Origin: an uncultured Pseudomonadota bacterium | Lineage (GTDB): Bacteria > Myxococcota_A > UBA796 > SXON01 | Direction of reading: 5' to 3' | Assembly (NCBI GenBank): GCA_903921785.1 | Contig: CAIXRH010000272.1 | Span: 1-38,357 of the forward strand | DNA: 38,357 nucleotides | Part shown: in pieces, positions 1 to 38,357 of the stretch | How the letters are laid out: each line of letters starts with the position of its first letter | Numbering within the stretch: the stretch's first letter is position 1 | Notes under the pieces: generated by a model | Databases searched by the model: none | What the model was told of the DNA's origin: nothing | Seen by the model: only the letters and a program-made list of their open reading frames with translations | Translations under genes and position numbers: made by a program

Positions 1-183
1 CCCTCCCCAGCGCGGCGATCGCCGCCGCGACCGTGCACAACGCCCGGAGGTTGGTGAACCTCGGCGAGTTGTGAGCGCCTGGAGGCGGCGGCCGTGCACA
101 AGTCGCGGCGGTTGCCCCGACCTCGGCGACGTGTGCTCGTCGGCGGGCGCCGGCGCCCTCCCTAGCGCGGCGATCGCCGCCGC
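1..183. repeat. Diverged duplicated segments with two 14-bp palindromes
   Basis: Positions 1-28 and 156-183 are the same sequence with one difference, a C/T at the eighth base. Each carries the perfect palindrome GCGGCGATCGCCGC, at 12-25 and 167-180. A second pair, about 29-75 and 89-135, is also clearly related (shared CCGTGCACAA and ACCTCGGCGA), with one extra base in the second copy. The offsets of the two pairs differ (155 and about 60), so this is not a simple tandem array but a rearranged duplication, perhaps of a gene end. Nothing else in 75-318 looks like a gene. Confidence 0.6.
3..74 (+). CDS. Probable 3' end of an unidentified gene (partial)
   Basis: From position 3 one frame runs open to a TGA at 72-74 and reads as a plausible protein C-terminus, ending TVHNARRLVNLGEL. 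The start lies outside the window and I cannot name the family. Support comes from a second, diverged version of the same DNA further on (about 88-135 and 156-183). There the equivalent words VHKSRRL and DLGDV are still readable but lie in different frames, as in a decayed copy. The open frame is short and GC-rich DNA is often open by chance, so this remains a weak call. Confidence 0.25.
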   Translation, partial: LPSAAIAAATVHNARRLVNLGEL

Positions 184-188
184 CGCGC

Positions 189-236
189 CCGCCGACGCCT
201 GTCCTGGCTCGCGACGTTCCTGCCGAGGCGGGAGGG
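189..236 (-). repeat. Intergenic 48-bp repeat, copy D (inverted)
   Basis: Read on the minus strand this stretch has three blocks with fixed spacing: CCCTCCCG (236-229), 12 variable bases, the 16-mer CGTCGCGAGCCAGGAC (216-201), 3 variable bases, and CGTCGGCGG (197-189). The 16-mer is identical to the one at 5455-5470, and both spacers are exactly as long as in copies A and B. This is the only copy lying upstream of a gene (the flavin reductase at 319) and the only one in minus orientation. The 14-bp palindrome at 167-180 lies just beyond its 3' side. Confidence 0.7.
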
Positions 237-318
237 CAGCGCACCCTCGTCCTCTCCGTGGCCCTCGCCATCTGGATTCCCGTGCCTACCCTTCGGGCCC
301 CTCGCTCCCGGAGCCTCC

Positions 319-1386
319 ATGTCCTCGCTCTTCGCCCCCACGACCCTCGCCGGCGTCCCGCTGCAGAACCACCTCGTCATGGCGCCGCTCACCCGCAGCC
401 GCGCCATCGGGAACGTCCCCAACGCGCTGATGGCGGAATACTACGGACAGCGCGCCGACCTTGGGCTGATCATCACCGAGGGCACGTCCCCCGCGGCCGA
501 TGGCCTCGGCTATGCCCGCATCCCCGGCCTGTTCTCCGCCGAGCAGGTCGCCGGGTGGAAGCTCACCACCGCCGCGGCCCACGCTGGCGGCGCGCGCATC
601 TTCGTGCAGTTGATGCACTGCGGCCGGGTCGCCCACCCCGCCAACCTCCCGGCCGGCGCCCGCGTGCTCGCCCCCTCCGCCCTCGCGTGCCCCGGCCAGA
701 TGTGGACGGACACCGCCGGTATGCAGGACCACCCGGTCCCCGAGGCGATGTCCGAGGCCGACATCGAGGCCACCATCGAGTCCTTCGTCCACGCCGCGGA
801 GCTGGCGGTGGAGGCCGGGTTCGACGGCGTGGAGGTCCACGGCGCCAACGGCTACCTCGCGGAGCAGTTCCTCAACGTGGGCGCCAACCAGCGCACCGAC
901 CGTTGGGGCGGCTCCGTGGAGAACCGCGCCCGCTTCCTCCTCGAGATCTGCCGCCGCTCGGTCGCGCGGGTCGGCGCCAGCCGCGTCGGCGTGCGCCTCT
1001 CCCCGTACGGCGTCTTCAACGGCTCGGTGCCGGACGCCGACACCGACGCGCTCTACCTCCACGTCGCCCGCGAGCTCCAGGCGATCGGCGTGGCGTACGT
1101 GCACCTCGTCGACCACAGCTCCATGGGCACCCCGGCGCCCAAGCCGGAGCTCGTGGCGGGCATCCGCGCGGCGTTCACCGGCTGCCTCATCCTCAGCGGC
1201 GGCTACGACGTGGCGCGCGCCGAGGCGGACCTCGCGTCCGGCAAGGCGAACCTCGTGGCGTTCGGGCGCGCGGCGCTGGCGAACCCCGGGCTCGCCGGGA
1301 AGCTCAAGCGCGGCGAGAAGCTCAACCCGCCCGACTTCGGCACGTTCTACACGCCGGACGCCAAGGGCTACACCGACTACCCCTAG
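319..1386 (+). CDS. Old Yellow Enzyme-family NADH:flavin oxidoreductase
   Basis: 355 residues, the usual length for an Old Yellow Enzyme (NemA/OYE-type) FMN enzyme, which uses NAD(P)H to reduce the C=C bond of alpha,beta-unsaturated carbonyls, maleimides or nitro compounds. The N-terminus (LFAPTTLAGVPLQNHLVMAPLTRSR) has the family's flavin-binding start, cut here at a family-typical region. HGANGYL holds the substrate-anchoring pair His174 and Asn177 plus Tyr179, followed by the hallmark QRTDRWGGSVENRARF. GRAALANP near the C-terminus is the phosphate-binding end of the barrel. The protein should be soluble and cytoplasmic. GGAG at 310-313 lies five bases before the ATG and supports this start. 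The gene stands alone; its natural substrate cannot be told from sequence. Confidence 0.93.
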   Translation: MSSLFAPTTLAGVPLQNHLVMAPLTRSRAIGNVPNALMAEYYGQRADLGLIITEGTSPAADGLGYARIPGLFSAEQVAGWKLTTAAAHAGGARIFVQLMHCGRVAHPANLPAGARVLAPSALACPGQMWTDTAGMQDHPVPEAMSEADIEATIESFVHAAELAVEAGFDGVEVHGANGYLAEQFLNVGANQRTDRWGGSVENRARFLLEICRRSVARVGASRVGVRLSPYGVFNGSVPDADTDALYLHVARELQAIGVAYVHLVDHSSMGTPAPKPELVAGIRAAFTGCLILSGGYDVARAEADLASGKANLVAFGRAALANPGLAGKLKRGEKLNPPDFGTFYTPDAKGYTDYP

Positions 1387-1402
1387 TCCGGGTTTCCTCG
1401 GT

Positions 1403-1408
1403 TAGAGT
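1403..1408 (+). promoter_or_regulatory. Candidate -10 box (TAGAGT) of the MopE-like gene
   Basis: TAGAGT fits the TANNNT form of a sigma70 -10 element. It ends six bases before the ATG at 1415, so transcription would start at or next to the start codon and the mRNA would be leaderless. No purine-rich ribosome site separates it from the ATG. I see no convincing -35 box 16-18 bases upstream, so this rests on the -10 box and its spacing alone. Confidence 0.35.
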
Positions 1409-1414
1409 GCGGCG

Positions 1415-4400
1415 ATGCGCGCCTCCTTCGCCCTCGCCGCACTCGTGCTTTCCGCGTGCACCACGTTCCCCGGCGCCGAGCTCCTCGACGGCGACGGGGA
1501 TGGTTACGCCCAGGCCGACGACTGCGACGACGCCGACGCCGCCGTCCACCCAGGCGCCGCCGAGCTGTGCGACGCCACCGGGGTCGATGACGATTGCGAC
1601 GGCCTCGTGAACGAGGACGACCCCGACGCGCCCACCCTCACCGCGTGGCTCGACGACGACGGCGACAGCTACGGGCTCGCGGGCACCGAGCGCCAGGTCT
1701 GCAAGCTGGAGTTCATCCACGCCGACAACCCCGACGATTGTGACGACGCTGCGCCCGAGGTGAACCCGGGCCGCCCCGAGCGGTGCAACGGGATCGATGA
1801 CAACTGCGATGGCGTGGTCGACGAAGACGGCGCCGAGGATGGCACCCCCACCTACGACGACGTCGACGGCGATGGCTACGGCGACGACGGCACCGAGGTG
1901 CGGATGTGCGCCCCTCCGGAAGGTGCGCTCACCGTCGGCGGCGACTGCGCGCCGGGCGATCCGACGGTCAACGATGGGGTCGCCGAGCTGTGCGATGGCG
2001 TGGACAACAACTGCGACGGGCTCATCGACGATCCCACCGCGGCCGACGCCGCCGTCTGGTTCATCGACGGCGACGGCGATGGCTCCGGCACCACCGCCTA
2101 CACGGAGAAGGCCTGCGAAGCGCCGGCGGGCATGTCGGACGACCCCTACGATTGTGACGACGCCGACCCCAACGCCTACCCCGGCGCGGCCGAGTACTGC
2201 GATCGAGGCGACGACGACTGCGACGGCGTCATCGACGAGGGCGACGCGGTCGACGCCGTGCCCTACCATGTCGACGCCGACGGCGACGGCTACGGCGACC
2301 CCACCGCCACGGCGCCCGCGTGCGAGCCCACCGCGGGCCTCGTGCTCGACACCACCGACTGCGACGACACCACCGCGAGCGTGAGCCCCGTCGCGGAGGA
2401 GCTCTGCGACGGCGTGGACGACGACTGCGACGGCGATGTCGACGAAGACAGCGCCGTGGACGCGCCGAGCTGGTACCTCGATCTCGACGCCGACGGCTAC
2501 GGGGGCGAGTCCAGCGCGAAGCCCTCGTGCACCGCGCTCGCCGCGCGGATCGCCCTCGGCGGCGACTGCGACGACACCGACGCGGCCGTGAGCCCCGCCG
2601 CCGCCGAGACCTGCGACGGGGGCGACGACGACTGCGACGGCACGGTCGATGAAGACAGCGCCGTGGACGCGCCCACCTGGTACGCAGACGCGGACGCGGA
2701 CGGCTTTGGGACCGCCACGAGCACCACCCGCGCCTGCGCGCTGCCCGGGGGCTACTCGGCGACGTCCGGCGACTGCAACGACGCGGACGCGGCGGTGAGC
2801 CCCGCGGCCGAGGAGCGCTGCGACGGCCTCGACAACGACTGCGACGGCCTCACGGACGACCCCACCGCGGTGGACGCCTCCGTCTGGTACGCCGACGCCG
2901 ACGCCGACGGCTTCGGCGACGCGGCCACCCCGAGCGTCGCATGCACGACGCCCCCCGGGTACGTCGCCACCGCGGACGACTGCGACGACACCGACGGCTC
3001 CACCTGGCCGAGCGCCGACGAGTACTGCGACGGCGTCGACAACAACTGCGATGGTGTCGTCGATGAAGACGCCGCGGTCGACGTGGTCACCTGGTACCGT
3101 GACGCCGACCACGACGGCTACGGCACCCCCACGGCGACCGACCTGGACTGCGACAAGCCCGCCGGGTACGCCGCGACCGACGACGACTGCAACGACGCGA
3201 ACGCGGCGGTGAGCCCGGGCGACAGCGAGGTGTGCGACGCCGGCGGCGTGGACGAAGACTGCGACGGCCTCGTCGACGACGCCGACCCCAGCGTGGGCGG
3301 CACCAGCCACTGGTACACCGACGCCGACGGCGACGGCTACGGGGTCGGCAGCGCCACGATCAGCTGCACCCCCGTCGGTAGCGCCGCCAGCGTGGACGGC
3401 GACTGCGACGATGCGGAGGCCACGGTGAACCCGGGCGAGTCCGAAGTGTGCAACGACGGCCTCGACAACGACTGCGACGGCGACCGTACCCCCTGCGAGT
3501 GGGTCGGCAGCGACGCCCCCAGCGCCGCCGACATCACCCTCTCCGGCAACAGCAGCAGCGACTACCTCGGCTTCGGCATGGCCGCGGGCGACATCGACGC
3601 CGACGGGTACGACGACCTGATCCTCCGCTGGGCGGAGAGCCCGTCGGGCTGGTGGGTGTACCCGGGGGACGCCGCGGGCACGACCAGCGCCGCCATGACC
3701 TCGCTCATCAGCGGCGGCGGCGGCTCGTACACCGACTACCACGCCATCGTGGGCGACTACGACGGCGACGGCGACGACGACGTGCTCATCGGCACCCAAT
3801 CCAACTACGGCGCAGCGCTGCTCCTCGGTCCGATCACCGCCCCCACCACGCTGGCGAGCGCCTCGGCCACGTTCACCGGCACGTCCACCGACCGGTTCGG
3901 GGACGCCCTCGCCGGCGGCTTCGACACCGACGGGGACGGGCGGCTGGAGATCGCCGTCGGCGGCTACTACTACACGTACGGGGGCACGACCGGCGTCGGC
4001 GGGGTCGCGCTCATCGAGAGCCCGTCGGGGAGCTACACCTCGAGCACGGTGACGGCGCTCTATCGGGGCGCTTCGGCGAACGACTACGTGGGCTCCGCCG
4101 TCGCCGCGGTGGACCTCGACGGCGACGGCGCCGAGGAGCTCCTGGTCGGCGCCGAGCAGGCACGGCGTTCGTCGAGCAGCACCTACGCGAACGAGGGCAT
4201 CGTGTACGTGCTCTCCGGCGCGATCGCGGCCTCGGGCACCATCGCCACCGCCGCCGACGCCGCGATCTACGGGCAGGTCACGCTGGACGACAAGTTCGGG
4301 GAGACGCTCCTTGCCGCCGGTGACCTCGACGGCGATGGCTACGACGATGCCCTGGCTGGCAGCAGCGCGATGAACCTCGGCAGCAGCAGCCTTTACTACG

Positions 4401-4828
4401 GGGGTGTCCTCGTTTTCGAGGGCGCCGCGACGCTGCCCTCGAGCGGCACCTGGAGCAGTCACGCGGGCGCCCGCTTCGGCGGTCCGAGCTACGCCGACTT
4501 CTGCGAGTTCGGGGACACCGTGGCGGTGGCCGACGTCGATGGCGACGGCGAGACCGACGTGCTCATCGGGGGATCCGGCTACTCGGCGACCTACACCGAT
4601 CGCGGCGGGGCCTGGCTGTTCTACGGTCCGTTCTCCGGCACGTACGACGCGGCGAACGCCGACTGGAAGCTCCTGGGCAGCGGCGCGAACCAGTCGGTCG
4701 GGCAGTACGTCACCACCCTGGATCGCGACGGCGACGGCTTCGGGGACTTCGCCGTCTCCAGCTCCTCGTACGACTCGCCGAGCAGCAACGCGGGGGCCGC
4801 GTGGTTCTTCTACGGCCTGGGCCTGTAG
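1415..4828 (+). CDS. MopE-type metal-binding repeat lipoprotein with FG-GAP propeller
   Basis: 1137 residues. The N-terminus is a lipoprotein signal with lipobox LSAC (Cys15). Residues about 20-690 hold ten repeats, each with D-x-D-x-D-G-Y/F-G, a DCDD block and a CDG(V/L)DNDCDG-type core. This is the family named after the methanotroph copper protein MopE (putative metal-binding motif), common in myxobacterial surface proteins. Residues about 720-1137 hold seven FG-GAP repeats with Ca-binding D-x-D-G-D-G loops (for example DIDADGYDD, DYDGDGDDD, DLDGDGYDD), the number needed for one integrin-alpha-like seven-bladed propeller. The protein is extremely acidic and Cys-paired, so it is probably a lipid-anchored, calcium-stabilised surface protein. 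Metal specificity and partners are unknown. A hairpin follows the stop codon. Confidence 0.9.
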   Translation: MRASFALAALVLSACTTFPGAELLDGDGDGYAQADDCDDADAAVHPGAAELCDATGVDDDCDGLVNEDDPDAPTLTAWLDDDGDSYGLAGTERQVCKLEFIHADNPDDCDDAAPEVNPGRPERCNGIDDNCDGVVDEDGAEDGTPTYDDVDGDGYGDDGTEVRMCAPPEGALTVGGDCAPGDPTVNDGVAELCDGVDNNCDGLIDDPTAADAAVWFIDGDGDGSGTTAYTEKACEAPAGMSDDPYDCDDADPNAYPGAAEYCDRGDDDCDGVIDEGDAVDAVPYHVDADGDGYGDPTATAPACEPTAGLVLDTTDCDDTTASVSPVAEELCDGVDDDCDGDVDEDSAVDAPSWYLDLDADGYGGESSAKPSCTALAARIALGGDCDDTDAAVSPAAAETCDGGDDDCDGTVDEDSAVDAPTWYADADADGFGTATSTTRACALPGGYSATSGDCNDADAAVSPAAEERCDGLDNDCDGLTDDPTAVDASVWYADADADGFGDAATPSVACTTPPGYVATADDCDDTDGSTWPSADEYCDGVDNNCDGVVDEDAAVDVVTWYRDADHDGYGTPTATDLDCDKPAGYAATDDDCNDANAAVSPGDSEVCDAGGVDEDCDGLVDDADPSVGGTSHWYTDADGDGYGVGSATISCTPVGSAASVDGDCDDAEATVNPGESEVCNDGLDNDCDGDRTPCEWVGSDAPSAADITLSGNSSSDYLGFGMAAGDIDADGYDDLILRWAESPSGWWVYPGDAAGTTSAAMTSLISGGGGSYTDYHAIVGDYDGDGDDDVLIGTQSNYGAALLLGPITAPTTLASASATFTGTSTDRFGDALAGGFDTDGDGRLEIAVGGYYYTYGGTTGVGGVALIESPSGSYTSSTVTALYRGASANDYVGSAVAAVDLDGDGAEELLVGAEQARRSSSSTYANEGIVYVLSGAIAASGTIATAADAAIYGQVTLDDKFGETLLAAGDLDGDGYDDALAGSSAMNLGSSSLYYGGVLVFEGAATLPSSGTWSSHAGARFGGPSYADFCEFGDTVAVADVDGDGETDVLIGGSGYSATYTDRGGAWLFYGPFSGTYDAANADWKLLGSGANQSVGQYVTTLDRDGDGFGDFAVSSSSYDSPSSNAGAAWFFYGLGL

Positions 4829-4833
4829 CCGCA

Positions 4834-4859
4834 CGGCGAGGGGTGGGAGCACCCCGCCG
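4834..4859 (+). terminator. Hairpin after the MopE-like gene
   Basis: CGGC (4834-4837) and GGGGT (4840-4844) pair with ACCCC (4851-4855) and GCCG (4856-4859) around the loop GGGAGC, leaving a two-base bulge on the 5' arm. It starts five bases after the TAG. No T-tract follows, so factor-independent termination is possible but not assured. The rsmD start codon is only 19 bases downstream. Confidence 0.4.
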
Positions 4860-4877
4860 GCGCGTTAGCCCGCGCCC

Positions 4878-5408
4878 ATGATCAAGCTCACCGGCGGCAC
4901 GCTCCGTGGCCGCGCGCTCGCGGCCGAGGTCCCCGAAGGGGTGCGGCCCACCAGCAGCCGCACGCGCGAAGCGCTCTTCTCCATCCTCGGCCAGGACCTC
5001 TCCGACGTGTCGTTCCTCGACGCGTTCGGCGGCTCCGGCGCCACCGCCCTCGAAGCGTATTCCCGAGGGGCGTCGCCGGTGATCGTGGTGGAGAAGAACC
5101 CCACGGCGCGGGCGGTCATCGGCACCAACGCGGCCGCGTTCAAGGCGCCGCTCGACCTGCGCAACATGGACGCGGCCGGCCTCGTCTCGGCGGAGGGCGT
5201 GGCGCTCACCCAGGCCGACGTCGTCTACCTCGACCCGCCGTTCGACCAGGAGATCGGCCCCTGGGTCACCCGCCTCGGCCCGTGCGCGCTGCACGTGCTG
5301 GTGGCGGAGGCGCGCACCGGGGCCGTCTTCCCGGAGACGGCGGGCGAGCTGCCGCTGGACCGCGTGCGCACCTACGGGGACAGCACGCTGGCGGTCTATC
5401 GGCGTTGA
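4878..5408 (+). CDS. rsmD: 16S rRNA (guanine966-N2)-methyltransferase RsmD
   Basis: 176 residues, normal for RsmD, which methylates G966 of 16S rRNA from S-adenosylmethionine during 30S assembly in the cytoplasm. The family opening GGTLRGRAL is at residues 6-14, followed by the signature RPTSSRTREALFSIL at 23-37. The SAM-binding motif FLDAFGGSGATALEA is at 46-60, the acidic end of motif II at VEKNP, and the catalytic DPPF at 119-122. No accessory domain is present. TAGCCC at 4866-4871 lies six bases before the ATG and may be a weak -10 box, and no clear ribosome-binding site is visible. The gene converges on the lipoprotein gene whose stop is at 5497. Confidence 0.92.
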   Translation: MIKLTGGTLRGRALAAEVPEGVRPTSSRTREALFSILGQDLSDVSFLDAFGGSGATALEAYSRGASPVIVVEKNPTARAVIGTNAAAFKAPLDLRNMDAAGLVSAEGVALTQADVVYLDPPFDQEIGPWVTRLGPCALHVLVAEARTGAVFPETAGELPLDRVRTYGDSTLAVYRR

Positions 5409-5420
5409 ACGCCAGGGGAG

Positions 5421-5441
5421 GGGAGAGGGGTCCCCCCTCCC
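5421..5441 (+). terminator. Hairpin downstream of rsmD
   Basis: GGGAGAGG (5421-5428) can pair with CCCCTCCC (5434-5441), with one A:C mismatch, around the loop GGTCC. It sits 12 bases after the rsmD stop, and its 3' arm forms the start of repeat copy A. There is no T-tract on this strand. The position between convergent genes suits a terminator. Confidence 0.45.
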
Positions 5442-5482
5442 GGCCCTCCTCGACCGTCGCGAGCCAGGACAACCGTCGGCGG
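5435..5482 (+). repeat. Intergenic 48-bp repeat, copy A
   Basis: CCCTCCCG (5435-5442), 12 variable bases, CGTCGCGAGCCAGGAC (5455-5470), 3 variable bases, CGTCGGCGG (5474-5482). Block sequence and spacing match copies B and D exactly. The element lies between the convergent stops of rsmD and the lipoprotein at 5497. A perfect 12-bp palindrome, GGCGGCGCCGCC, overlaps and follows its 3' end. It could be a mobile REP-like element, a structured terminator or a protein-binding site. Confidence 0.75.
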
Positions 5483-5496
5483 CGCCGCCGCGGCGT

Positions 5497-6216
5497 CTAC
5501 TTCGTGCGCGAGACGCTGAACCCGCCGACCCCGGCCGTCTCCCCCGAGGGCTCGACCGTTCCGGTGTCGCTTTCGGCGCTGCCATCCACCGGGGCGGCGG
5601 AGGCGCCGTACCACAGGAACGAGCCCGTCCACGCGGCGTCGGCGAGCGTGGCGTCGACGCCGAAGCTCACGAAGGCCCAGCGGGTGGCGTCGACGCCGGG
5701 GGGCGCGGTGCCGGTGAAGTCGGCGAGCGCCACGGTGTCGAAGAAGGTCGCGGTTTCGGCCGCCGCCACCTGCACGAGCGGCTGGAACTGGGCGGCGTAG
5801 GCGCCGTCGGTCGTGGCCACGTCCACGGTGAGGCTGTACTCGTACACCGGCGGGCAGTCGCCCACGTCGGGGGCGCCCTCGCCGTAGCTCCCGGTCTCGC
5901 CCTGGTTCGGGTCCACCAGCACGCGGTACACCGCCGCGATGCCCAGCCCCGCCTCCGCCACGGTGAGGTCCAGCCCCACGGCGTCGCCCTGGTAGGGCGT
6001 CAGCGTGCCGGACCACGGGCCGACCTGCGCCGCCAGCGCGTCGGAGACGGCGAAGGCGAAGTCGGCAGCGGGGACGCTGGGGTCGTCCACCAGAACCCGG
6101 TGATCCTCGGCGCAGTAGGCGGGCATGTCGGCGCCGCCGCCGCCGGGGAGCCGGCCCGTGTCGGCGGTGTCGGTGGCGGGGGACGGGGTGGCGCAGGCGA
6201 GGAAGAAGGCGAACAT
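5497..6216 (-). CDS. Small secreted lipoprotein of unknown function
   Basis: 239 residues. The start MFAFFLAC puts the lipobox Cys at residue 8, directly followed by a short TDTADTG linker. An in-frame TGA lies seven codons upstream with no other start codon between, so the ultra-short signal is not an annotation error. GGAG lies about six bases before the ATG. The mature part has few cysteines and many alternating hydrophobic residues, consistent with a beta-rich domain, and ends in a Ser/Thr/Glu-rich segment and SVSRTK. I do not recognise a family. It is probably a lipid-anchored outer-surface protein. A candidate -10 box, TACATT, lies about 20 bases upstream of the start. Confidence 0.7.
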   Translation of the reverse strand: MFAFFLACATPSPATDTADTGRLPGGGGADMPAYCAEDHRVLVDDPSVPAADFAFAVSDALAAQVGPWSGTLTPYQGDAVGLDLTVAEAGLGIAAVYRVLVDPNQGETGSYGEGAPDVGDCPPVYEYSLTVDVATTDGAYAAQFQPLVQVAAAETATFFDTVALADFTGTAPPGVDATRWAFVSFGVDATLADAAWTGSFLWYGASAAPVDGSAESDTGTVEPSGETAGVGGFSVSRTK

Positions 6217-6302
6217 CGGCGCTCCTGGCGCACCTCAATGTACGCGCGCCGCGGCCCGCCCGCCGGTCCGCGACCGAGATAGTGCGCGCGCCAGAGGTAC
6301 GG

Positions 6303-7145
6303 ATGGACACGGTCGCAGTCTTGGGCGCGGGGCTCCTCGGGGCCGGCTTCGTGGAGAACCTGCTCGGCAAGGGCGTGGCGGTGAAGGTGTGGAACCGCAC
6401 GGCAGCGCGCCTGGCGCCGCTGGTGGAGAAGGGCGCCGTGGCCGCCGATTCGCCCGCGGACGCGGTGGCCGGGGTGTCCCGCGTGCACCTCGTCCTCGCC
6501 GAGGACGACGCGGTGGACGCGGTGCTCGCCGCCCTCCTCCCGGCGTTGCCCGCGGGAGTCCCGGTGTACGACCACAGCACCAACCTCCCGGCGCGCGTCG
6601 CGGAGCGCGTGCCGCGGCTGCGGGCGGCGGGCGTGGTCTACCTGCCGGCGCCGGTTTTCATGGCGCCGTCGAACGCGCGGGCGGCCAGCGGGCTCATGCT
6701 CCTGGCGTGCCCCGCCGCGGAGGCGGAGGCGCACACCGCCGTCCTCTCCACGATGACCGGGAAGGTGTGGTTCGTGGGCGAGCGCCCCGACCTCGCGGCC
6801 ATCCACAAGCTCCTCGGCAACGGCATGCTCATCTCGATGGCCGGGATGATCGGCGACGCCACCGCCGTCGCCGCGGCGGCCGGCCTGGGCCCCGAGGCGG
6901 TGACCGAGCTCCTGGCGAACTTCAACCCGGCCGCCGCGCTCCCGCACCTGCCCGCGCGCATCGCCCGCGCCGGCAACGCCCCCGCCAGCTTCACCCTGGA
7001 GATGGCCCGCAAGGACGTCCGCCTGATGATCGAGACCGGCGGCGCCGATCACCTCCACGTGCTGCCCGCCGTGGCCGCCGCGATGGACGCCGCGATCGAC
7101 GCGGGGCGGCTGCATGACGACTTCGCGGTTTTCGCGCGGCGGTAG
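6303..7145 (+). CDS. NAD(P)-dependent beta-hydroxyacid dehydrogenase (HIBADH/GLYR-like)
   Basis: 280 residues from the ATG. The N-terminal Rossmann fold has VAVLGAGLLGAGF (residues 4-16) and a basic residue cluster after beta-2 (NRTAARL) that favours NADP(H). The catalytic lysine of the family is Lys169 in IHKLLGN, with Asn173 one helical turn on. The all-alpha C-terminal domain is complete. Relatives reduce glyoxylate, succinic semialdehyde or tartronate semialdehyde, or oxidise 3-hydroxyisobutyrate; the substrate here is not readable. I chose the ATG at 6303, with AGAGG five bases upstream, over an in-frame GTG at 6282, because the GTG overlaps a -10-like GATAGT and would put eight residues before the Rossmann strand. 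Converges with bpt. Confidence 0.88.
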   Translation: MDTVAVLGAGLLGAGFVENLLGKGVAVKVWNRTAARLAPLVEKGAVAADSPADAVAGVSRVHLVLAEDDAVDAVLAALLPALPAGVPVYDHSTNLPARVAERVPRLRAAGVVYLPAPVFMAPSNARAASGLMLLACPAAEAEAHTAVLSTMTGKVWFVGERPDLAAIHKLLGNGMLISMAGMIGDATAVAAAAGLGPEAVTELLANFNPAAALPHLPARIARAGNAPASFTLEMARKDVRLMIETGGADHLHVLPAVAAAMDAAIDAGRLHDDFAVFARR

Positions 7146-7214
7146 CCGGAGCTGCGCCCCGCCATTCTCGCCGTCGATCGCTCCTCGACCGCCGACGGGT
7201 CTGGGCGGCAAGCC

Positions 7215-7228
7215 GGTGGAGCACCACC
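7215..7228. terminator. Short hairpin between convergent genes
   Basis: GGTGG, loop AGCA, CCACC is a perfect five-base-pair hairpin midway between the convergent stops at 7145 and 7273. Nearby, 7181-7191 (CTCCTCGACCG) matches 11 bases of repeat copy A, but the rest of that repeat is not recognisable. It could work as a weak bidirectional terminator; there is no T-tract. Confidence 0.3.
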
Positions 7229-7272
7229 AGCCCCTCTCCACCGTCGCCCTCGTCGGCCAGCAACCGGGCGGC

Positions 7273-8166
7273 TCAGCCGTCGAATTCCTCCGCCTCGTCC
7301 AGCGCCGGGCCCTCGGAGTCGTCCTCCATCGGCTCGGTCAAAAGCGGCGCCATCGTGGCCACGGCGAGCCCTGGTGAGCGCAGCGGGGCGGCGGCTTGCG
7401 CATAGCCCTCCGGGTCGGACTCGGCGGGGTCCTCCTCGCGGGACCGCAGGCGCGTCCACACCCCACGGATCAGCCGCTCGTGGGGGTAGTAGCTGGACTT
7501 GTAGCGGAGCGCGTCCGCGTCGGAGGCCCAGAGGCCGAGGTAGTACCACCGCATGCCGAGCGCGCGGCAGAGCTCGATCTCGCGCAGCACGGAGAAGACA
7601 CCCAGCGAACGCCGGGCCTCGGTGGGATCGAAGTAGTGGTAGGCGCTGTTGGCGGAGCTCGCGCCGAGGTCGAGCACGCTGAGCCCCACCAGCCGATCCC
7701 CCTCGAAGTACCTGACTTCCACCGTGGGAGCGCAGCTCTCCACCAGCCACTCCTGGTAGCCGAGCGGGTCCTTCCGGGAGTAGTTCGTGAGCAGCCCGCG
7801 TGCACGCCGGTGCCGGTTCCACAACGCCACCCGCCGCCGGCTGAGCGCCGCCGGCCCCATCTCCACCCGCAGATCGGCGTTTCGGGCGATCACCCGCCGC
7901 TGGGACCGGGACGGGGTGAAGTCGTGCACCGCCACCCGCACCGGCTCACACGCCTGGCAGAACGGGCATTCGGTGCGGAAAACCGTCTGTCCGACGCGCT
8001 GGTCGCCCTCGTCCAGCAGCTGGTCGAGCTGCTCGGGCAAAAGGGGCGTGGAGGGCGCTCGCGCCGGGCACCGGGCGATCTGCCCGGTGCGGTACACGCA
8101 CGCCTCGAACCGGTCGTGCACGACCCGGGTCTCGGGCGAGGGAACGCTGGGTCGGCCCGTCGCCAT
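7273..8166 (-). CDS. bpt: Aspartate/glutamate leucyltransferase (Bpt)
   Basis: 297 residues. Bpt transfers Leu from Leu-tRNA to proteins that begin with Asp or Glu, marking them for ClpAP degradation (N-degron pathway, cytoplasm). Features seen: an N-terminal Cys motif (Cys23 in ACVYR), CPFCQACEPVRV at 67-78, then DFTPSRSQRRVIARN. The C-terminal acetyltransferase-like part has the family block YHYFDPTEARRSLGVFSVLR and YYLGLWASDADALRYKSSYYP. The last 50 residues are an acidic tail beyond the usual Bpt end (about 235-260 residues), of unknown role. The gene follows the repeat lipoprotein on the same strand with a 30-base gap, so the two may be co-transcribed. Eukaryotic ATE1 is related, but the sequence pattern is that of bacterial Bpt. 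Confidence 0.92.
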   Translation of the reverse strand: MATGRPSVPSPETRVVHDRFEACVYRTGQIARCPARAPSTPLLPEQLDQLLDEGDQRVGQTVFRTECPFCQACEPVRVAVHDFTPSRSQRRVIARNADLRVEMGPAALSRRRVALWNRHRRARGLLTNYSRKDPLGYQEWLVESCAPTVEVRYFEGDRLVGLSVLDLGASSANSAYHYFDPTEARRSLGVFSVLREIELCRALGMRWYYLGLWASDADALRYKSSYYPHERLIRGVWTRLRSREEDPAESDPEGYAQAAAPLRSPGLAVATMAPLLTEPMEDDSEGPALDEAEEFDG

Positions 8167-8196
8167 CAGCCGCTGCTGCCCCCCGCTACGGACGGT

Positions 8197-8901
8197 TCAG
8201 TCGTGGGTGCCGGAGACGTCGGCGGCCATCGCGCAGATCGAGGTCGTCGCGTTGAGCGTGCCGGTGGCCGAGAGCGTGTCGACGCTCGCGGTGCCGTCGA
8301 ACGCCACGGTGACGGTGAGGCCTGACGTGGAGTCGACGTAGGTGCCATCGCACGAGAAGGCCTCGGACGCGGCGCTGGTGCAGGCGAGCGTGGCGTAGCC
8401 CGGCACGTCGAGCGTGAAGGCGCCCGTGGTGGTGTCGGTGCAGATGACCACGGCCGCGTCGTCCTGGGCGGTGCCGCCCAGGCCGGTGCCGCACGTGTCG
8501 GCGGTCCAGGACAGGGACATCGTCCACGCGCCGTCGCCCATCACGCAAGCGGACGGGGAGGAGGCGGTGTCGGCCGTGTCGACCGCGGTGTCCGTGGCGG
8601 TGTCGACCGCGGTGTCCGTCGCCGTGTCGGTGGCGGTGTCGGTGGCGGTGTCGGTAGCCGTGTCGACCGCGGTGTCCGTAGCGGTGTCGGTGGCCGTGTC
8701 CGTCGCGGTGTCGCCGGTGTCGACCGCGGTGTCCGTATCCGTGTCGGTGTCCGTATCGGTATCCGTGTCGGTGTCCGTATCGGCGGTGTCGCTCGTGTCG
8801 CGCACGGGGTTGTCGATCGTGGGATCGGCGGCCTCGGAGTACTTGCTGTCGACCGTCTCGACGGTGCAGGCCGACAGGAACAGGGTGAGCGCGAGCTTCA
8901 T
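8197..8901 (-). CDS. Lipoprotein with long Thr/Asp repeat linker
   Basis: 234 residues. MKLALTLFLSAC is a lipoprotein signal with Cys12. Residues about 35-113 are almost only Asp, Thr, Ala and Val in TDT/ADT/VDT units, a flexible acidic spacer. The remaining ~120 residues contain four to five cysteines, many Thr/Ser and alternating hydrophobics, suggesting a small beta-sandwich. I do not recognise the family. GGAG precedes the ATG by about seven bases, and TAGACT about 19 bases upstream fits a -10 box. A much longer open frame continues upstream as far as 10278, but that part only shadows the carbamoyltransferase on the other strand. The spacer probably lifts the domain off the membrane. Confidence 0.8.
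   Translation of the reverse strand: MKLALTLFLSACTVETVDSKYSEAADPTIDNPVRDTSDTADTDTDTDTDTDTDTDTDTAVDTGDTATDTATDTATDTAVDTATDTATDTATDTATDTAVDTATDTAVDTADTASSPSACVMGDGAWTMSLSWTADTCGTGLGGTAQDDAAVVICTDTTTGAFTLDVPGYATLACTSAASEAFSCDGTYVDSTSGLTVTVAFDGTASVDTLSATGTLNATTSICAMAADVSGTHD
8566..8802. repeat. Low-complexity tandem repeat encoding the Thr/Asp linker
   Basis: A run of six- and twelve-base units of the GTGTCG/GTGTCC kind (plus strand) with interspersed GCG and GTA/GTC. Read on the minus strand it encodes the (T/A/V)DT spacer. Such tracts change length by slippage, so copy number probably differs between strains. Confidence 0.8.
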
Positions 8902-8977
8902 GGGACGTCTCCGGGGTCGCAGTCTAACGCGTCGAAGCGCCCACGGCGACCCCTTCCCGGGGCTGCCTTGACGGAGC

Positions 8978-9019
8978 CCACCCGATTCGGGGTGGTCCGC
9001 CGGCGTCCGGGACCATAAT
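8978..9019 (+). promoter_or_regulatory. Palindrome and -10-like box upstream of the carbamoyltransferase
   Basis: CCCGATTCGGG (8981-8991) is a perfect palindrome around one T. It is extended by CCA on the left and GTGG on the right, giving near-perfect arms from 8978 to 8995. CATAAT at 9014-9019 is a good -10 candidate, eight bases before the ATG at 9028. The palindrome falls where a -35 box would be, so it is a plausible operator. The same palindrome in reverse complement occurs at 36548-36558, also in a promoter region. Confidence 0.35.
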
Positions 9020-9027
9020 CGGCGCGG

Positions 9028-10764
9028 ATGCGCGTGCTGGGCCTGAGCTGCTTCTACCACGACGCCGCGGCCTGCCTCATCGATGAGGGCACGATCGTGG
9101 CGGCGGCGACCGAGGAGTCGTTCTCCCGCAAAAAGCACGACAGCGGCTTCCCCAAGCGGGCCATCGAGTACGTGCTCCGGGAGGCGGGCACGCAGATCGA
9201 GGGCGTCAACGCGGTCATCTACTACGACAAGCCGCTCAAGAAGTTCGACCGGTCGGTGCGCACCCACCTCGCGCACTTCCCCTTCGGCCTCGGCCCCTTC
9301 GCGCGCCGGATGCCGCAGGTGATCGGCACGGAGCTGCGCCTCCCCAAGCTCCTCAAGGACGAGCTGGGCTACTCCGGGCCGGTGCTCTACTCGGAGCACC
9401 ACCTCAGCCACGCCGCGAGCGCATTTTACGCGTCGGGCTGGGAAGAAGCCTCGATCCTCACGGTCGACGGGGTGGGGGAGTGGACCACCTCCAGCTGGGG
9501 CGTCGGCCGCGGCAGTGACATCACGCTGATGGGGGAGACGCGCTTCCCCCACTCTCTGGGCCTGCTCTACTCGGCGATCACCTATTACCTCGGCTTCAAG
9601 GTCAACTCCGCGGAGTACAAGGTGATGGGCCTCGCCCCGTACGGCGAGCCGGTGCACGTGGAGAAGCTGCGCCAGCTCATCCACATCGCGGAGGATGGCA
9701 GCTTCCGGCTGGACATGAAGTACTTCGACTTCGAGCGCGGCCAGCGGATGTACACCCCGGCCCTCGAAGCCCTCCTCGGTCAGCCCACCCGCCCGCTGGA
9801 GACGGGAGAGCTGTCCCAGTTCCACAAGGACATCGCCAGGTCGCTCCAGGTCATCGTCGACGAGGTGATGGTCAAGCTGGCCACCCACATCGTGAACACC
9901 ACGGGCTGCCGCAAGCTCTGCCTCGCGGGCGGCGTCGCCCTCAACTGTGTGGCCAACGGGGAGATCCTCCGCCGCGCCCCAGTGGAAGACGTCTTCGTTC
10001 AGCCCTCGGCGGGCGACGCGGGCGGGGCGATGGGCGCCGCCCTCCTCCTCTGGAACGGCCTGCTGAAGAAGCCGCGCCTGCCGCGGCTGCCCTCGGTGTA
10101 CCTGGGCCCCGGCGAGTCCGACGCGCAGATCGAAGCCACCCTCCAGCGGTACAGCGCGAAGTACACACGCCTGGAGCGCGCCGCGCTCCTTGAGCGCGCG
10201 TGCGACCTTCTCGAGGGCCAGAAGGTCGTCGGCTGGCACCACGGGCGGATGGAGTGGGGGCCGCGCGCCCTCGGTCACCGCAGTATCCTTGGGGACCCCC
10301 GGGTGCTCGACATGCGGGACATCATCAACCGCAAGATCAAGATGCGCGAAGGATTCCGGCCGTTTGCGCCCTCAGTGCTCGAAGAGAGTGTGAGCGACTG
10401 GTTCGAGATCGATCGTCCCTCGCCGTACATGCTGATGGTCGCGCAGGTGCGCGGTGGGAAGACGCCCCTGCCGTCCGTCACCCACGTGGACAACTCCGCG
10501 CGGATCCAGACCATCTCCCGCGAGCAGGACGCCCTGTACCACGACCTCATCGCGCGCTTCGGCGAGCGCACCGGCGTGCCCGTGCTCATCAACACCTCGA
10601 TGAACGTACGCGGTGAGCCGATGGTGTGCTCGGCCGACGACACCTACCGCTGCTTCATGCGCACCGAGATGGACGCCCTGGTGATCGGCCCGTTCGTCCT
10701 CCTGAAGGAGGAGCAGCCGCCGCTGCACCTCAAGAGCGCGGCGGAGGAGTTCGGGCTCGACTGA
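9028..10764 (+). CDS. Carbamoyltransferase, NodU/CmcH family
   Basis: 578 residues, full length for the family. These enzymes make carbamoyl-adenylate from carbamoyl phosphate and ATP and pass the carbamoyl group to a hydroxyl, as on Nod factors (NodU), cephamycin (CmcH) and other antibiotics. The N-terminal Kae1-like ATP/metal domain shows SCFYHDAAACLIDEG and the metal-binding HHLSHAASAF (His124, His128). The C-terminal YrdC-like domain shows GRMEWGPRALGHRSILGDPR and the closing NTSMNVRGEPMVCSADD. No glycosyltransferase, NRPS or PKS genes are near to reveal the acceptor. The divergent neighbour is the repeat lipoprotein, and a sugar-phosphate-type transporter follows 97 bases later. Transcripts may be nearly leaderless. 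Confidence 0.93.
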   Translation: MRVLGLSCFYHDAAACLIDEGTIVAAATEESFSRKKHDSGFPKRAIEYVLREAGTQIEGVNAVIYYDKPLKKFDRSVRTHLAHFPFGLGPFARRMPQVIGTELRLPKLLKDELGYSGPVLYSEHHLSHAASAFYASGWEEASILTVDGVGEWTTSSWGVGRGSDITLMGETRFPHSLGLLYSAITYYLGFKVNSAEYKVMGLAPYGEPVHVEKLRQLIHIAEDGSFRLDMKYFDFERGQRMYTPALEALLGQPTRPLETGELSQFHKDIARSLQVIVDEVMVKLATHIVNTTGCRKLCLAGGVALNCVANGEILRRAPVEDVFVQPSAGDAGGAMGAALLLWNGLLKKPRLPRLPSVYLGPGESDAQIEATLQRYSAKYTRLERAALLERACDLLEGQKVVGWHHGRMEWGPRALGHRSILGDPRVLDMRDIINRKIKMREGFRPFAPSVLEESVSDWFEIDRPSPYMLMVAQVRGGKTPLPSVTHVDNSARIQTISREQDALYHDLIARFGERTGVPVLINTSMNVRGEPMVCSADDTYRCFMRTEMDALVIGPFVLLKEEQPPLHLKSAAEEFGLD

Positions 10765-10787
10765 GCGCGCGGAGCGCGTGCGTCCAG

Positions 10788-10803
10788 GTGACTTGTCGGT
10801 CAC
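10788..10803. promoter_or_regulatory. Inverted repeat upstream of the MFS gene
   Basis: GTGAC, spacer TTGTCG, GTCAC form a perfect five-base inverted repeat 59 bases before the transporter ATG. Just downstream, TTGAGC (10809-10814) and TACTCA (10833-10838), 18 bases apart, could be a weak sigma70 promoter. The repeat would then be a candidate operator next to the -35 box. The evidence is only positional. Confidence 0.22.
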
Positions 10804-10861
10804 GAGCGTTGAGCCCGCGCCCCCTGCCGTGGTACTCAGGGGGGCACCTCCCTGGAGCCCC

Positions 10862-12250
10862 ATGTCCGCGCCCCCCGAGTTCGCCCCCGGCTACAAGTGG
10901 CGCCGCGTCCAGAACTGGATGATCGTCGGGCTCCTCTACGCGTTTTTCTATATGACGCGGTACAACTACACCGCGCTCTCCCCGAACCTCCTCGAAGCGT
11001 TCGGGTGGACCAAGGTTGATCTCTCGTTCCTGGAAACGGCGATGCCGTTCATCTACGGCCTGTCGGTCCTGGTGAACGCCCCCATCGCGGACCGGATCGG
11101 CGGTCGGAAGGCGTTCCTCATCGGCGCGGTCGGCGTCGTCGTGTTCAACATCGTCTTCGGGCTCTGCCACCTGCTGGTGCTCTCGCCGCCCGTCTACACC
11201 GGGGAGGGAAAGGCGCGGGTCGTGGTGACGGCCGCCCAGATCGCCGGGGGGCTCACGCCGCGGCAACTCGCCTACGTCCTCTCGGGCGTCTGGGCGTGCA
11301 ACGCCTACTTTCAGTCGTTCGGCGCGCTGAGCATCGTCAAGATCAACGCCCAGTGGTTCCACACCACCGAGCGCGGCACCTTCGGCGCGATCTTCGGGGT
11401 GCTCATCCGGCTCGGCCTCGTCCTCGGCTTCTCCGTGGTCCCCCTCATCGCCGCGGCCCTGCCCTGGTATTGGGGCTTCTGGATCCCGGCCGTCGGCGTC
11501 GCCCTCCTCGCCATGGCCACCTTCCTGTTCGTGGTTGAAACGCCGGAGGAAGCGGGCTTCCCCGCGTTCGACACCGGGGACGTGATGATCGGCGAGCCCA
11601 ACGAGCGCGTGCCGGTGATGGACATCATCAAGAAGGTGGTGAGCAACCGCGCGGTGCTGATGATCGCGGTGGCGTCGGTGATGATCGGCTTCGTTCGCCG
11701 CAGCGTGGTCGACTCCTGGTGGCCGGCCTACTTCAAGGAGGTCCACCACGTCGGCGGCGAGGACACCCTGTACCAGGCCACGGCCTGGGGCATCGCGCTC
11801 GCCGGCATCGCGGGCGGGTTCACCCTCGGTCCGCTCTCCGACCGCGTGTTCCAGAGCCGCCGGGCGCCGGTCGTGGCCATCGGCTTCGTCGGCATGGCGG
11901 TGATGCTCGGGGTCTTCTACACCTCCGACATCCTTGGCCTCGGCGGGGTGATGGCGTGCATCTGCATGGCGTGCCTCTCGTTCTTCGTCAACGGCGCGCA
12001 CGGCCTCATCGGCGGCGCCGCCTCGATGGACTTCGGCGGCAAGAAGGGCGCGGCCACGGCCGCCGGCCTCTTCGACGGCATGCAGTACTTCTTCGCCGCC
12101 CCGTTCGCCGGGTTGTTGGTCGGGAAGATCACCACCGACTACGGCTGGGACGTGTGGAAGCTCTGGCCGATCCCCTTCGCGCTCATCGGGGCCGGGGTCA
12201 TGGGCAGCCTGTGGAACGTCACGCCGCGTGGGAAGGGCGCCGCCCATTGA
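10862..12250 (+). CDS. MFS transporter of the organophosphate:phosphate antiporter (OPA) type
   Basis: 462 residues with about twelve hydrophobic segments, an inner-membrane permease. The first helix region has FYMTRYNYTALSPNL, matching the (R/K)(Y/K)N motif of GlpT/UhpT/UhpC relatives, which swap a phosphorylated organic acid or sugar for phosphate. The loop 2-3 MFS motif appears as DRIGGRKAFLIG. A longer loop between helices 3 and 4 contains VYTGEGKARVVV. The substrate is not readable; eukaryotic SPX/SLC37-type relatives also fit. I took the ATG at 10862, with GGAG four bases upstream, rather than an in-frame GTG at 10778, because the extra 28 residues are Pro-rich and non-conserved in style. 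Converges on the CotH gene. Confidence 0.88.
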   Translation: MSAPPEFAPGYKWRRVQNWMIVGLLYAFFYMTRYNYTALSPNLLEAFGWTKVDLSFLETAMPFIYGLSVLVNAPIADRIGGRKAFLIGAVGVVVFNIVFGLCHLLVLSPPVYTGEGKARVVVTAAQIAGGLTPRQLAYVLSGVWACNAYFQSFGALSIVKINAQWFHTTERGTFGAIFGVLIRLGLVLGFSVVPLIAAALPWYWGFWIPAVGVALLAMATFLFVVETPEEAGFPAFDTGDVMIGEPNERVPVMDIIKKVVSNRAVLMIAVASVMIGFVRRSVVDSWWPAYFKEVHHVGGEDTLYQATAWGIALAGIAGGFTLGPLSDRVFQSRRAPVVAIGFVGMAVMLGVFYTSDILGLGGVMACICMACLSFFVNGAHGLIGGAASMDFGGKKGAATAAGLFDGMQYFFAAPFAGLLVGKITTDYGWDVWKLWPIPFALIGAGVMGSLWNVTPRGKGAAH

Positions 12251-12251
12251 A

Positions 12252-12277
12252 GGAAGGGGAATGCGGGTTCCCCCTCC
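12252..12277. terminator. Hairpin between the MFS and CotH genes
   Basis: GGAAGGGGAA (12252-12261) pairs with TTCCCCCTCC (12268-12277) with one mismatch around the loop TGCGGG, starting right after the MFS stop. On the plus strand there is no T-run after it. The position between convergent genes, and similar stems next to repeat copies A and B, support a terminator role. Confidence 0.5.
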
Positions 12278-12321
12278 GGGCCCCCCTACGCCTCGCCCCC
12301 TCCGGGCCTCGCGAGCCAGGA
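12271..12321 (+). repeat. Intergenic repeat, degenerate copy C
   Basis: TCGCGAGCCAGGA (12309-12321) matches 13 bases of the core of copies A, B and D. The upstream pyrimidine block is present twice as CCCCTCCGGGCC (12271-12282 and 12297-12308), so the fixed spacing is lost. The downstream CGTCGGCGG block is reduced to CGACGTTC. As with A and B, it follows a purine/pyrimidine hairpin between convergent genes. Confidence 0.5.
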
Positions 12322-12328
12322 TCGACGT

Positions 12329-13591
12329 TCAGATCCCGACCTTCTCCCTGACATACTCGTCGTACCCGTCCATCACGCCTGCGTAGTAGTCCCGGTAGGA
12401 CAGCACGGTGGCGAGGTCGAACGGGCGCTTGGGGTCGGTCTGCACGTCGGCTTCGGAGAGGTCCCACGCGGCTTGGGCCATGCCGAGCACGTCGGTGTCG
12501 CCGTAGGCGGTCGTGGCCGTGTCGATCCGCTGTTTGAGCTCCTTCACGCACGCCTTGTCGGCCATGCAGGCCGTCGCGAGGCGACCGTAGACGACGTTCC
12601 AGGTCTGCCCGGTGTATTCGTACTCATCCCAGGTCTCGTCGGTGCCCCAGGGGGCGAAGGTGACCCGCCGTGCGTCGGCGGGGTCTTCGTAGATGATCAC
12701 GTCGTTGAGGTGGAAGGGATACCCGTCGTAGTTGCCGACGGCGGCGCACCAGGCCCAGTAGTCGAGGAACTGGGCGGTGTTCACCAGACCGTCGAGCTCG
12801 CCGAAGAAGTCGCCCTGGTAGGCGTTGAGGGCGGCTTCGATGGCGGCGAGCTGCGTGAGGTCGCCCGCGCCGGCCTTCGGGACCAGCCCGCCCCGGTACA
12901 GCCCGGTGTCCGTGAAGTCGCCGCCGCCGGAGGCGGTGCCCCACAGGTTCCCCGAGTCGTCGGTGAAGCGCCGCTGGGCCCACTCGTCGTCGATCGACTC
13001 GACGTTGGAGTACAGGCCCCAGGGCTCCCCGTTGAGCGTGACCCGCGCGTAGCTGCAGCGGCTCGCCAACTGCGACTTCTCGTTGAGGAGGTCGTAGACG
13101 ATGACCTCCTTGGACTGCGTGTAGTCCGTCGTCATGTTGTTGAGGGTGATGCGCTGCAGGGTGCCGTACTTCTGGTCGGGCACGAACTCATCGAGCTTGA
13201 TCTTCCAGGAGGCCTTGCAGTAGCCATCGGAGCAGTCGAGGTCCTGATAGGTGCTCGAGCCCTTCAGGCGGATGCCCACCTCGGCGTACTCGACCCCGTT
13301 TACGGTGACCGTGCCGGACTGGTACGCGCCCTCGCCGTCCTGGTTCAGGGCGCGGATGGCGCGCTGATCCAGGGTGATGTCGATGGTCTGGATGGTGCGA
13401 GGGTCGAAGAACGCTTCGTAGATCGCGTCCTTGTCGGGCTCCTCGCCGGTGTCCCCGCCGGAGTCGGCCGTGTCGCCGGGGAGGGAGTCGGCGGAGTCAC
13501 GGTCGCCACTGCCCGATCCGCCTCCGGAGTCCGCGTGGTCGAAGGCGATGACCGAGTCGGTGGAGCACGCCAGGAGCAGGGTGATGATCAC
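12329..13591 (-). CDS. CotH-kinase-family lipoprotein
   Basis: About 420 residues from the GTG at 13591. The product then begins MIITLLLAC, a very short lipoprotein signal with Cys9. A more distal in-frame GTG at 13627 would add twelve residues (MTQAPSIGYPSP), so the start is uncertain. A Ser/Asp/Gly/Thr linker leads into a CotH domain: VGIRLKGSSTY, KASWKIKLDEF, ITLNNMTTDYTQSKEVIVYDLLNE, YARVTLNGEPWGLYSNVE, and late NYDGYPFHLNDVIIYEDP and TFAPWGTDETW. CotH proteins are atypical protein kinases found in spore coats of Bacillus and on fungal surfaces; many bacteria carry secreted versions of unknown target. Here it should sit on the cell surface. There is no partner gene on this strand; the divergent neighbour is the DUF2007-like gene. 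Confidence 0.88.
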   Translation of the reverse strand: MIITLLLACSTDSVIAFDHADSGGGSGSGDRDSADSLPGDTADSGGDTGEEPDKDAIYEAFFDPRTIQTIDITLDQRAIRALNQDGEGAYQSGTVTVNGVEYAEVGIRLKGSSTYQDLDCSDGYCKASWKIKLDEFVPDQKYGTLQRITLNNMTTDYTQSKEVIVYDLLNEKSQLASRCSYARVTLNGEPWGLYSNVESIDDEWAQRRFTDDSGNLWGTASGGGDFTDTGLYRGGLVPKAGAGDLTQLAAIEAALNAYQGDFFGELDGLVNTAQFLDYWAWCAAVGNYDGYPFHLNDVIIYEDPADARRVTFAPWGTDETWDEYEYTGQTWNVVYGRLATACMADKACVKELKQRIDTATTAYGDTDVLGMAQAAWDLSEADVQTDPKRPFDLATVLSYRDYYAGVMDGYDEYVREKVGI

Positions 13592-13685
13592 GGGCGAAGG
13601 GTACCCGATCGAAGGGGCCTGTGTCACCCGGCGGATGCCGGATTGTCACGGGCCCTCGCGCGCGGCGTCGGGGTTAGGCGTGGGC

Positions 13686-13994
13686 ATGACCCGTATCCAT
13701 TCGGCCGGCACCCTCGCCGAAGCCACGCTCGTCCAACGAAGCCTCGAGGACGCGGGCATCCACACCGAGATGCGCGGCATGTCCCGACCCGGCCTGGCCG
13801 GGGAGATCCCCATCCCCGACGCCAAGGTGGATGTGTGGGTGGGTGAAGACGACGCAGACGCGGCCCGTGCCGTCCTCTCCGGGTTGGAAGCGCGCGCCCA
13901 CCTGGAGTGGGTGTGCCCCCGCTGCGGGGAGCACAACCCCGCCAGCTTCGAGGTCTGCTGGCAGTGTAAGCAGGACGTCGCCGACGATTCGTGA
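13686..13994 (+). CDS. DUF2007-like protein with C-terminal zinc ribbon
   Basis: 102 residues. Residues 1-68 look like the DUF2007 (putative signal-transducing, PII-like fold) domain: an N-terminal RIHSAGTLAEATLVQRSLEDAGI, the loop IPIPDAKVDVWV, and a second helix DADAARAVL. Residues 77-94 form a zinc ribbon with Cys77, Cys80, Cys91 and Cys94 (CPRC and CWQC). Relatives are small cytoplasmic proteins of unknown partner. The start fits because the domain begins at once. TAGGCG lies five bases before the ATG and may be a -10 box, which would make the message leaderless. Confidence 0.75.
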   Translation: MTRIHSAGTLAEATLVQRSLEDAGIHTEMRGMSRPGLAGEIPIPDAKVDVWVGEDDADAARAVLSGLEARAHLEWVCPRCGEHNPASFEVCWQCKQDVADDS

Positions 13995-14063
13995 GGATCA
14001 GGGAGGCCACGCACGACGTGACCGGCGGGCAAGGCGGGTTACGTTCGGAAAGGAGCCTCCCCC

Positions 14064-14714
14064 ATGAAGAAGATCCTCACCGTCATCGGCGGTGTGCTCG
14101 GCATCGCCGTCGTCGGCGTGCTGGGCGCCGCCTCCCTCAAGCCGGACGTCACCCATGTGGAGCGCAGCCTGGTCATGGCTGCCGCGCCGCAGGACGTCTT
14201 TCCCTACCTCGAAGACTACGACAAGTGGTACGAGTGGAACCCCTGGGCTGAGCGCGACCCCGCGGAGAAGGTCACCTTCTCCGAGGTGCACCATGGCGAG
14301 GGAGCGTGGACGGAGTGGGACGGAAACGACGACGTCGGTCAGGGGCGGATGACCAAGACCAAGGTGGTGCTCAACGAGCGCGTGGAGGAGGACCTCCACT
14401 TCATGCGCCCGTTCGACAGCCACGCGCGCGCGTTCCTCACCCTGGCCCCGGAGGGCGACGGCACGAAGGTGACGTGGGGCTTCGACAGCGACAACTCCTT
14501 CGGGTCCAAGATCATGGCCGTCTTCATGGACATGGACGCCATGATCGGCCCCGACTTCCTGCACGGCCTCGAGAAGCTCAAGCCGCTGGCGGAGGGCGCG
14601 GCGAAGGCGCGGCAGGCGGCGGAGGCGGAGGCCGTCACGGCCGCTGCTGCGGCCGCCGCCGCCGCCGCCGATCCCGCCGAATTGGGCATCAACGGGGATG
14701 TTCTTCCGAAATAG
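14064..14714 (+). CDS. Membrane-anchored SRPBCC (polyketide cyclase-like) protein
   Basis: 216 residues. A short basic start and one hydrophobic segment (about 4-23, TVIGGVLGIAVVGVLGAASL) suggest a membrane anchor or uncleaved signal. The rest is an SRPBCC/START-like helix-grip domain: VERSLVMAAAPQDVFPYLEDYDKWYEWNPW is the family start, given here as landmarks at residues 31-60, and LEKLKPLAE is the closing helix. The family binds hydrophobic ligands or serves as a chaperone-like fold; the ligand is unknown. The C-terminal tail is Ala-rich (about 180-200). AAGGAG lies nine bases before the ATG. A weak promoter, GTGACC (14018-14023) with TACGTT (14040-14045), is possible. Confidence 0.85.
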   Translation: MKKILTVIGGVLGIAVVGVLGAASLKPDVTHVERSLVMAAAPQDVFPYLEDYDKWYEWNPWAERDPAEKVTFSEVHHGEGAWTEWDGNDDVGQGRMTKTKVVLNERVEEDLHFMRPFDSHARAFLTLAPEGDGTKVTWGFDSDNSFGSKIMAVFMDMDAMIGPDFLHGLEKLKPLAEGAAKARQAAEAEAVTAAAAAAAAAADPAELGINGDVLPK

Positions 14715-14778
14715 CCGCCGTGCGCCTGCCTCGCCGGCGCGCTCGTTCGCGTCGAGACGAGCGCCGCCCGATCACCTC

Positions 14779-14862
14779 CACAGTTTTTCTGTGACGGCAG
14801 GGGCGTCGCGTCGTGACTTGGCTCAAGCCCCTCGCGTGACCGCCGATCGTAGGAGCACCTAC
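14779..14862. other. Two small hairpins in the leader of the CZB gene
   Basis: The 158-base gap after the SRPBCC gene holds CACAG-TTTTT-CTGTG (14779-14793) and GTAGG-AGCA-CCTAC (14849-14862), both perfect five-base-pair hairpins. AGGGGC (14799-14804) and GCCCCT (14827-14832) can also pair. The second hairpin ends eleven bases before the TTG start, so it could affect translation. The first may be part of a terminator. I find no conserved RNA family here. Confidence 0.3.
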
Positions 14863-14872
14863 GGGGTGTATC

Positions 14873-15226
14873 TTGAACCTGGACGACGCGACGCGAGCTC
14901 ATGTGGAATGGAAGATCCGCCTTCAGGCCTACCAGCGCGGGGAGGGGCCGAAGCTGGACACCCTCACCGTGGGTTCGGACTGCAAGTGCGCGTTGGGGCA
15001 GTGGCTGTACGGCGACGGCGCGGCGTTTGGTTCGCTCGCTGAGTTCCGGCAGCTCAAGGCAGACCACGCCAACTTCCACAAGTGTGCCGCGCGCGTCGTC
15101 ACGCTCATCGACCGGAAGGACGCTCCCGGTGCGCAGTCCCTGCTCCTCGGAGAGTACGCGGCTGCGTCCTCCAAGGTCGTGATGGCGATCAGCCAGCTCA
15201 AACGGGTCACGGCGCGGGCGGCCTGA
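14873..15226 (+). CDS. Stand-alone CZB (chemoreceptor zinc-binding) domain protein
   Basis: 117 residues and essentially only the CZB domain. The four zinc ligands are all visible: His10 (RAHVEWK), Cys39 in CALGQWLYG, and His65 and His69 in DHANFH. In chemoreceptors and in the diguanylate cyclase DgcZ this domain binds zinc very tightly and changes the output domain's activity. Here no output domain is attached, so it must work through a partner protein or as a zinc store. The start is TTG, with GGGGTG about four bases upstream. No in-frame ATG or GTG exists before the conserved His. Neighbours give no direct link, although a kinase operon lies 1.2 kb downstream. Confidence 0.85.
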   Translation: MNLDDATRAHVEWKIRLQAYQRGEGPKLDTLTVGSDCKCALGQWLYGDGAAFGSLAEFRQLKADHANFHKCAARVVTLIDRKDAPGAQSLLLGEYAAASSKVVMAISQLKRVTARAA

Positions 15227-15275
15227 GCCGTCGCGCTGCGGCGCGATCTTCGTCACGGAGCCGTCACGAGGGAGC

Positions 15276-15281
15276 TACACT
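15276..15281 (+). promoter_or_regulatory. Candidate -10 box (TACACT) for the lipoprotein at 15288
   Basis: TACACT ends six bases before the GTG start, the same spacing as TAGAGT before the MopE-like ATG. No ribosome-binding site lies between, so a leaderless message is suggested. Upstream, CGTCACGGAG (15251-15260) and CGTCACGAG (15262-15270) form a direct repeat about one helical turn apart, covering the -35 region. This could be an activator site. Confidence 0.38.
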
Positions 15282-15287
15282 CCCAGC

Positions 15288-16289
15288 GTGACGCTCCTGT
15301 TCGTGCTCGCCGCTTGTACCGCCGACGTTGGCGGACCGACCGGGGCGGATCCGGAAGACTCCGGCGCGCCGACCGAGAGCGGCGGCGGCACCGACACCGC
15401 TCCCACCCCGGACAGCGGCGACTCGGGCGACTCCGGTGGAGACACCGGGCCCGCTCCGTCGCCTCCCGCGTGCACCGTGTGGGGGGCGCCCGAGCAGACC
15501 GGCGTGGTCACGGAGCCCACCCTCAACGAGATCTCCGGGGTCGTGCCATCCGTTCAGAACCCAGGGGTGCTCTGGGTGATCGAGGATCACGGCAACGAGG
15601 CCGCGGTCTACGCGCTCGATGCCACCGGCGCCCTCCTCGCCACGCTGGTGCTCGACGGCACCGACAACGTGGACATGGAGGACCTCGACCTCGCCCCGTG
15701 CCCCGAGGGCACGTGCCTCGTCATCGCGGACACCGGCAACAACGCTCACAACCGCACCGACCTCGCCCTGGTGGTCGCGCCCGAGCCGCTCCTCGATGGA
15801 GTGACCCCCGAGCTCCACGCCGAGGCGGTGCGCTACGGCTTCACGTGGCCGGAGTCGGAGGACAACGAGGCGCTCTCGCACACCGACGACGGTCGGTTCC
15901 TGCTCGCGTCCAAGCGGCAGGACAAACTCTCGGCGATCGCGTCGCTGCCCGCCTACGTCGACGGTGCGGTGGCGACGGTGATCGCCACGGTCCAAAGCGC
16001 GAGCGAGGAGGACGGCAGCGGCGGCGGCGCGGCGACCGCCCTCTCGATGTGGCCGGACCAGCACGCGCTCCTCCTTCGCACCTACCAATACTCCTGGGAA
16101 TTCCCGCTGGTTGACGGCATCGACAGCCTCGCCGGCTCCACGCCGGTGGAGCTCCCGACGCCCATCATCCCCCACGACGAGGGCGCTGCGTACGACGCGG
16201 TGAACCGTGGGTACTGGACCATCCCCGAGGCGCCCATCGACGGCGTCTCACCGGTGTGGTGGGTGCCGTGTGTGGACGGGCTCGGATGA
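15288..16289 (+). CDS. Propeller-like surface lipoprotein, paralogue of the MYXO-CTERM protein at 30340-31275
   Basis: 333 residues from GTG. MTLLFVLAAC is a short lipoprotein signal (Cys10), followed by a Gly/Ser/Asp/Thr linker to about residue 58. The domain shares a run of landmarks with the product of 30340-31275: EISGV against EASGL, a turn with DHGNEAAVYALD against DSSGAASLYQFD, GTDNVDMEDLDLAPC against GATNTDWEDIAVGAC, and CLVIADTGNNAHNR against CVFIADIGDNDEVR. The last has the look of a Ca-binding loop in a beta-propeller blade. No enzyme motif is apparent; phytase-like or esterase-like propellers are possible. It should be an outer-surface protein. Confidence 0.75.
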   Translation: MTLLFVLAACTADVGGPTGADPEDSGAPTESGGGTDTAPTPDSGDSGDSGGDTGPAPSPPACTVWGAPEQTGVVTEPTLNEISGVVPSVQNPGVLWVIEDHGNEAAVYALDATGALLATLVLDGTDNVDMEDLDLAPCPEGTCLVIADTGNNAHNRTDLALVVAPEPLLDGVTPELHAEAVRYGFTWPESEDNEALSHTDDGRFLLASKRQDKLSAIASLPAYVDGAVATVIATVQSASEEDGSGGGAATALSMWPDQHALLLRTYQYSWEFPLVDGIDSLAGSTPVELPTPIIPHDEGAAYDAVNRGYWTIPEAPIDGVSPVWWVPCVDGLG

Positions 16290-16391
16290 GCTGTGGCGGC
16301 GCTGAAAAGTGTTCGCGCCCCCGCTCGCGCCGCGCGCCCGGCGGCCGGGTGAGTTAGCGGGCCTGTCTACGCGTGCCGGCGGCCTGTCCGC

Positions 16392-16421
16392 TTGACAGCG
16401 CGGCCCCATTTCTCCTACAAC
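16392..16421 (+). promoter_or_regulatory. Sigma70-type promoter of the FHA/kinase operon
   Basis: TTGACA at 16392-16397 is a perfect -35 box, and TACAAC at 16416-16421, 18 bases away, matches four of six -10 positions. Transcription would start near 16428, giving a leader of about 20 bases with GGAG (16435-16438) nine bases before the ATG at 16448. It is the best housekeeping promoter in the window. Confidence 0.6.
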
Positions 16422-16447
16422 GCGATTCCCCTTCGGAGCTCCTCGCC

Positions 16448-17539
16448 ATGGACAAGGCTGAACTGCTGGTCAACCTCAACGCGAACATCGGGAAGTACGA
16501 GCAGCACCGGCAGTACATCGAGAAGGCGAAGGCGCAGGCGGCGAAGTTCAAGCCGGACGTCGTGGAGAAGGTCATCCTCGACCACGAGATCAAGTCCAGC
16601 GACGTCGCGGACAAGGTCGCCCCCCTCCTCCCCGACCTGCGGGCCCTCGTGGCCGGCCTCGATGCGGAGAAGTCGGGCATCGTGGCGTCGAAGGGAACGG
16701 TGGATGAGGAGATCCAGGAGCTCGAGCTCCGGCAGATGATCGGCGAGCTCTCCGACGCGGACTTCGAAGCCCAGGTGGCGGACCTCCGGGCCAACGCCTC
16801 CGGCGCCAACGACCGCATCGCCGCGATCGACGCCGACCTCGCCGAGATCAACGGCGCGATCGACCGCTGGGCCACCCTCGCGGGCCCCAACGGCCACTAC
16901 GCCGCGCCCGCGGCCGCGCCGGTCGAGCCCGAGCCCGAGGTGGCCGCGATCGTCGAACCTGCGGAGGGCGAGTACGCCGAGCGTAGCGAGATCAAGGAAG
17001 ATGTGAGCTCGATCTTCAGCGGCGGCGAGGCCCCGGCCACGGTCCGCGTCGGCGATGCCGACGAGATCGCGATCGAGGCTGGCGAAGTCGGCGAAGAGGC
17101 CGGCGACATGGTGAGCGCCGAGGTGCAGTTCTCCGTCGGCGGCTCCAGCAGCGAAGTGGAGATCGAGATCGGCGGCGACGACGTGAAGCCCGCCGTGGAA
17201 GTGAGCCCCCCGGCCGCGGCCGTGGAGAGCGATGGCGCCCAGCGCCGCGCCCTGCTCATCTACCAGGAGAGCACGGCCGAGGAGCAGATCTACCCGTTCA
17301 CCAACGACCAGCTCACCATCGGGCGCGGCCGCGAGAACGACATCCAGATCAAGAACGACTCCAAGGTGAGCCGCTACCACTGCAAGCTGTTCCGCCGGGG
17401 CAACAACTTCTACGTGGAGGACATCAAGTCTTCCAACGGCACCCTGGTCAACGGCGAGCTGATCACCGACCGCCGCCTCTTCGGCGGGGAGGAGATCGTG
17501 GTCGGCGAGACCTACTTCCGCTTCCGGATCATGGAGTGA
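16448..17539 (+). CDS. FHA-domain protein with N-terminal coiled coil
   Basis: 363 residues. Residues 1-145 are helical and charged with heptad-like spacing, probably a coiled coil. Residues 150-260 are an acidic Ala/Pro/Glu/Val linker. Residues about 275-363 are an FHA domain with the phosphothreonine-binding residues in place: IGRGRENDI (Arg293), SRYH (Ser308, Arg309, His311) and SSNGT (Asn330). FHA domains read pThr, so this cytoplasmic protein probably responds to Ser/Thr kinase signalling. It is first in an operon with a histidine kinase 16 bases downstream and a receiver protein, linking pThr and phosphorelay signalling. The ATG at 16448 is preferred to an upstream in-frame GTG (16373), which lies before the promoter. 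Confidence 0.88.
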   Translation: MDKAELLVNLNANIGKYEQHRQYIEKAKAQAAKFKPDVVEKVILDHEIKSSDVADKVAPLLPDLRALVAGLDAEKSGIVASKGTVDEEIQELELRQMIGELSDADFEAQVADLRANASGANDRIAAIDADLAEINGAIDRWATLAGPNGHYAAPAAAPVEPEPEVAAIVEPAEGEYAERSEIKEDVSSIFSGGEAPATVRVGDADEIAIEAGEVGEEAGDMVSAEVQFSVGGSSSEVEIEIGGDDVKPAVEVSPPAAAVESDGAQRRALLIYQESTAEEQIYPFTNDQLTIGRGRENDIQIKNDSKVSRYHCKLFRRGNNFYVEDIKSSNGTLVNGELITDRRLFGGEEIVVGETYFRFRIME

Positions 17540-17555
17540 CGAGCCTCCGACCGGC

Positions 17556-19856
17556 ATGAGCGCCACGCTTGTCGCGCTGCTGGTCGGGGACGACCCGCGG
17601 ACCCTCCCCTTCCTCGAGGCCGGGCTCCGCGGGCAGGGTTGGGACGTACGCACGACCGCCACCGCCGATGAGGCGCGTGGCGTTCTGCTTTCTGGGGGGG
17701 TGGACGCCGCGCTGATCGACGAGTCCCTCGTCGACGAAGAGGTCGGCGCCTTCGCGGGCGAGGTGCGGGCGATCCTCCCGCTGGTGGCCCTGCTGCTCAT
17801 CGTGCGCGCCCCGCGCCTGGAGGTCGACCCGCTGAGCCTCGGCTTCGACGATGTGGTGCTCGCCGGGGGGGACCCGGCGGAGCTCGACTGGCGCCTTCGG
17901 ATGCGCCGCGGCGAGGTCCGTCGCCTGGGCCTCACCCGCGAACGCGAGCGGTTCCTCCGGGGCGTGGTGCGGGTCGCGGACCTGGTCACTCCCCACGCGG
18001 ACGTGCCCACCCTCGCGGCCACGCTGGCTCCGGCGCTCCTGGCGCTCCCTGGCGTGGAGGGGGTCCGCGTGGAGATCGACGCCGAGGCCCCGGGGGACCC
18101 GCCGCTGGTCGTCCTCGAGATCGGCCGCCTCCCGGTGAGCGGCGCCGAGCGCGGGACGCGCCTCACCGACGTGCCGTTGCGCGGCCTCGCCGGAGGGCGC
18201 GTACAGCTCAGCCACCGCGGCGAAGCGCCAATGGACGGCGAGGTCCGCGACGCCCTGGGCGCGATCGTGGGCACCGCGCTCTCGGGCGCCCGGCTGTTCG
18301 CCGCGCTCAAGGATCGGCAACTTCGACTGGAGCGTGGCTACGTGGATCGCCACCGGAAGCTCTCACGGGTGAGCACCCGGCTCGAGCGGCTCTCCGAAGC
18401 GCGGGACAGCTTCCTGGCACTTTTGAGCCACGATCTCCGCAGCCCGCTCGCGGTCGTCCTCGGGCAGGTGCAGCTCGTGGAAGAAGGATTCGTGCCCCCG
18501 GGCGGCCTCCCCAAGGTGGCGAGCACGATCCGTCGGCAGGGGGAGCGGATGCTCCAGATGGTCGAGGACCTGCTCGACCGCTACCGTCGCGATGACGCCG
18601 TACGCAGCGTCTCCGAGACGGGCGACGCCGCGAGGATCGTCTCGGAGATGGTGGAGAACCTGCGCCCGCTCGCCGAGGCTCGCCAGCAGTCGCTGCGCCT
18701 GACCGCCCCCAGCGCCGCGCCCATCGAGACCGACATCGCCGCGATCCGCGAGGTGCTCGCGAACCTGCTCGAGAACGCGGTGCGGCACAGCCCGGTCGGG
18801 TCCACCATCGACGTCGAGGTCACGGTGCGAGACGCCCGCGCGGTCGTCACGATCCGCGACGCGGGGCCCGGGTTCGGCGCCTCCGCCGCCGCAGGGGGGA
18901 GCGGCGCCCAGATCGGGCTGCGCGCGAGCACGCGGATCGTCGCCGACGCCGGCGGGAGCTTGCGTACCGCGACCGCGCCCGGCGGCGGCGGGCTGGCGGT
19001 CATCTCCCTCCCGGCGGCGATCCCCCAGGCCACGGCGAGCGCGATCGAACTTTTGGTGGGCGACCCGGCGCTGCGAGAGCACCTCTTCGGCCTCTTGTCC
19101 ACCCACTGGGAAGTCCGGCAGTCCGAGAGCCTCGACGGGGCCTTCGAGCGGATGCGTCGGCAACCCCCGGCGGTGATCCTCCTTGATCAGCGGGTGGGTC
19201 CCGAGGCGATCGCGTTCCTTCGCCGCCTCAAAGCGGACGCCGAGCTCGCCGCGGCGCCGGTCATCGCCCTCGGGGACGACGCCCACGAGCTCCACGACGC
19301 CGGCGCCCTCGCGGTGCTGCGCGTCCCGGTCGACGGTCCGCTGCTCCTCGGCCACGTGCGCCGCGCGCTCCGCCTGCTCGGCGAGCTCCCCGGTCCTGGC
19401 GAGGGTGCGCTCGACGTGCTCACCGGCCTCCCCACCGCACGGGCGTTGAACCTGCGGATGAACGCGGCGCTCGAGGAGGCGCGGGAGAGCGGAACCCCGC
19501 TCCCGGTGGTCCAGGTGCGGGTGGATGAGCTCAAGCGCATCAACCATGAGCAGGGGTGGCTCGTCGGCGACCAGCTCCTCCTCTGGCTCGCGACCCGCCT
19601 GCGTGAGCGGGTGCGCCCCCACGAGACCGTCGCGCGCACCGACGCCGAGACCTTCGCGCTCGCTCTCCCCGGGAGAACCCTGGCTGAGGCCGAGGCGCTC
19701 GCCGCCGAACTTCGCGACGCGATCGGCCGCGCGCGGCCGCGTCTCGGGGTGGCACGGGTGGAGGTCCGGGTTAGCGCACGCGCCCTGGATTTGACGACGC
19801 TGGCGCTCGGAGGCGAGTCTCTCGTCGGAGCCGTCGGCAGTGGTCGGGAGAGTTGA
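17556..19856 (+). CDS. Composite histidine kinase with degenerate receiver and GGDEF-like domains
   Basis: 766 residues, no membrane segment, so cytoplasmic. Residues 1-125: receiver-like fold with Asp55 (ALIDES) but without the usual Lys. About 130-250: GAF-like region. HisKA: SHDLRSPLAV with phospho-acceptor His292. HATPase: N-box LANLLENAVRH (Asn403, Asn407) and G1 box DAGPGFG (435-441). About 497-608: a second receiver-like domain with LLDQR but no conserved Thr or Lys. About 619-725: a GGDEF-type fold (DVLTGLPTARAL, RINHEQGWLVGDQ) in which the active-site GGDEF is replaced by TDAET, so it should not make c-di-GMP. The kinase core looks active. The stop overlaps the ATG of the next gene (TGATG), implying coupled translation with its likely partner. 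Confidence 0.88.
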   Translation: MSATLVALLVGDDPRTLPFLEAGLRGQGWDVRTTATADEARGVLLSGGVDAALIDESLVDEEVGAFAGEVRAILPLVALLLIVRAPRLEVDPLSLGFDDVVLAGGDPAELDWRLRMRRGEVRRLGLTRERERFLRGVVRVADLVTPHADVPTLAATLAPALLALPGVEGVRVEIDAEAPGDPPLVVLEIGRLPVSGAERGTRLTDVPLRGLAGGRVQLSHRGEAPMDGEVRDALGAIVGTALSGARLFAALKDRQLRLERGYVDRHRKLSRVSTRLERLSEARDSFLALLSHDLRSPLAVVLGQVQLVEEGFVPPGGLPKVASTIRRQGERMLQMVEDLLDRYRRDDAVRSVSETGDAARIVSEMVENLRPLAEARQQSLRLTAPSAAPIETDIAAIREVLANLLENAVRHSPVGSTIDVEVTVRDARAVVTIRDAGPGFGASAAAGGSGAQIGLRASTRIVADAGGSLRTATAPGGGGLAVISLPAAIPQATASAIELLVGDPALREHLFGLLSTHWEVRQSESLDGAFERMRRQPPAVILLDQRVGPEAIAFLRRLKADAELAAAPVIALGDDAHELHDAGALAVLRVPVDGPLLLGHVRRALRLLGELPGPGEGALDVLTGLPTARALNLRMNAALEEARESGTPLPVVQVRVDELKRINHEQGWLVGDQLLLWLATRLRERVRPHETVARTDAETFALALPGRTLAEAEALAAELRDAIGRARPRLGVARVEVRVSARALDLTTLALGGESLVGAVGSGRES

Positions 19857-20476
19857 TGGCGCGAAAGAGGCAAGAAGGCGGTGGGCCGACGTATTTCACG
19901 ACCTTCCAGGTCGCGAAGTTCCTTGGCGTGTCCCCGCCGACCGTGGTCAATTGGGTCAATAGCGGCCTCCTCGTTGCGCATCGCACGCCGGGCGGCCACC
20001 GCCGGCTCCGTTCGGAGGACGTGGCGATGTTCGCCCGGGCGTACAATTACCCGGTTCCTCCTCAGCTTGGCGAGTCCAGCGCGCCCGAGCCCTCCGGCGG
20101 CCGCAGGGTGATGATCGTGGACGACGAGCGGGACTTCGCGCAGACCGTCGCCGACTATCTGCAGCTCAAGGGCGGCTACGAGGTCGAGGTCGCCGACAGC
20201 GGCTTCTCCGCCGGGCTCACCCTCGCCCGCTTTCGTCCGACCGTCGTCTTGATGGACATCCTCATGCCCGACATGGATGGGTTTGAGGTTCTTCGTATGC
20301 TTCGGCAGGACCCGGAGATGCGCCACACCCCGGTCATCGCCTGCACCGCCTACCGCGATCCCGCGATGGAGGAGCGCGCCCGCGCCGAGGGCTTCGACGG
20401 CTACCTGGAGAAGCCGATCAAGTTCGAGACGCTGCTGGAGCTGGTGGAAGAGTCGGCGCGAGGCGGAAAGGGCTGA
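19856..20476 (+). CDS. Response regulator with N-terminal MerR/excisionase-type HTH and C-terminal receiver
   Basis: 206 residues from the ATG that overlaps the kinase stop by one base. Residues 12-60 are a winged HTH of the MerR/excisionase kind: TFQVAKFLGVSPPTVVNWVNSGLL and the wing RTPGGHRRLRSEDV, which lie in that order at about 16-56. Residues about 84-200 are a complete receiver: Asp89/Asp90, phospho-acceptor Asp134 (LMDILMPDMDG), Thr164 and Lys186 (EKPI). The DNA-binding domain comes first, the reverse of the usual OmpR or NarL order. It probably receives phosphate from His292 of the kinase and controls unknown promoters; the 16392 promoter is an obvious candidate. A strong hairpin follows. 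Confidence 0.9.
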   Translation: MARKRQEGGGPTYFTTFQVAKFLGVSPPTVVNWVNSGLLVAHRTPGGHRRLRSEDVAMFARAYNYPVPPQLGESSAPEPSGGRRVMIVDDERDFAQTVADYLQLKGGYEVEVADSGFSAGLTLARFRPTVVLMDILMPDMDGFEVLRMLRQDPEMRHTPVIACTAYRDPAMEERARAEGFDGYLEKPIKFETLLELVEESARGGKG

Positions 20477-20505
20477 AGGAGGGTTCCCCCTCCCGGCCCT
20501 CCTTC
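20475..20505. terminator. Terminator-like hairpin after the signalling operon
   Basis: GAAGGAGGG (20475-20483) pairs perfectly with CCCTCCTTC (20497-20505), nine base pairs, around a 13-base loop. The 5' arm overlaps the last two bases of the stop codon. An alternative inner stem GGAGGG-TTCC-CCCTCC also exists. There is no T-tract. It lies between convergent genes and merges into repeat copy B. Confidence 0.6.
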
Positions 20506-20535
20506 ACCGTCGCGAGCCAAGACCAGCGTCGGCGG
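20488..20535 (+). repeat. Intergenic 48-bp repeat, copy B
   Basis: CCCTCCCG (20488-20495), 12 bases, CGTCGCGAGCCAAGAC (20508-20523, one change from A and D), 3 bases, CGTCGGCGG (20527-20535). The spacing is identical to copies A and D. It ends nine bases before the stop of xdhC, in a convergent gap. A ten-base palindrome, GCGGCGCCGC, covers its 3' end. Confidence 0.75.
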
Positions 20536-20543
20536 CGCCGCGG

Positions 20544-21332
20544 TCAGGTCAGCTTCATCAGCTCCGGCGCCCGCGTGATCCCTCGCCGGGCCCGTACCAG
20601 CTCCGCGAGCACCGAGATCGCGATCTCCTCCGGGGTCTCGGCGCCGATGTCGATCCCCACCGGCGCGCTCACCCGCGCCAGCCGCTCGGGCGAGACACCC
20701 GCAGCGCGAAGCCGTAGGTGGAACTTGGTGATCTTGGCCCGGCTGCCGATGAGACCCACCCAGGCGTAGTCGCGGTTGACCAGGGTCTCCAGGACGTCCT
20801 GGTCCAGCGCGTGGTCGTGGGTGACGATGAACACCCAGGTGTTCGGGTCGGCAGCGAGGGTGCGGGCGAAGGCGCGGGGGTCGCTCTCCACCCGCTCGCA
20901 GCCGAAGAAGCGCGCTTCGGTGTTGAGCTCGTCGCGGTCGTCGACCACCGTGACCGCCCAGCCCGCTTCGCGGGCGAACAACGCGGTCGGCCGCGCGACG
21001 TGGCCGGCGCCGAAGATCACCAGGCGATCGACGGGGCGCAGCGGCTCGATGAAAACCTCCATGGCCCCTCCACAACACATGCCGAGGTCTCGGGTGAGGT
21101 GCACCGCGTACCGGCGGGGCACCCCGGCGACGAGCGCCGCGTGGGCGGCCTCGATCACCTTCAGCTCGAAGTGGCCGCCGCCGACCGTGCCTTCGGTGCG
21201 GCCATCCGGCCAGATCACCATCCGGGCGCCGCTGTGGCGGGGCGCGGAGCCGTTCACCCCGGTGACGGTGGCCAGCGCGACCCGCTCGCCGCGCTCGGCG
21301 GCCTCGGCCAGCACTCGCCAGAGCTGCGGCAC
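20544..21332 (-). CDS. xdhC: XdhC/CoxI-family molybdoenzyme maturation protein
   Basis: 262 residues. The N-terminal XdhC_CoxI domain shows VTGVNGSAPRHSGARM and EGTVGGGHFE. The conserved MCCGGAMEVFIEP follows at about 84-96. The C-terminal Rossmann domain has IFGAGHVARPTALFAREAG and VVDDR, then HDHALD and WVGLIGSRAK. XdhC-type proteins carry and sulfurate the molybdenum cofactor and insert it into xanthine dehydrogenase-type hydroxylases. No hydroxylase subunit genes are in the window. Start is GTG, one base after the stop of the upstream amidohydrolase, so the two are one operon. Pairing with a deaminase-like enzyme suggests purine breakdown, but that is inference. Confidence 0.9.
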   Translation of the reverse strand: MPQLWRVLAEAAERGERVALATVTGVNGSAPRHSGARMVIWPDGRTEGTVGGGHFELKVIEAAHAALVAGVPRRYAVHLTRDLGMCCGGAMEVFIEPLRPVDRLVIFGAGHVARPTALFAREAGWAVTVVDDRDELNTEARFFGCERVESDPRAFARTLAADPNTWVFIVTHDHALDQDVLETLVNRDYAWVGLIGSRAKITKFHLRLRAAGVSPERLARVSAPVGIDIGAETPEEIAISVLAELVRARRGITRAPELMKLT

Positions 21333-21333
21333 C

Positions 21334-22635
21334 TCAGAGCCCGGCGCGGGCGCGGACGCGCGCCAGGGCGGCGTCGGCCTCGGCGGAGAGGGCGAGGGGA
21401 TCGACCCCGAGGGCGTGGCCCCCTTCGGCGACGAGCTGCCCAGCGATCCACACCTTCTCCACCGCCCGCCCGTCGAACTGGTAGACGACGGCGGAGTACG
21501 GGTCGCCGCCGGTCCAGAGCCGGCGCGGGTCGAGCAGCACGAGGTCGGCGAGGCGGCCCGGCTCGACCACGCCGGCGTTGAGGCCGAGCGCGGCGGCGCC
21601 TTCGCGGGTCATCAGCCCGAGGACGGTCCTCGCGTTCATCGCGGTGGCGCCCACGCGTGGCTTCTGGATGAGCGCGGCGAGGCGCATCTCCGCGAAGGCG
21701 TCCAGCCGGTTGTTGCAGGGCGCGCCGTCCGCGCCGAGCGAGACGTGCACCCCGCGCGCGAGCAGCTCGGGGATCCGCGCGACGCCGCTGGCGAGCTTGA
21801 GGTTGCTCGACGGGCAGTGGAGCAGGCGGGTGCCCGTGGTGGCGAGGAGCGCCTCCTCGGCGTCGGTGAGGTGGATGCAGTGCGCGAGCAGCACGTCCGG
21901 GCCCGACAGGCCGAGCGCGTGGAGGTGCTCGACGTTGTCGCGGCCGGTGAGCTGCCGGACCAGCTCCACCTCGTCCAGGTTCTCGCTGGCGTGGGTGTGG
22001 ACGAGGCAGCCGCGGGCGCGGGCATCGGCGGCCGTGGCGCGGAGCAGCTCGTCGCTGCAGCTCGGGACGAAGCGGGGCGCGTACGCGTAGCGGAGGCGGC
22101 CCTTCCCGTGCCAGCGGTCGGCGAGGTCGTTCGCCGAGCGCATCGACACGTCGGTCGGCTCGCTCAGCCCGGCCTCGTTCGGCCGGTCCATCTGCGCCTT
22201 GCCACAGAAGAGCCGGAGCCCCGCGGCGGCGGCCACTTCGAACACGGCGTCGGTGTGGTCGACGGTCGCCATGTCCAGGATGGTCGTGGTTCCGCCGCCC
22301 AGGAGCTCGTCCACCCCGAGGCGGGCGGAGGTGGCGGTGCTGTCCACGTCGTGGGCGCGCTCCAGGGGCCAGATCCGGGTGCGGAGCCAGTCCAGGAGCA
22401 CCAGATCGTCGGCGAGCCCGCGGAAGAGGGTCTGGACGAGGTGGATGTGGGTCTGGACGAAGCCGGGGAGGAGCCAGCGCCCCGCGCAGTCGACCTCTTC
22501 GAAGCCGTGGAGTCCGGCTCCCATCGCCACGATGGTGTCCCCCGACACGGCCACGTCTCCGTCGAAGATCGTGCCGGCTTCATCACACACCAGCACCCGG
22601 GCGTTCTTGAACACGAGGGGCCATGGGCGCTTCAT
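21334..22635 (-). CDS. Zinc amidohydrolase, cytosine/adenosine-deaminase-related (MtaD/SsnA type)
   Basis: 433 residues from the ATG at 22635. Metal and catalytic residues expected of the TrzA/MtaD branch are present: His63 and His65 (THIHL), His215 and Glu218 in THASEN, His252 (AHCIHL) and Asp303 (LGADG). LHCPSSNLKLASGV and the following NNRLDAFAEMRLAAL fit closely with methylthioadenosine/S-adenosylhomocysteine and related deaminases. The likely reaction is hydrolytic deamination of a purine or related ring; guanine or another purine would suit the xdhC neighbour. The protein is cytoplasmic. A longer open frame runs upstream to 22935 but overlaps the divergent gene, so the ATG at 22635 is preferred. 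Confidence 0.88.
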   Translation of the reverse strand: MKRPWPLVFKNARVLVCDEAGTIFDGDVAVSGDTIVAMGAGLHGFEEVDCAGRWLLPGFVQTHIHLVQTLFRGLADDLVLLDWLRTRIWPLERAHDVDSTATSARLGVDELLGGGTTTILDMATVDHTDAVFEVAAAAGLRLFCGKAQMDRPNEAGLSEPTDVSMRSANDLADRWHGKGRLRYAYAPRFVPSCSDELLRATAADARARGCLVHTHASENLDEVELVRQLTGRDNVEHLHALGLSGPDVLLAHCIHLTDAEEALLATTGTRLLHCPSSNLKLASGVARIPELLARGVHVSLGADGAPCNNRLDAFAEMRLAALIQKPRVGATAMNARTVLGLMTREGAAALGLNAGVVEPGRLADLVLLDPRRLWTGGDPYSAVVYQFDGRAVEKVWIAGQLVAEGGHALGVDPLALSAEADAALARVRARAGL

Positions 22636-22682
22636 CGCGGCCCGGCTATCACGGCCGGCGCGGACCGGGCCTCGGTGACGAT

Positions 22683-22711
22683 TTGACCACGGGCCCCTGG
22701 CCGCGTAGGCT
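22683..22711 (+). promoter_or_regulatory. Sigma70-type promoter of the BNR-propeller operon
   Basis: TTGACC (22683-22688) and TAGGCT (22706-22711) are separated by exactly 17 bases. The ATG at 22721 is nine bases after the -10 box, so the 5' leader would be only one to three bases. It lies in the 85-base gap shared with the divergent amidohydrolase operon. Confidence 0.55.
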
Positions 22712-22720
22712 GGGTCGCTC

Positions 22721-24619
22721 ATGCTGCTCCCGGTGCTGCTGTGGTCGCTGTCCCGCGCGTATGCGCAGGAAGGCCCGACGTCGGCCTCGGTGCCTCCCCC
22801 CGGCCCGGTGGTGTCGATCGGCACGGCGGCGGCCTGGGTCGAAGAGCGGGGCACCGCCGGGTTCGACAGTCGCCTCGCCAGCCTCGCGCGGTCGGTAGAC
22901 GGCACGAACTGGCTCCTCGGCCTCGAAGACGGCACGATCTACCGGTCGATGGACGGTGCCCGCTCCTGGAGCCGGGTGCTGCGCTCCCCGAATGACCGGC
23001 GCGACGAGCCCGACGAAGAGCAGCTGCTCCTCGAGGGGGAGGCGGTGGTCGCGGAGGACGCCCAGCGCGCCGAGAGCCAGTCCGACAGCGTGGAGGATCA
23101 GGAGGGCGTGGCCTCCACCGAGACCAGCGTGTCGGTGGACGCGGACGCCGAAGCTTCCGCGGTGGACAGCAGCGCCGCCCCTCGCGACCTGGGCGCTGCC
23201 GACAGCGTCGACCTCGATCGGGTGGCGACCGACCCGCTCCTGAAGGACCACGACACCGAGGACCGGCCGGCCACCGTCTGGTTCGATCCGGTGGACGCCG
23301 AGGTGGCCCTGGCGGGACGCTCCGACGGCATCTGGCGCTCCACTGACAGCGGCCTGCATTGGACGCGCGTGGACTCCGCTGCGGACGCGTGGCGCTTCCT
23401 CGCCGTGCCCAAGCTCGGCATCGTCGTTGCAGGCTCCAGCAACGGCGTCCGGGTCTCACCGGATGGCGGCGGGCGCTGGTTCGACACGGTGGACGTGACC
23501 GACGGCCTCGAGGTGCGCGCGCTCACCCTGCTCGGCGACACCCTGGTGGCCGGCACCGCCGGAGGCCTGGTCACCAGCACGGACGGGCTGCGTTGGAAGC
23601 GGCTGGCGTTCACTGGGGCGGTCACGGGCCTGCTCGCCGATCCCGGGTGGCCGGGCGGCATGTGGGTGACCACCCCCGGCGGGGTGATGCGCACCGACGA
23701 CGCGGGGAAGAGCTTCTACACCGCCGGTCGGCAGGTGATGCCCGGCCTCCGCGGCCTCGCCCCCCTCGTCGGGCAGGGCCACCTCGTCACCTGGGGCACC
23801 GACGGCGTCTGGGAGTCGATGGACGGCGGGGTCACCTGGCACCCGGTCTACCAGGGCCTCCGCGATCCCGACGTGCGCGACCTGGTGGTCGTGGGCGACC
23901 AGCCGGTGATCGTGGCTTCCCGCTCGGTGTGGCGTCTGGGCGTCTCCGTCGGGGGATCCACGGGCGCAACGGTGTCCGCTCGCGGGGACGCGCCGGTGGC
24001 CCTCGAAGAACAGCAGCTGCTGGGGCTGCTGGTCGACGTCGCCACCCGCCGTACCGGACTCCGCCTCGACACCCTCAACCCGCACGCGTTGGCGATCAAG
24101 CCGCTGCTCCCGGCGGTCCACCTCGAAGCCATCTACGGTCGACAGGTCGGCCGTGACAGCCAGCCGCTCGCCGGGCAGACGGTGGAGAACGCCGACGGGG
24201 CGTTTGAGCTCCGCGCGATGTTGTGCTTTGGGGGCTGCTCCTTGACCGGCCTGCTCGACTTCGCCGACACGGTCGACAGCTACGCCGCCGACATCGGCGA
24301 CTACTCGGGCGAGCTGGCCGATGCCTCCCAGTCGATCACCCCCGAGGTCTACACGCTGGACGGGGAGCTCATGGGCGCGGACACCGAGGCGTTCGCCGCC
24401 ACCAACACCGCGCAAGGCATCCGTAAGTACCGCGGTCAGGTCTCCGATCAGGTGGTCGGCGCCTGGGCCACCCTTCAGACCACGGTTCACACCCCTCCAC
24501 CGCCCTCGCTCTCGGGCGCGGTCGACCGTCTCCTCGACATCCAGGAGGCGGAAGCCCGCCTCGACCTCTACACCGAGGGCGCCTACACCCGCGCCCGCAC
24601 CTCGGAGAACGTCCGATGA
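22721..24619 (+). CDS. Secreted BNR/YCF48-like beta-propeller protein with C-terminal domain shared with the next gene
   Basis: 632 residues. Signal peptide MLLPVLLWSLSRAYA. Residues about 45-410 contain BNR/sortilin-type blade motifs: IYRSMDGARSW, IWRSTDSGLHW, VRVSPDGGGRW, LVTSTDGLRW, VMRTDDAGKSF and VWESMDGGVTW. An acidic insert (95-180) interrupts after the first blade. The last ~200 residues look different: AIKPLLPAVHLEAIYGRQ (458-475) and the end EAEARLDLYTEGAYTRAR (609-626) parallel two segments of the downstream protein. Its probable location is the periplasm or outer surface. The function is unknown; YCF48 relatives help assemble complexes. The stop overlaps the next start (ATGA). Confidence 0.8.
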   Translation: MLLPVLLWSLSRAYAQEGPTSASVPPPGPVVSIGTAAAWVEERGTAGFDSRLASLARSVDGTNWLLGLEDGTIYRSMDGARSWSRVLRSPNDRRDEPDEEQLLLEGEAVVAEDAQRAESQSDSVEDQEGVASTETSVSVDADAEASAVDSSAAPRDLGAADSVDLDRVATDPLLKDHDTEDRPATVWFDPVDAEVALAGRSDGIWRSTDSGLHWTRVDSAADAWRFLAVPKLGIVVAGSSNGVRVSPDGGGRWFDTVDVTDGLEVRALTLLGDTLVAGTAGGLVTSTDGLRWKRLAFTGAVTGLLADPGWPGGMWVTTPGGVMRTDDAGKSFYTAGRQVMPGLRGLAPLVGQGHLVTWGTDGVWESMDGGVTWHPVYQGLRDPDVRDLVVVGDQPVIVASRSVWRLGVSVGGSTGATVSARGDAPVALEEQQLLGLLVDVATRRTGLRLDTLNPHALAIKPLLPAVHLEAIYGRQVGRDSQPLAGQTVENADGAFELRAMLCFGGCSLTGLLDFADTVDSYAADIGDYSGELADASQSITPEVYTLDGELMGADTEAFAATNTAQGIRKYRGQVSDQVVGAWATLQTTVHTPPPPSLSGAVDRLLDIQEAEARLDLYTEGAYTRARTSENVR

Positions 24620-25281
24620 CCTTCCTCTTCCCGCTGCTGCTGTCCCTCGGCGCCGCCCACGCGGCAGACTTCGACTCGCCGGAGGCCGTGCTCGCCCAGT
24701 TCGCGGACGAGCCCTCGGTGGCCGACGTGCAGCGCATGGCGCTCGACTACAGCAAGACCGACCCCAAGTACCTCGACAGTTGGATGCGGGCGGCCAAGTC
24801 GGCCGCGGCCCTGCCGTCGCTCTCGCTGTACTACAACTACAAGAACAGCTTTGGCACGGACTACGGCTACTACACGCCGGAGGAGATCGTCGACGACAGC
24901 AAGGTCGATGGCGAGACCAGCATGACGGGCGCCGAGGCCGACGCGCTGACGTACGGGCCGTTCACCACCGCCAACGGGGTCGACATCTACCACGTGGGTT
25001 CGGTGCGTGCGACCTGGCAATTGGACGAGCTGGTGATGTCGAGCAACGAGATCCGCATCATCAGCGAAGCGCAGGACATCGTGAAGCTGCGCGACAAGGT
25101 GCTCGAAGAGGTCACCCGGCTGTACTTCGAGCGCCGCCGCCTCCAGGTGGACCAGCTCTTGAGCCCCGGCGGCGGGGATCTGAAGAAGAAGGTCGGCGAC
25201 CAGCTCCGGCTCGCCGAGCTCACCGCCGAGCTCGACGGCTACACCGGCGGGCGGTTCACCTCGTCGCTCAAGCAGAAGTAG
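24616..25281 (+). CDS. Small secreted protein, coupled to the propeller gene
   Basis: 221 residues with signal peptide MTFLFPLLLSLGAAHA. A helical N-terminal part is followed by ALPSLSLYYNYK (65-76), a Tyr-rich stretch, then long helices ATWQLDELVMSSNEIRII (about 132-149) and IVKLRDKVLEEVTRLYFERR. The end is ELTAELDGYTGGRF (201-214). The alternation of a short Tyr-rich strand and long helices resembles a piece of an outer-membrane efflux (TolC-like) fold, but I cannot assign a family. It overlaps the upstream gene by four bases and shares two sequence landmarks with that gene's C-terminus, so the two products probably work together in the envelope. Confidence 0.78.
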   Translation: MTFLFPLLLSLGAAHAADFDSPEAVLAQFADEPSVADVQRMALDYSKTDPKYLDSWMRAAKSAAALPSLSLYYNYKNSFGTDYGYYTPEEIVDDSKVDGETSMTGAEADALTYGPFTTANGVDIYHVGSVRATWQLDELVMSSNEIRIISEAQDIVKLRDKVLEEVTRLYFERRRLQVDQLLSPGGGDLKKKVGDQLRLAELTAELDGYTGGRFTSSLKQK

Positions 25282-25287
25282 GGCACG

Positions 25288-26304
25288 TCAGGGCGCGGGC
25301 GTCCAGGTCCGCACGGTGCTCGCGGCGGCAACACCGAGCACGACCTCGCGTACGGTGCTGTTGTCGTACGGCTGCGGCAGGTAGACGGCGTCCTTCCGCC
25401 AGCCGCCGATGCCGCTGCCCCACTCCAGGCCGTGGCCGTACTTGGTCGTACGCCCGGAGTAGACGGTGCTGACCGTCCCGTCCGGGGTGACCTTGTAGAG
25501 GCCCGCGGTGCTGTATTCGGCGACGTAGAGGTTCCCGCAGGCGTCCATCGCCAGCCCGTCGTGCCAGCTGCCGATGCCGGTGGCGAAGACCTCGGGCTCG
25601 CCGGTGGGCATCAGATCGGGGCCGACCGCCACCTTGTACACCGTGCCGCTGCCGATGGTGGCGATGTACGCCACGGTGCTGTCGAGGTTGAACTGGACCA
25701 TCCGCGGCGTCGACCCGCGGGGGAGCTGCAGCCAGGTGGTGAGCTCCCCCGTCGCGGCGTTCACCTTGGTGATCTCGGGCCGGCGTGAACGATAGACGTT
25801 GCCGACGTACACGTCGCCGTCGGGGCCCACGGTGATCTGGTACCCGGAGGTGAGCCCGGTGGCGAGCGTGGAGTGGGAGCCGTCGGGGCTGATGAGCTCC
25901 AGCGTGCCCTGCCCGAGGTTGGTGGCGACGAAGTCGCCGCTGGGGAGGCGGTCGATGCCCTCGGGGATGAGCCCGGGCACGAACGCGCTCGTCTTCCCAT
26001 CGTAGGTCGACGCGAGCAGCGAACGCCCGTCGGTGCCGAGGAGGTTGCCCAGGTCGTCGAACGCGACGTCGTGGTAGCCGCGCGGCCCTTCCATCTCGCG
26101 GATCGTCGGCTCGGGCAGGGCGGCGCAGTCGTATTCCACCGGTCCGGTGTCGATGATCGGGCCGGTGTCGCCGGTGTCCCCGGAGTCGGCGGTGTCTCCG
26201 GTGTCGGCCGAGTCCGCGGTGTCGGTGTCGCGGCCGTGATGCCGCCCCGTGTCGACGGAGAGGCTCGCGGTGCTGCACGCGGAGAACAAGAAAAGCGCGA
26301 CCAT
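25288..26304 (-). CDS. NHL/SMP-30-like beta-propeller lipoprotein
   Basis: 338 residues from the ATG at 26304. MVALFLFSAC is a short lipoprotein signal (Cys10), then a DTADSADTGDTADSGDTG-type linker. The rest is a six-bladed-propeller pattern with repeated landmarks: GYHDVAFDDLGNLLGTD, GIDRLPSGDFVATNL, GYQITVGPDGDVYVGN, DSTVAYIATIGSGTVYKV and WHDGLAMDACGNLYVAEY, as in NHL, SMP-30 and gluconolactonase-like proteins. It lies 32 bases after the stop of the phosphatase-superfamily gene on the same strand. The open frame reaches far upstream but there only shadows that gene. No catalytic set is evident, so binding or scaffolding at the cell surface is as likely as an enzyme. Confidence 0.8.
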   Translation of the reverse strand: MVALFLFSACSTASLSVDTGRHHGRDTDTADSADTGDTADSGDTGDTGPIIDTGPVEYDCAALPEPTIREMEGPRGYHDVAFDDLGNLLGTDGRSLLASTYDGKTSAFVPGLIPEGIDRLPSGDFVATNLGQGTLELISPDGSHSTLATGLTSGYQITVGPDGDVYVGNVYRSRRPEITKVNAATGELTTWLQLPRGSTPRMVQFNLDSTVAYIATIGSGTVYKVAVGPDLMPTGEPEVFATGIGSWHDGLAMDACGNLYVAEYSTAGLYKVTPDGTVSTVYSGRTTKYGHGLEWGSGIGGWRKDAVYLPQPYDNSTVREVVLGVAAASTVRTWTPAP

Positions 26305-26336
26305 GGAGCAGGGTAGCTCGGGGGAGGGGGCGACCG

Positions 26337-27911
26337 CTACTTCGTCGTCACCGAGTCGCCCCCGACGAGCCCCCAGTACCCCTGTGCGCGCACGGCCTCG
26401 ACCTCCTCCGGGCTCAGCGGGCGGGTCGGGCGCCCGGCCAGGCGGGCGTCGGCGTCCACCATCAACGCGAGCAGGGTCCGCACCGCGGGGACCAGCGCCT
26501 CCTTCCGGGAGATCACGAGGTTGGTGCGCTCGTCGGGATCGGCGACGAGGTCGTAGGCCTCCACCGCGAGCGTGGTGTCGGCGGCGCAGTCGGGCAAGGT
26601 GAAGCTGCCAAGCTCGGTCACGGGCACCACGACCCCGTTTCCCGCCTCCACCCAGGGGCGGTCCTTGCGGCGGCGGGTGTCGCGGAGGATGAGCTTCTGC
26701 CCGTTCGCGCGCAGCGACGCGTGGCAGGGTTCGGTGACGCTGAAGACGGGGCGTTCGACGTAGCCAGGCTCGCCACGGAGGAGGGGGAGCCAGGACTGAC
26801 CGGTCATCCGGGCGTCCACGGGGATGCCGACGCGAGTGAGCAGGGACGGGGCGAGGTCCATGCCCTGCACTTCCGTGTCCACGACGATCCCGGGCTTCGG
26901 GAGCGCCGGATCGGCCACCACCAGCGGCACCCGGAGGGTGGAGTCGTAGAGCAGGCCGTGGTCGAAGACGGCGTGGTCCCAGAGGTCTTCGCCGTGGTCC
27001 GAGGTGACGACGATCACGGTGGAGTCGGCGAGGCCGCGGGCGGCGATGTGCTCCAGGAGCTCGGCGATCGCGGCGTCGTAGGCGTGGAGGTTGCTGTCGT
27101 AGCGGGCGAGGGTCCGCACCCGGGCCTCCGCGTCGGGGACGTGCTCCCCGAGCCGCCGATAGACCTCGGTGTAGCTGGCGCCGCTCGGGTCGTCGGGCTG
27201 TACCCAGGCGTAGGGCGGGGCCATCGCGTCGGGGGTGTGGAGGTCCACCTCGTGGATCCACGCGAAGAACGGGGGTTCGGCGTGGTCGATCCAGTCGCGG
27301 ACGCGGTTGGTCGCCGGAGGCTGCCCCGGGGGCGTGACGTCCACGGTGGCGAAGTCCGAGGAGACGAAGCCCTTGACGTGCCCGGGGAGGGTGGAGCCCC
27401 AGAACACCGCGGTCTGGTACCCGTAGATCGCCAGGATGGAGGGGAGGTCGCGGGCGCCGGGGGCCTGCTTGGGGACCTTCCGGGGGGAGGCGATCGGGAG
27501 CGGGGAGCTACCGGTGAGCAGGGTGGTGACCGCCGGGAGCGTCCACCCCGACTGGGAGATCGCGTGGGTGAACGTCGCGCCGCGCTTCGCCAACGCGTCG
27601 ATCGTCGGGGTGATCGGCTGGCCCTCGCGGGTGGCGCCGACTCGGTCGGCGCGGAGGGTGTCGATGTCGATGACCACGAGGTTGGGGGCGCCGGGGGGAG
27701 GGGCCTCCGTGGCGGCGGGCGCGGTGCTCTCGGGCTTCTTCGGCTCCGGCGCTCCGCGGGGGCCACCGGGCCGTGTGCCCGGCGCCTGCGCGGGGGTGCG
27801 CACCGGTGGAGGCGGGGGGCTCGCTCCGCGGCCGTAGATCCACCAGGCCGCACCGCCCAACCCGAGGATCAAGCTGGCCGCGGCCCCGGCCGCCCGGGCG
27901 GTCGCCCTCAC
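26337..27911 (-). CDS. Membrane-anchored alkaline-phosphatase-superfamily protein (sulfatase-like, Thr nucleophile)
   Basis: 524 residues from a GTG that overlaps the upstream stop (GTGA). One membrane segment (about 7-26) and a Pro/Ala/Glu linker (30-75) place the domain outside the inner membrane. The superfamily metal site appears as DIDTLRADR (Asp82, Asp84), with nucleophile region SGWTLPAVTTLLTG and later VTSDHGEDLWDH. At the position of the sulfatase Cys/Ser (C/S-x-P-x-R) there is Thr124 in TLPAV, and the Arg is missing. It is therefore not a formylglycine sulfatase. A Thr nucleophile is typical of phosphoethanolamine or phosphoglycerol transferases and some phosphodiesterases. It is probably linked to the GT-C-like protein encoded just upstream. 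Confidence 0.85.
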   Translation of the reverse strand: MRATARAAGAAASLILGLGGAAWWIYGRGASPPPPPVRTPAQAPGTRPGGPRGAPEPKKPESTAPAATEAPPPGAPNLVVIDIDTLRADRVGATREGQPITPTIDALAKRGATFTHAISQSGWTLPAVTTLLTGSSPLPIASPRKVPKQAPGARDLPSILAIYGYQTAVFWGSTLPGHVKGFVSSDFATVDVTPPGQPPATNRVRDWIDHAEPPFFAWIHEVDLHTPDAMAPPYAWVQPDDPSGASYTEVYRRLGEHVPDAEARVRTLARYDSNLHAYDAAIAELLEHIAARGLADSTVIVVTSDHGEDLWDHAVFDHGLLYDSTLRVPLVVADPALPKPGIVVDTEVQGMDLAPSLLTRVGIPVDARMTGQSWLPLLRGEPGYVERPVFSVTEPCHASLRANGQKLILRDTRRRKDRPWVEAGNGVVVPVTELGSFTLPDCAADTTLAVEAYDLVADPDERTNLVISRKEALVPAVRTLLALMVDADARLAGRPTRPLSPEEVEAVRAQGYWGLVGGDSVTTK

Positions 27912-29623
27912 GGGGCCCCGCCTTCGACGTGCCACGCCGACGCGCCGTCGACGGTCTGGGTGGGAGGGCCGAAGCGCGCTTCCACCGCCGCCGCGCACCC
28001 GCTGGGCGCGAGCGCGTCGTGCACGACGATCCAGCGGAAGCCGAGCGCGGCCACGGAGATCGACTCGCTGCCGGGATCCACCGCTCCCGCCGCCGATGCG
28101 CCCGGGCGTGGCCGCGGCAGCCCCCCGCACGCTTCCTGGAGCGTACGCGCCTCCCCCGACGCGGCGAGCACGGCGTCCGCCGCCTCATAGTTCTCGGCGA
28201 CGGGCTGCCGATGCACGAGCTGCCACATCCAATACGGGCGGCGGCTGCCGTAGGTCTCGGGGCGGGTGTGGTTGTCGTCCACCGGGAGGTCGAGCACGGG
28301 GCCGTCCAGGGGGAGGGCGGGCGGGACGGGGAGGGGAGCGGCCATGCGCGGCCAGCGGGTGGCGGAGAGCGCCACGGAATCGCCGAGCAAAAACGCCGCG
28401 AGGAGCGGACCCAGCCACCGGAGGCCGCCGCCCGCCCCACCGGGCGGGGGTCCGGACGACCCGGACTCCGCGCCGGCGGCGGCGCCCTCGCGGGTCGGCC
28501 CGTAAATCAGCCTGGAAAGCCGAAGCTCCCCGCTCGCCACCCCGACAGAGGCCGCGGCGGCGAGCAGCACCGTCGCCGGCCCTGCCGCCCGGTACCAGTG
28601 GGTGATGAACCGGGCGCTCTCCAGGTGATCCACCAGCCAGCCCGCCGGCAATTCCACCGGTCCGCCCAGCTTCACCACCTTCCCGCCGATGCGCAGCCAG
28701 TGACCGAGCGCGAGCAGCCACAGCGGCGCGGCGATGGCCAGCCACGTCCACGCCCTTCGGCCGCCGAGCACCGCGAAGATCAGGGCGCCGACCCCGAGGT
28801 ATACGCTGGTCGATGGCGTGAAGGTCTGCGTCGAAGGGCCGAAACGGAGGAGGTCTACGCCGAAGCGCTCAACCCGATCCCACGCGCGGATGTCGGTCGG
28901 GTCGGAGAGGGCCGCGGCGCGGTCGGCCCACACGCCGAGGTGAGGAAGGAGCTGGAGGAACCTCGGGAGCACCATCGCGAGGGCGATCCCGCCGACGGCG
29001 GCGAGCACCCTCGGCCGCCGCACCCGCCACGCCAACGCCGGCTCCACCACCAAGGCGAACGCGGCGTGGTACCAGCCGGTGAGCGCGAAGATCCCCAGGG
29101 TGATGCCGGCGATCACGGCGTCACGGCGGCCGGTCGTCGGCGGTTTTGGGCTCGGCCCACGCCCTGCCAGCCCCTCCATCGCCCACAGGTGCAACGCGAA
29201 CCAGCCGAGCGGCCACGCCTCGGTGATCCCGAATTCGATCGCGCCACCCAGGAACGCCGACCAGCCCACCAACGCCATGGCCACCCAGGCTGACGCCGGG
29301 GTTCCCCCGATCCGTTCGCCGAGGAGCCAGCCGCCGAGGCAGCCCAGGAGCACGTTGGCCACCGCCATCGTGTTCCACGCGGCCGCCGGCGACACCAGCC
29401 AGCCGAGCGCGAACCACGGCAGGTTGGGCGGGTCCATGAGCGGGAGGTCCCAGCCGGCGGGGAAGTTGCCTTGGATGCCGACGAGGGCGTGGGCGAAGTA
29501 CCAGAGGTGGTTGTGGACCTCGTACGTGGGATCGCCGATCAGACCCGAGCGCGCGGGCCACAGGAAAACCGCCGTTCCCAGGACGGCGCCGATCGCGCCG
29601 AAGCGGCGCGCCGACCGCGACAC
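27908..29623 (-). CDS. Polytopic membrane protein, GT-C glycosyltransferase-like
   Basis: 571 residues with about ten to twelve hydrophobic segments and a soluble C-terminal third (from about 430). The first periplasmic loop after helix 1 has DPTYEVHNHLWYF, an acidic/aromatic motif of the kind seen in GT-C lipid-sugar transferases, and a second ITEAWPLGWFALHLW. No specific family is certain. GT-C enzymes use polyprenyl-phosphate sugars on the outer face of the inner membrane. GTG start directly follows the stop of the formylglutamate amidohydrolase gene, with no gap. Its own TGA overlaps the start of the phosphatase-superfamily gene, so the three are translationally linked. Confidence 0.78.
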   Translation of the reverse strand: MSRSARRFGAIGAVLGTAVFLWPARSGLIGDPTYEVHNHLWYFAHALVGIQGNFPAGWDLPLMDPPNLPWFALGWLVSPAAAWNTMAVANVLLGCLGGWLLGERIGGTPASAWVAMALVGWSAFLGGAIEFGITEAWPLGWFALHLWAMEGLAGRGPSPKPPTTGRRDAVIAGITLGIFALTGWYHAAFALVVEPALAWRVRRPRVLAAVGGIALAMVLPRFLQLLPHLGVWADRAAALSDPTDIRAWDRVERFGVDLLRFGPSTQTFTPSTSVYLGVGALIFAVLGGRRAWTWLAIAAPLWLLALGHWLRIGGKVVKLGGPVELPAGWLVDHLESARFITHWYRAAGPATVLLAAAASVGVASGELRLSRLIYGPTREGAAAGAESGSSGPPPGGAGGGLRWLGPLLAAFLLGDSVALSATRWPRMAAPLPVPPALPLDGPVLDLPVDDNHTRPETYGSRRPYWMWQLVHRQPVAENYEAADAVLAASGEARTLQEACGGLPRPRPGASAAGAVDPGSESISVAALGFRWIVVHDALAPSGCAAAVEARFGPPTQTVDGASAWHVEGGAP

Positions 29624-30343
29624 CTACGCGCCGCTCGCGAGCAGCGCCCGCCGAACCCGCGCCGCCACCGCTTCAGCCAGCGGACGGGTGCGCACGAGGT
29701 CCTGTCGCAGCTCGATCTCCAGGTAGGGAATCCCGTAGCGCGTTCCGTGCCGCGCGGCGCTGTAGATCAGCCCGACCTTCCCCGAGTACGGCTCGTTGGG
29801 CTCGGTGCGGAAACCCTCGCCCCGGAGGGTCTCGACCAGGCGCTCGGCCAGGTCGTCGTGCCGATCGAAGAGCACGCCCGCCTCCACGTCGCGAGGCGTC
29901 CCCCGCCAGACCGGGGTGAAGCTGTGGACAGAGAACAAGAGCCGGGCGGGCGCGGCGGCCATCGCGGCGTCCACCGCTTCGTGAAACGGCGCGTACCACC
30001 GGGCGACCCGCGCGGCGTGCTCCCCGGCGCTGACCGCGCCATTGAACGAGACCGCGCCGTCGTGGGTGTGCGCCACGATCAAGCTGGCATCGTCGGGAGC
30101 TCGGTTCACGTCGAGGACGAGGCGGCTGGTGCGCCCGAGCACCGCGGCGCTGTCTTCGACGCGGGCGAGCGCGCGGGTGACCCAGGCGGCGCCGATGTCG
30201 TAGCCCCAGTGGTCGCGCAGCAGCGCGCGGGTGGGCGCGTCGACCCGATGGCCGCGAGGGACCCGGTTGCTGGCGTGCTCACAGGTGTACACGACACCGC
30301 CGGGGCGGGCGCGACCGAGCCGCTCGACCGCCTCCGTCTTCAT
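29624..30343 (-). CDS. N-formylglutamate amidohydrolase family protein
   Basis: 239 residues. The family opening YTCEHASNRVP with metal-binding Glu22/His23 is followed by DHWGYDIGAAWVTRALA, DVNRAPDD, HTHDG, a second metal-type HSFTPVW, and the closing YLEIELRQDLV. The best-known member, HutG of the five-step histidine pathway, cleaves N-formylglutamate to formate and glutamate. No hut genes are nearby and the operon is about the envelope, so another N-acyl or peptide substrate is possible. The ATG at 30343 overlaps the stop of the upstream MYXO-CTERM gene by four bases (ATGA). An earlier start up to 30481 would run deep into that gene and is unlikely. Confidence 0.88.
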   Translation of the reverse strand: MKTEAVERLGRARPGGVVYTCEHASNRVPRGHRVDAPTRALLRDHWGYDIGAAWVTRALARVEDSAAVLGRTSRLVLDVNRAPDDASLIVAHTHDGAVSFNGAVSAGEHAARVARWYAPFHEAVDAAMAAAPARLLFSVHSFTPVWRGTPRDVEAGVLFDRHDDLAERLVETLRGEGFRTEPNEPYSGKVGLIYSAARHGTRYGIPYLEIELRQDLVRTRPLAEAVAARVRRALLASGA

Positions 30344-31275
30344 CCAGCGCGACGCCGACGGAGACCGGCCGCCAGACTGGCGAACGCCGCGGCCAACGCC
30401 GCGCCCACGCTCGCCGTGGCGCTCGCCGGCCGGGCAGAACACCCGCAGTCCGCGCACACGGGGGACCGGGTGTCGGCGCACGGGAGCTGATGCAGCTCGA
30501 AGTTCTTGCCCTCGGAGACCGAGTACAACGAGCCGTCGTCCGCGAAGTCCATCGCTTCACCCTGCTCTTCGCCGACGAAGAGCAGGTCCGCCGGGGTGGC
30601 CGACCAGTCGATGCCGCAGTCGGCCTGCCAGACCCACCCGTGTTCGTTGCTCCGCAGCGCCACGTTCAGGCCGTCGTTGGACACGGCGCCGCCGGAGATC
30701 GGCTCGCCGAGGTCGAGGGACGTCTCTTCGGTAAGCGTCTGAACACTGCCGTCACAACTCAGCGAATCTGAACGGAAAACCTTGGCCTTGCCGTCGGTCT
30801 TGGTGACGATGCGCACGGACAGATCGGGGAAGAGGAGGAGCGCCTCGGCGTCGTGGGCTTCGCCGTCTTCATACTCCAGGTCGCAGGCGGTGGCGGTGTA
30901 GCTGTCGGCGTCGGCGACCGGGGCCCGCCAGATGGTGACGTGGTCCCGCACCTCGTCGTTGTCGCCGATGTCGGCGATGAACACACATTCGCCCTGGTAG
31001 CCTTCGTCGCACGCGCCGACCGCGATGTCCTCCCAGTCGGTGTTGGTGGCGCCCTCGATCGTGATCTCCCGCAGGTAGTTCCCGAGGAGATCGAACTGGT
31101 AGAGGGACGCGGCGCCGGAAGAGTCGTTGTGGGTGAGGAAGCCGTCGGCGATGACCGCCAGGCCGGAGGCCTCCTTCGCCGGCATCTTGTCCACCTCGGT
31201 GACGAGGGCGGAGGGCGTCCACGTGGAGCAGACGGCGTCATCGGCGGCGAAGGCGGTGGCGAGGAGCCAGAGCAT
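30340..31275 (-). CDS. Propeller-like surface protein with MYXO-CTERM sorting signal
   Basis: 311 residues. A short signal peptide (MLWLLATAFA, then ADDAV) leads into a propeller-like domain homologous to the lipoprotein at 15288-16289 (landmarks EASGL, TNTDWEDIAVGAC, CVFIADIGDNDEVR, EDGEAHDAEALLL). The C-terminus has ADCGCS (Cys277, Cys279), a hydrophobic helix (about 285-304) and RRRR at 306-309. That is the tripartite MYXO-CTERM signal of myxobacteria, thought to be processed by a rhomboid-type protease and to anchor proteins at the cell surface. The start at 31275 is chosen because it begins the signal peptide directly; an in-frame upstream start would prefix a poorly hydrophobic segment. 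The gene lies 14 bases after the DUF1295 gene's stop. Confidence 0.85.
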   Translation of the reverse strand: MLWLLATAFAADDAVCSTWTPSALVTEVDKMPAKEASGLAVIADGFLTHNDSSGAASLYQFDLLGNYLREITIEGATNTDWEDIAVGACDEGYQGECVFIADIGDNDEVRDHVTIWRAPVADADSYTATACDLEYEDGEAHDAEALLLFPDLSVRIVTKTDGKAKVFRSDSLSCDGSVQTLTEETSLDLGEPISGGAVSNDGLNVALRSNEHGWVWQADCGIDWSATPADLLFVGEEQGEAMDFADDGSLYSVSEGKNFELHQLPCADTRSPVCADCGCSARPASATASVGAALAAAFASLAAGLRRRRAG

Positions 31276-31289
31276 GGGCACGCAGCAGC

Positions 31290-32228
31290 TTAGCGCGGCG
31301 GGGCCGGGGGTGGCGCGGTCGGGCGGGGCGGGCGTGGCCACAGGATGGGTACAGCGACCTTGTACGCCTCATAGTCCGGCTGACCACCCCAACGTGCGTC
31401 GGCGCGCGCTTCCAGCAGCGGCACCCCGCTGCCGTACCGGAGCAGGCCGTACACGAAGAGCGGGCTGAGGGCGGCGAGCCACCCCGCGCCGGTGTACGCG
31501 GGGACCCCCGCGACGAACAGCCCGATCCAAAGCACGATCTCCCCGACGTAGTTCGGGTGGCGGGACCAGGACCACAGCCCCCCCTGGATGAACCGGCCGC
31601 GGTTCGCCGCGTCGGCGCGGAACGCCAGCTTCTGTCGATCGGCGGTGACCTCGACCGCGAAGCCGAGCCCCCATAGGAAGAGGCCGGCGGCCGTCCAGCC
31701 CGAGATCGGCGGGGGGGCGGCTGGACCGGCGGGGTCGGCCCCGGCGAGCGTCACGGCCACCAGCACCCCCAGCGTGTTGAGGCACGTCCACAACGACTGG
31801 AGCGCCCAGGCGAGGGCGAAGCGGGCGGGATCGAGCTTGATCTGGTCGAAGCGAGCGTCGCCTTCGCGGTGGGCGCGGGTGGCGAGGTGCAGGCCCAGAC
31901 GCCCGGCCCAGACGGCGACCGGGACGATCAGCACGATCGCCGCGGGGGCGAAGCCGGCGATCGCGGCGGCGCTGAGCACGGCGACGAGGTGGGAGACGCT
32001 GCCGAGGAGGTCGTAGTAGCGCTCGGTCCGCCCCAGCGTGGACGGGACCCAGCCGGCCAGGTTGACCAGGAAGACGGCGCCGAAGATGGGCAGGAGCGCG
32101 GACACGCCCCGGACGGGCACGGACGCGTGTCCAGCGAAAAACGCGAGGCTGGCCGCGACTGCGGCGACGACCAACCAGGTGACGAGGCCGCGGGCCCAAC
32201 GGGCCGCGGTGAGCGGAGGATGCGGCAT
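31290..32228 (-). CDS. DUF1295 (steroid 5-alpha-reductase-like) membrane protein
   Basis: 312 residues with about eight hydrophobic segments. The C-terminal half has the DUF1295 signature: QKLAFRADAANRGRFIQGGL as the lead-in, WSWSRHPNYVGEI, GLLRYGSGVPLLEARADARW and YEAYKVAVP. The family is related to steroid 5-alpha reductases and isoprenylcysteine methyltransferases; reductases of lipid-like enones are typical, but the reaction here is not known. It is an inner-membrane protein and first gene of the minus-strand run down to 25288. TATGTT, nine bases upstream of the ATG (32243-32238 on the minus strand), is a candidate -10 box. The open frame extends to 32522, but the ATG at 32228 fits the first helix best. 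Confidence 0.88.
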   Translation of the reverse strand: MPHPPLTAARWARGLVTWLVVAAVAASLAFFAGHASVPVRGVSALLPIFGAVFLVNLAGWVPSTLGRTERYYDLLGSVSHLVAVLSAAAIAGFAPAAIVLIVPVAVWAGRLGLHLATRAHREGDARFDQIKLDPARFALAWALQSLWTCLNTLGVLVAVTLAGADPAGPAAPPPISGWTAAGLFLWGLGFAVEVTADRQKLAFRADAANRGRFIQGGLWSWSRHPNYVGEIVLWIGLFVAGVPAYTGAGWLAALSPLFVYGLLRYGSGVPLLEARADARWGGQPDYEAYKVAVPILWPRPPRPTAPPPAPPR

Positions 32229-32295
32229 GGGTGCACCAACATAGTCCCGGATCCGTCGCTTGCCGCCCCGGTCGGGCCGGAGATACCCGGGCCGG

Positions 32296-32802
32296 ATGAC
32301 CCTGTGGTGGATGTTGGCCTGCGTGACGGGCCCTGTGGAATGTACGGAGCCGGCGGTGCGCCCGCTCGCCGACTCGTTCACCGGGTACAGCACCTGCGCC
32401 ATCAGCGCCTTGGAATGGGAGGCCGTCGACGGGGACATCCACGGGCGCGCGGCCGTGCTCCACCGCGCCTGGGACCTCGACGCGGTCTGCGCCGCCTCCA
32501 CCGACCAGTCCCTCCCGGCCACGCTCGGCCCGGACGGCGACGCCGAGCTGTGGGTCGGCGACGGCGACTACCCCTACTGCGACGCCTGCGGCGGAGGCTG
32601 CATCGTGACCGGCGGCCTCGCCCACTCGACGATCGACGCCGAATGGACCGCCACCTCCGGCACGGCGACCCTGGAGTGGGCCGCCGCGACCCAGACGGCG
32701 ACCGTGCGCCTGGATGAAGTGGTCTTCGAGGGGGAGAGCTGCTCGGCGGCGCCGGTGATGGAGCCGTCGGAGACCTGGGACGTCCACCTCAACTGTGATT
32801 GA
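32296..32802 (+). CDS. Small Cys-rich lipoprotein of unknown function
   Basis: 168 residues. MTLWWMLAC is an ultra-short signal with the lipobox Cys at residue 9. An in-frame TTG at 32260 would add a basic prefix (MPPRSGRRYPGR) and a more normal signal, so the start is uncertain. The mature part has about eight cysteines, including CDACGGGC, and a beta-rich pattern ending WDVHLNCD, suggesting a disulfide-bonded domain. I do not recognise a family. It is transcribed away from the minus-strand operon and lies 47 bases before the permease gene, perhaps in one transcript with it. Confidence 0.65.
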   Translation: MTLWWMLACVTGPVECTEPAVRPLADSFTGYSTCAISALEWEAVDGDIHGRAAVLHRAWDLDAVCAASTDQSLPATLGPDGDAELWVGDGDYPYCDACGGGCIVTGGLAHSTIDAEWTATSGTATLEWAAATQTATVRLDEVVFEGESCSAAPVMEPSETWDVHLNCD

Positions 32803-32849
32803 GGGCGCGGCGGGCTCCCTCCCAGCGCGGTTCGGAATAGTCGGCGGGT

Positions 32850-33941
32850 ATGGACAGCCAACGCGTCCTGGTCCGCATCCTCGTGGTTGCCCTCGCGGCC
32901 TCGGTCTGGCTGGTGCGGGCGTGGCTGGACGCGGTGCTCATCGCCGTGGTGGTGGCGCTGCTGGCCTGGCCGCTCCACGAGCGCATCGCCTTGGCCTTGG
33001 GGCGGCGCCGGCGGCTTGGCACGGCGCTCACGCTCGCCGGGCTCACCCTCGGCCTGTTTCTCCCTCTGGGCTTGCTGGGCCTCATCGTCGGGCGCGAGGT
33101 GGTGATCCTCGCGAACGAGGTGGCGGTCAAGGTGCAGCTCGGGCACTGGGATGGCTACGTCAGCGAGCTGCTGCGGTCCGGCCCCTTGCGACAGATCGTG
33201 GAGGCCGCGGGCGGGCGGAGCGAGCTCACCGAGCAGCTGGAAGGCTCCGCACGCGACGGCGTCCTCACGCTCGCGACGACGGTCACCCGAAACGTCCCCG
33301 GCCTGCTCTCGGTCACCGCGACGGTCGTCATCAAGGTGGTGGTGTTCCTCCTGGCGTTGACGACCTTCCTCCATCGGGGTCCGGAGACGGTCGCCTGGTT
33401 GCGCCGCTTGTCGCCGTTGTCCGCGCTTCACACCGATCGGCTGTTTGCCGTCTTCGGCGAGTTCGCCCGCAACGTCGTCCTGGCCGGGTTGGTGGCCGGG
33501 ATCGCGCAGGGGCTGGTGGCCACGCTCGGATTCTGGCTCGCCGGAGTGGATCGGGTGTTGCTCTTCGGGGTGCTCACCGCGGTTTTCGCCTATGTTCCCC
33601 TCGTCGGGACCACGCTGGTGTGGCTCCCGGTGTCCGTGTTGCTGCTGGCCGAGGGGCGCGCTGGCGCCGCCGCGTTCGTGGCGGTGTGGAGCCTCGCGCT
33701 GACGGGCACGGTGGACAACGTCATCCGCCCCATCGTGGTCCGTGGTCGGAGCGACGTGCCGCTGCTGCTGGTCTTCCTCGGCGCGTTCGGCGGGCTCGGC
33801 TCCTTCGGCATCGTCGGGCTGCTGGTCGGACCGGTTTTCGTGGCGGTGGTGCTCGCGCTGCTGCGGATCTACAGCGAGGGCTTGCCAGCGGCGGCTGCGG
33901 CCGGCGCTGACGCGACCGCCGCCGACCCGTCGGCCGCGTGA
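32850..33941 (+). CDS. AI-2E-family (PerM/YdiK-type) transporter
   Basis: 363 residues with about seven to eight membrane segments. Family marks: a hairpin of two helices at the N-terminus (VALLAWPLHERI), a soluble middle region, then VFAYVPLVGTTLVWLP. The C-terminal signature DNVIRPIVVRGRSDVPLLL runs into FLGAFGGLGSFGIVGLLVGP. The family includes TqsA, proposed to export autoinducer-2, and Na+/H+ antiporters; substrate cannot be assigned from sequence. Inner membrane. AATAGT (32836-32841) lies eight bases before the ATG and may be a -10 box. The gene converges with the SGNH hydrolase gene with only a 12-base gap. Confidence 0.9.
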   Translation: MDSQRVLVRILVVALAASVWLVRAWLDAVLIAVVVALLAWPLHERIALALGRRRRLGTALTLAGLTLGLFLPLGLLGLIVGREVVILANEVAVKVQLGHWDGYVSELLRSGPLRQIVEAAGGRSELTEQLEGSARDGVLTLATTVTRNVPGLLSVTATVVIKVVVFLLALTTFLHRGPETVAWLRRLSPLSALHTDRLFAVFGEFARNVVLAGLVAGIAQGLVATLGFWLAGVDRVLLFGVLTAVFAYVPLVGTTLVWLPVSVLLLAEGRAGAAAFVAVWSLALTGTVDNVIRPIVVRGRSDVPLLLVFLGAFGGLGSFGIVGLLVGPVFVAVVLALLRIYSEGLPAAAAAGADATAADPSAA

Positions 33942-33953
33942 TCCCCGCGTTCG

Positions 33954-35375
33954 TCACCGCAAGTCCAACCCCAGAACCGCTCCGGCCACCGGCAGCGGCG
34001 CGCTCACCACGCGTACGTCCTCCGGGCTCGGGCCGTCGCCCGCCGCGTCGTAGGTCGCCGAGAGCACCACCCGTTCTGGTACGCGGCTGAGCTGGAGGCT
34101 CACCCGGGCCGCGCCGTCCGCGGCGTCGGCCGAGGATACTTCGGCGACCGCGAGCGGCAGCATCTCCGGGGGGCCGGCGGCGTCGCGGGCCGCGATGATC
34201 ACCGCGCTCCCGGAGCGTAGGCTCAGGTCGAGGACCAGGTTGCCGGGACGGAGCCCTTCGGCCTCGGCGGCGGCGCCGTGCCCCTCGAAGGGGTCCGTCG
34301 GCGGGGTGACCCGCCCCGGGTCCACGGCGACGAGCGGGGTCTCCGGCCAGCGCGCCGTCCGGAGCGCCGCTGCGACCGCGTCGGCGAGCACGGCGTGCCC
34401 GGCGGCGGTGGGGTGCATCTCGTCGAGGAACAGCGCGTCGGCGCTCTGCCCCGAGGCCACGAACGCGGCGGGGACGCTGACCAGCGGTGCGTGGCAGGCG
34501 CCCGCCACGGTCGCCATCGCTTCCCGGTACGGCCGCCACGCCGGGTCCGCCGTGACCGGATGGAGGTCCTCGCGGTTGGCGAGCTCGATGAAGACCACGC
34601 CGGCGCCGCGGCGGGCGGCGATCGAGCAGAACGTCGCGAGGTTGTCGACATAGTCCCCGATGGACACCCGTCGTTTGCCGGATCGCGCCTCGCTCCCGCC
34701 CACTTGCCAGCCCACGGTGCGCGCCCCGGCTGAGCCCGGCTCCACGCGGAGGGCCCAGTCCAGCCTCCGAAACAGCGCGGACCGGCCAAGCGCGGCGCGG
34801 AGGCGCCCGGTCGGCGTCTCCTCCCAGCCGGCGTAGGAAGCGAGCAGGTCGCGGTCGACGAAGTTGTCGAAGTTGTTGTCGGACCAGAGCGTGCCGACGA
34901 GGAGCAGGTCGGGGTCCAAGGCCAGGCCGCGACCGCGCAGCGTGTTGAGCGCCTGGAAGGTGGAGTACCCGGGGACGGCGCCGTTGACGAAGTCGGCCGG
35001 GACCTCCGCTTCGAGTCGGGCGGTGAAGACCTCGTCGTCGTCCACGCCGAAGCCGTAGACCGAGCTGTCGCCGAGGGCGAGCGCGCGGGGCCGGGACTTC
35101 AGGCCGCGATCGTCGCGATCGCGGAAGCCAGCGGCGTTGACGTGCACGTGCCCGCCCCGCTCCAGGTGATCGCCGGGGATGAGCTCCCAGAGCAGCCACG
35201 GGTTGCCGTGGAGCACCGTGGCGGCGCCCGACTGCGCCGCGGGCACGTCCGCGACGCTGGGGGCCGGGTGAGCGCGGCTCCACGACTCTCCGGTGCACAA
35301 CGCCGCCGCCGCCACCGAGAGCCCGGCGAAGAACCTGGGAAGCCAGGGCGTACGCCGCCCGCCGCGCCGCTTCAC
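33954..35375 (-). CDS. SGNH/GDSL-family hydrolase with N-terminal membrane segment
   Basis: 473 residues from a GTG that overlaps the stop of the upstream gene (GTGA). A basic start and a hydrophobic stretch (about 11-27) suggest an anchor or signal. The SGNH core shows block I ALGDSSVYGFG (Ser104 nucleophile), the Asn-containing GTLWSDNNFDN at about 161-171, and block V DEMHPTAAGH (Asp318, His321). Residues 350-473 form an added beta-rich domain. SGNH enzymes remove or transfer acyl groups on sugars, lipids or peptidoglycan. Coupling to a lipoprotein gene supports an envelope substrate. A longer open frame reaches 36509, but it only shadows the lipoprotein gene. Confidence 0.85.
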   Translation of the reverse strand: MKRRGGRRTPWLPRFFAGLSVAAAALCTGESWSRAHPAPSVADVPAAQSGAATVLHGNPWLLWELIPGDHLERGGHVHVNAAGFRDRDDRGLKSRPRALALGDSSVYGFGVDDDEVFTARLEAEVPADFVNGAVPGYSTFQALNTLRGRGLALDPDLLLVGTLWSDNNFDNFVDRDLLASYAGWEETPTGRLRAALGRSALFRRLDWALRVEPGSAGARTVGWQVGGSEARSGKRRVSIGDYVDNLATFCSIAARRGAGVVFIELANREDLHPVTADPAWRPYREAMATVAGACHAPLVSVPAAFVASGQSADALFLDEMHPTAAGHAVLADAVAAALRTARWPETPLVAVDPGRVTPPTDPFEGHGAAAEAEGLRPGNLVLDLSLRSGSAVIIAARDAAGPPEMLPLAVAEVSSADAADGAARVSLQLSRVPERVVLSATYDAAGDGPSPEDVRVVSAPLPVAGAVLGLDLR

Positions 35376-36532
35376 CGGTCGGCGCCCGGGACCCGCAGCG
35401 CGGCGTCGAGGATCAGGGTGCCGGAGGCGCCGCGGACGCCGGTCGCCACGGCGCGGAGCTTCACGCCGCCGAGCTTCGTGGACTCCGCGACCGGGAGCGT
35501 CTGCGCCAGGTTGTCGGCGATCGCCTCGAGGATCTGCGACTGGGCGAGCGCCGCGAGCGGGTCGACCAGCTCGGCGTTGGGGGAGGCCTCTACCTCGTTG
35601 ACGCTCCCCGGCTCCAGCCGGAGCTTCCCGCGCTGTACGGAGAGGGTGCCGGCGCAGTCGTAGTCCCGCCACCAGCCCGTGCCCGCGAGGCGCCACAGGC
35701 GGAGGTCCAGGCGGAAGGCGGCGCCGTCGACGTGGATGGCACGAGGATCGATCGCCACGTCCATCGCCACGGTCCCCTTGGCGAAGGCTTCGCGGCGAAG
35801 GAGCCCGGTGACGGCGCTCTCCGAGATGCCGACGAGCAGGGCGTCGGCCGCGGGGTCGCCCACCGTGGCCTCCGTGGCGCCGGGCACGTTGGTGAGCGCC
35901 TCGATGCGTACCGCGTGCTCGCCGGTCTTGATCCGCAGCACGCGGATGGGGAGCCCGGCGGCGCCGAGGTCGGCCAGGGGGATCGGCTGCAATTGTTCGC
36001 CGACGATGGCGCGGACGTAGTCCTGGAGCTGGCTCGCGGGGCTCACCCGGAAGCCGCCGAGGTCCCCCGCCGCGAGCTCCACCTTGCCGACCTTGAACGG
36101 CTTGAGGGCGACCTTGGTGCCCTCCTGCACCACCAGCTGCAACTGACCGGCCGCGGTGACCTTCCCGGGGAATTTTCCGCCCATCCCGCCGAGGGTCCAG
36201 TCCACGTCGCCGCCGAGGGTGGCCTCGAAGTGCAGGCAGCTCTCGCAGCCCTGGCCGGGGCGGAGCTCCAGCTTCCGGACCGAGAGGTGGGGGGTCAGCT
36301 TCGCGGCCGCGCCGAGCGGGAGCTCCACGGGGATCGCCTTGACCGTGGCGGAGAGTTGGTCGTCGAGGACCGCCTGCACCGCGTCGCCGAGCGCCTCGTC
36401 GCCAAGGCCGACCACCAGATCGGGCTTCCACTCCGCGGGCGTGTCGGAGGCCACGGCCATCGCGCGGACCTTCTCTTCTTCGTACATCGAGCGTACGTCG
36501 GGACCACACGCCAGGAGCAGGGCGAGCATCAT
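35372..36532 (-). CDS. Large lipoprotein, possibly TULIP-like lipid-binding
   Basis: 386 residues. MMLALLLAC gives a lipobox Cys at residue 9, and no earlier in-frame start exists, so the very short signal is real if the gene is. The mature protein is rich in alternating hydrophobics with two similar-looking halves and ALLVGISESAVTGLLRREA in the middle, recalling TULIP (BPI/SMP-like) or DUF4403 lipid-binding tubes. This is a fold impression, not an identification. Two cysteines (CESC) form a possible disulfide. Its stop overlaps the SGNH hydrolase start. TAGCCT lies eight bases before the ATG, and the palindrome CCCGAATCGGG just upstream of that box may be an operator. Confidence 0.7.
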   Translation of the reverse strand: MMLALLLACGPDVRSMYEEEKVRAMAVASDTPAEWKPDLVVGLGDEALGDAVQAVLDDQLSATVKAIPVELPLGAAAKLTPHLSVRKLELRPGQGCESCLHFEATLGGDVDWTLGGMGGKFPGKVTAAGQLQLVVQEGTKVALKPFKVGKVELAAGDLGGFRVSPASQLQDYVRAIVGEQLQPIPLADLGAAGLPIRVLRIKTGEHAVRIEALTNVPGATEATVGDPAADALLVGISESAVTGLLRREAFAKGTVAMDVAIDPRAIHVDGAAFRLDLRLWRLAGTGWWRDYDCAGTLSVQRGKLRLEPGSVNEVEASPNAELVDPLAALAQSQILEAIADNLAQTLPVAESTKLGGVKLRAVATGVRGASGTLILDAALRVPGADR

Positions 36533-36619
36533 GGTGGGGAGGCTAATCCCGAATCGGGCGACGCGGCGAGCGCCGCAGCGCGTCGGTGTCGGTTAGACGC
36601 CGCCCCTGTGCGGAGCCCC
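36533..36619. promoter_or_regulatory. Divergent promoter region of purK and the lipoprotein
   Basis: The 87-base gap holds, for the minus-strand gene, TAGCCT eight bases before its ATG, and for purK, a TTAGACG box about 25 bases before its ATG followed by GGAG. CCCGAATCGGG at 36548-36558 is a perfect palindrome, the reverse complement of that at 8981-8991. A GC-rich inverted repeat, GCGGCGAGCGCCGC, lies at about 36563-36576. Shared control of both genes by one regulator is possible. Confidence 0.35.
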
Positions 36620-37777
36620 ATGACCCCCATCCTCCCCGGCGCGACCCTCGGCCTGCTCGGCGGCGGGCAGCTTGGGCGCATGTTGGCGATCCCGGCCCGG
36701 GAGCTGGGGTATGGCGTGGTCGTGCTCGCTCCCGAGGGGGATGCCCCGGCGCTCGGCCTCGCCGATCACGGCATCCGCGCGTCCTTCGACGATGTGGACG
36801 CCGCGCGGCAGCTCGCCGCGATGTCCGACGTGGTCACGTACGAATTCGAGAACGTCCCCGCGGCCACCGCGAGGGCGGTGGCGGAGCGGCGCCCGCTGCA
36901 TCCCAACGCCGCGCTCCTGGCGATCACCCAGGACCGCAACGCCGAGCACCGCTTCGTCGAGGGCCTCGGCATCGCCACGGCGCCCGGCAGGCCGGTGCAC
37001 ACCGTCGAAGAATTCGACGCCGCGATCGCCGCATTGGGCCTCCCGGCGCGGCTGAAGTCGGCGCGGGGGGGCTACGACGGCGGCGGCCAGTTCCGGATCA
37101 CCGACGCCGCGAGCGCGGCCGCGGCGCGCGCGCGGGTGCCCGCGGTCGAGGGCGGCTGGCGCCTGGAAGGCGAGGTGCGCTTTGAGCGCGAGGTGAGCGT
37201 CGTCGTGGCACGCTCGGCGTCGGGTGAGGTTGTTCCCTACGCTCCGTTCGAAAACGTCCACCGCGAAGGCATCCTCCACCTCACCACCTGGCCGGCCGCG
37301 GGCTCTCCGGTCGCGCTCGCCCGCGCGGTGGAGATCGCCCGGAGCATCGCCGAAGCTGCCGACCTCGTCGGGGTGATGTGCGTGGAGTGTTTCGTCGCGG
37401 GCGATGAGGTGCGCGTCAACGAGCTCGCGCCCCGCGTCCACAACTCCGGCCACCTCACCATCGAGGGCGCGGCCACCACCCAGTTCGAACAGCACGTCCG
37501 CGCGATCTGCGGCCTGCCCCTCGGCTCGGCCGCGCCCCGCTCGGGCGGCGCCGCGATGGTCAACCTCCTCGGGCTCGCCGAGCGCCGAAAGGTCCGCCTC
37601 CACGGCGCCGATCGGGCGCTGGCAATCCCGGGGGTACGGGTGCACCTCTACGGCAAGGACCGGGAGCGACCGCGGCGCAAGATGGGCCACGTCACCGCGC
37701 TCGGCGGGGATGTGGCGGAGGCGCGCGAACGCGCGTTGCGTGCGGCGAACCTGCTTCAGTTTGGAGAGCCGGTATGA
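36620..37777 (+). CDS. purK: N5-carboxyaminoimidazole ribonucleotide synthase (PurK)
   Basis: 385 residues, typical for PurK, an ATP-grasp enzyme that uses ATP and bicarbonate to turn aminoimidazole ribonucleotide into N5-CAIR in purine synthesis (cytoplasm). The N-terminal PreATP-grasp domain has LGLLGGGQLGRML and VTYEFENVP (73-81). The ATP-grasp core has KSARGGYDGGGQ (Lys146), the motif FEREVSVVVAR, and the metal-binding VNELAPRVHNSGHLTIEG. PurE, its usual partner, is not next to it in this window. GGAG lies four bases before the ATG; an in-frame GTG at 36608 is a less likely start. purK diverges from the lipoprotein gene at 36532. Confidence 0.94.
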   Translation: MTPILPGATLGLLGGGQLGRMLAIPARELGYGVVVLAPEGDAPALGLADHGIRASFDDVDAARQLAAMSDVVTYEFENVPAATARAVAERRPLHPNAALLAITQDRNAEHRFVEGLGIATAPGRPVHTVEEFDAAIAALGLPARLKSARGGYDGGGQFRITDAASAAAARARVPAVEGGWRLEGEVRFEREVSVVVARSASGEVVPYAPFENVHREGILHLTTWPAAGSPVALARAVEIARSIAEAADLVGVMCVECFVAGDEVRVNELAPRVHNSGHLTIEGAATTQFEQHVRAICGLPLGSAAPRSGGAAMVNLLGLAERRKVRLHGADRALAIPGVRVHLYGKDRERPRRKMGHVTALGGDVAEARERALRAANLLQFGEPV

Positions 37778-38066
37778 GCCCGTCGGCGGCCGGGCGCGAA
37801 CCCGTGCAGCACGTCCCCTCGGGCCTCGCCGCCGCGCGGATCCGCGTGGGTCGGTCGCGGCCGAGGGTGCGCCGGGCGGTGACGAGGCGGGTGGCGGGGT
37901 TGGCGGCGGGCGGAGCGCAGCGACCGCCCGGCGGCAGCCCCGGCAGGACCCAGGGCCAACGCCTTCGCGTCCCCGCGCGGTCGAGACAGGAGCGGTCGTG
38001 GCGGCGAATCCCGAGTCCCGGGACGCCGCGTCATGGCCGGGTGAGCGTGCAGCACGGAGCCACATC
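37778..38066. other. Intergenic region without a convincing gene
   Basis: A 289-base gap between purK and the rlmM-like gene. It has open frames on both strands but their products are Arg/Pro/Gly-rich and look like noise. A hairpin CGGGCGG (37907-37913) with CCGCCCG (37924-37930), seven base pairs and a ten-base loop, is the only clear structure. The word CGTGCAGCACG occurs at both ends of the gap (about 37803 and 38046), possibly by chance. I see no repeat copy and no clear promoter. Confidence 0.5.
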
Positions 38067-38357
38067 ATGAGCCAGTCCAGCGAATTCGCCCTGGCGCTCT
38101 GCCAACCGGGCATGGAAGCGGCGCTCAAGGCGGAGGTCACGCGGATGCGTCCCGACCTCCACGCGGGCTTCCAACGCCCCGGCCTCGTCACCTTCAAGAC
38201 CACCAAGCGGCCGTTCCGCGCGTCGGACGCGCCGCCCGTGGTCTTCGCGCGGATGTGGGCCGCCTCGGCGGGCCCCTGCCGCACGGTCGACGCGGTGATC
38301 GCCACTGGCCGTGAGCTGGAGGCCGTGGCCGTGTGGGTCGCGCCGCGGGACGCGGGC
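38067..38357 (+). CDS. RlmM-like 23S rRNA 2'-O-methyltransferase, N-terminal part (cut by window end)
   Basis: The frame from the ATG at 38067 stays open for 97 codons to the last base. The product begins MSQSSEFALALCQPGMEAAL and continues with VVFARMWAASAG. This resembles the N-terminal substrate-binding region of RlmM (YgdE), whose start has a similar CRPGFE block and an FARQW block. RlmM methylates the 2'-OH of C2498 of 23S rRNA with SAM. The catalytic RrmJ-like domain would lie beyond the window, so this is a tentative family call. GGAGC lies about ten bases upstream of the ATG. Confidence 0.65.
   Translation, partial: MSQSSEFALALCQPGMEAALKAEVTRMRPDLHAGFQRPGLVTFKTTKRPFRASDAPPVVFARMWAASAGPCRTVDAVIATGRELEAVAVWVAPRDAG

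Follow-up and report, generated by a model that had tools for sequence, protein, structure and literature searches.

A predicted YjiK-like propeller family of Myxococcota with N-terminal lipoprotein or C-terminal MYXO-CTERM-like anchor signatures

Domains that are borne by proteins with different sorting signals carry the name "choice-of-anchor". The SdiA-regulated/YjiK domain is described, in the part of PMC1084347 used here, as a likely six-bladed, NHL-like propeller that occurs in outer-membrane proteins. Characterised MYXO-CTERM proteins sit at the cell surface, TraA is released when its tail is missing, proper anchoring requires myxosortase, and the type II secretion system exports some lipoproteins too, such as pullulanase (all from the passages of PMC11980579 drawn on here); the lipidation step of MYXO-CTERM sorting is a published proposal. 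Lipoprotein signals are usually 16–26 residues long, according to the portion of PMC8689077 used. Here we compare these systems with two proteins encoded in a single stretch of DNA from an uncultured bacterium (38,357 nucleotides of contig CAIXRH010000272.1, the whole of which we call the window).

Two window proteins and their predicted fold

The original prediction placed two members of one propeller family in the window, and both reading frames are present (Table 1); the MYXO-CTERM copy lies on the minus strand, a detail absent from that prediction. The landmarks on which the relationship had been proposed can be read directly in the aligned lipoprotein and MYXO-CTERM copies (NEISG/KEASG, MEDLDLAPC/WEDIAVGAC and VIADTGNN/FIADIGDN), and the homology extends beyond them. 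BLASTP of one protein against the other gives 55.5 bits, E 3e-13 and 27% identity over 259 amino acids, and profiles of the two anchor classes, built from 49 MYXO-CTERM members and 45 lipoprotein members (alignment A4, 45 of the 93 lipoproteins), align over 268 columns with probability 100 and E 1.6e-64.

Structure models of both proteins back the term propeller, and the fold, which had been thought undescribed, is best matched by a six-bladed propeller, E. coli YjiK (3QQZ). This is the top solved match in each case, followed by structures with Z of 18.5 for the MYXO-CTERM copy and 19.4 for the lipoprotein copy, and it superposes on the two models with rmsd of 3.0 Å (225 residues) and 2.9 Å (226 residues), respectively; the models share one set of 26 input sequences and so are not independent. 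Both window proteins are predicted on this basis to have the SdiA-regulated/YjiK-like propeller fold. Neither reaches the cut-off of any domain family in Pfam or NCBIfam, and phmmer of the MYXO-CTERM copy against PDB sequences gave no match; the family profile (alignment A1, from which L020 was omitted as it contains X) finds 3qqz_A at E 6.4e-5. Thirteen residues are invariant across the 26 members, and the set is largely the same within each anchor class. By predicted strand order the invariant acidic and polar residues of both classes would precede inner strands and follow second strands and so lie on one propeller face, which suggests a metal-dependent hydrolase or a ligand-binding site of the phytase, lactonase or SMP-30 type.

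Table 1. Features of the two loci, in window coordinates.
Feature	Position	Strand	Basis
CotH-kinase-family gene, N-terminal lipobox	12332..13645	-	CotH genes recur beside the order's propeller genes
TACACT, -10-like box, last base 6 nt before GTG, leaderless spacing	15276..15281	+	read directly
Lipoprotein copy (P0001)	15288-16289	+	ORF read
Putative lipoprotein signal peptide of 9 residues, without Lys/Arg, from GTG	15288..15314	+	frame read
Lipobox cysteine (L-A-A-C)	15315..15317	+	read from sequence
Acidic/serine-rich linker, lipid anchor to propeller	15318..15467	+	sequence; family linker composition
YjiK-like beta-propeller domain, lipoprotein copy (predicted)	15471..16280	+	model m9f5741c4cb91, pLDDT 82.1, 3QQZ Z 21.7
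FHA-domain gene, downstream of lipoprotein copy	16358..17536	+	conserved in three related loci (L062, L107, L127)
Histidine kinase / GGDEF gene	17463..19853	+	conserved in loci L062, L107, L127
MYXO-CTERM copy (P0002)	30340-31275	-	ORF read
MYXO-CTERM-like sorting tail (Cys motif, hydrophobic helix, RRRR)	30349..30447	-	TIGR03901; predicted helix
YjiK-like beta-propeller domain, MYXO-CTERM copy (predicted)	30478..31230	-	model m54e0346ffc39, pLDDT 87.1, 3QQZ Z 22.1
Short plain signal peptide MLWLLATAFA, putative cleavage site	31246..31275	-	read from sequence

Anchors, linkers and their inheritance

The lipoprotein signal and Asp/Ser linker ascribed to the first copy are both there: an L-A-A-C lipobox lies nine residues after the GTG and an Asp/Ser/Thr linker follows it. 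As in other signal peptidase II substrates the cysteine stands behind a hydrophobic stretch (LFVLAAC); the leader lacks the customary basic n-region and is shorter than 16–26 residues. For the second copy, the plain signal peptide and the tripartite tail (CADCGC, a predicted helix at 285-310, RRRR) are present as proposed, but the curated model does not accept the tail at its own threshold: TIGR03901 matches residues 277-309 at E 0.0083 with 16.5 bits against a cut-off of 20, and we therefore term the tail MYXO-CTERM-like. At E 0.05 the same model finds 16 of the 49 members labelled MYXO-CTERM and none of the 45 labelled lipoprotein. The genome also holds candidate sorting machinery. One CPBP protein passes the myxosortase core model NF040914 (110.8 bits, cut-off 100) and scores 150.2 on the MrtP subtype model (cut-off 250), GspD of the type II system passes with 509.5 (cut-off 351.35), and there are two LspA matches. 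Release by the sorting protease, an outcome that had been envisaged for the tail, is unlikely, since MYXO-CTERM keeps proteins at the surface in the published model (above), where it is tail-less TraA that is lost.

A flexible acidic linker adjoins the anchor, N-terminal in the lipoproteins and C-terminal in many MYXO-CTERM copies. The N-linker has a median of 56.5 residues, with a median of 2.5 residues past the domain (84 of the 93 lipoproteins), and the C-linker a median of 18, 20 of the 42 MYXO-CTERM copies covered (of 49) having one of 20 residues or more; Asp, Glu, Ser and Thr make up 40% and 37% of these linkers, respectively. The window's own MYXO-CTERM copy is nearly without a C-linker, and Asp at +2 occurs in only 2 of 85 lipoproteins. 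CotH genes lie beside propeller genes at 11 of 113 loci against 1.17 expected, a rough comparison because the flanks are short, the loci are related by descent and the CotH profile missed some members; by a weaker reading, CotH-like surface kinases might phosphorylate the serine- and acid-rich linkers. In the window itself the CotH gene stands two genes away from the lipoprotein copy, and we found no conservation of that arrangement. Within the 1.5–2.5 kb reach of the relatives' loci there were no homologues of this copy's neighbours at 14022 and 14840, or of the MYXO-CTERM copy's neighbours at 27911, 29627, 31869 and 32841.

A survey of relatives, as the original prediction had advised, shows that one family with two anchors is general among the Myxococcota ORFs read: the 154 include 49 copies with a MYXO-CTERM and 93 with a lipoprotein anchor, with labels assigned by script except for 13 set by hand (6 MYXO-CTERM, 7 lipoprotein), L060 an atypical MYXO-CTERM label, and 12 left unlabelled, three of them truncated. 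Three contig-edge fragments were dropped, and the loci from outside the order are a non-random 34 from the upper part of the match list (14 + 20). In the first alignment, 8 of 26 sequences have a T9SS sorting tail instead. Two of the 154 (L106, 2198-3514, and L125) were flagged as carrying both anchors; we took the N-terminal cysteine of each for a conserved residue of the domain itself, which leaves none with both. The window's own genome has five family copies, four lipoproteins and one MYXO-CTERM protein; a sixth match (L006) was left out, its similarity being confined to the MYXO-CTERM tail. Across the 54 genomes of the order with the family, 25 have both anchors, 19 the lipoprotein only, 8 the MYXO-CTERM only and 2 neither.

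On a tree from which the short L141 was omitted, anchor type changes 6 times over 141 labelled domains, against a minimum of 32 and a mean of 40.4 when labels are shuffled. The lipoprotein copy falls within an all-lipoprotein clade of 42 (support only 65) and the MYXO-CTERM copy within an all-MYXO-CTERM clade of 19. Anchor type is inherited, and the two classes are therefore old paralogous subfamilies; the free swapping of anchors that had been suggested does not hold as worded.

We favour, with a probability of roughly 0.6, the reading that the two window genes encode long-separated paralogues of a YjiK-like, six-bladed propeller, each tethered to the outer membrane through a cysteine-bound lipid but at opposite ends. 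The lipoprotein copy would follow the Sec, Lgt and LspA route, its N-terminus hanging on the long flexible acidic linker, while the MYXO-CTERM copy would enter by its plain signal peptide, be lipidated on its C-terminal cysteine, lose helix and RRRR to myxosortase and be taken to the cell surface by the type II system. In a closed propeller the N- and C-termini adjoin, so that a tether at either end could leave the working face unturned; tolerance of both anchors, and the placement of the linker beside whichever anchor is used, would be due to this adjacency. The pair would then amount to a natural experiment on anchor function: within a single cell one domain, and hence a constant cargo, would bear its lipid at the N-terminus in one protein and at the C-terminus in the other.

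Possible, though we think it rather unlikely, is a division between compartments, in which the Lol path would bring the lipoprotein copies to the inner, periplasmic leaflet of that membrane, with the MYXO-CTERM copy sent outside by the type II system. That the classes are old, separately inherited clades, both retained in the 25 genomes noted above, suggests non-redundant jobs, and the MYXO-CTERM proteins in the passages of PMC11980579 used here are at the surface; yet the long acidic linkers of the lipoproteins fit surface exposure equally well, and pullulanase, from the same passages, is a lipoprotein that the type II system exports. We find it unlikely that the anchor difference is neutral, with lineages drifting to either anchor and both kinds ending as lipid-held surface proteins. 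The largely common invariant residues, the proposal of cysteine-linked lipids for both anchors and the 27 of 54 genomes with one class only would suit such drift, whereas the few changes on the tree, against at least 32 in shuffles, argue against it, as does the genus, where 9 of 11 genomes have both classes.

Putative ultra-short lipoprotein signals

The open frame of the lipoprotein copy has no ATG, GTG or TTG farther upstream of its start, and the same -10-like box and gap precede the ATG of its relative L107. Short leaders of the order's family lipoproteins are often preceded, at leaderless spacing, by a TANNNT box. Of the order's 70 family lipoproteins, 28 can have a signal peptide of 12 residues at most, and none of 15 from the rest of the phylum is so limited (these from non-random loci in the upper part of the match list). 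Ten of the 70 have an in-frame stop no more than 12 codons ahead of the lipobox cysteine, and therefore no start codon of any kind allows a longer signal. Genome-wide, lipoprotein genes with leaders bound to 12 residues or fewer number 10 of 26 in the window's own genome and 8 of 25 in a second genome, G009, against 0 of 38 across three genomes drawn from other orders or other classes; in G042, of the same order, only 1 of 4 lipoboxes has so short a leader and none has a TANNNT box, so the trait may not be uniform across the order. When all genes are tested the TANNNT signal (8/95 in the own genome and 10/42 in G009; 3/93, 1/38 and 0/4 in controls) is weaker, which we put down to the uncertain starts of those genes. 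Genes of the own genome, G009, G201 and G152 also have SD-like sites.

Signals of 6–9 residues are too short to span the membrane as a helix. On these sequence features, we consider the chances about even that the order exports lipoproteins with the shortest signals yet seen (6–9 residues, no positive n-region), from leaderless mRNAs with a -10 box abutting the start codon, and that recognition by Sec, Lgt and LspA differs accordingly. It is improbable that the N-terminal cysteines are unlipidated and the copies cytoplasmic or held by a hydrophobic start, as leaders without a basic n-region and outside the usual 16–26 residues (PMC8689077, in the portion used) might suggest, since leader, lipobox cysteine and acidic stretch recur together in other lipoprotein genes of the own genome and G009, and longer signals of the lipoprotein type precede this domain in homologues elsewhere in the phylum. 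Our literature search, in the partial texts it returned, found no paper on unusually short lipoprotein signals or on leaderless Myxococcota. If real, these signals would break the accepted Sec/SPase II minimum, current predictors would probably miss them, and the order's surface proteomes would be under-annotated.

Comparison with known systems

The window models resemble E. coli YjiK (SdiA-regulated, PF06977) in fold and differ from it in anchors and in sequence (13–17% identity). The lipoprotein copy reaches 10.6 of the 21 bits required for PF06977 and the MYXO-CTERM copy has no match to it; at E 0.1 the model finds 3 of 26 family members (best E 9e-9). The phytase-like PF13449 matches neither window protein at E 1 and has weak matches among family members, 5 of 26 (best E 3.3e-4) and 5 of 45; NF045638 (myxosortase-dependent phytase-like phosphatase) also matches weakly, in 8 of 49 (best E 2.2e-4), hits that the tail may cause. 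With TraA-type MYXO-CTERM proteins, as described in the passages of PMC11980579 used here, the second window protein shares the Cys motif, hydrophobic helix and Arg-rich end, and it differs from them in its predicted YjiK-like propeller cargo and in a tail below the curated cut-off.

The "choice-of-anchor" models of NCBIfam do not cover the propeller described here; one of them, NF051874 (PVV-CTERM choice-of-anchor G), has weak matches to 1 of the 26 and 2 of the 49 members. The likeness to these families lies in one domain with several sorting signals, which in this case are the lipobox, the MYXO-CTERM tail and the T9SS tail. The same domain under different anchors is already known in kind as "choice of anchor", and the propeller family is a case of it.

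The propeller family and its fold

The two window genes, encoding a lipoprotein (P0001) and a protein with a MYXO-CTERM C-terminal sorting tail (P0002), belong to one family; pairwise comparison gives E 3e-13, with 27% identity across 259 aligned residues, and the landmarks named in the original prediction are present in both proteins, in register. Neither protein reached any domain-family model at curated cut-off, and the Pfam SdiA-regulated model stayed below its cut-off here. AlphaFold models of both were built from one set of 26 family sequences and hence are not independent (mean pLDDT 87.1 for P0002 and 82.1 for P0001). Among the chains compared, E. coli YjiK (3QQZ) was the top match of each, with Z 22.1 and 3.0 Å over 225 residues for P0002 and Z 21.7 and 2.9 Å over 226 residues for P0001; glutaminyl cyclases came next, at Z 18.5 and 19.4, respectively. 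A sequence profile also recovered 3qqz_A (E 6.4e-5). PMC1084347 describes the YjiK/SdiA-regulated domain as having several NHL-like repeats and as a likely six-bladed propeller. The fold, at first thought undescribed, had therefore been described already.

Residues S37, G38, D51, N78, D80, E82, D83, D102, G104, R110, E144, E240 and E255 (P0002 numbering) are invariant in the 26 members, and E35, N106, D142, K159 and T194, among others, nearly so; the lipoprotein and MYXO-CTERM classes, analysed separately, conserve largely the same residues. In the P0002 model some of these immediately precede or open strands 38-42, 81-88, 143-148 and 239-244, and others close or follow strands 45-49, 96-102, 154-158 and 250-255. 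Such loops share one face in the general propeller layout, and a putative metal-dependent or ligand-binding site may lie on that face.

There are five family copies in the source genome (7.48 Mb, 96% completeness); the three outside the window (L002, L003, L004) are all lipoproteins with acidic linkers. The family is found in 54 of 58 genomes, the source and its nearest relatives, at E 1e-4, and in 113 of 188 across the phylum at E 1e-10. Named genomes, when scanned, yielded 25 loci; judged by record title, two are in "proteobacterium" MAGs, two are of Verrucomicrobiota kind and the remainder are mostly in Bacteroidota. By eye, a PKD-like domain seemingly separates lipobox and propeller at L079, L090, L098, L105, L122, L136 and L137, and two propellers occupy one frame at L079, L102 and L105.

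Positions of features in the window, and related loci
Feature	Position or loci	Strand	Remark
P0001, lipoprotein copy	15288-16289	+	reading frame
P0002, MYXO-CTERM copy	30340-31275	-	reading frame
CotH-kinase-family gene	12332-13645	-	family recurs near propeller genes
CotH near propeller	L048, L074, L091, L097, L100, L121, L132, L138, L139, L141, L143
TACACT	15276-15281		six bases before P0001 GTG
Putative signal peptides with an upper length limit of 6-12 residues and no basic n-region	15288-15317; L146, L062, L119, L053, L087, L123, L188, others
LspA (signal peptidase II), two matches, source genome	G000:C221, G000:C248 (L153, L154)

Putative ultra-short lipoprotein signals

The export signal is a more surprising result than the anchor pair. 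When measured as the maximum distance to the lipobox cysteine from any ATG, GTG or TTG in its uninterrupted reading frame, the signal is limited to 12 residues or fewer in 16 of 35 family lipoproteins of the source's own taxonomic family and in 12 of 35 from other families of the order. None of the 15 from the rest of the phylum is so short, the lowest value there being 15. For 10 of the 70 from the order, the frame is closed by a stop codon no more than 12 codons ahead of the cysteine. The same limit applies to 10 of 26 lipoboxes in a 349,580-base sample of the source genome and to 8 of 25 in a 400,000-base sample of a congeneric species; samples from three phylum genomes outside the class gave 0/27, 0/10 and 0/1, and four annotated E. 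coli lipoproteins measured 17 to 24. In 11 of the 26 and 8 of the 25 lipoprotein genes, respectively, the chosen start follows the end of a TANNNT box by 5-7 nt, where shuffles averaged 0.24 and 0.42 and neither set exceeded 3; 1 of 37 control genes has such a box. Because the box played no part in start choice, its spacing supports the short starts. This spacing is that of leaderless transcription, and judging from sequence the transcripts are likely leaderless. The trait is weaker in another genome of the order (1/4 lipoboxes at 12 residues or fewer, 0/4 with the box). The two LspA matches are of interest beside these signals.

Neighbouring genes

Three related loci retain the FHA gene and the histidine kinase/GGDEF gene found 3' of P0001. 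CotH-family genes number 27 in the source genome and are plentiful in many genomes of the order, where the family has undergone a large expansion; they lie near the propeller at 11 of 113 loci, versus 1.17 expected from CotH density. Bacillus CotH phosphorylates serine-rich repeats, according to PMC7821199, and it is a guess that CotH proteins of this order might phosphorylate the linkers. A lipoprotein-like ORF in the window (1406-4825, + strand) has 10 MopE-type metal-binding motifs and FG-GAP repeats.

Anchors, linkers and sorting

Anchors were read in family ORFs, 120 of them from the order (54 genomes) and 34 from elsewhere in the phylum, which gave 93 lipoproteins, 49 MYXO-CTERM proteins and 12 without a label (13 hand corrections included). 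As a check on the labels, TIGR03901 at E 0.05 matched 16 of 49 MYXO-CTERM and 0 of 45 lipoprotein members. The 54 genomes of the order divide into 25 with both anchors, 19 with lipoproteins only, 8 with MYXO-CTERM only and 2 with neither; within the genus, 9 of 11 have both. A third anchor, the T9SS tail, occurs in 8 of the 26 first-aligned sequences, most of which are from Bacteroidota.

A quickly built tree with 153 domains, 141 of them carrying a label, requires 6 anchor changes, versus at least 32 (mean 40.4) with shuffled labels. P0002 falls in a clade of 19, all MYXO-CTERM (support 99), and P0001 and the three other lipoproteins of its genome in one of 42, all lipoprotein (support 65). 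The proposed swapping of anchors on one domain thus did occur, only rarely, and each choice then persisted.

Linkers go with the anchor and not with a given domain end. The 84 lipoproteins measured have a median spacing of 56.5 residues from cysteine to domain and a median of 2.5 residues after the domain; in 42 MYXO-CTERM copies the median from domain to sorting cysteine is 18 (at least 20 in 20 of 42), P0002 having nearly no linker. Asp, Glu, Ser and Thr make up 40% of lipoprotein and 37% of MYXO-CTERM linkers, with Lys and Arg scarce in both (2-3%). Asp at +2 is uncommon (2 of 85 lipoproteins).

The source genome encodes four CPBP proteins, one above the myxosortase core model cut-off (110.8 bits versus 100), and a GspD above its own. 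In the model set out in PMC11980579, the MYXO-CTERM cysteine is proposed to be lipidated, myxosortase cleaves (shown for TraA) and the T2SS delivers the protein to the surface; TraA without its tail is released. Retention is therefore expected, and not the release by the sorting protease that had been suggested. The observation of two anchors on one domain is correct and general, and is a new case of an already known kind.
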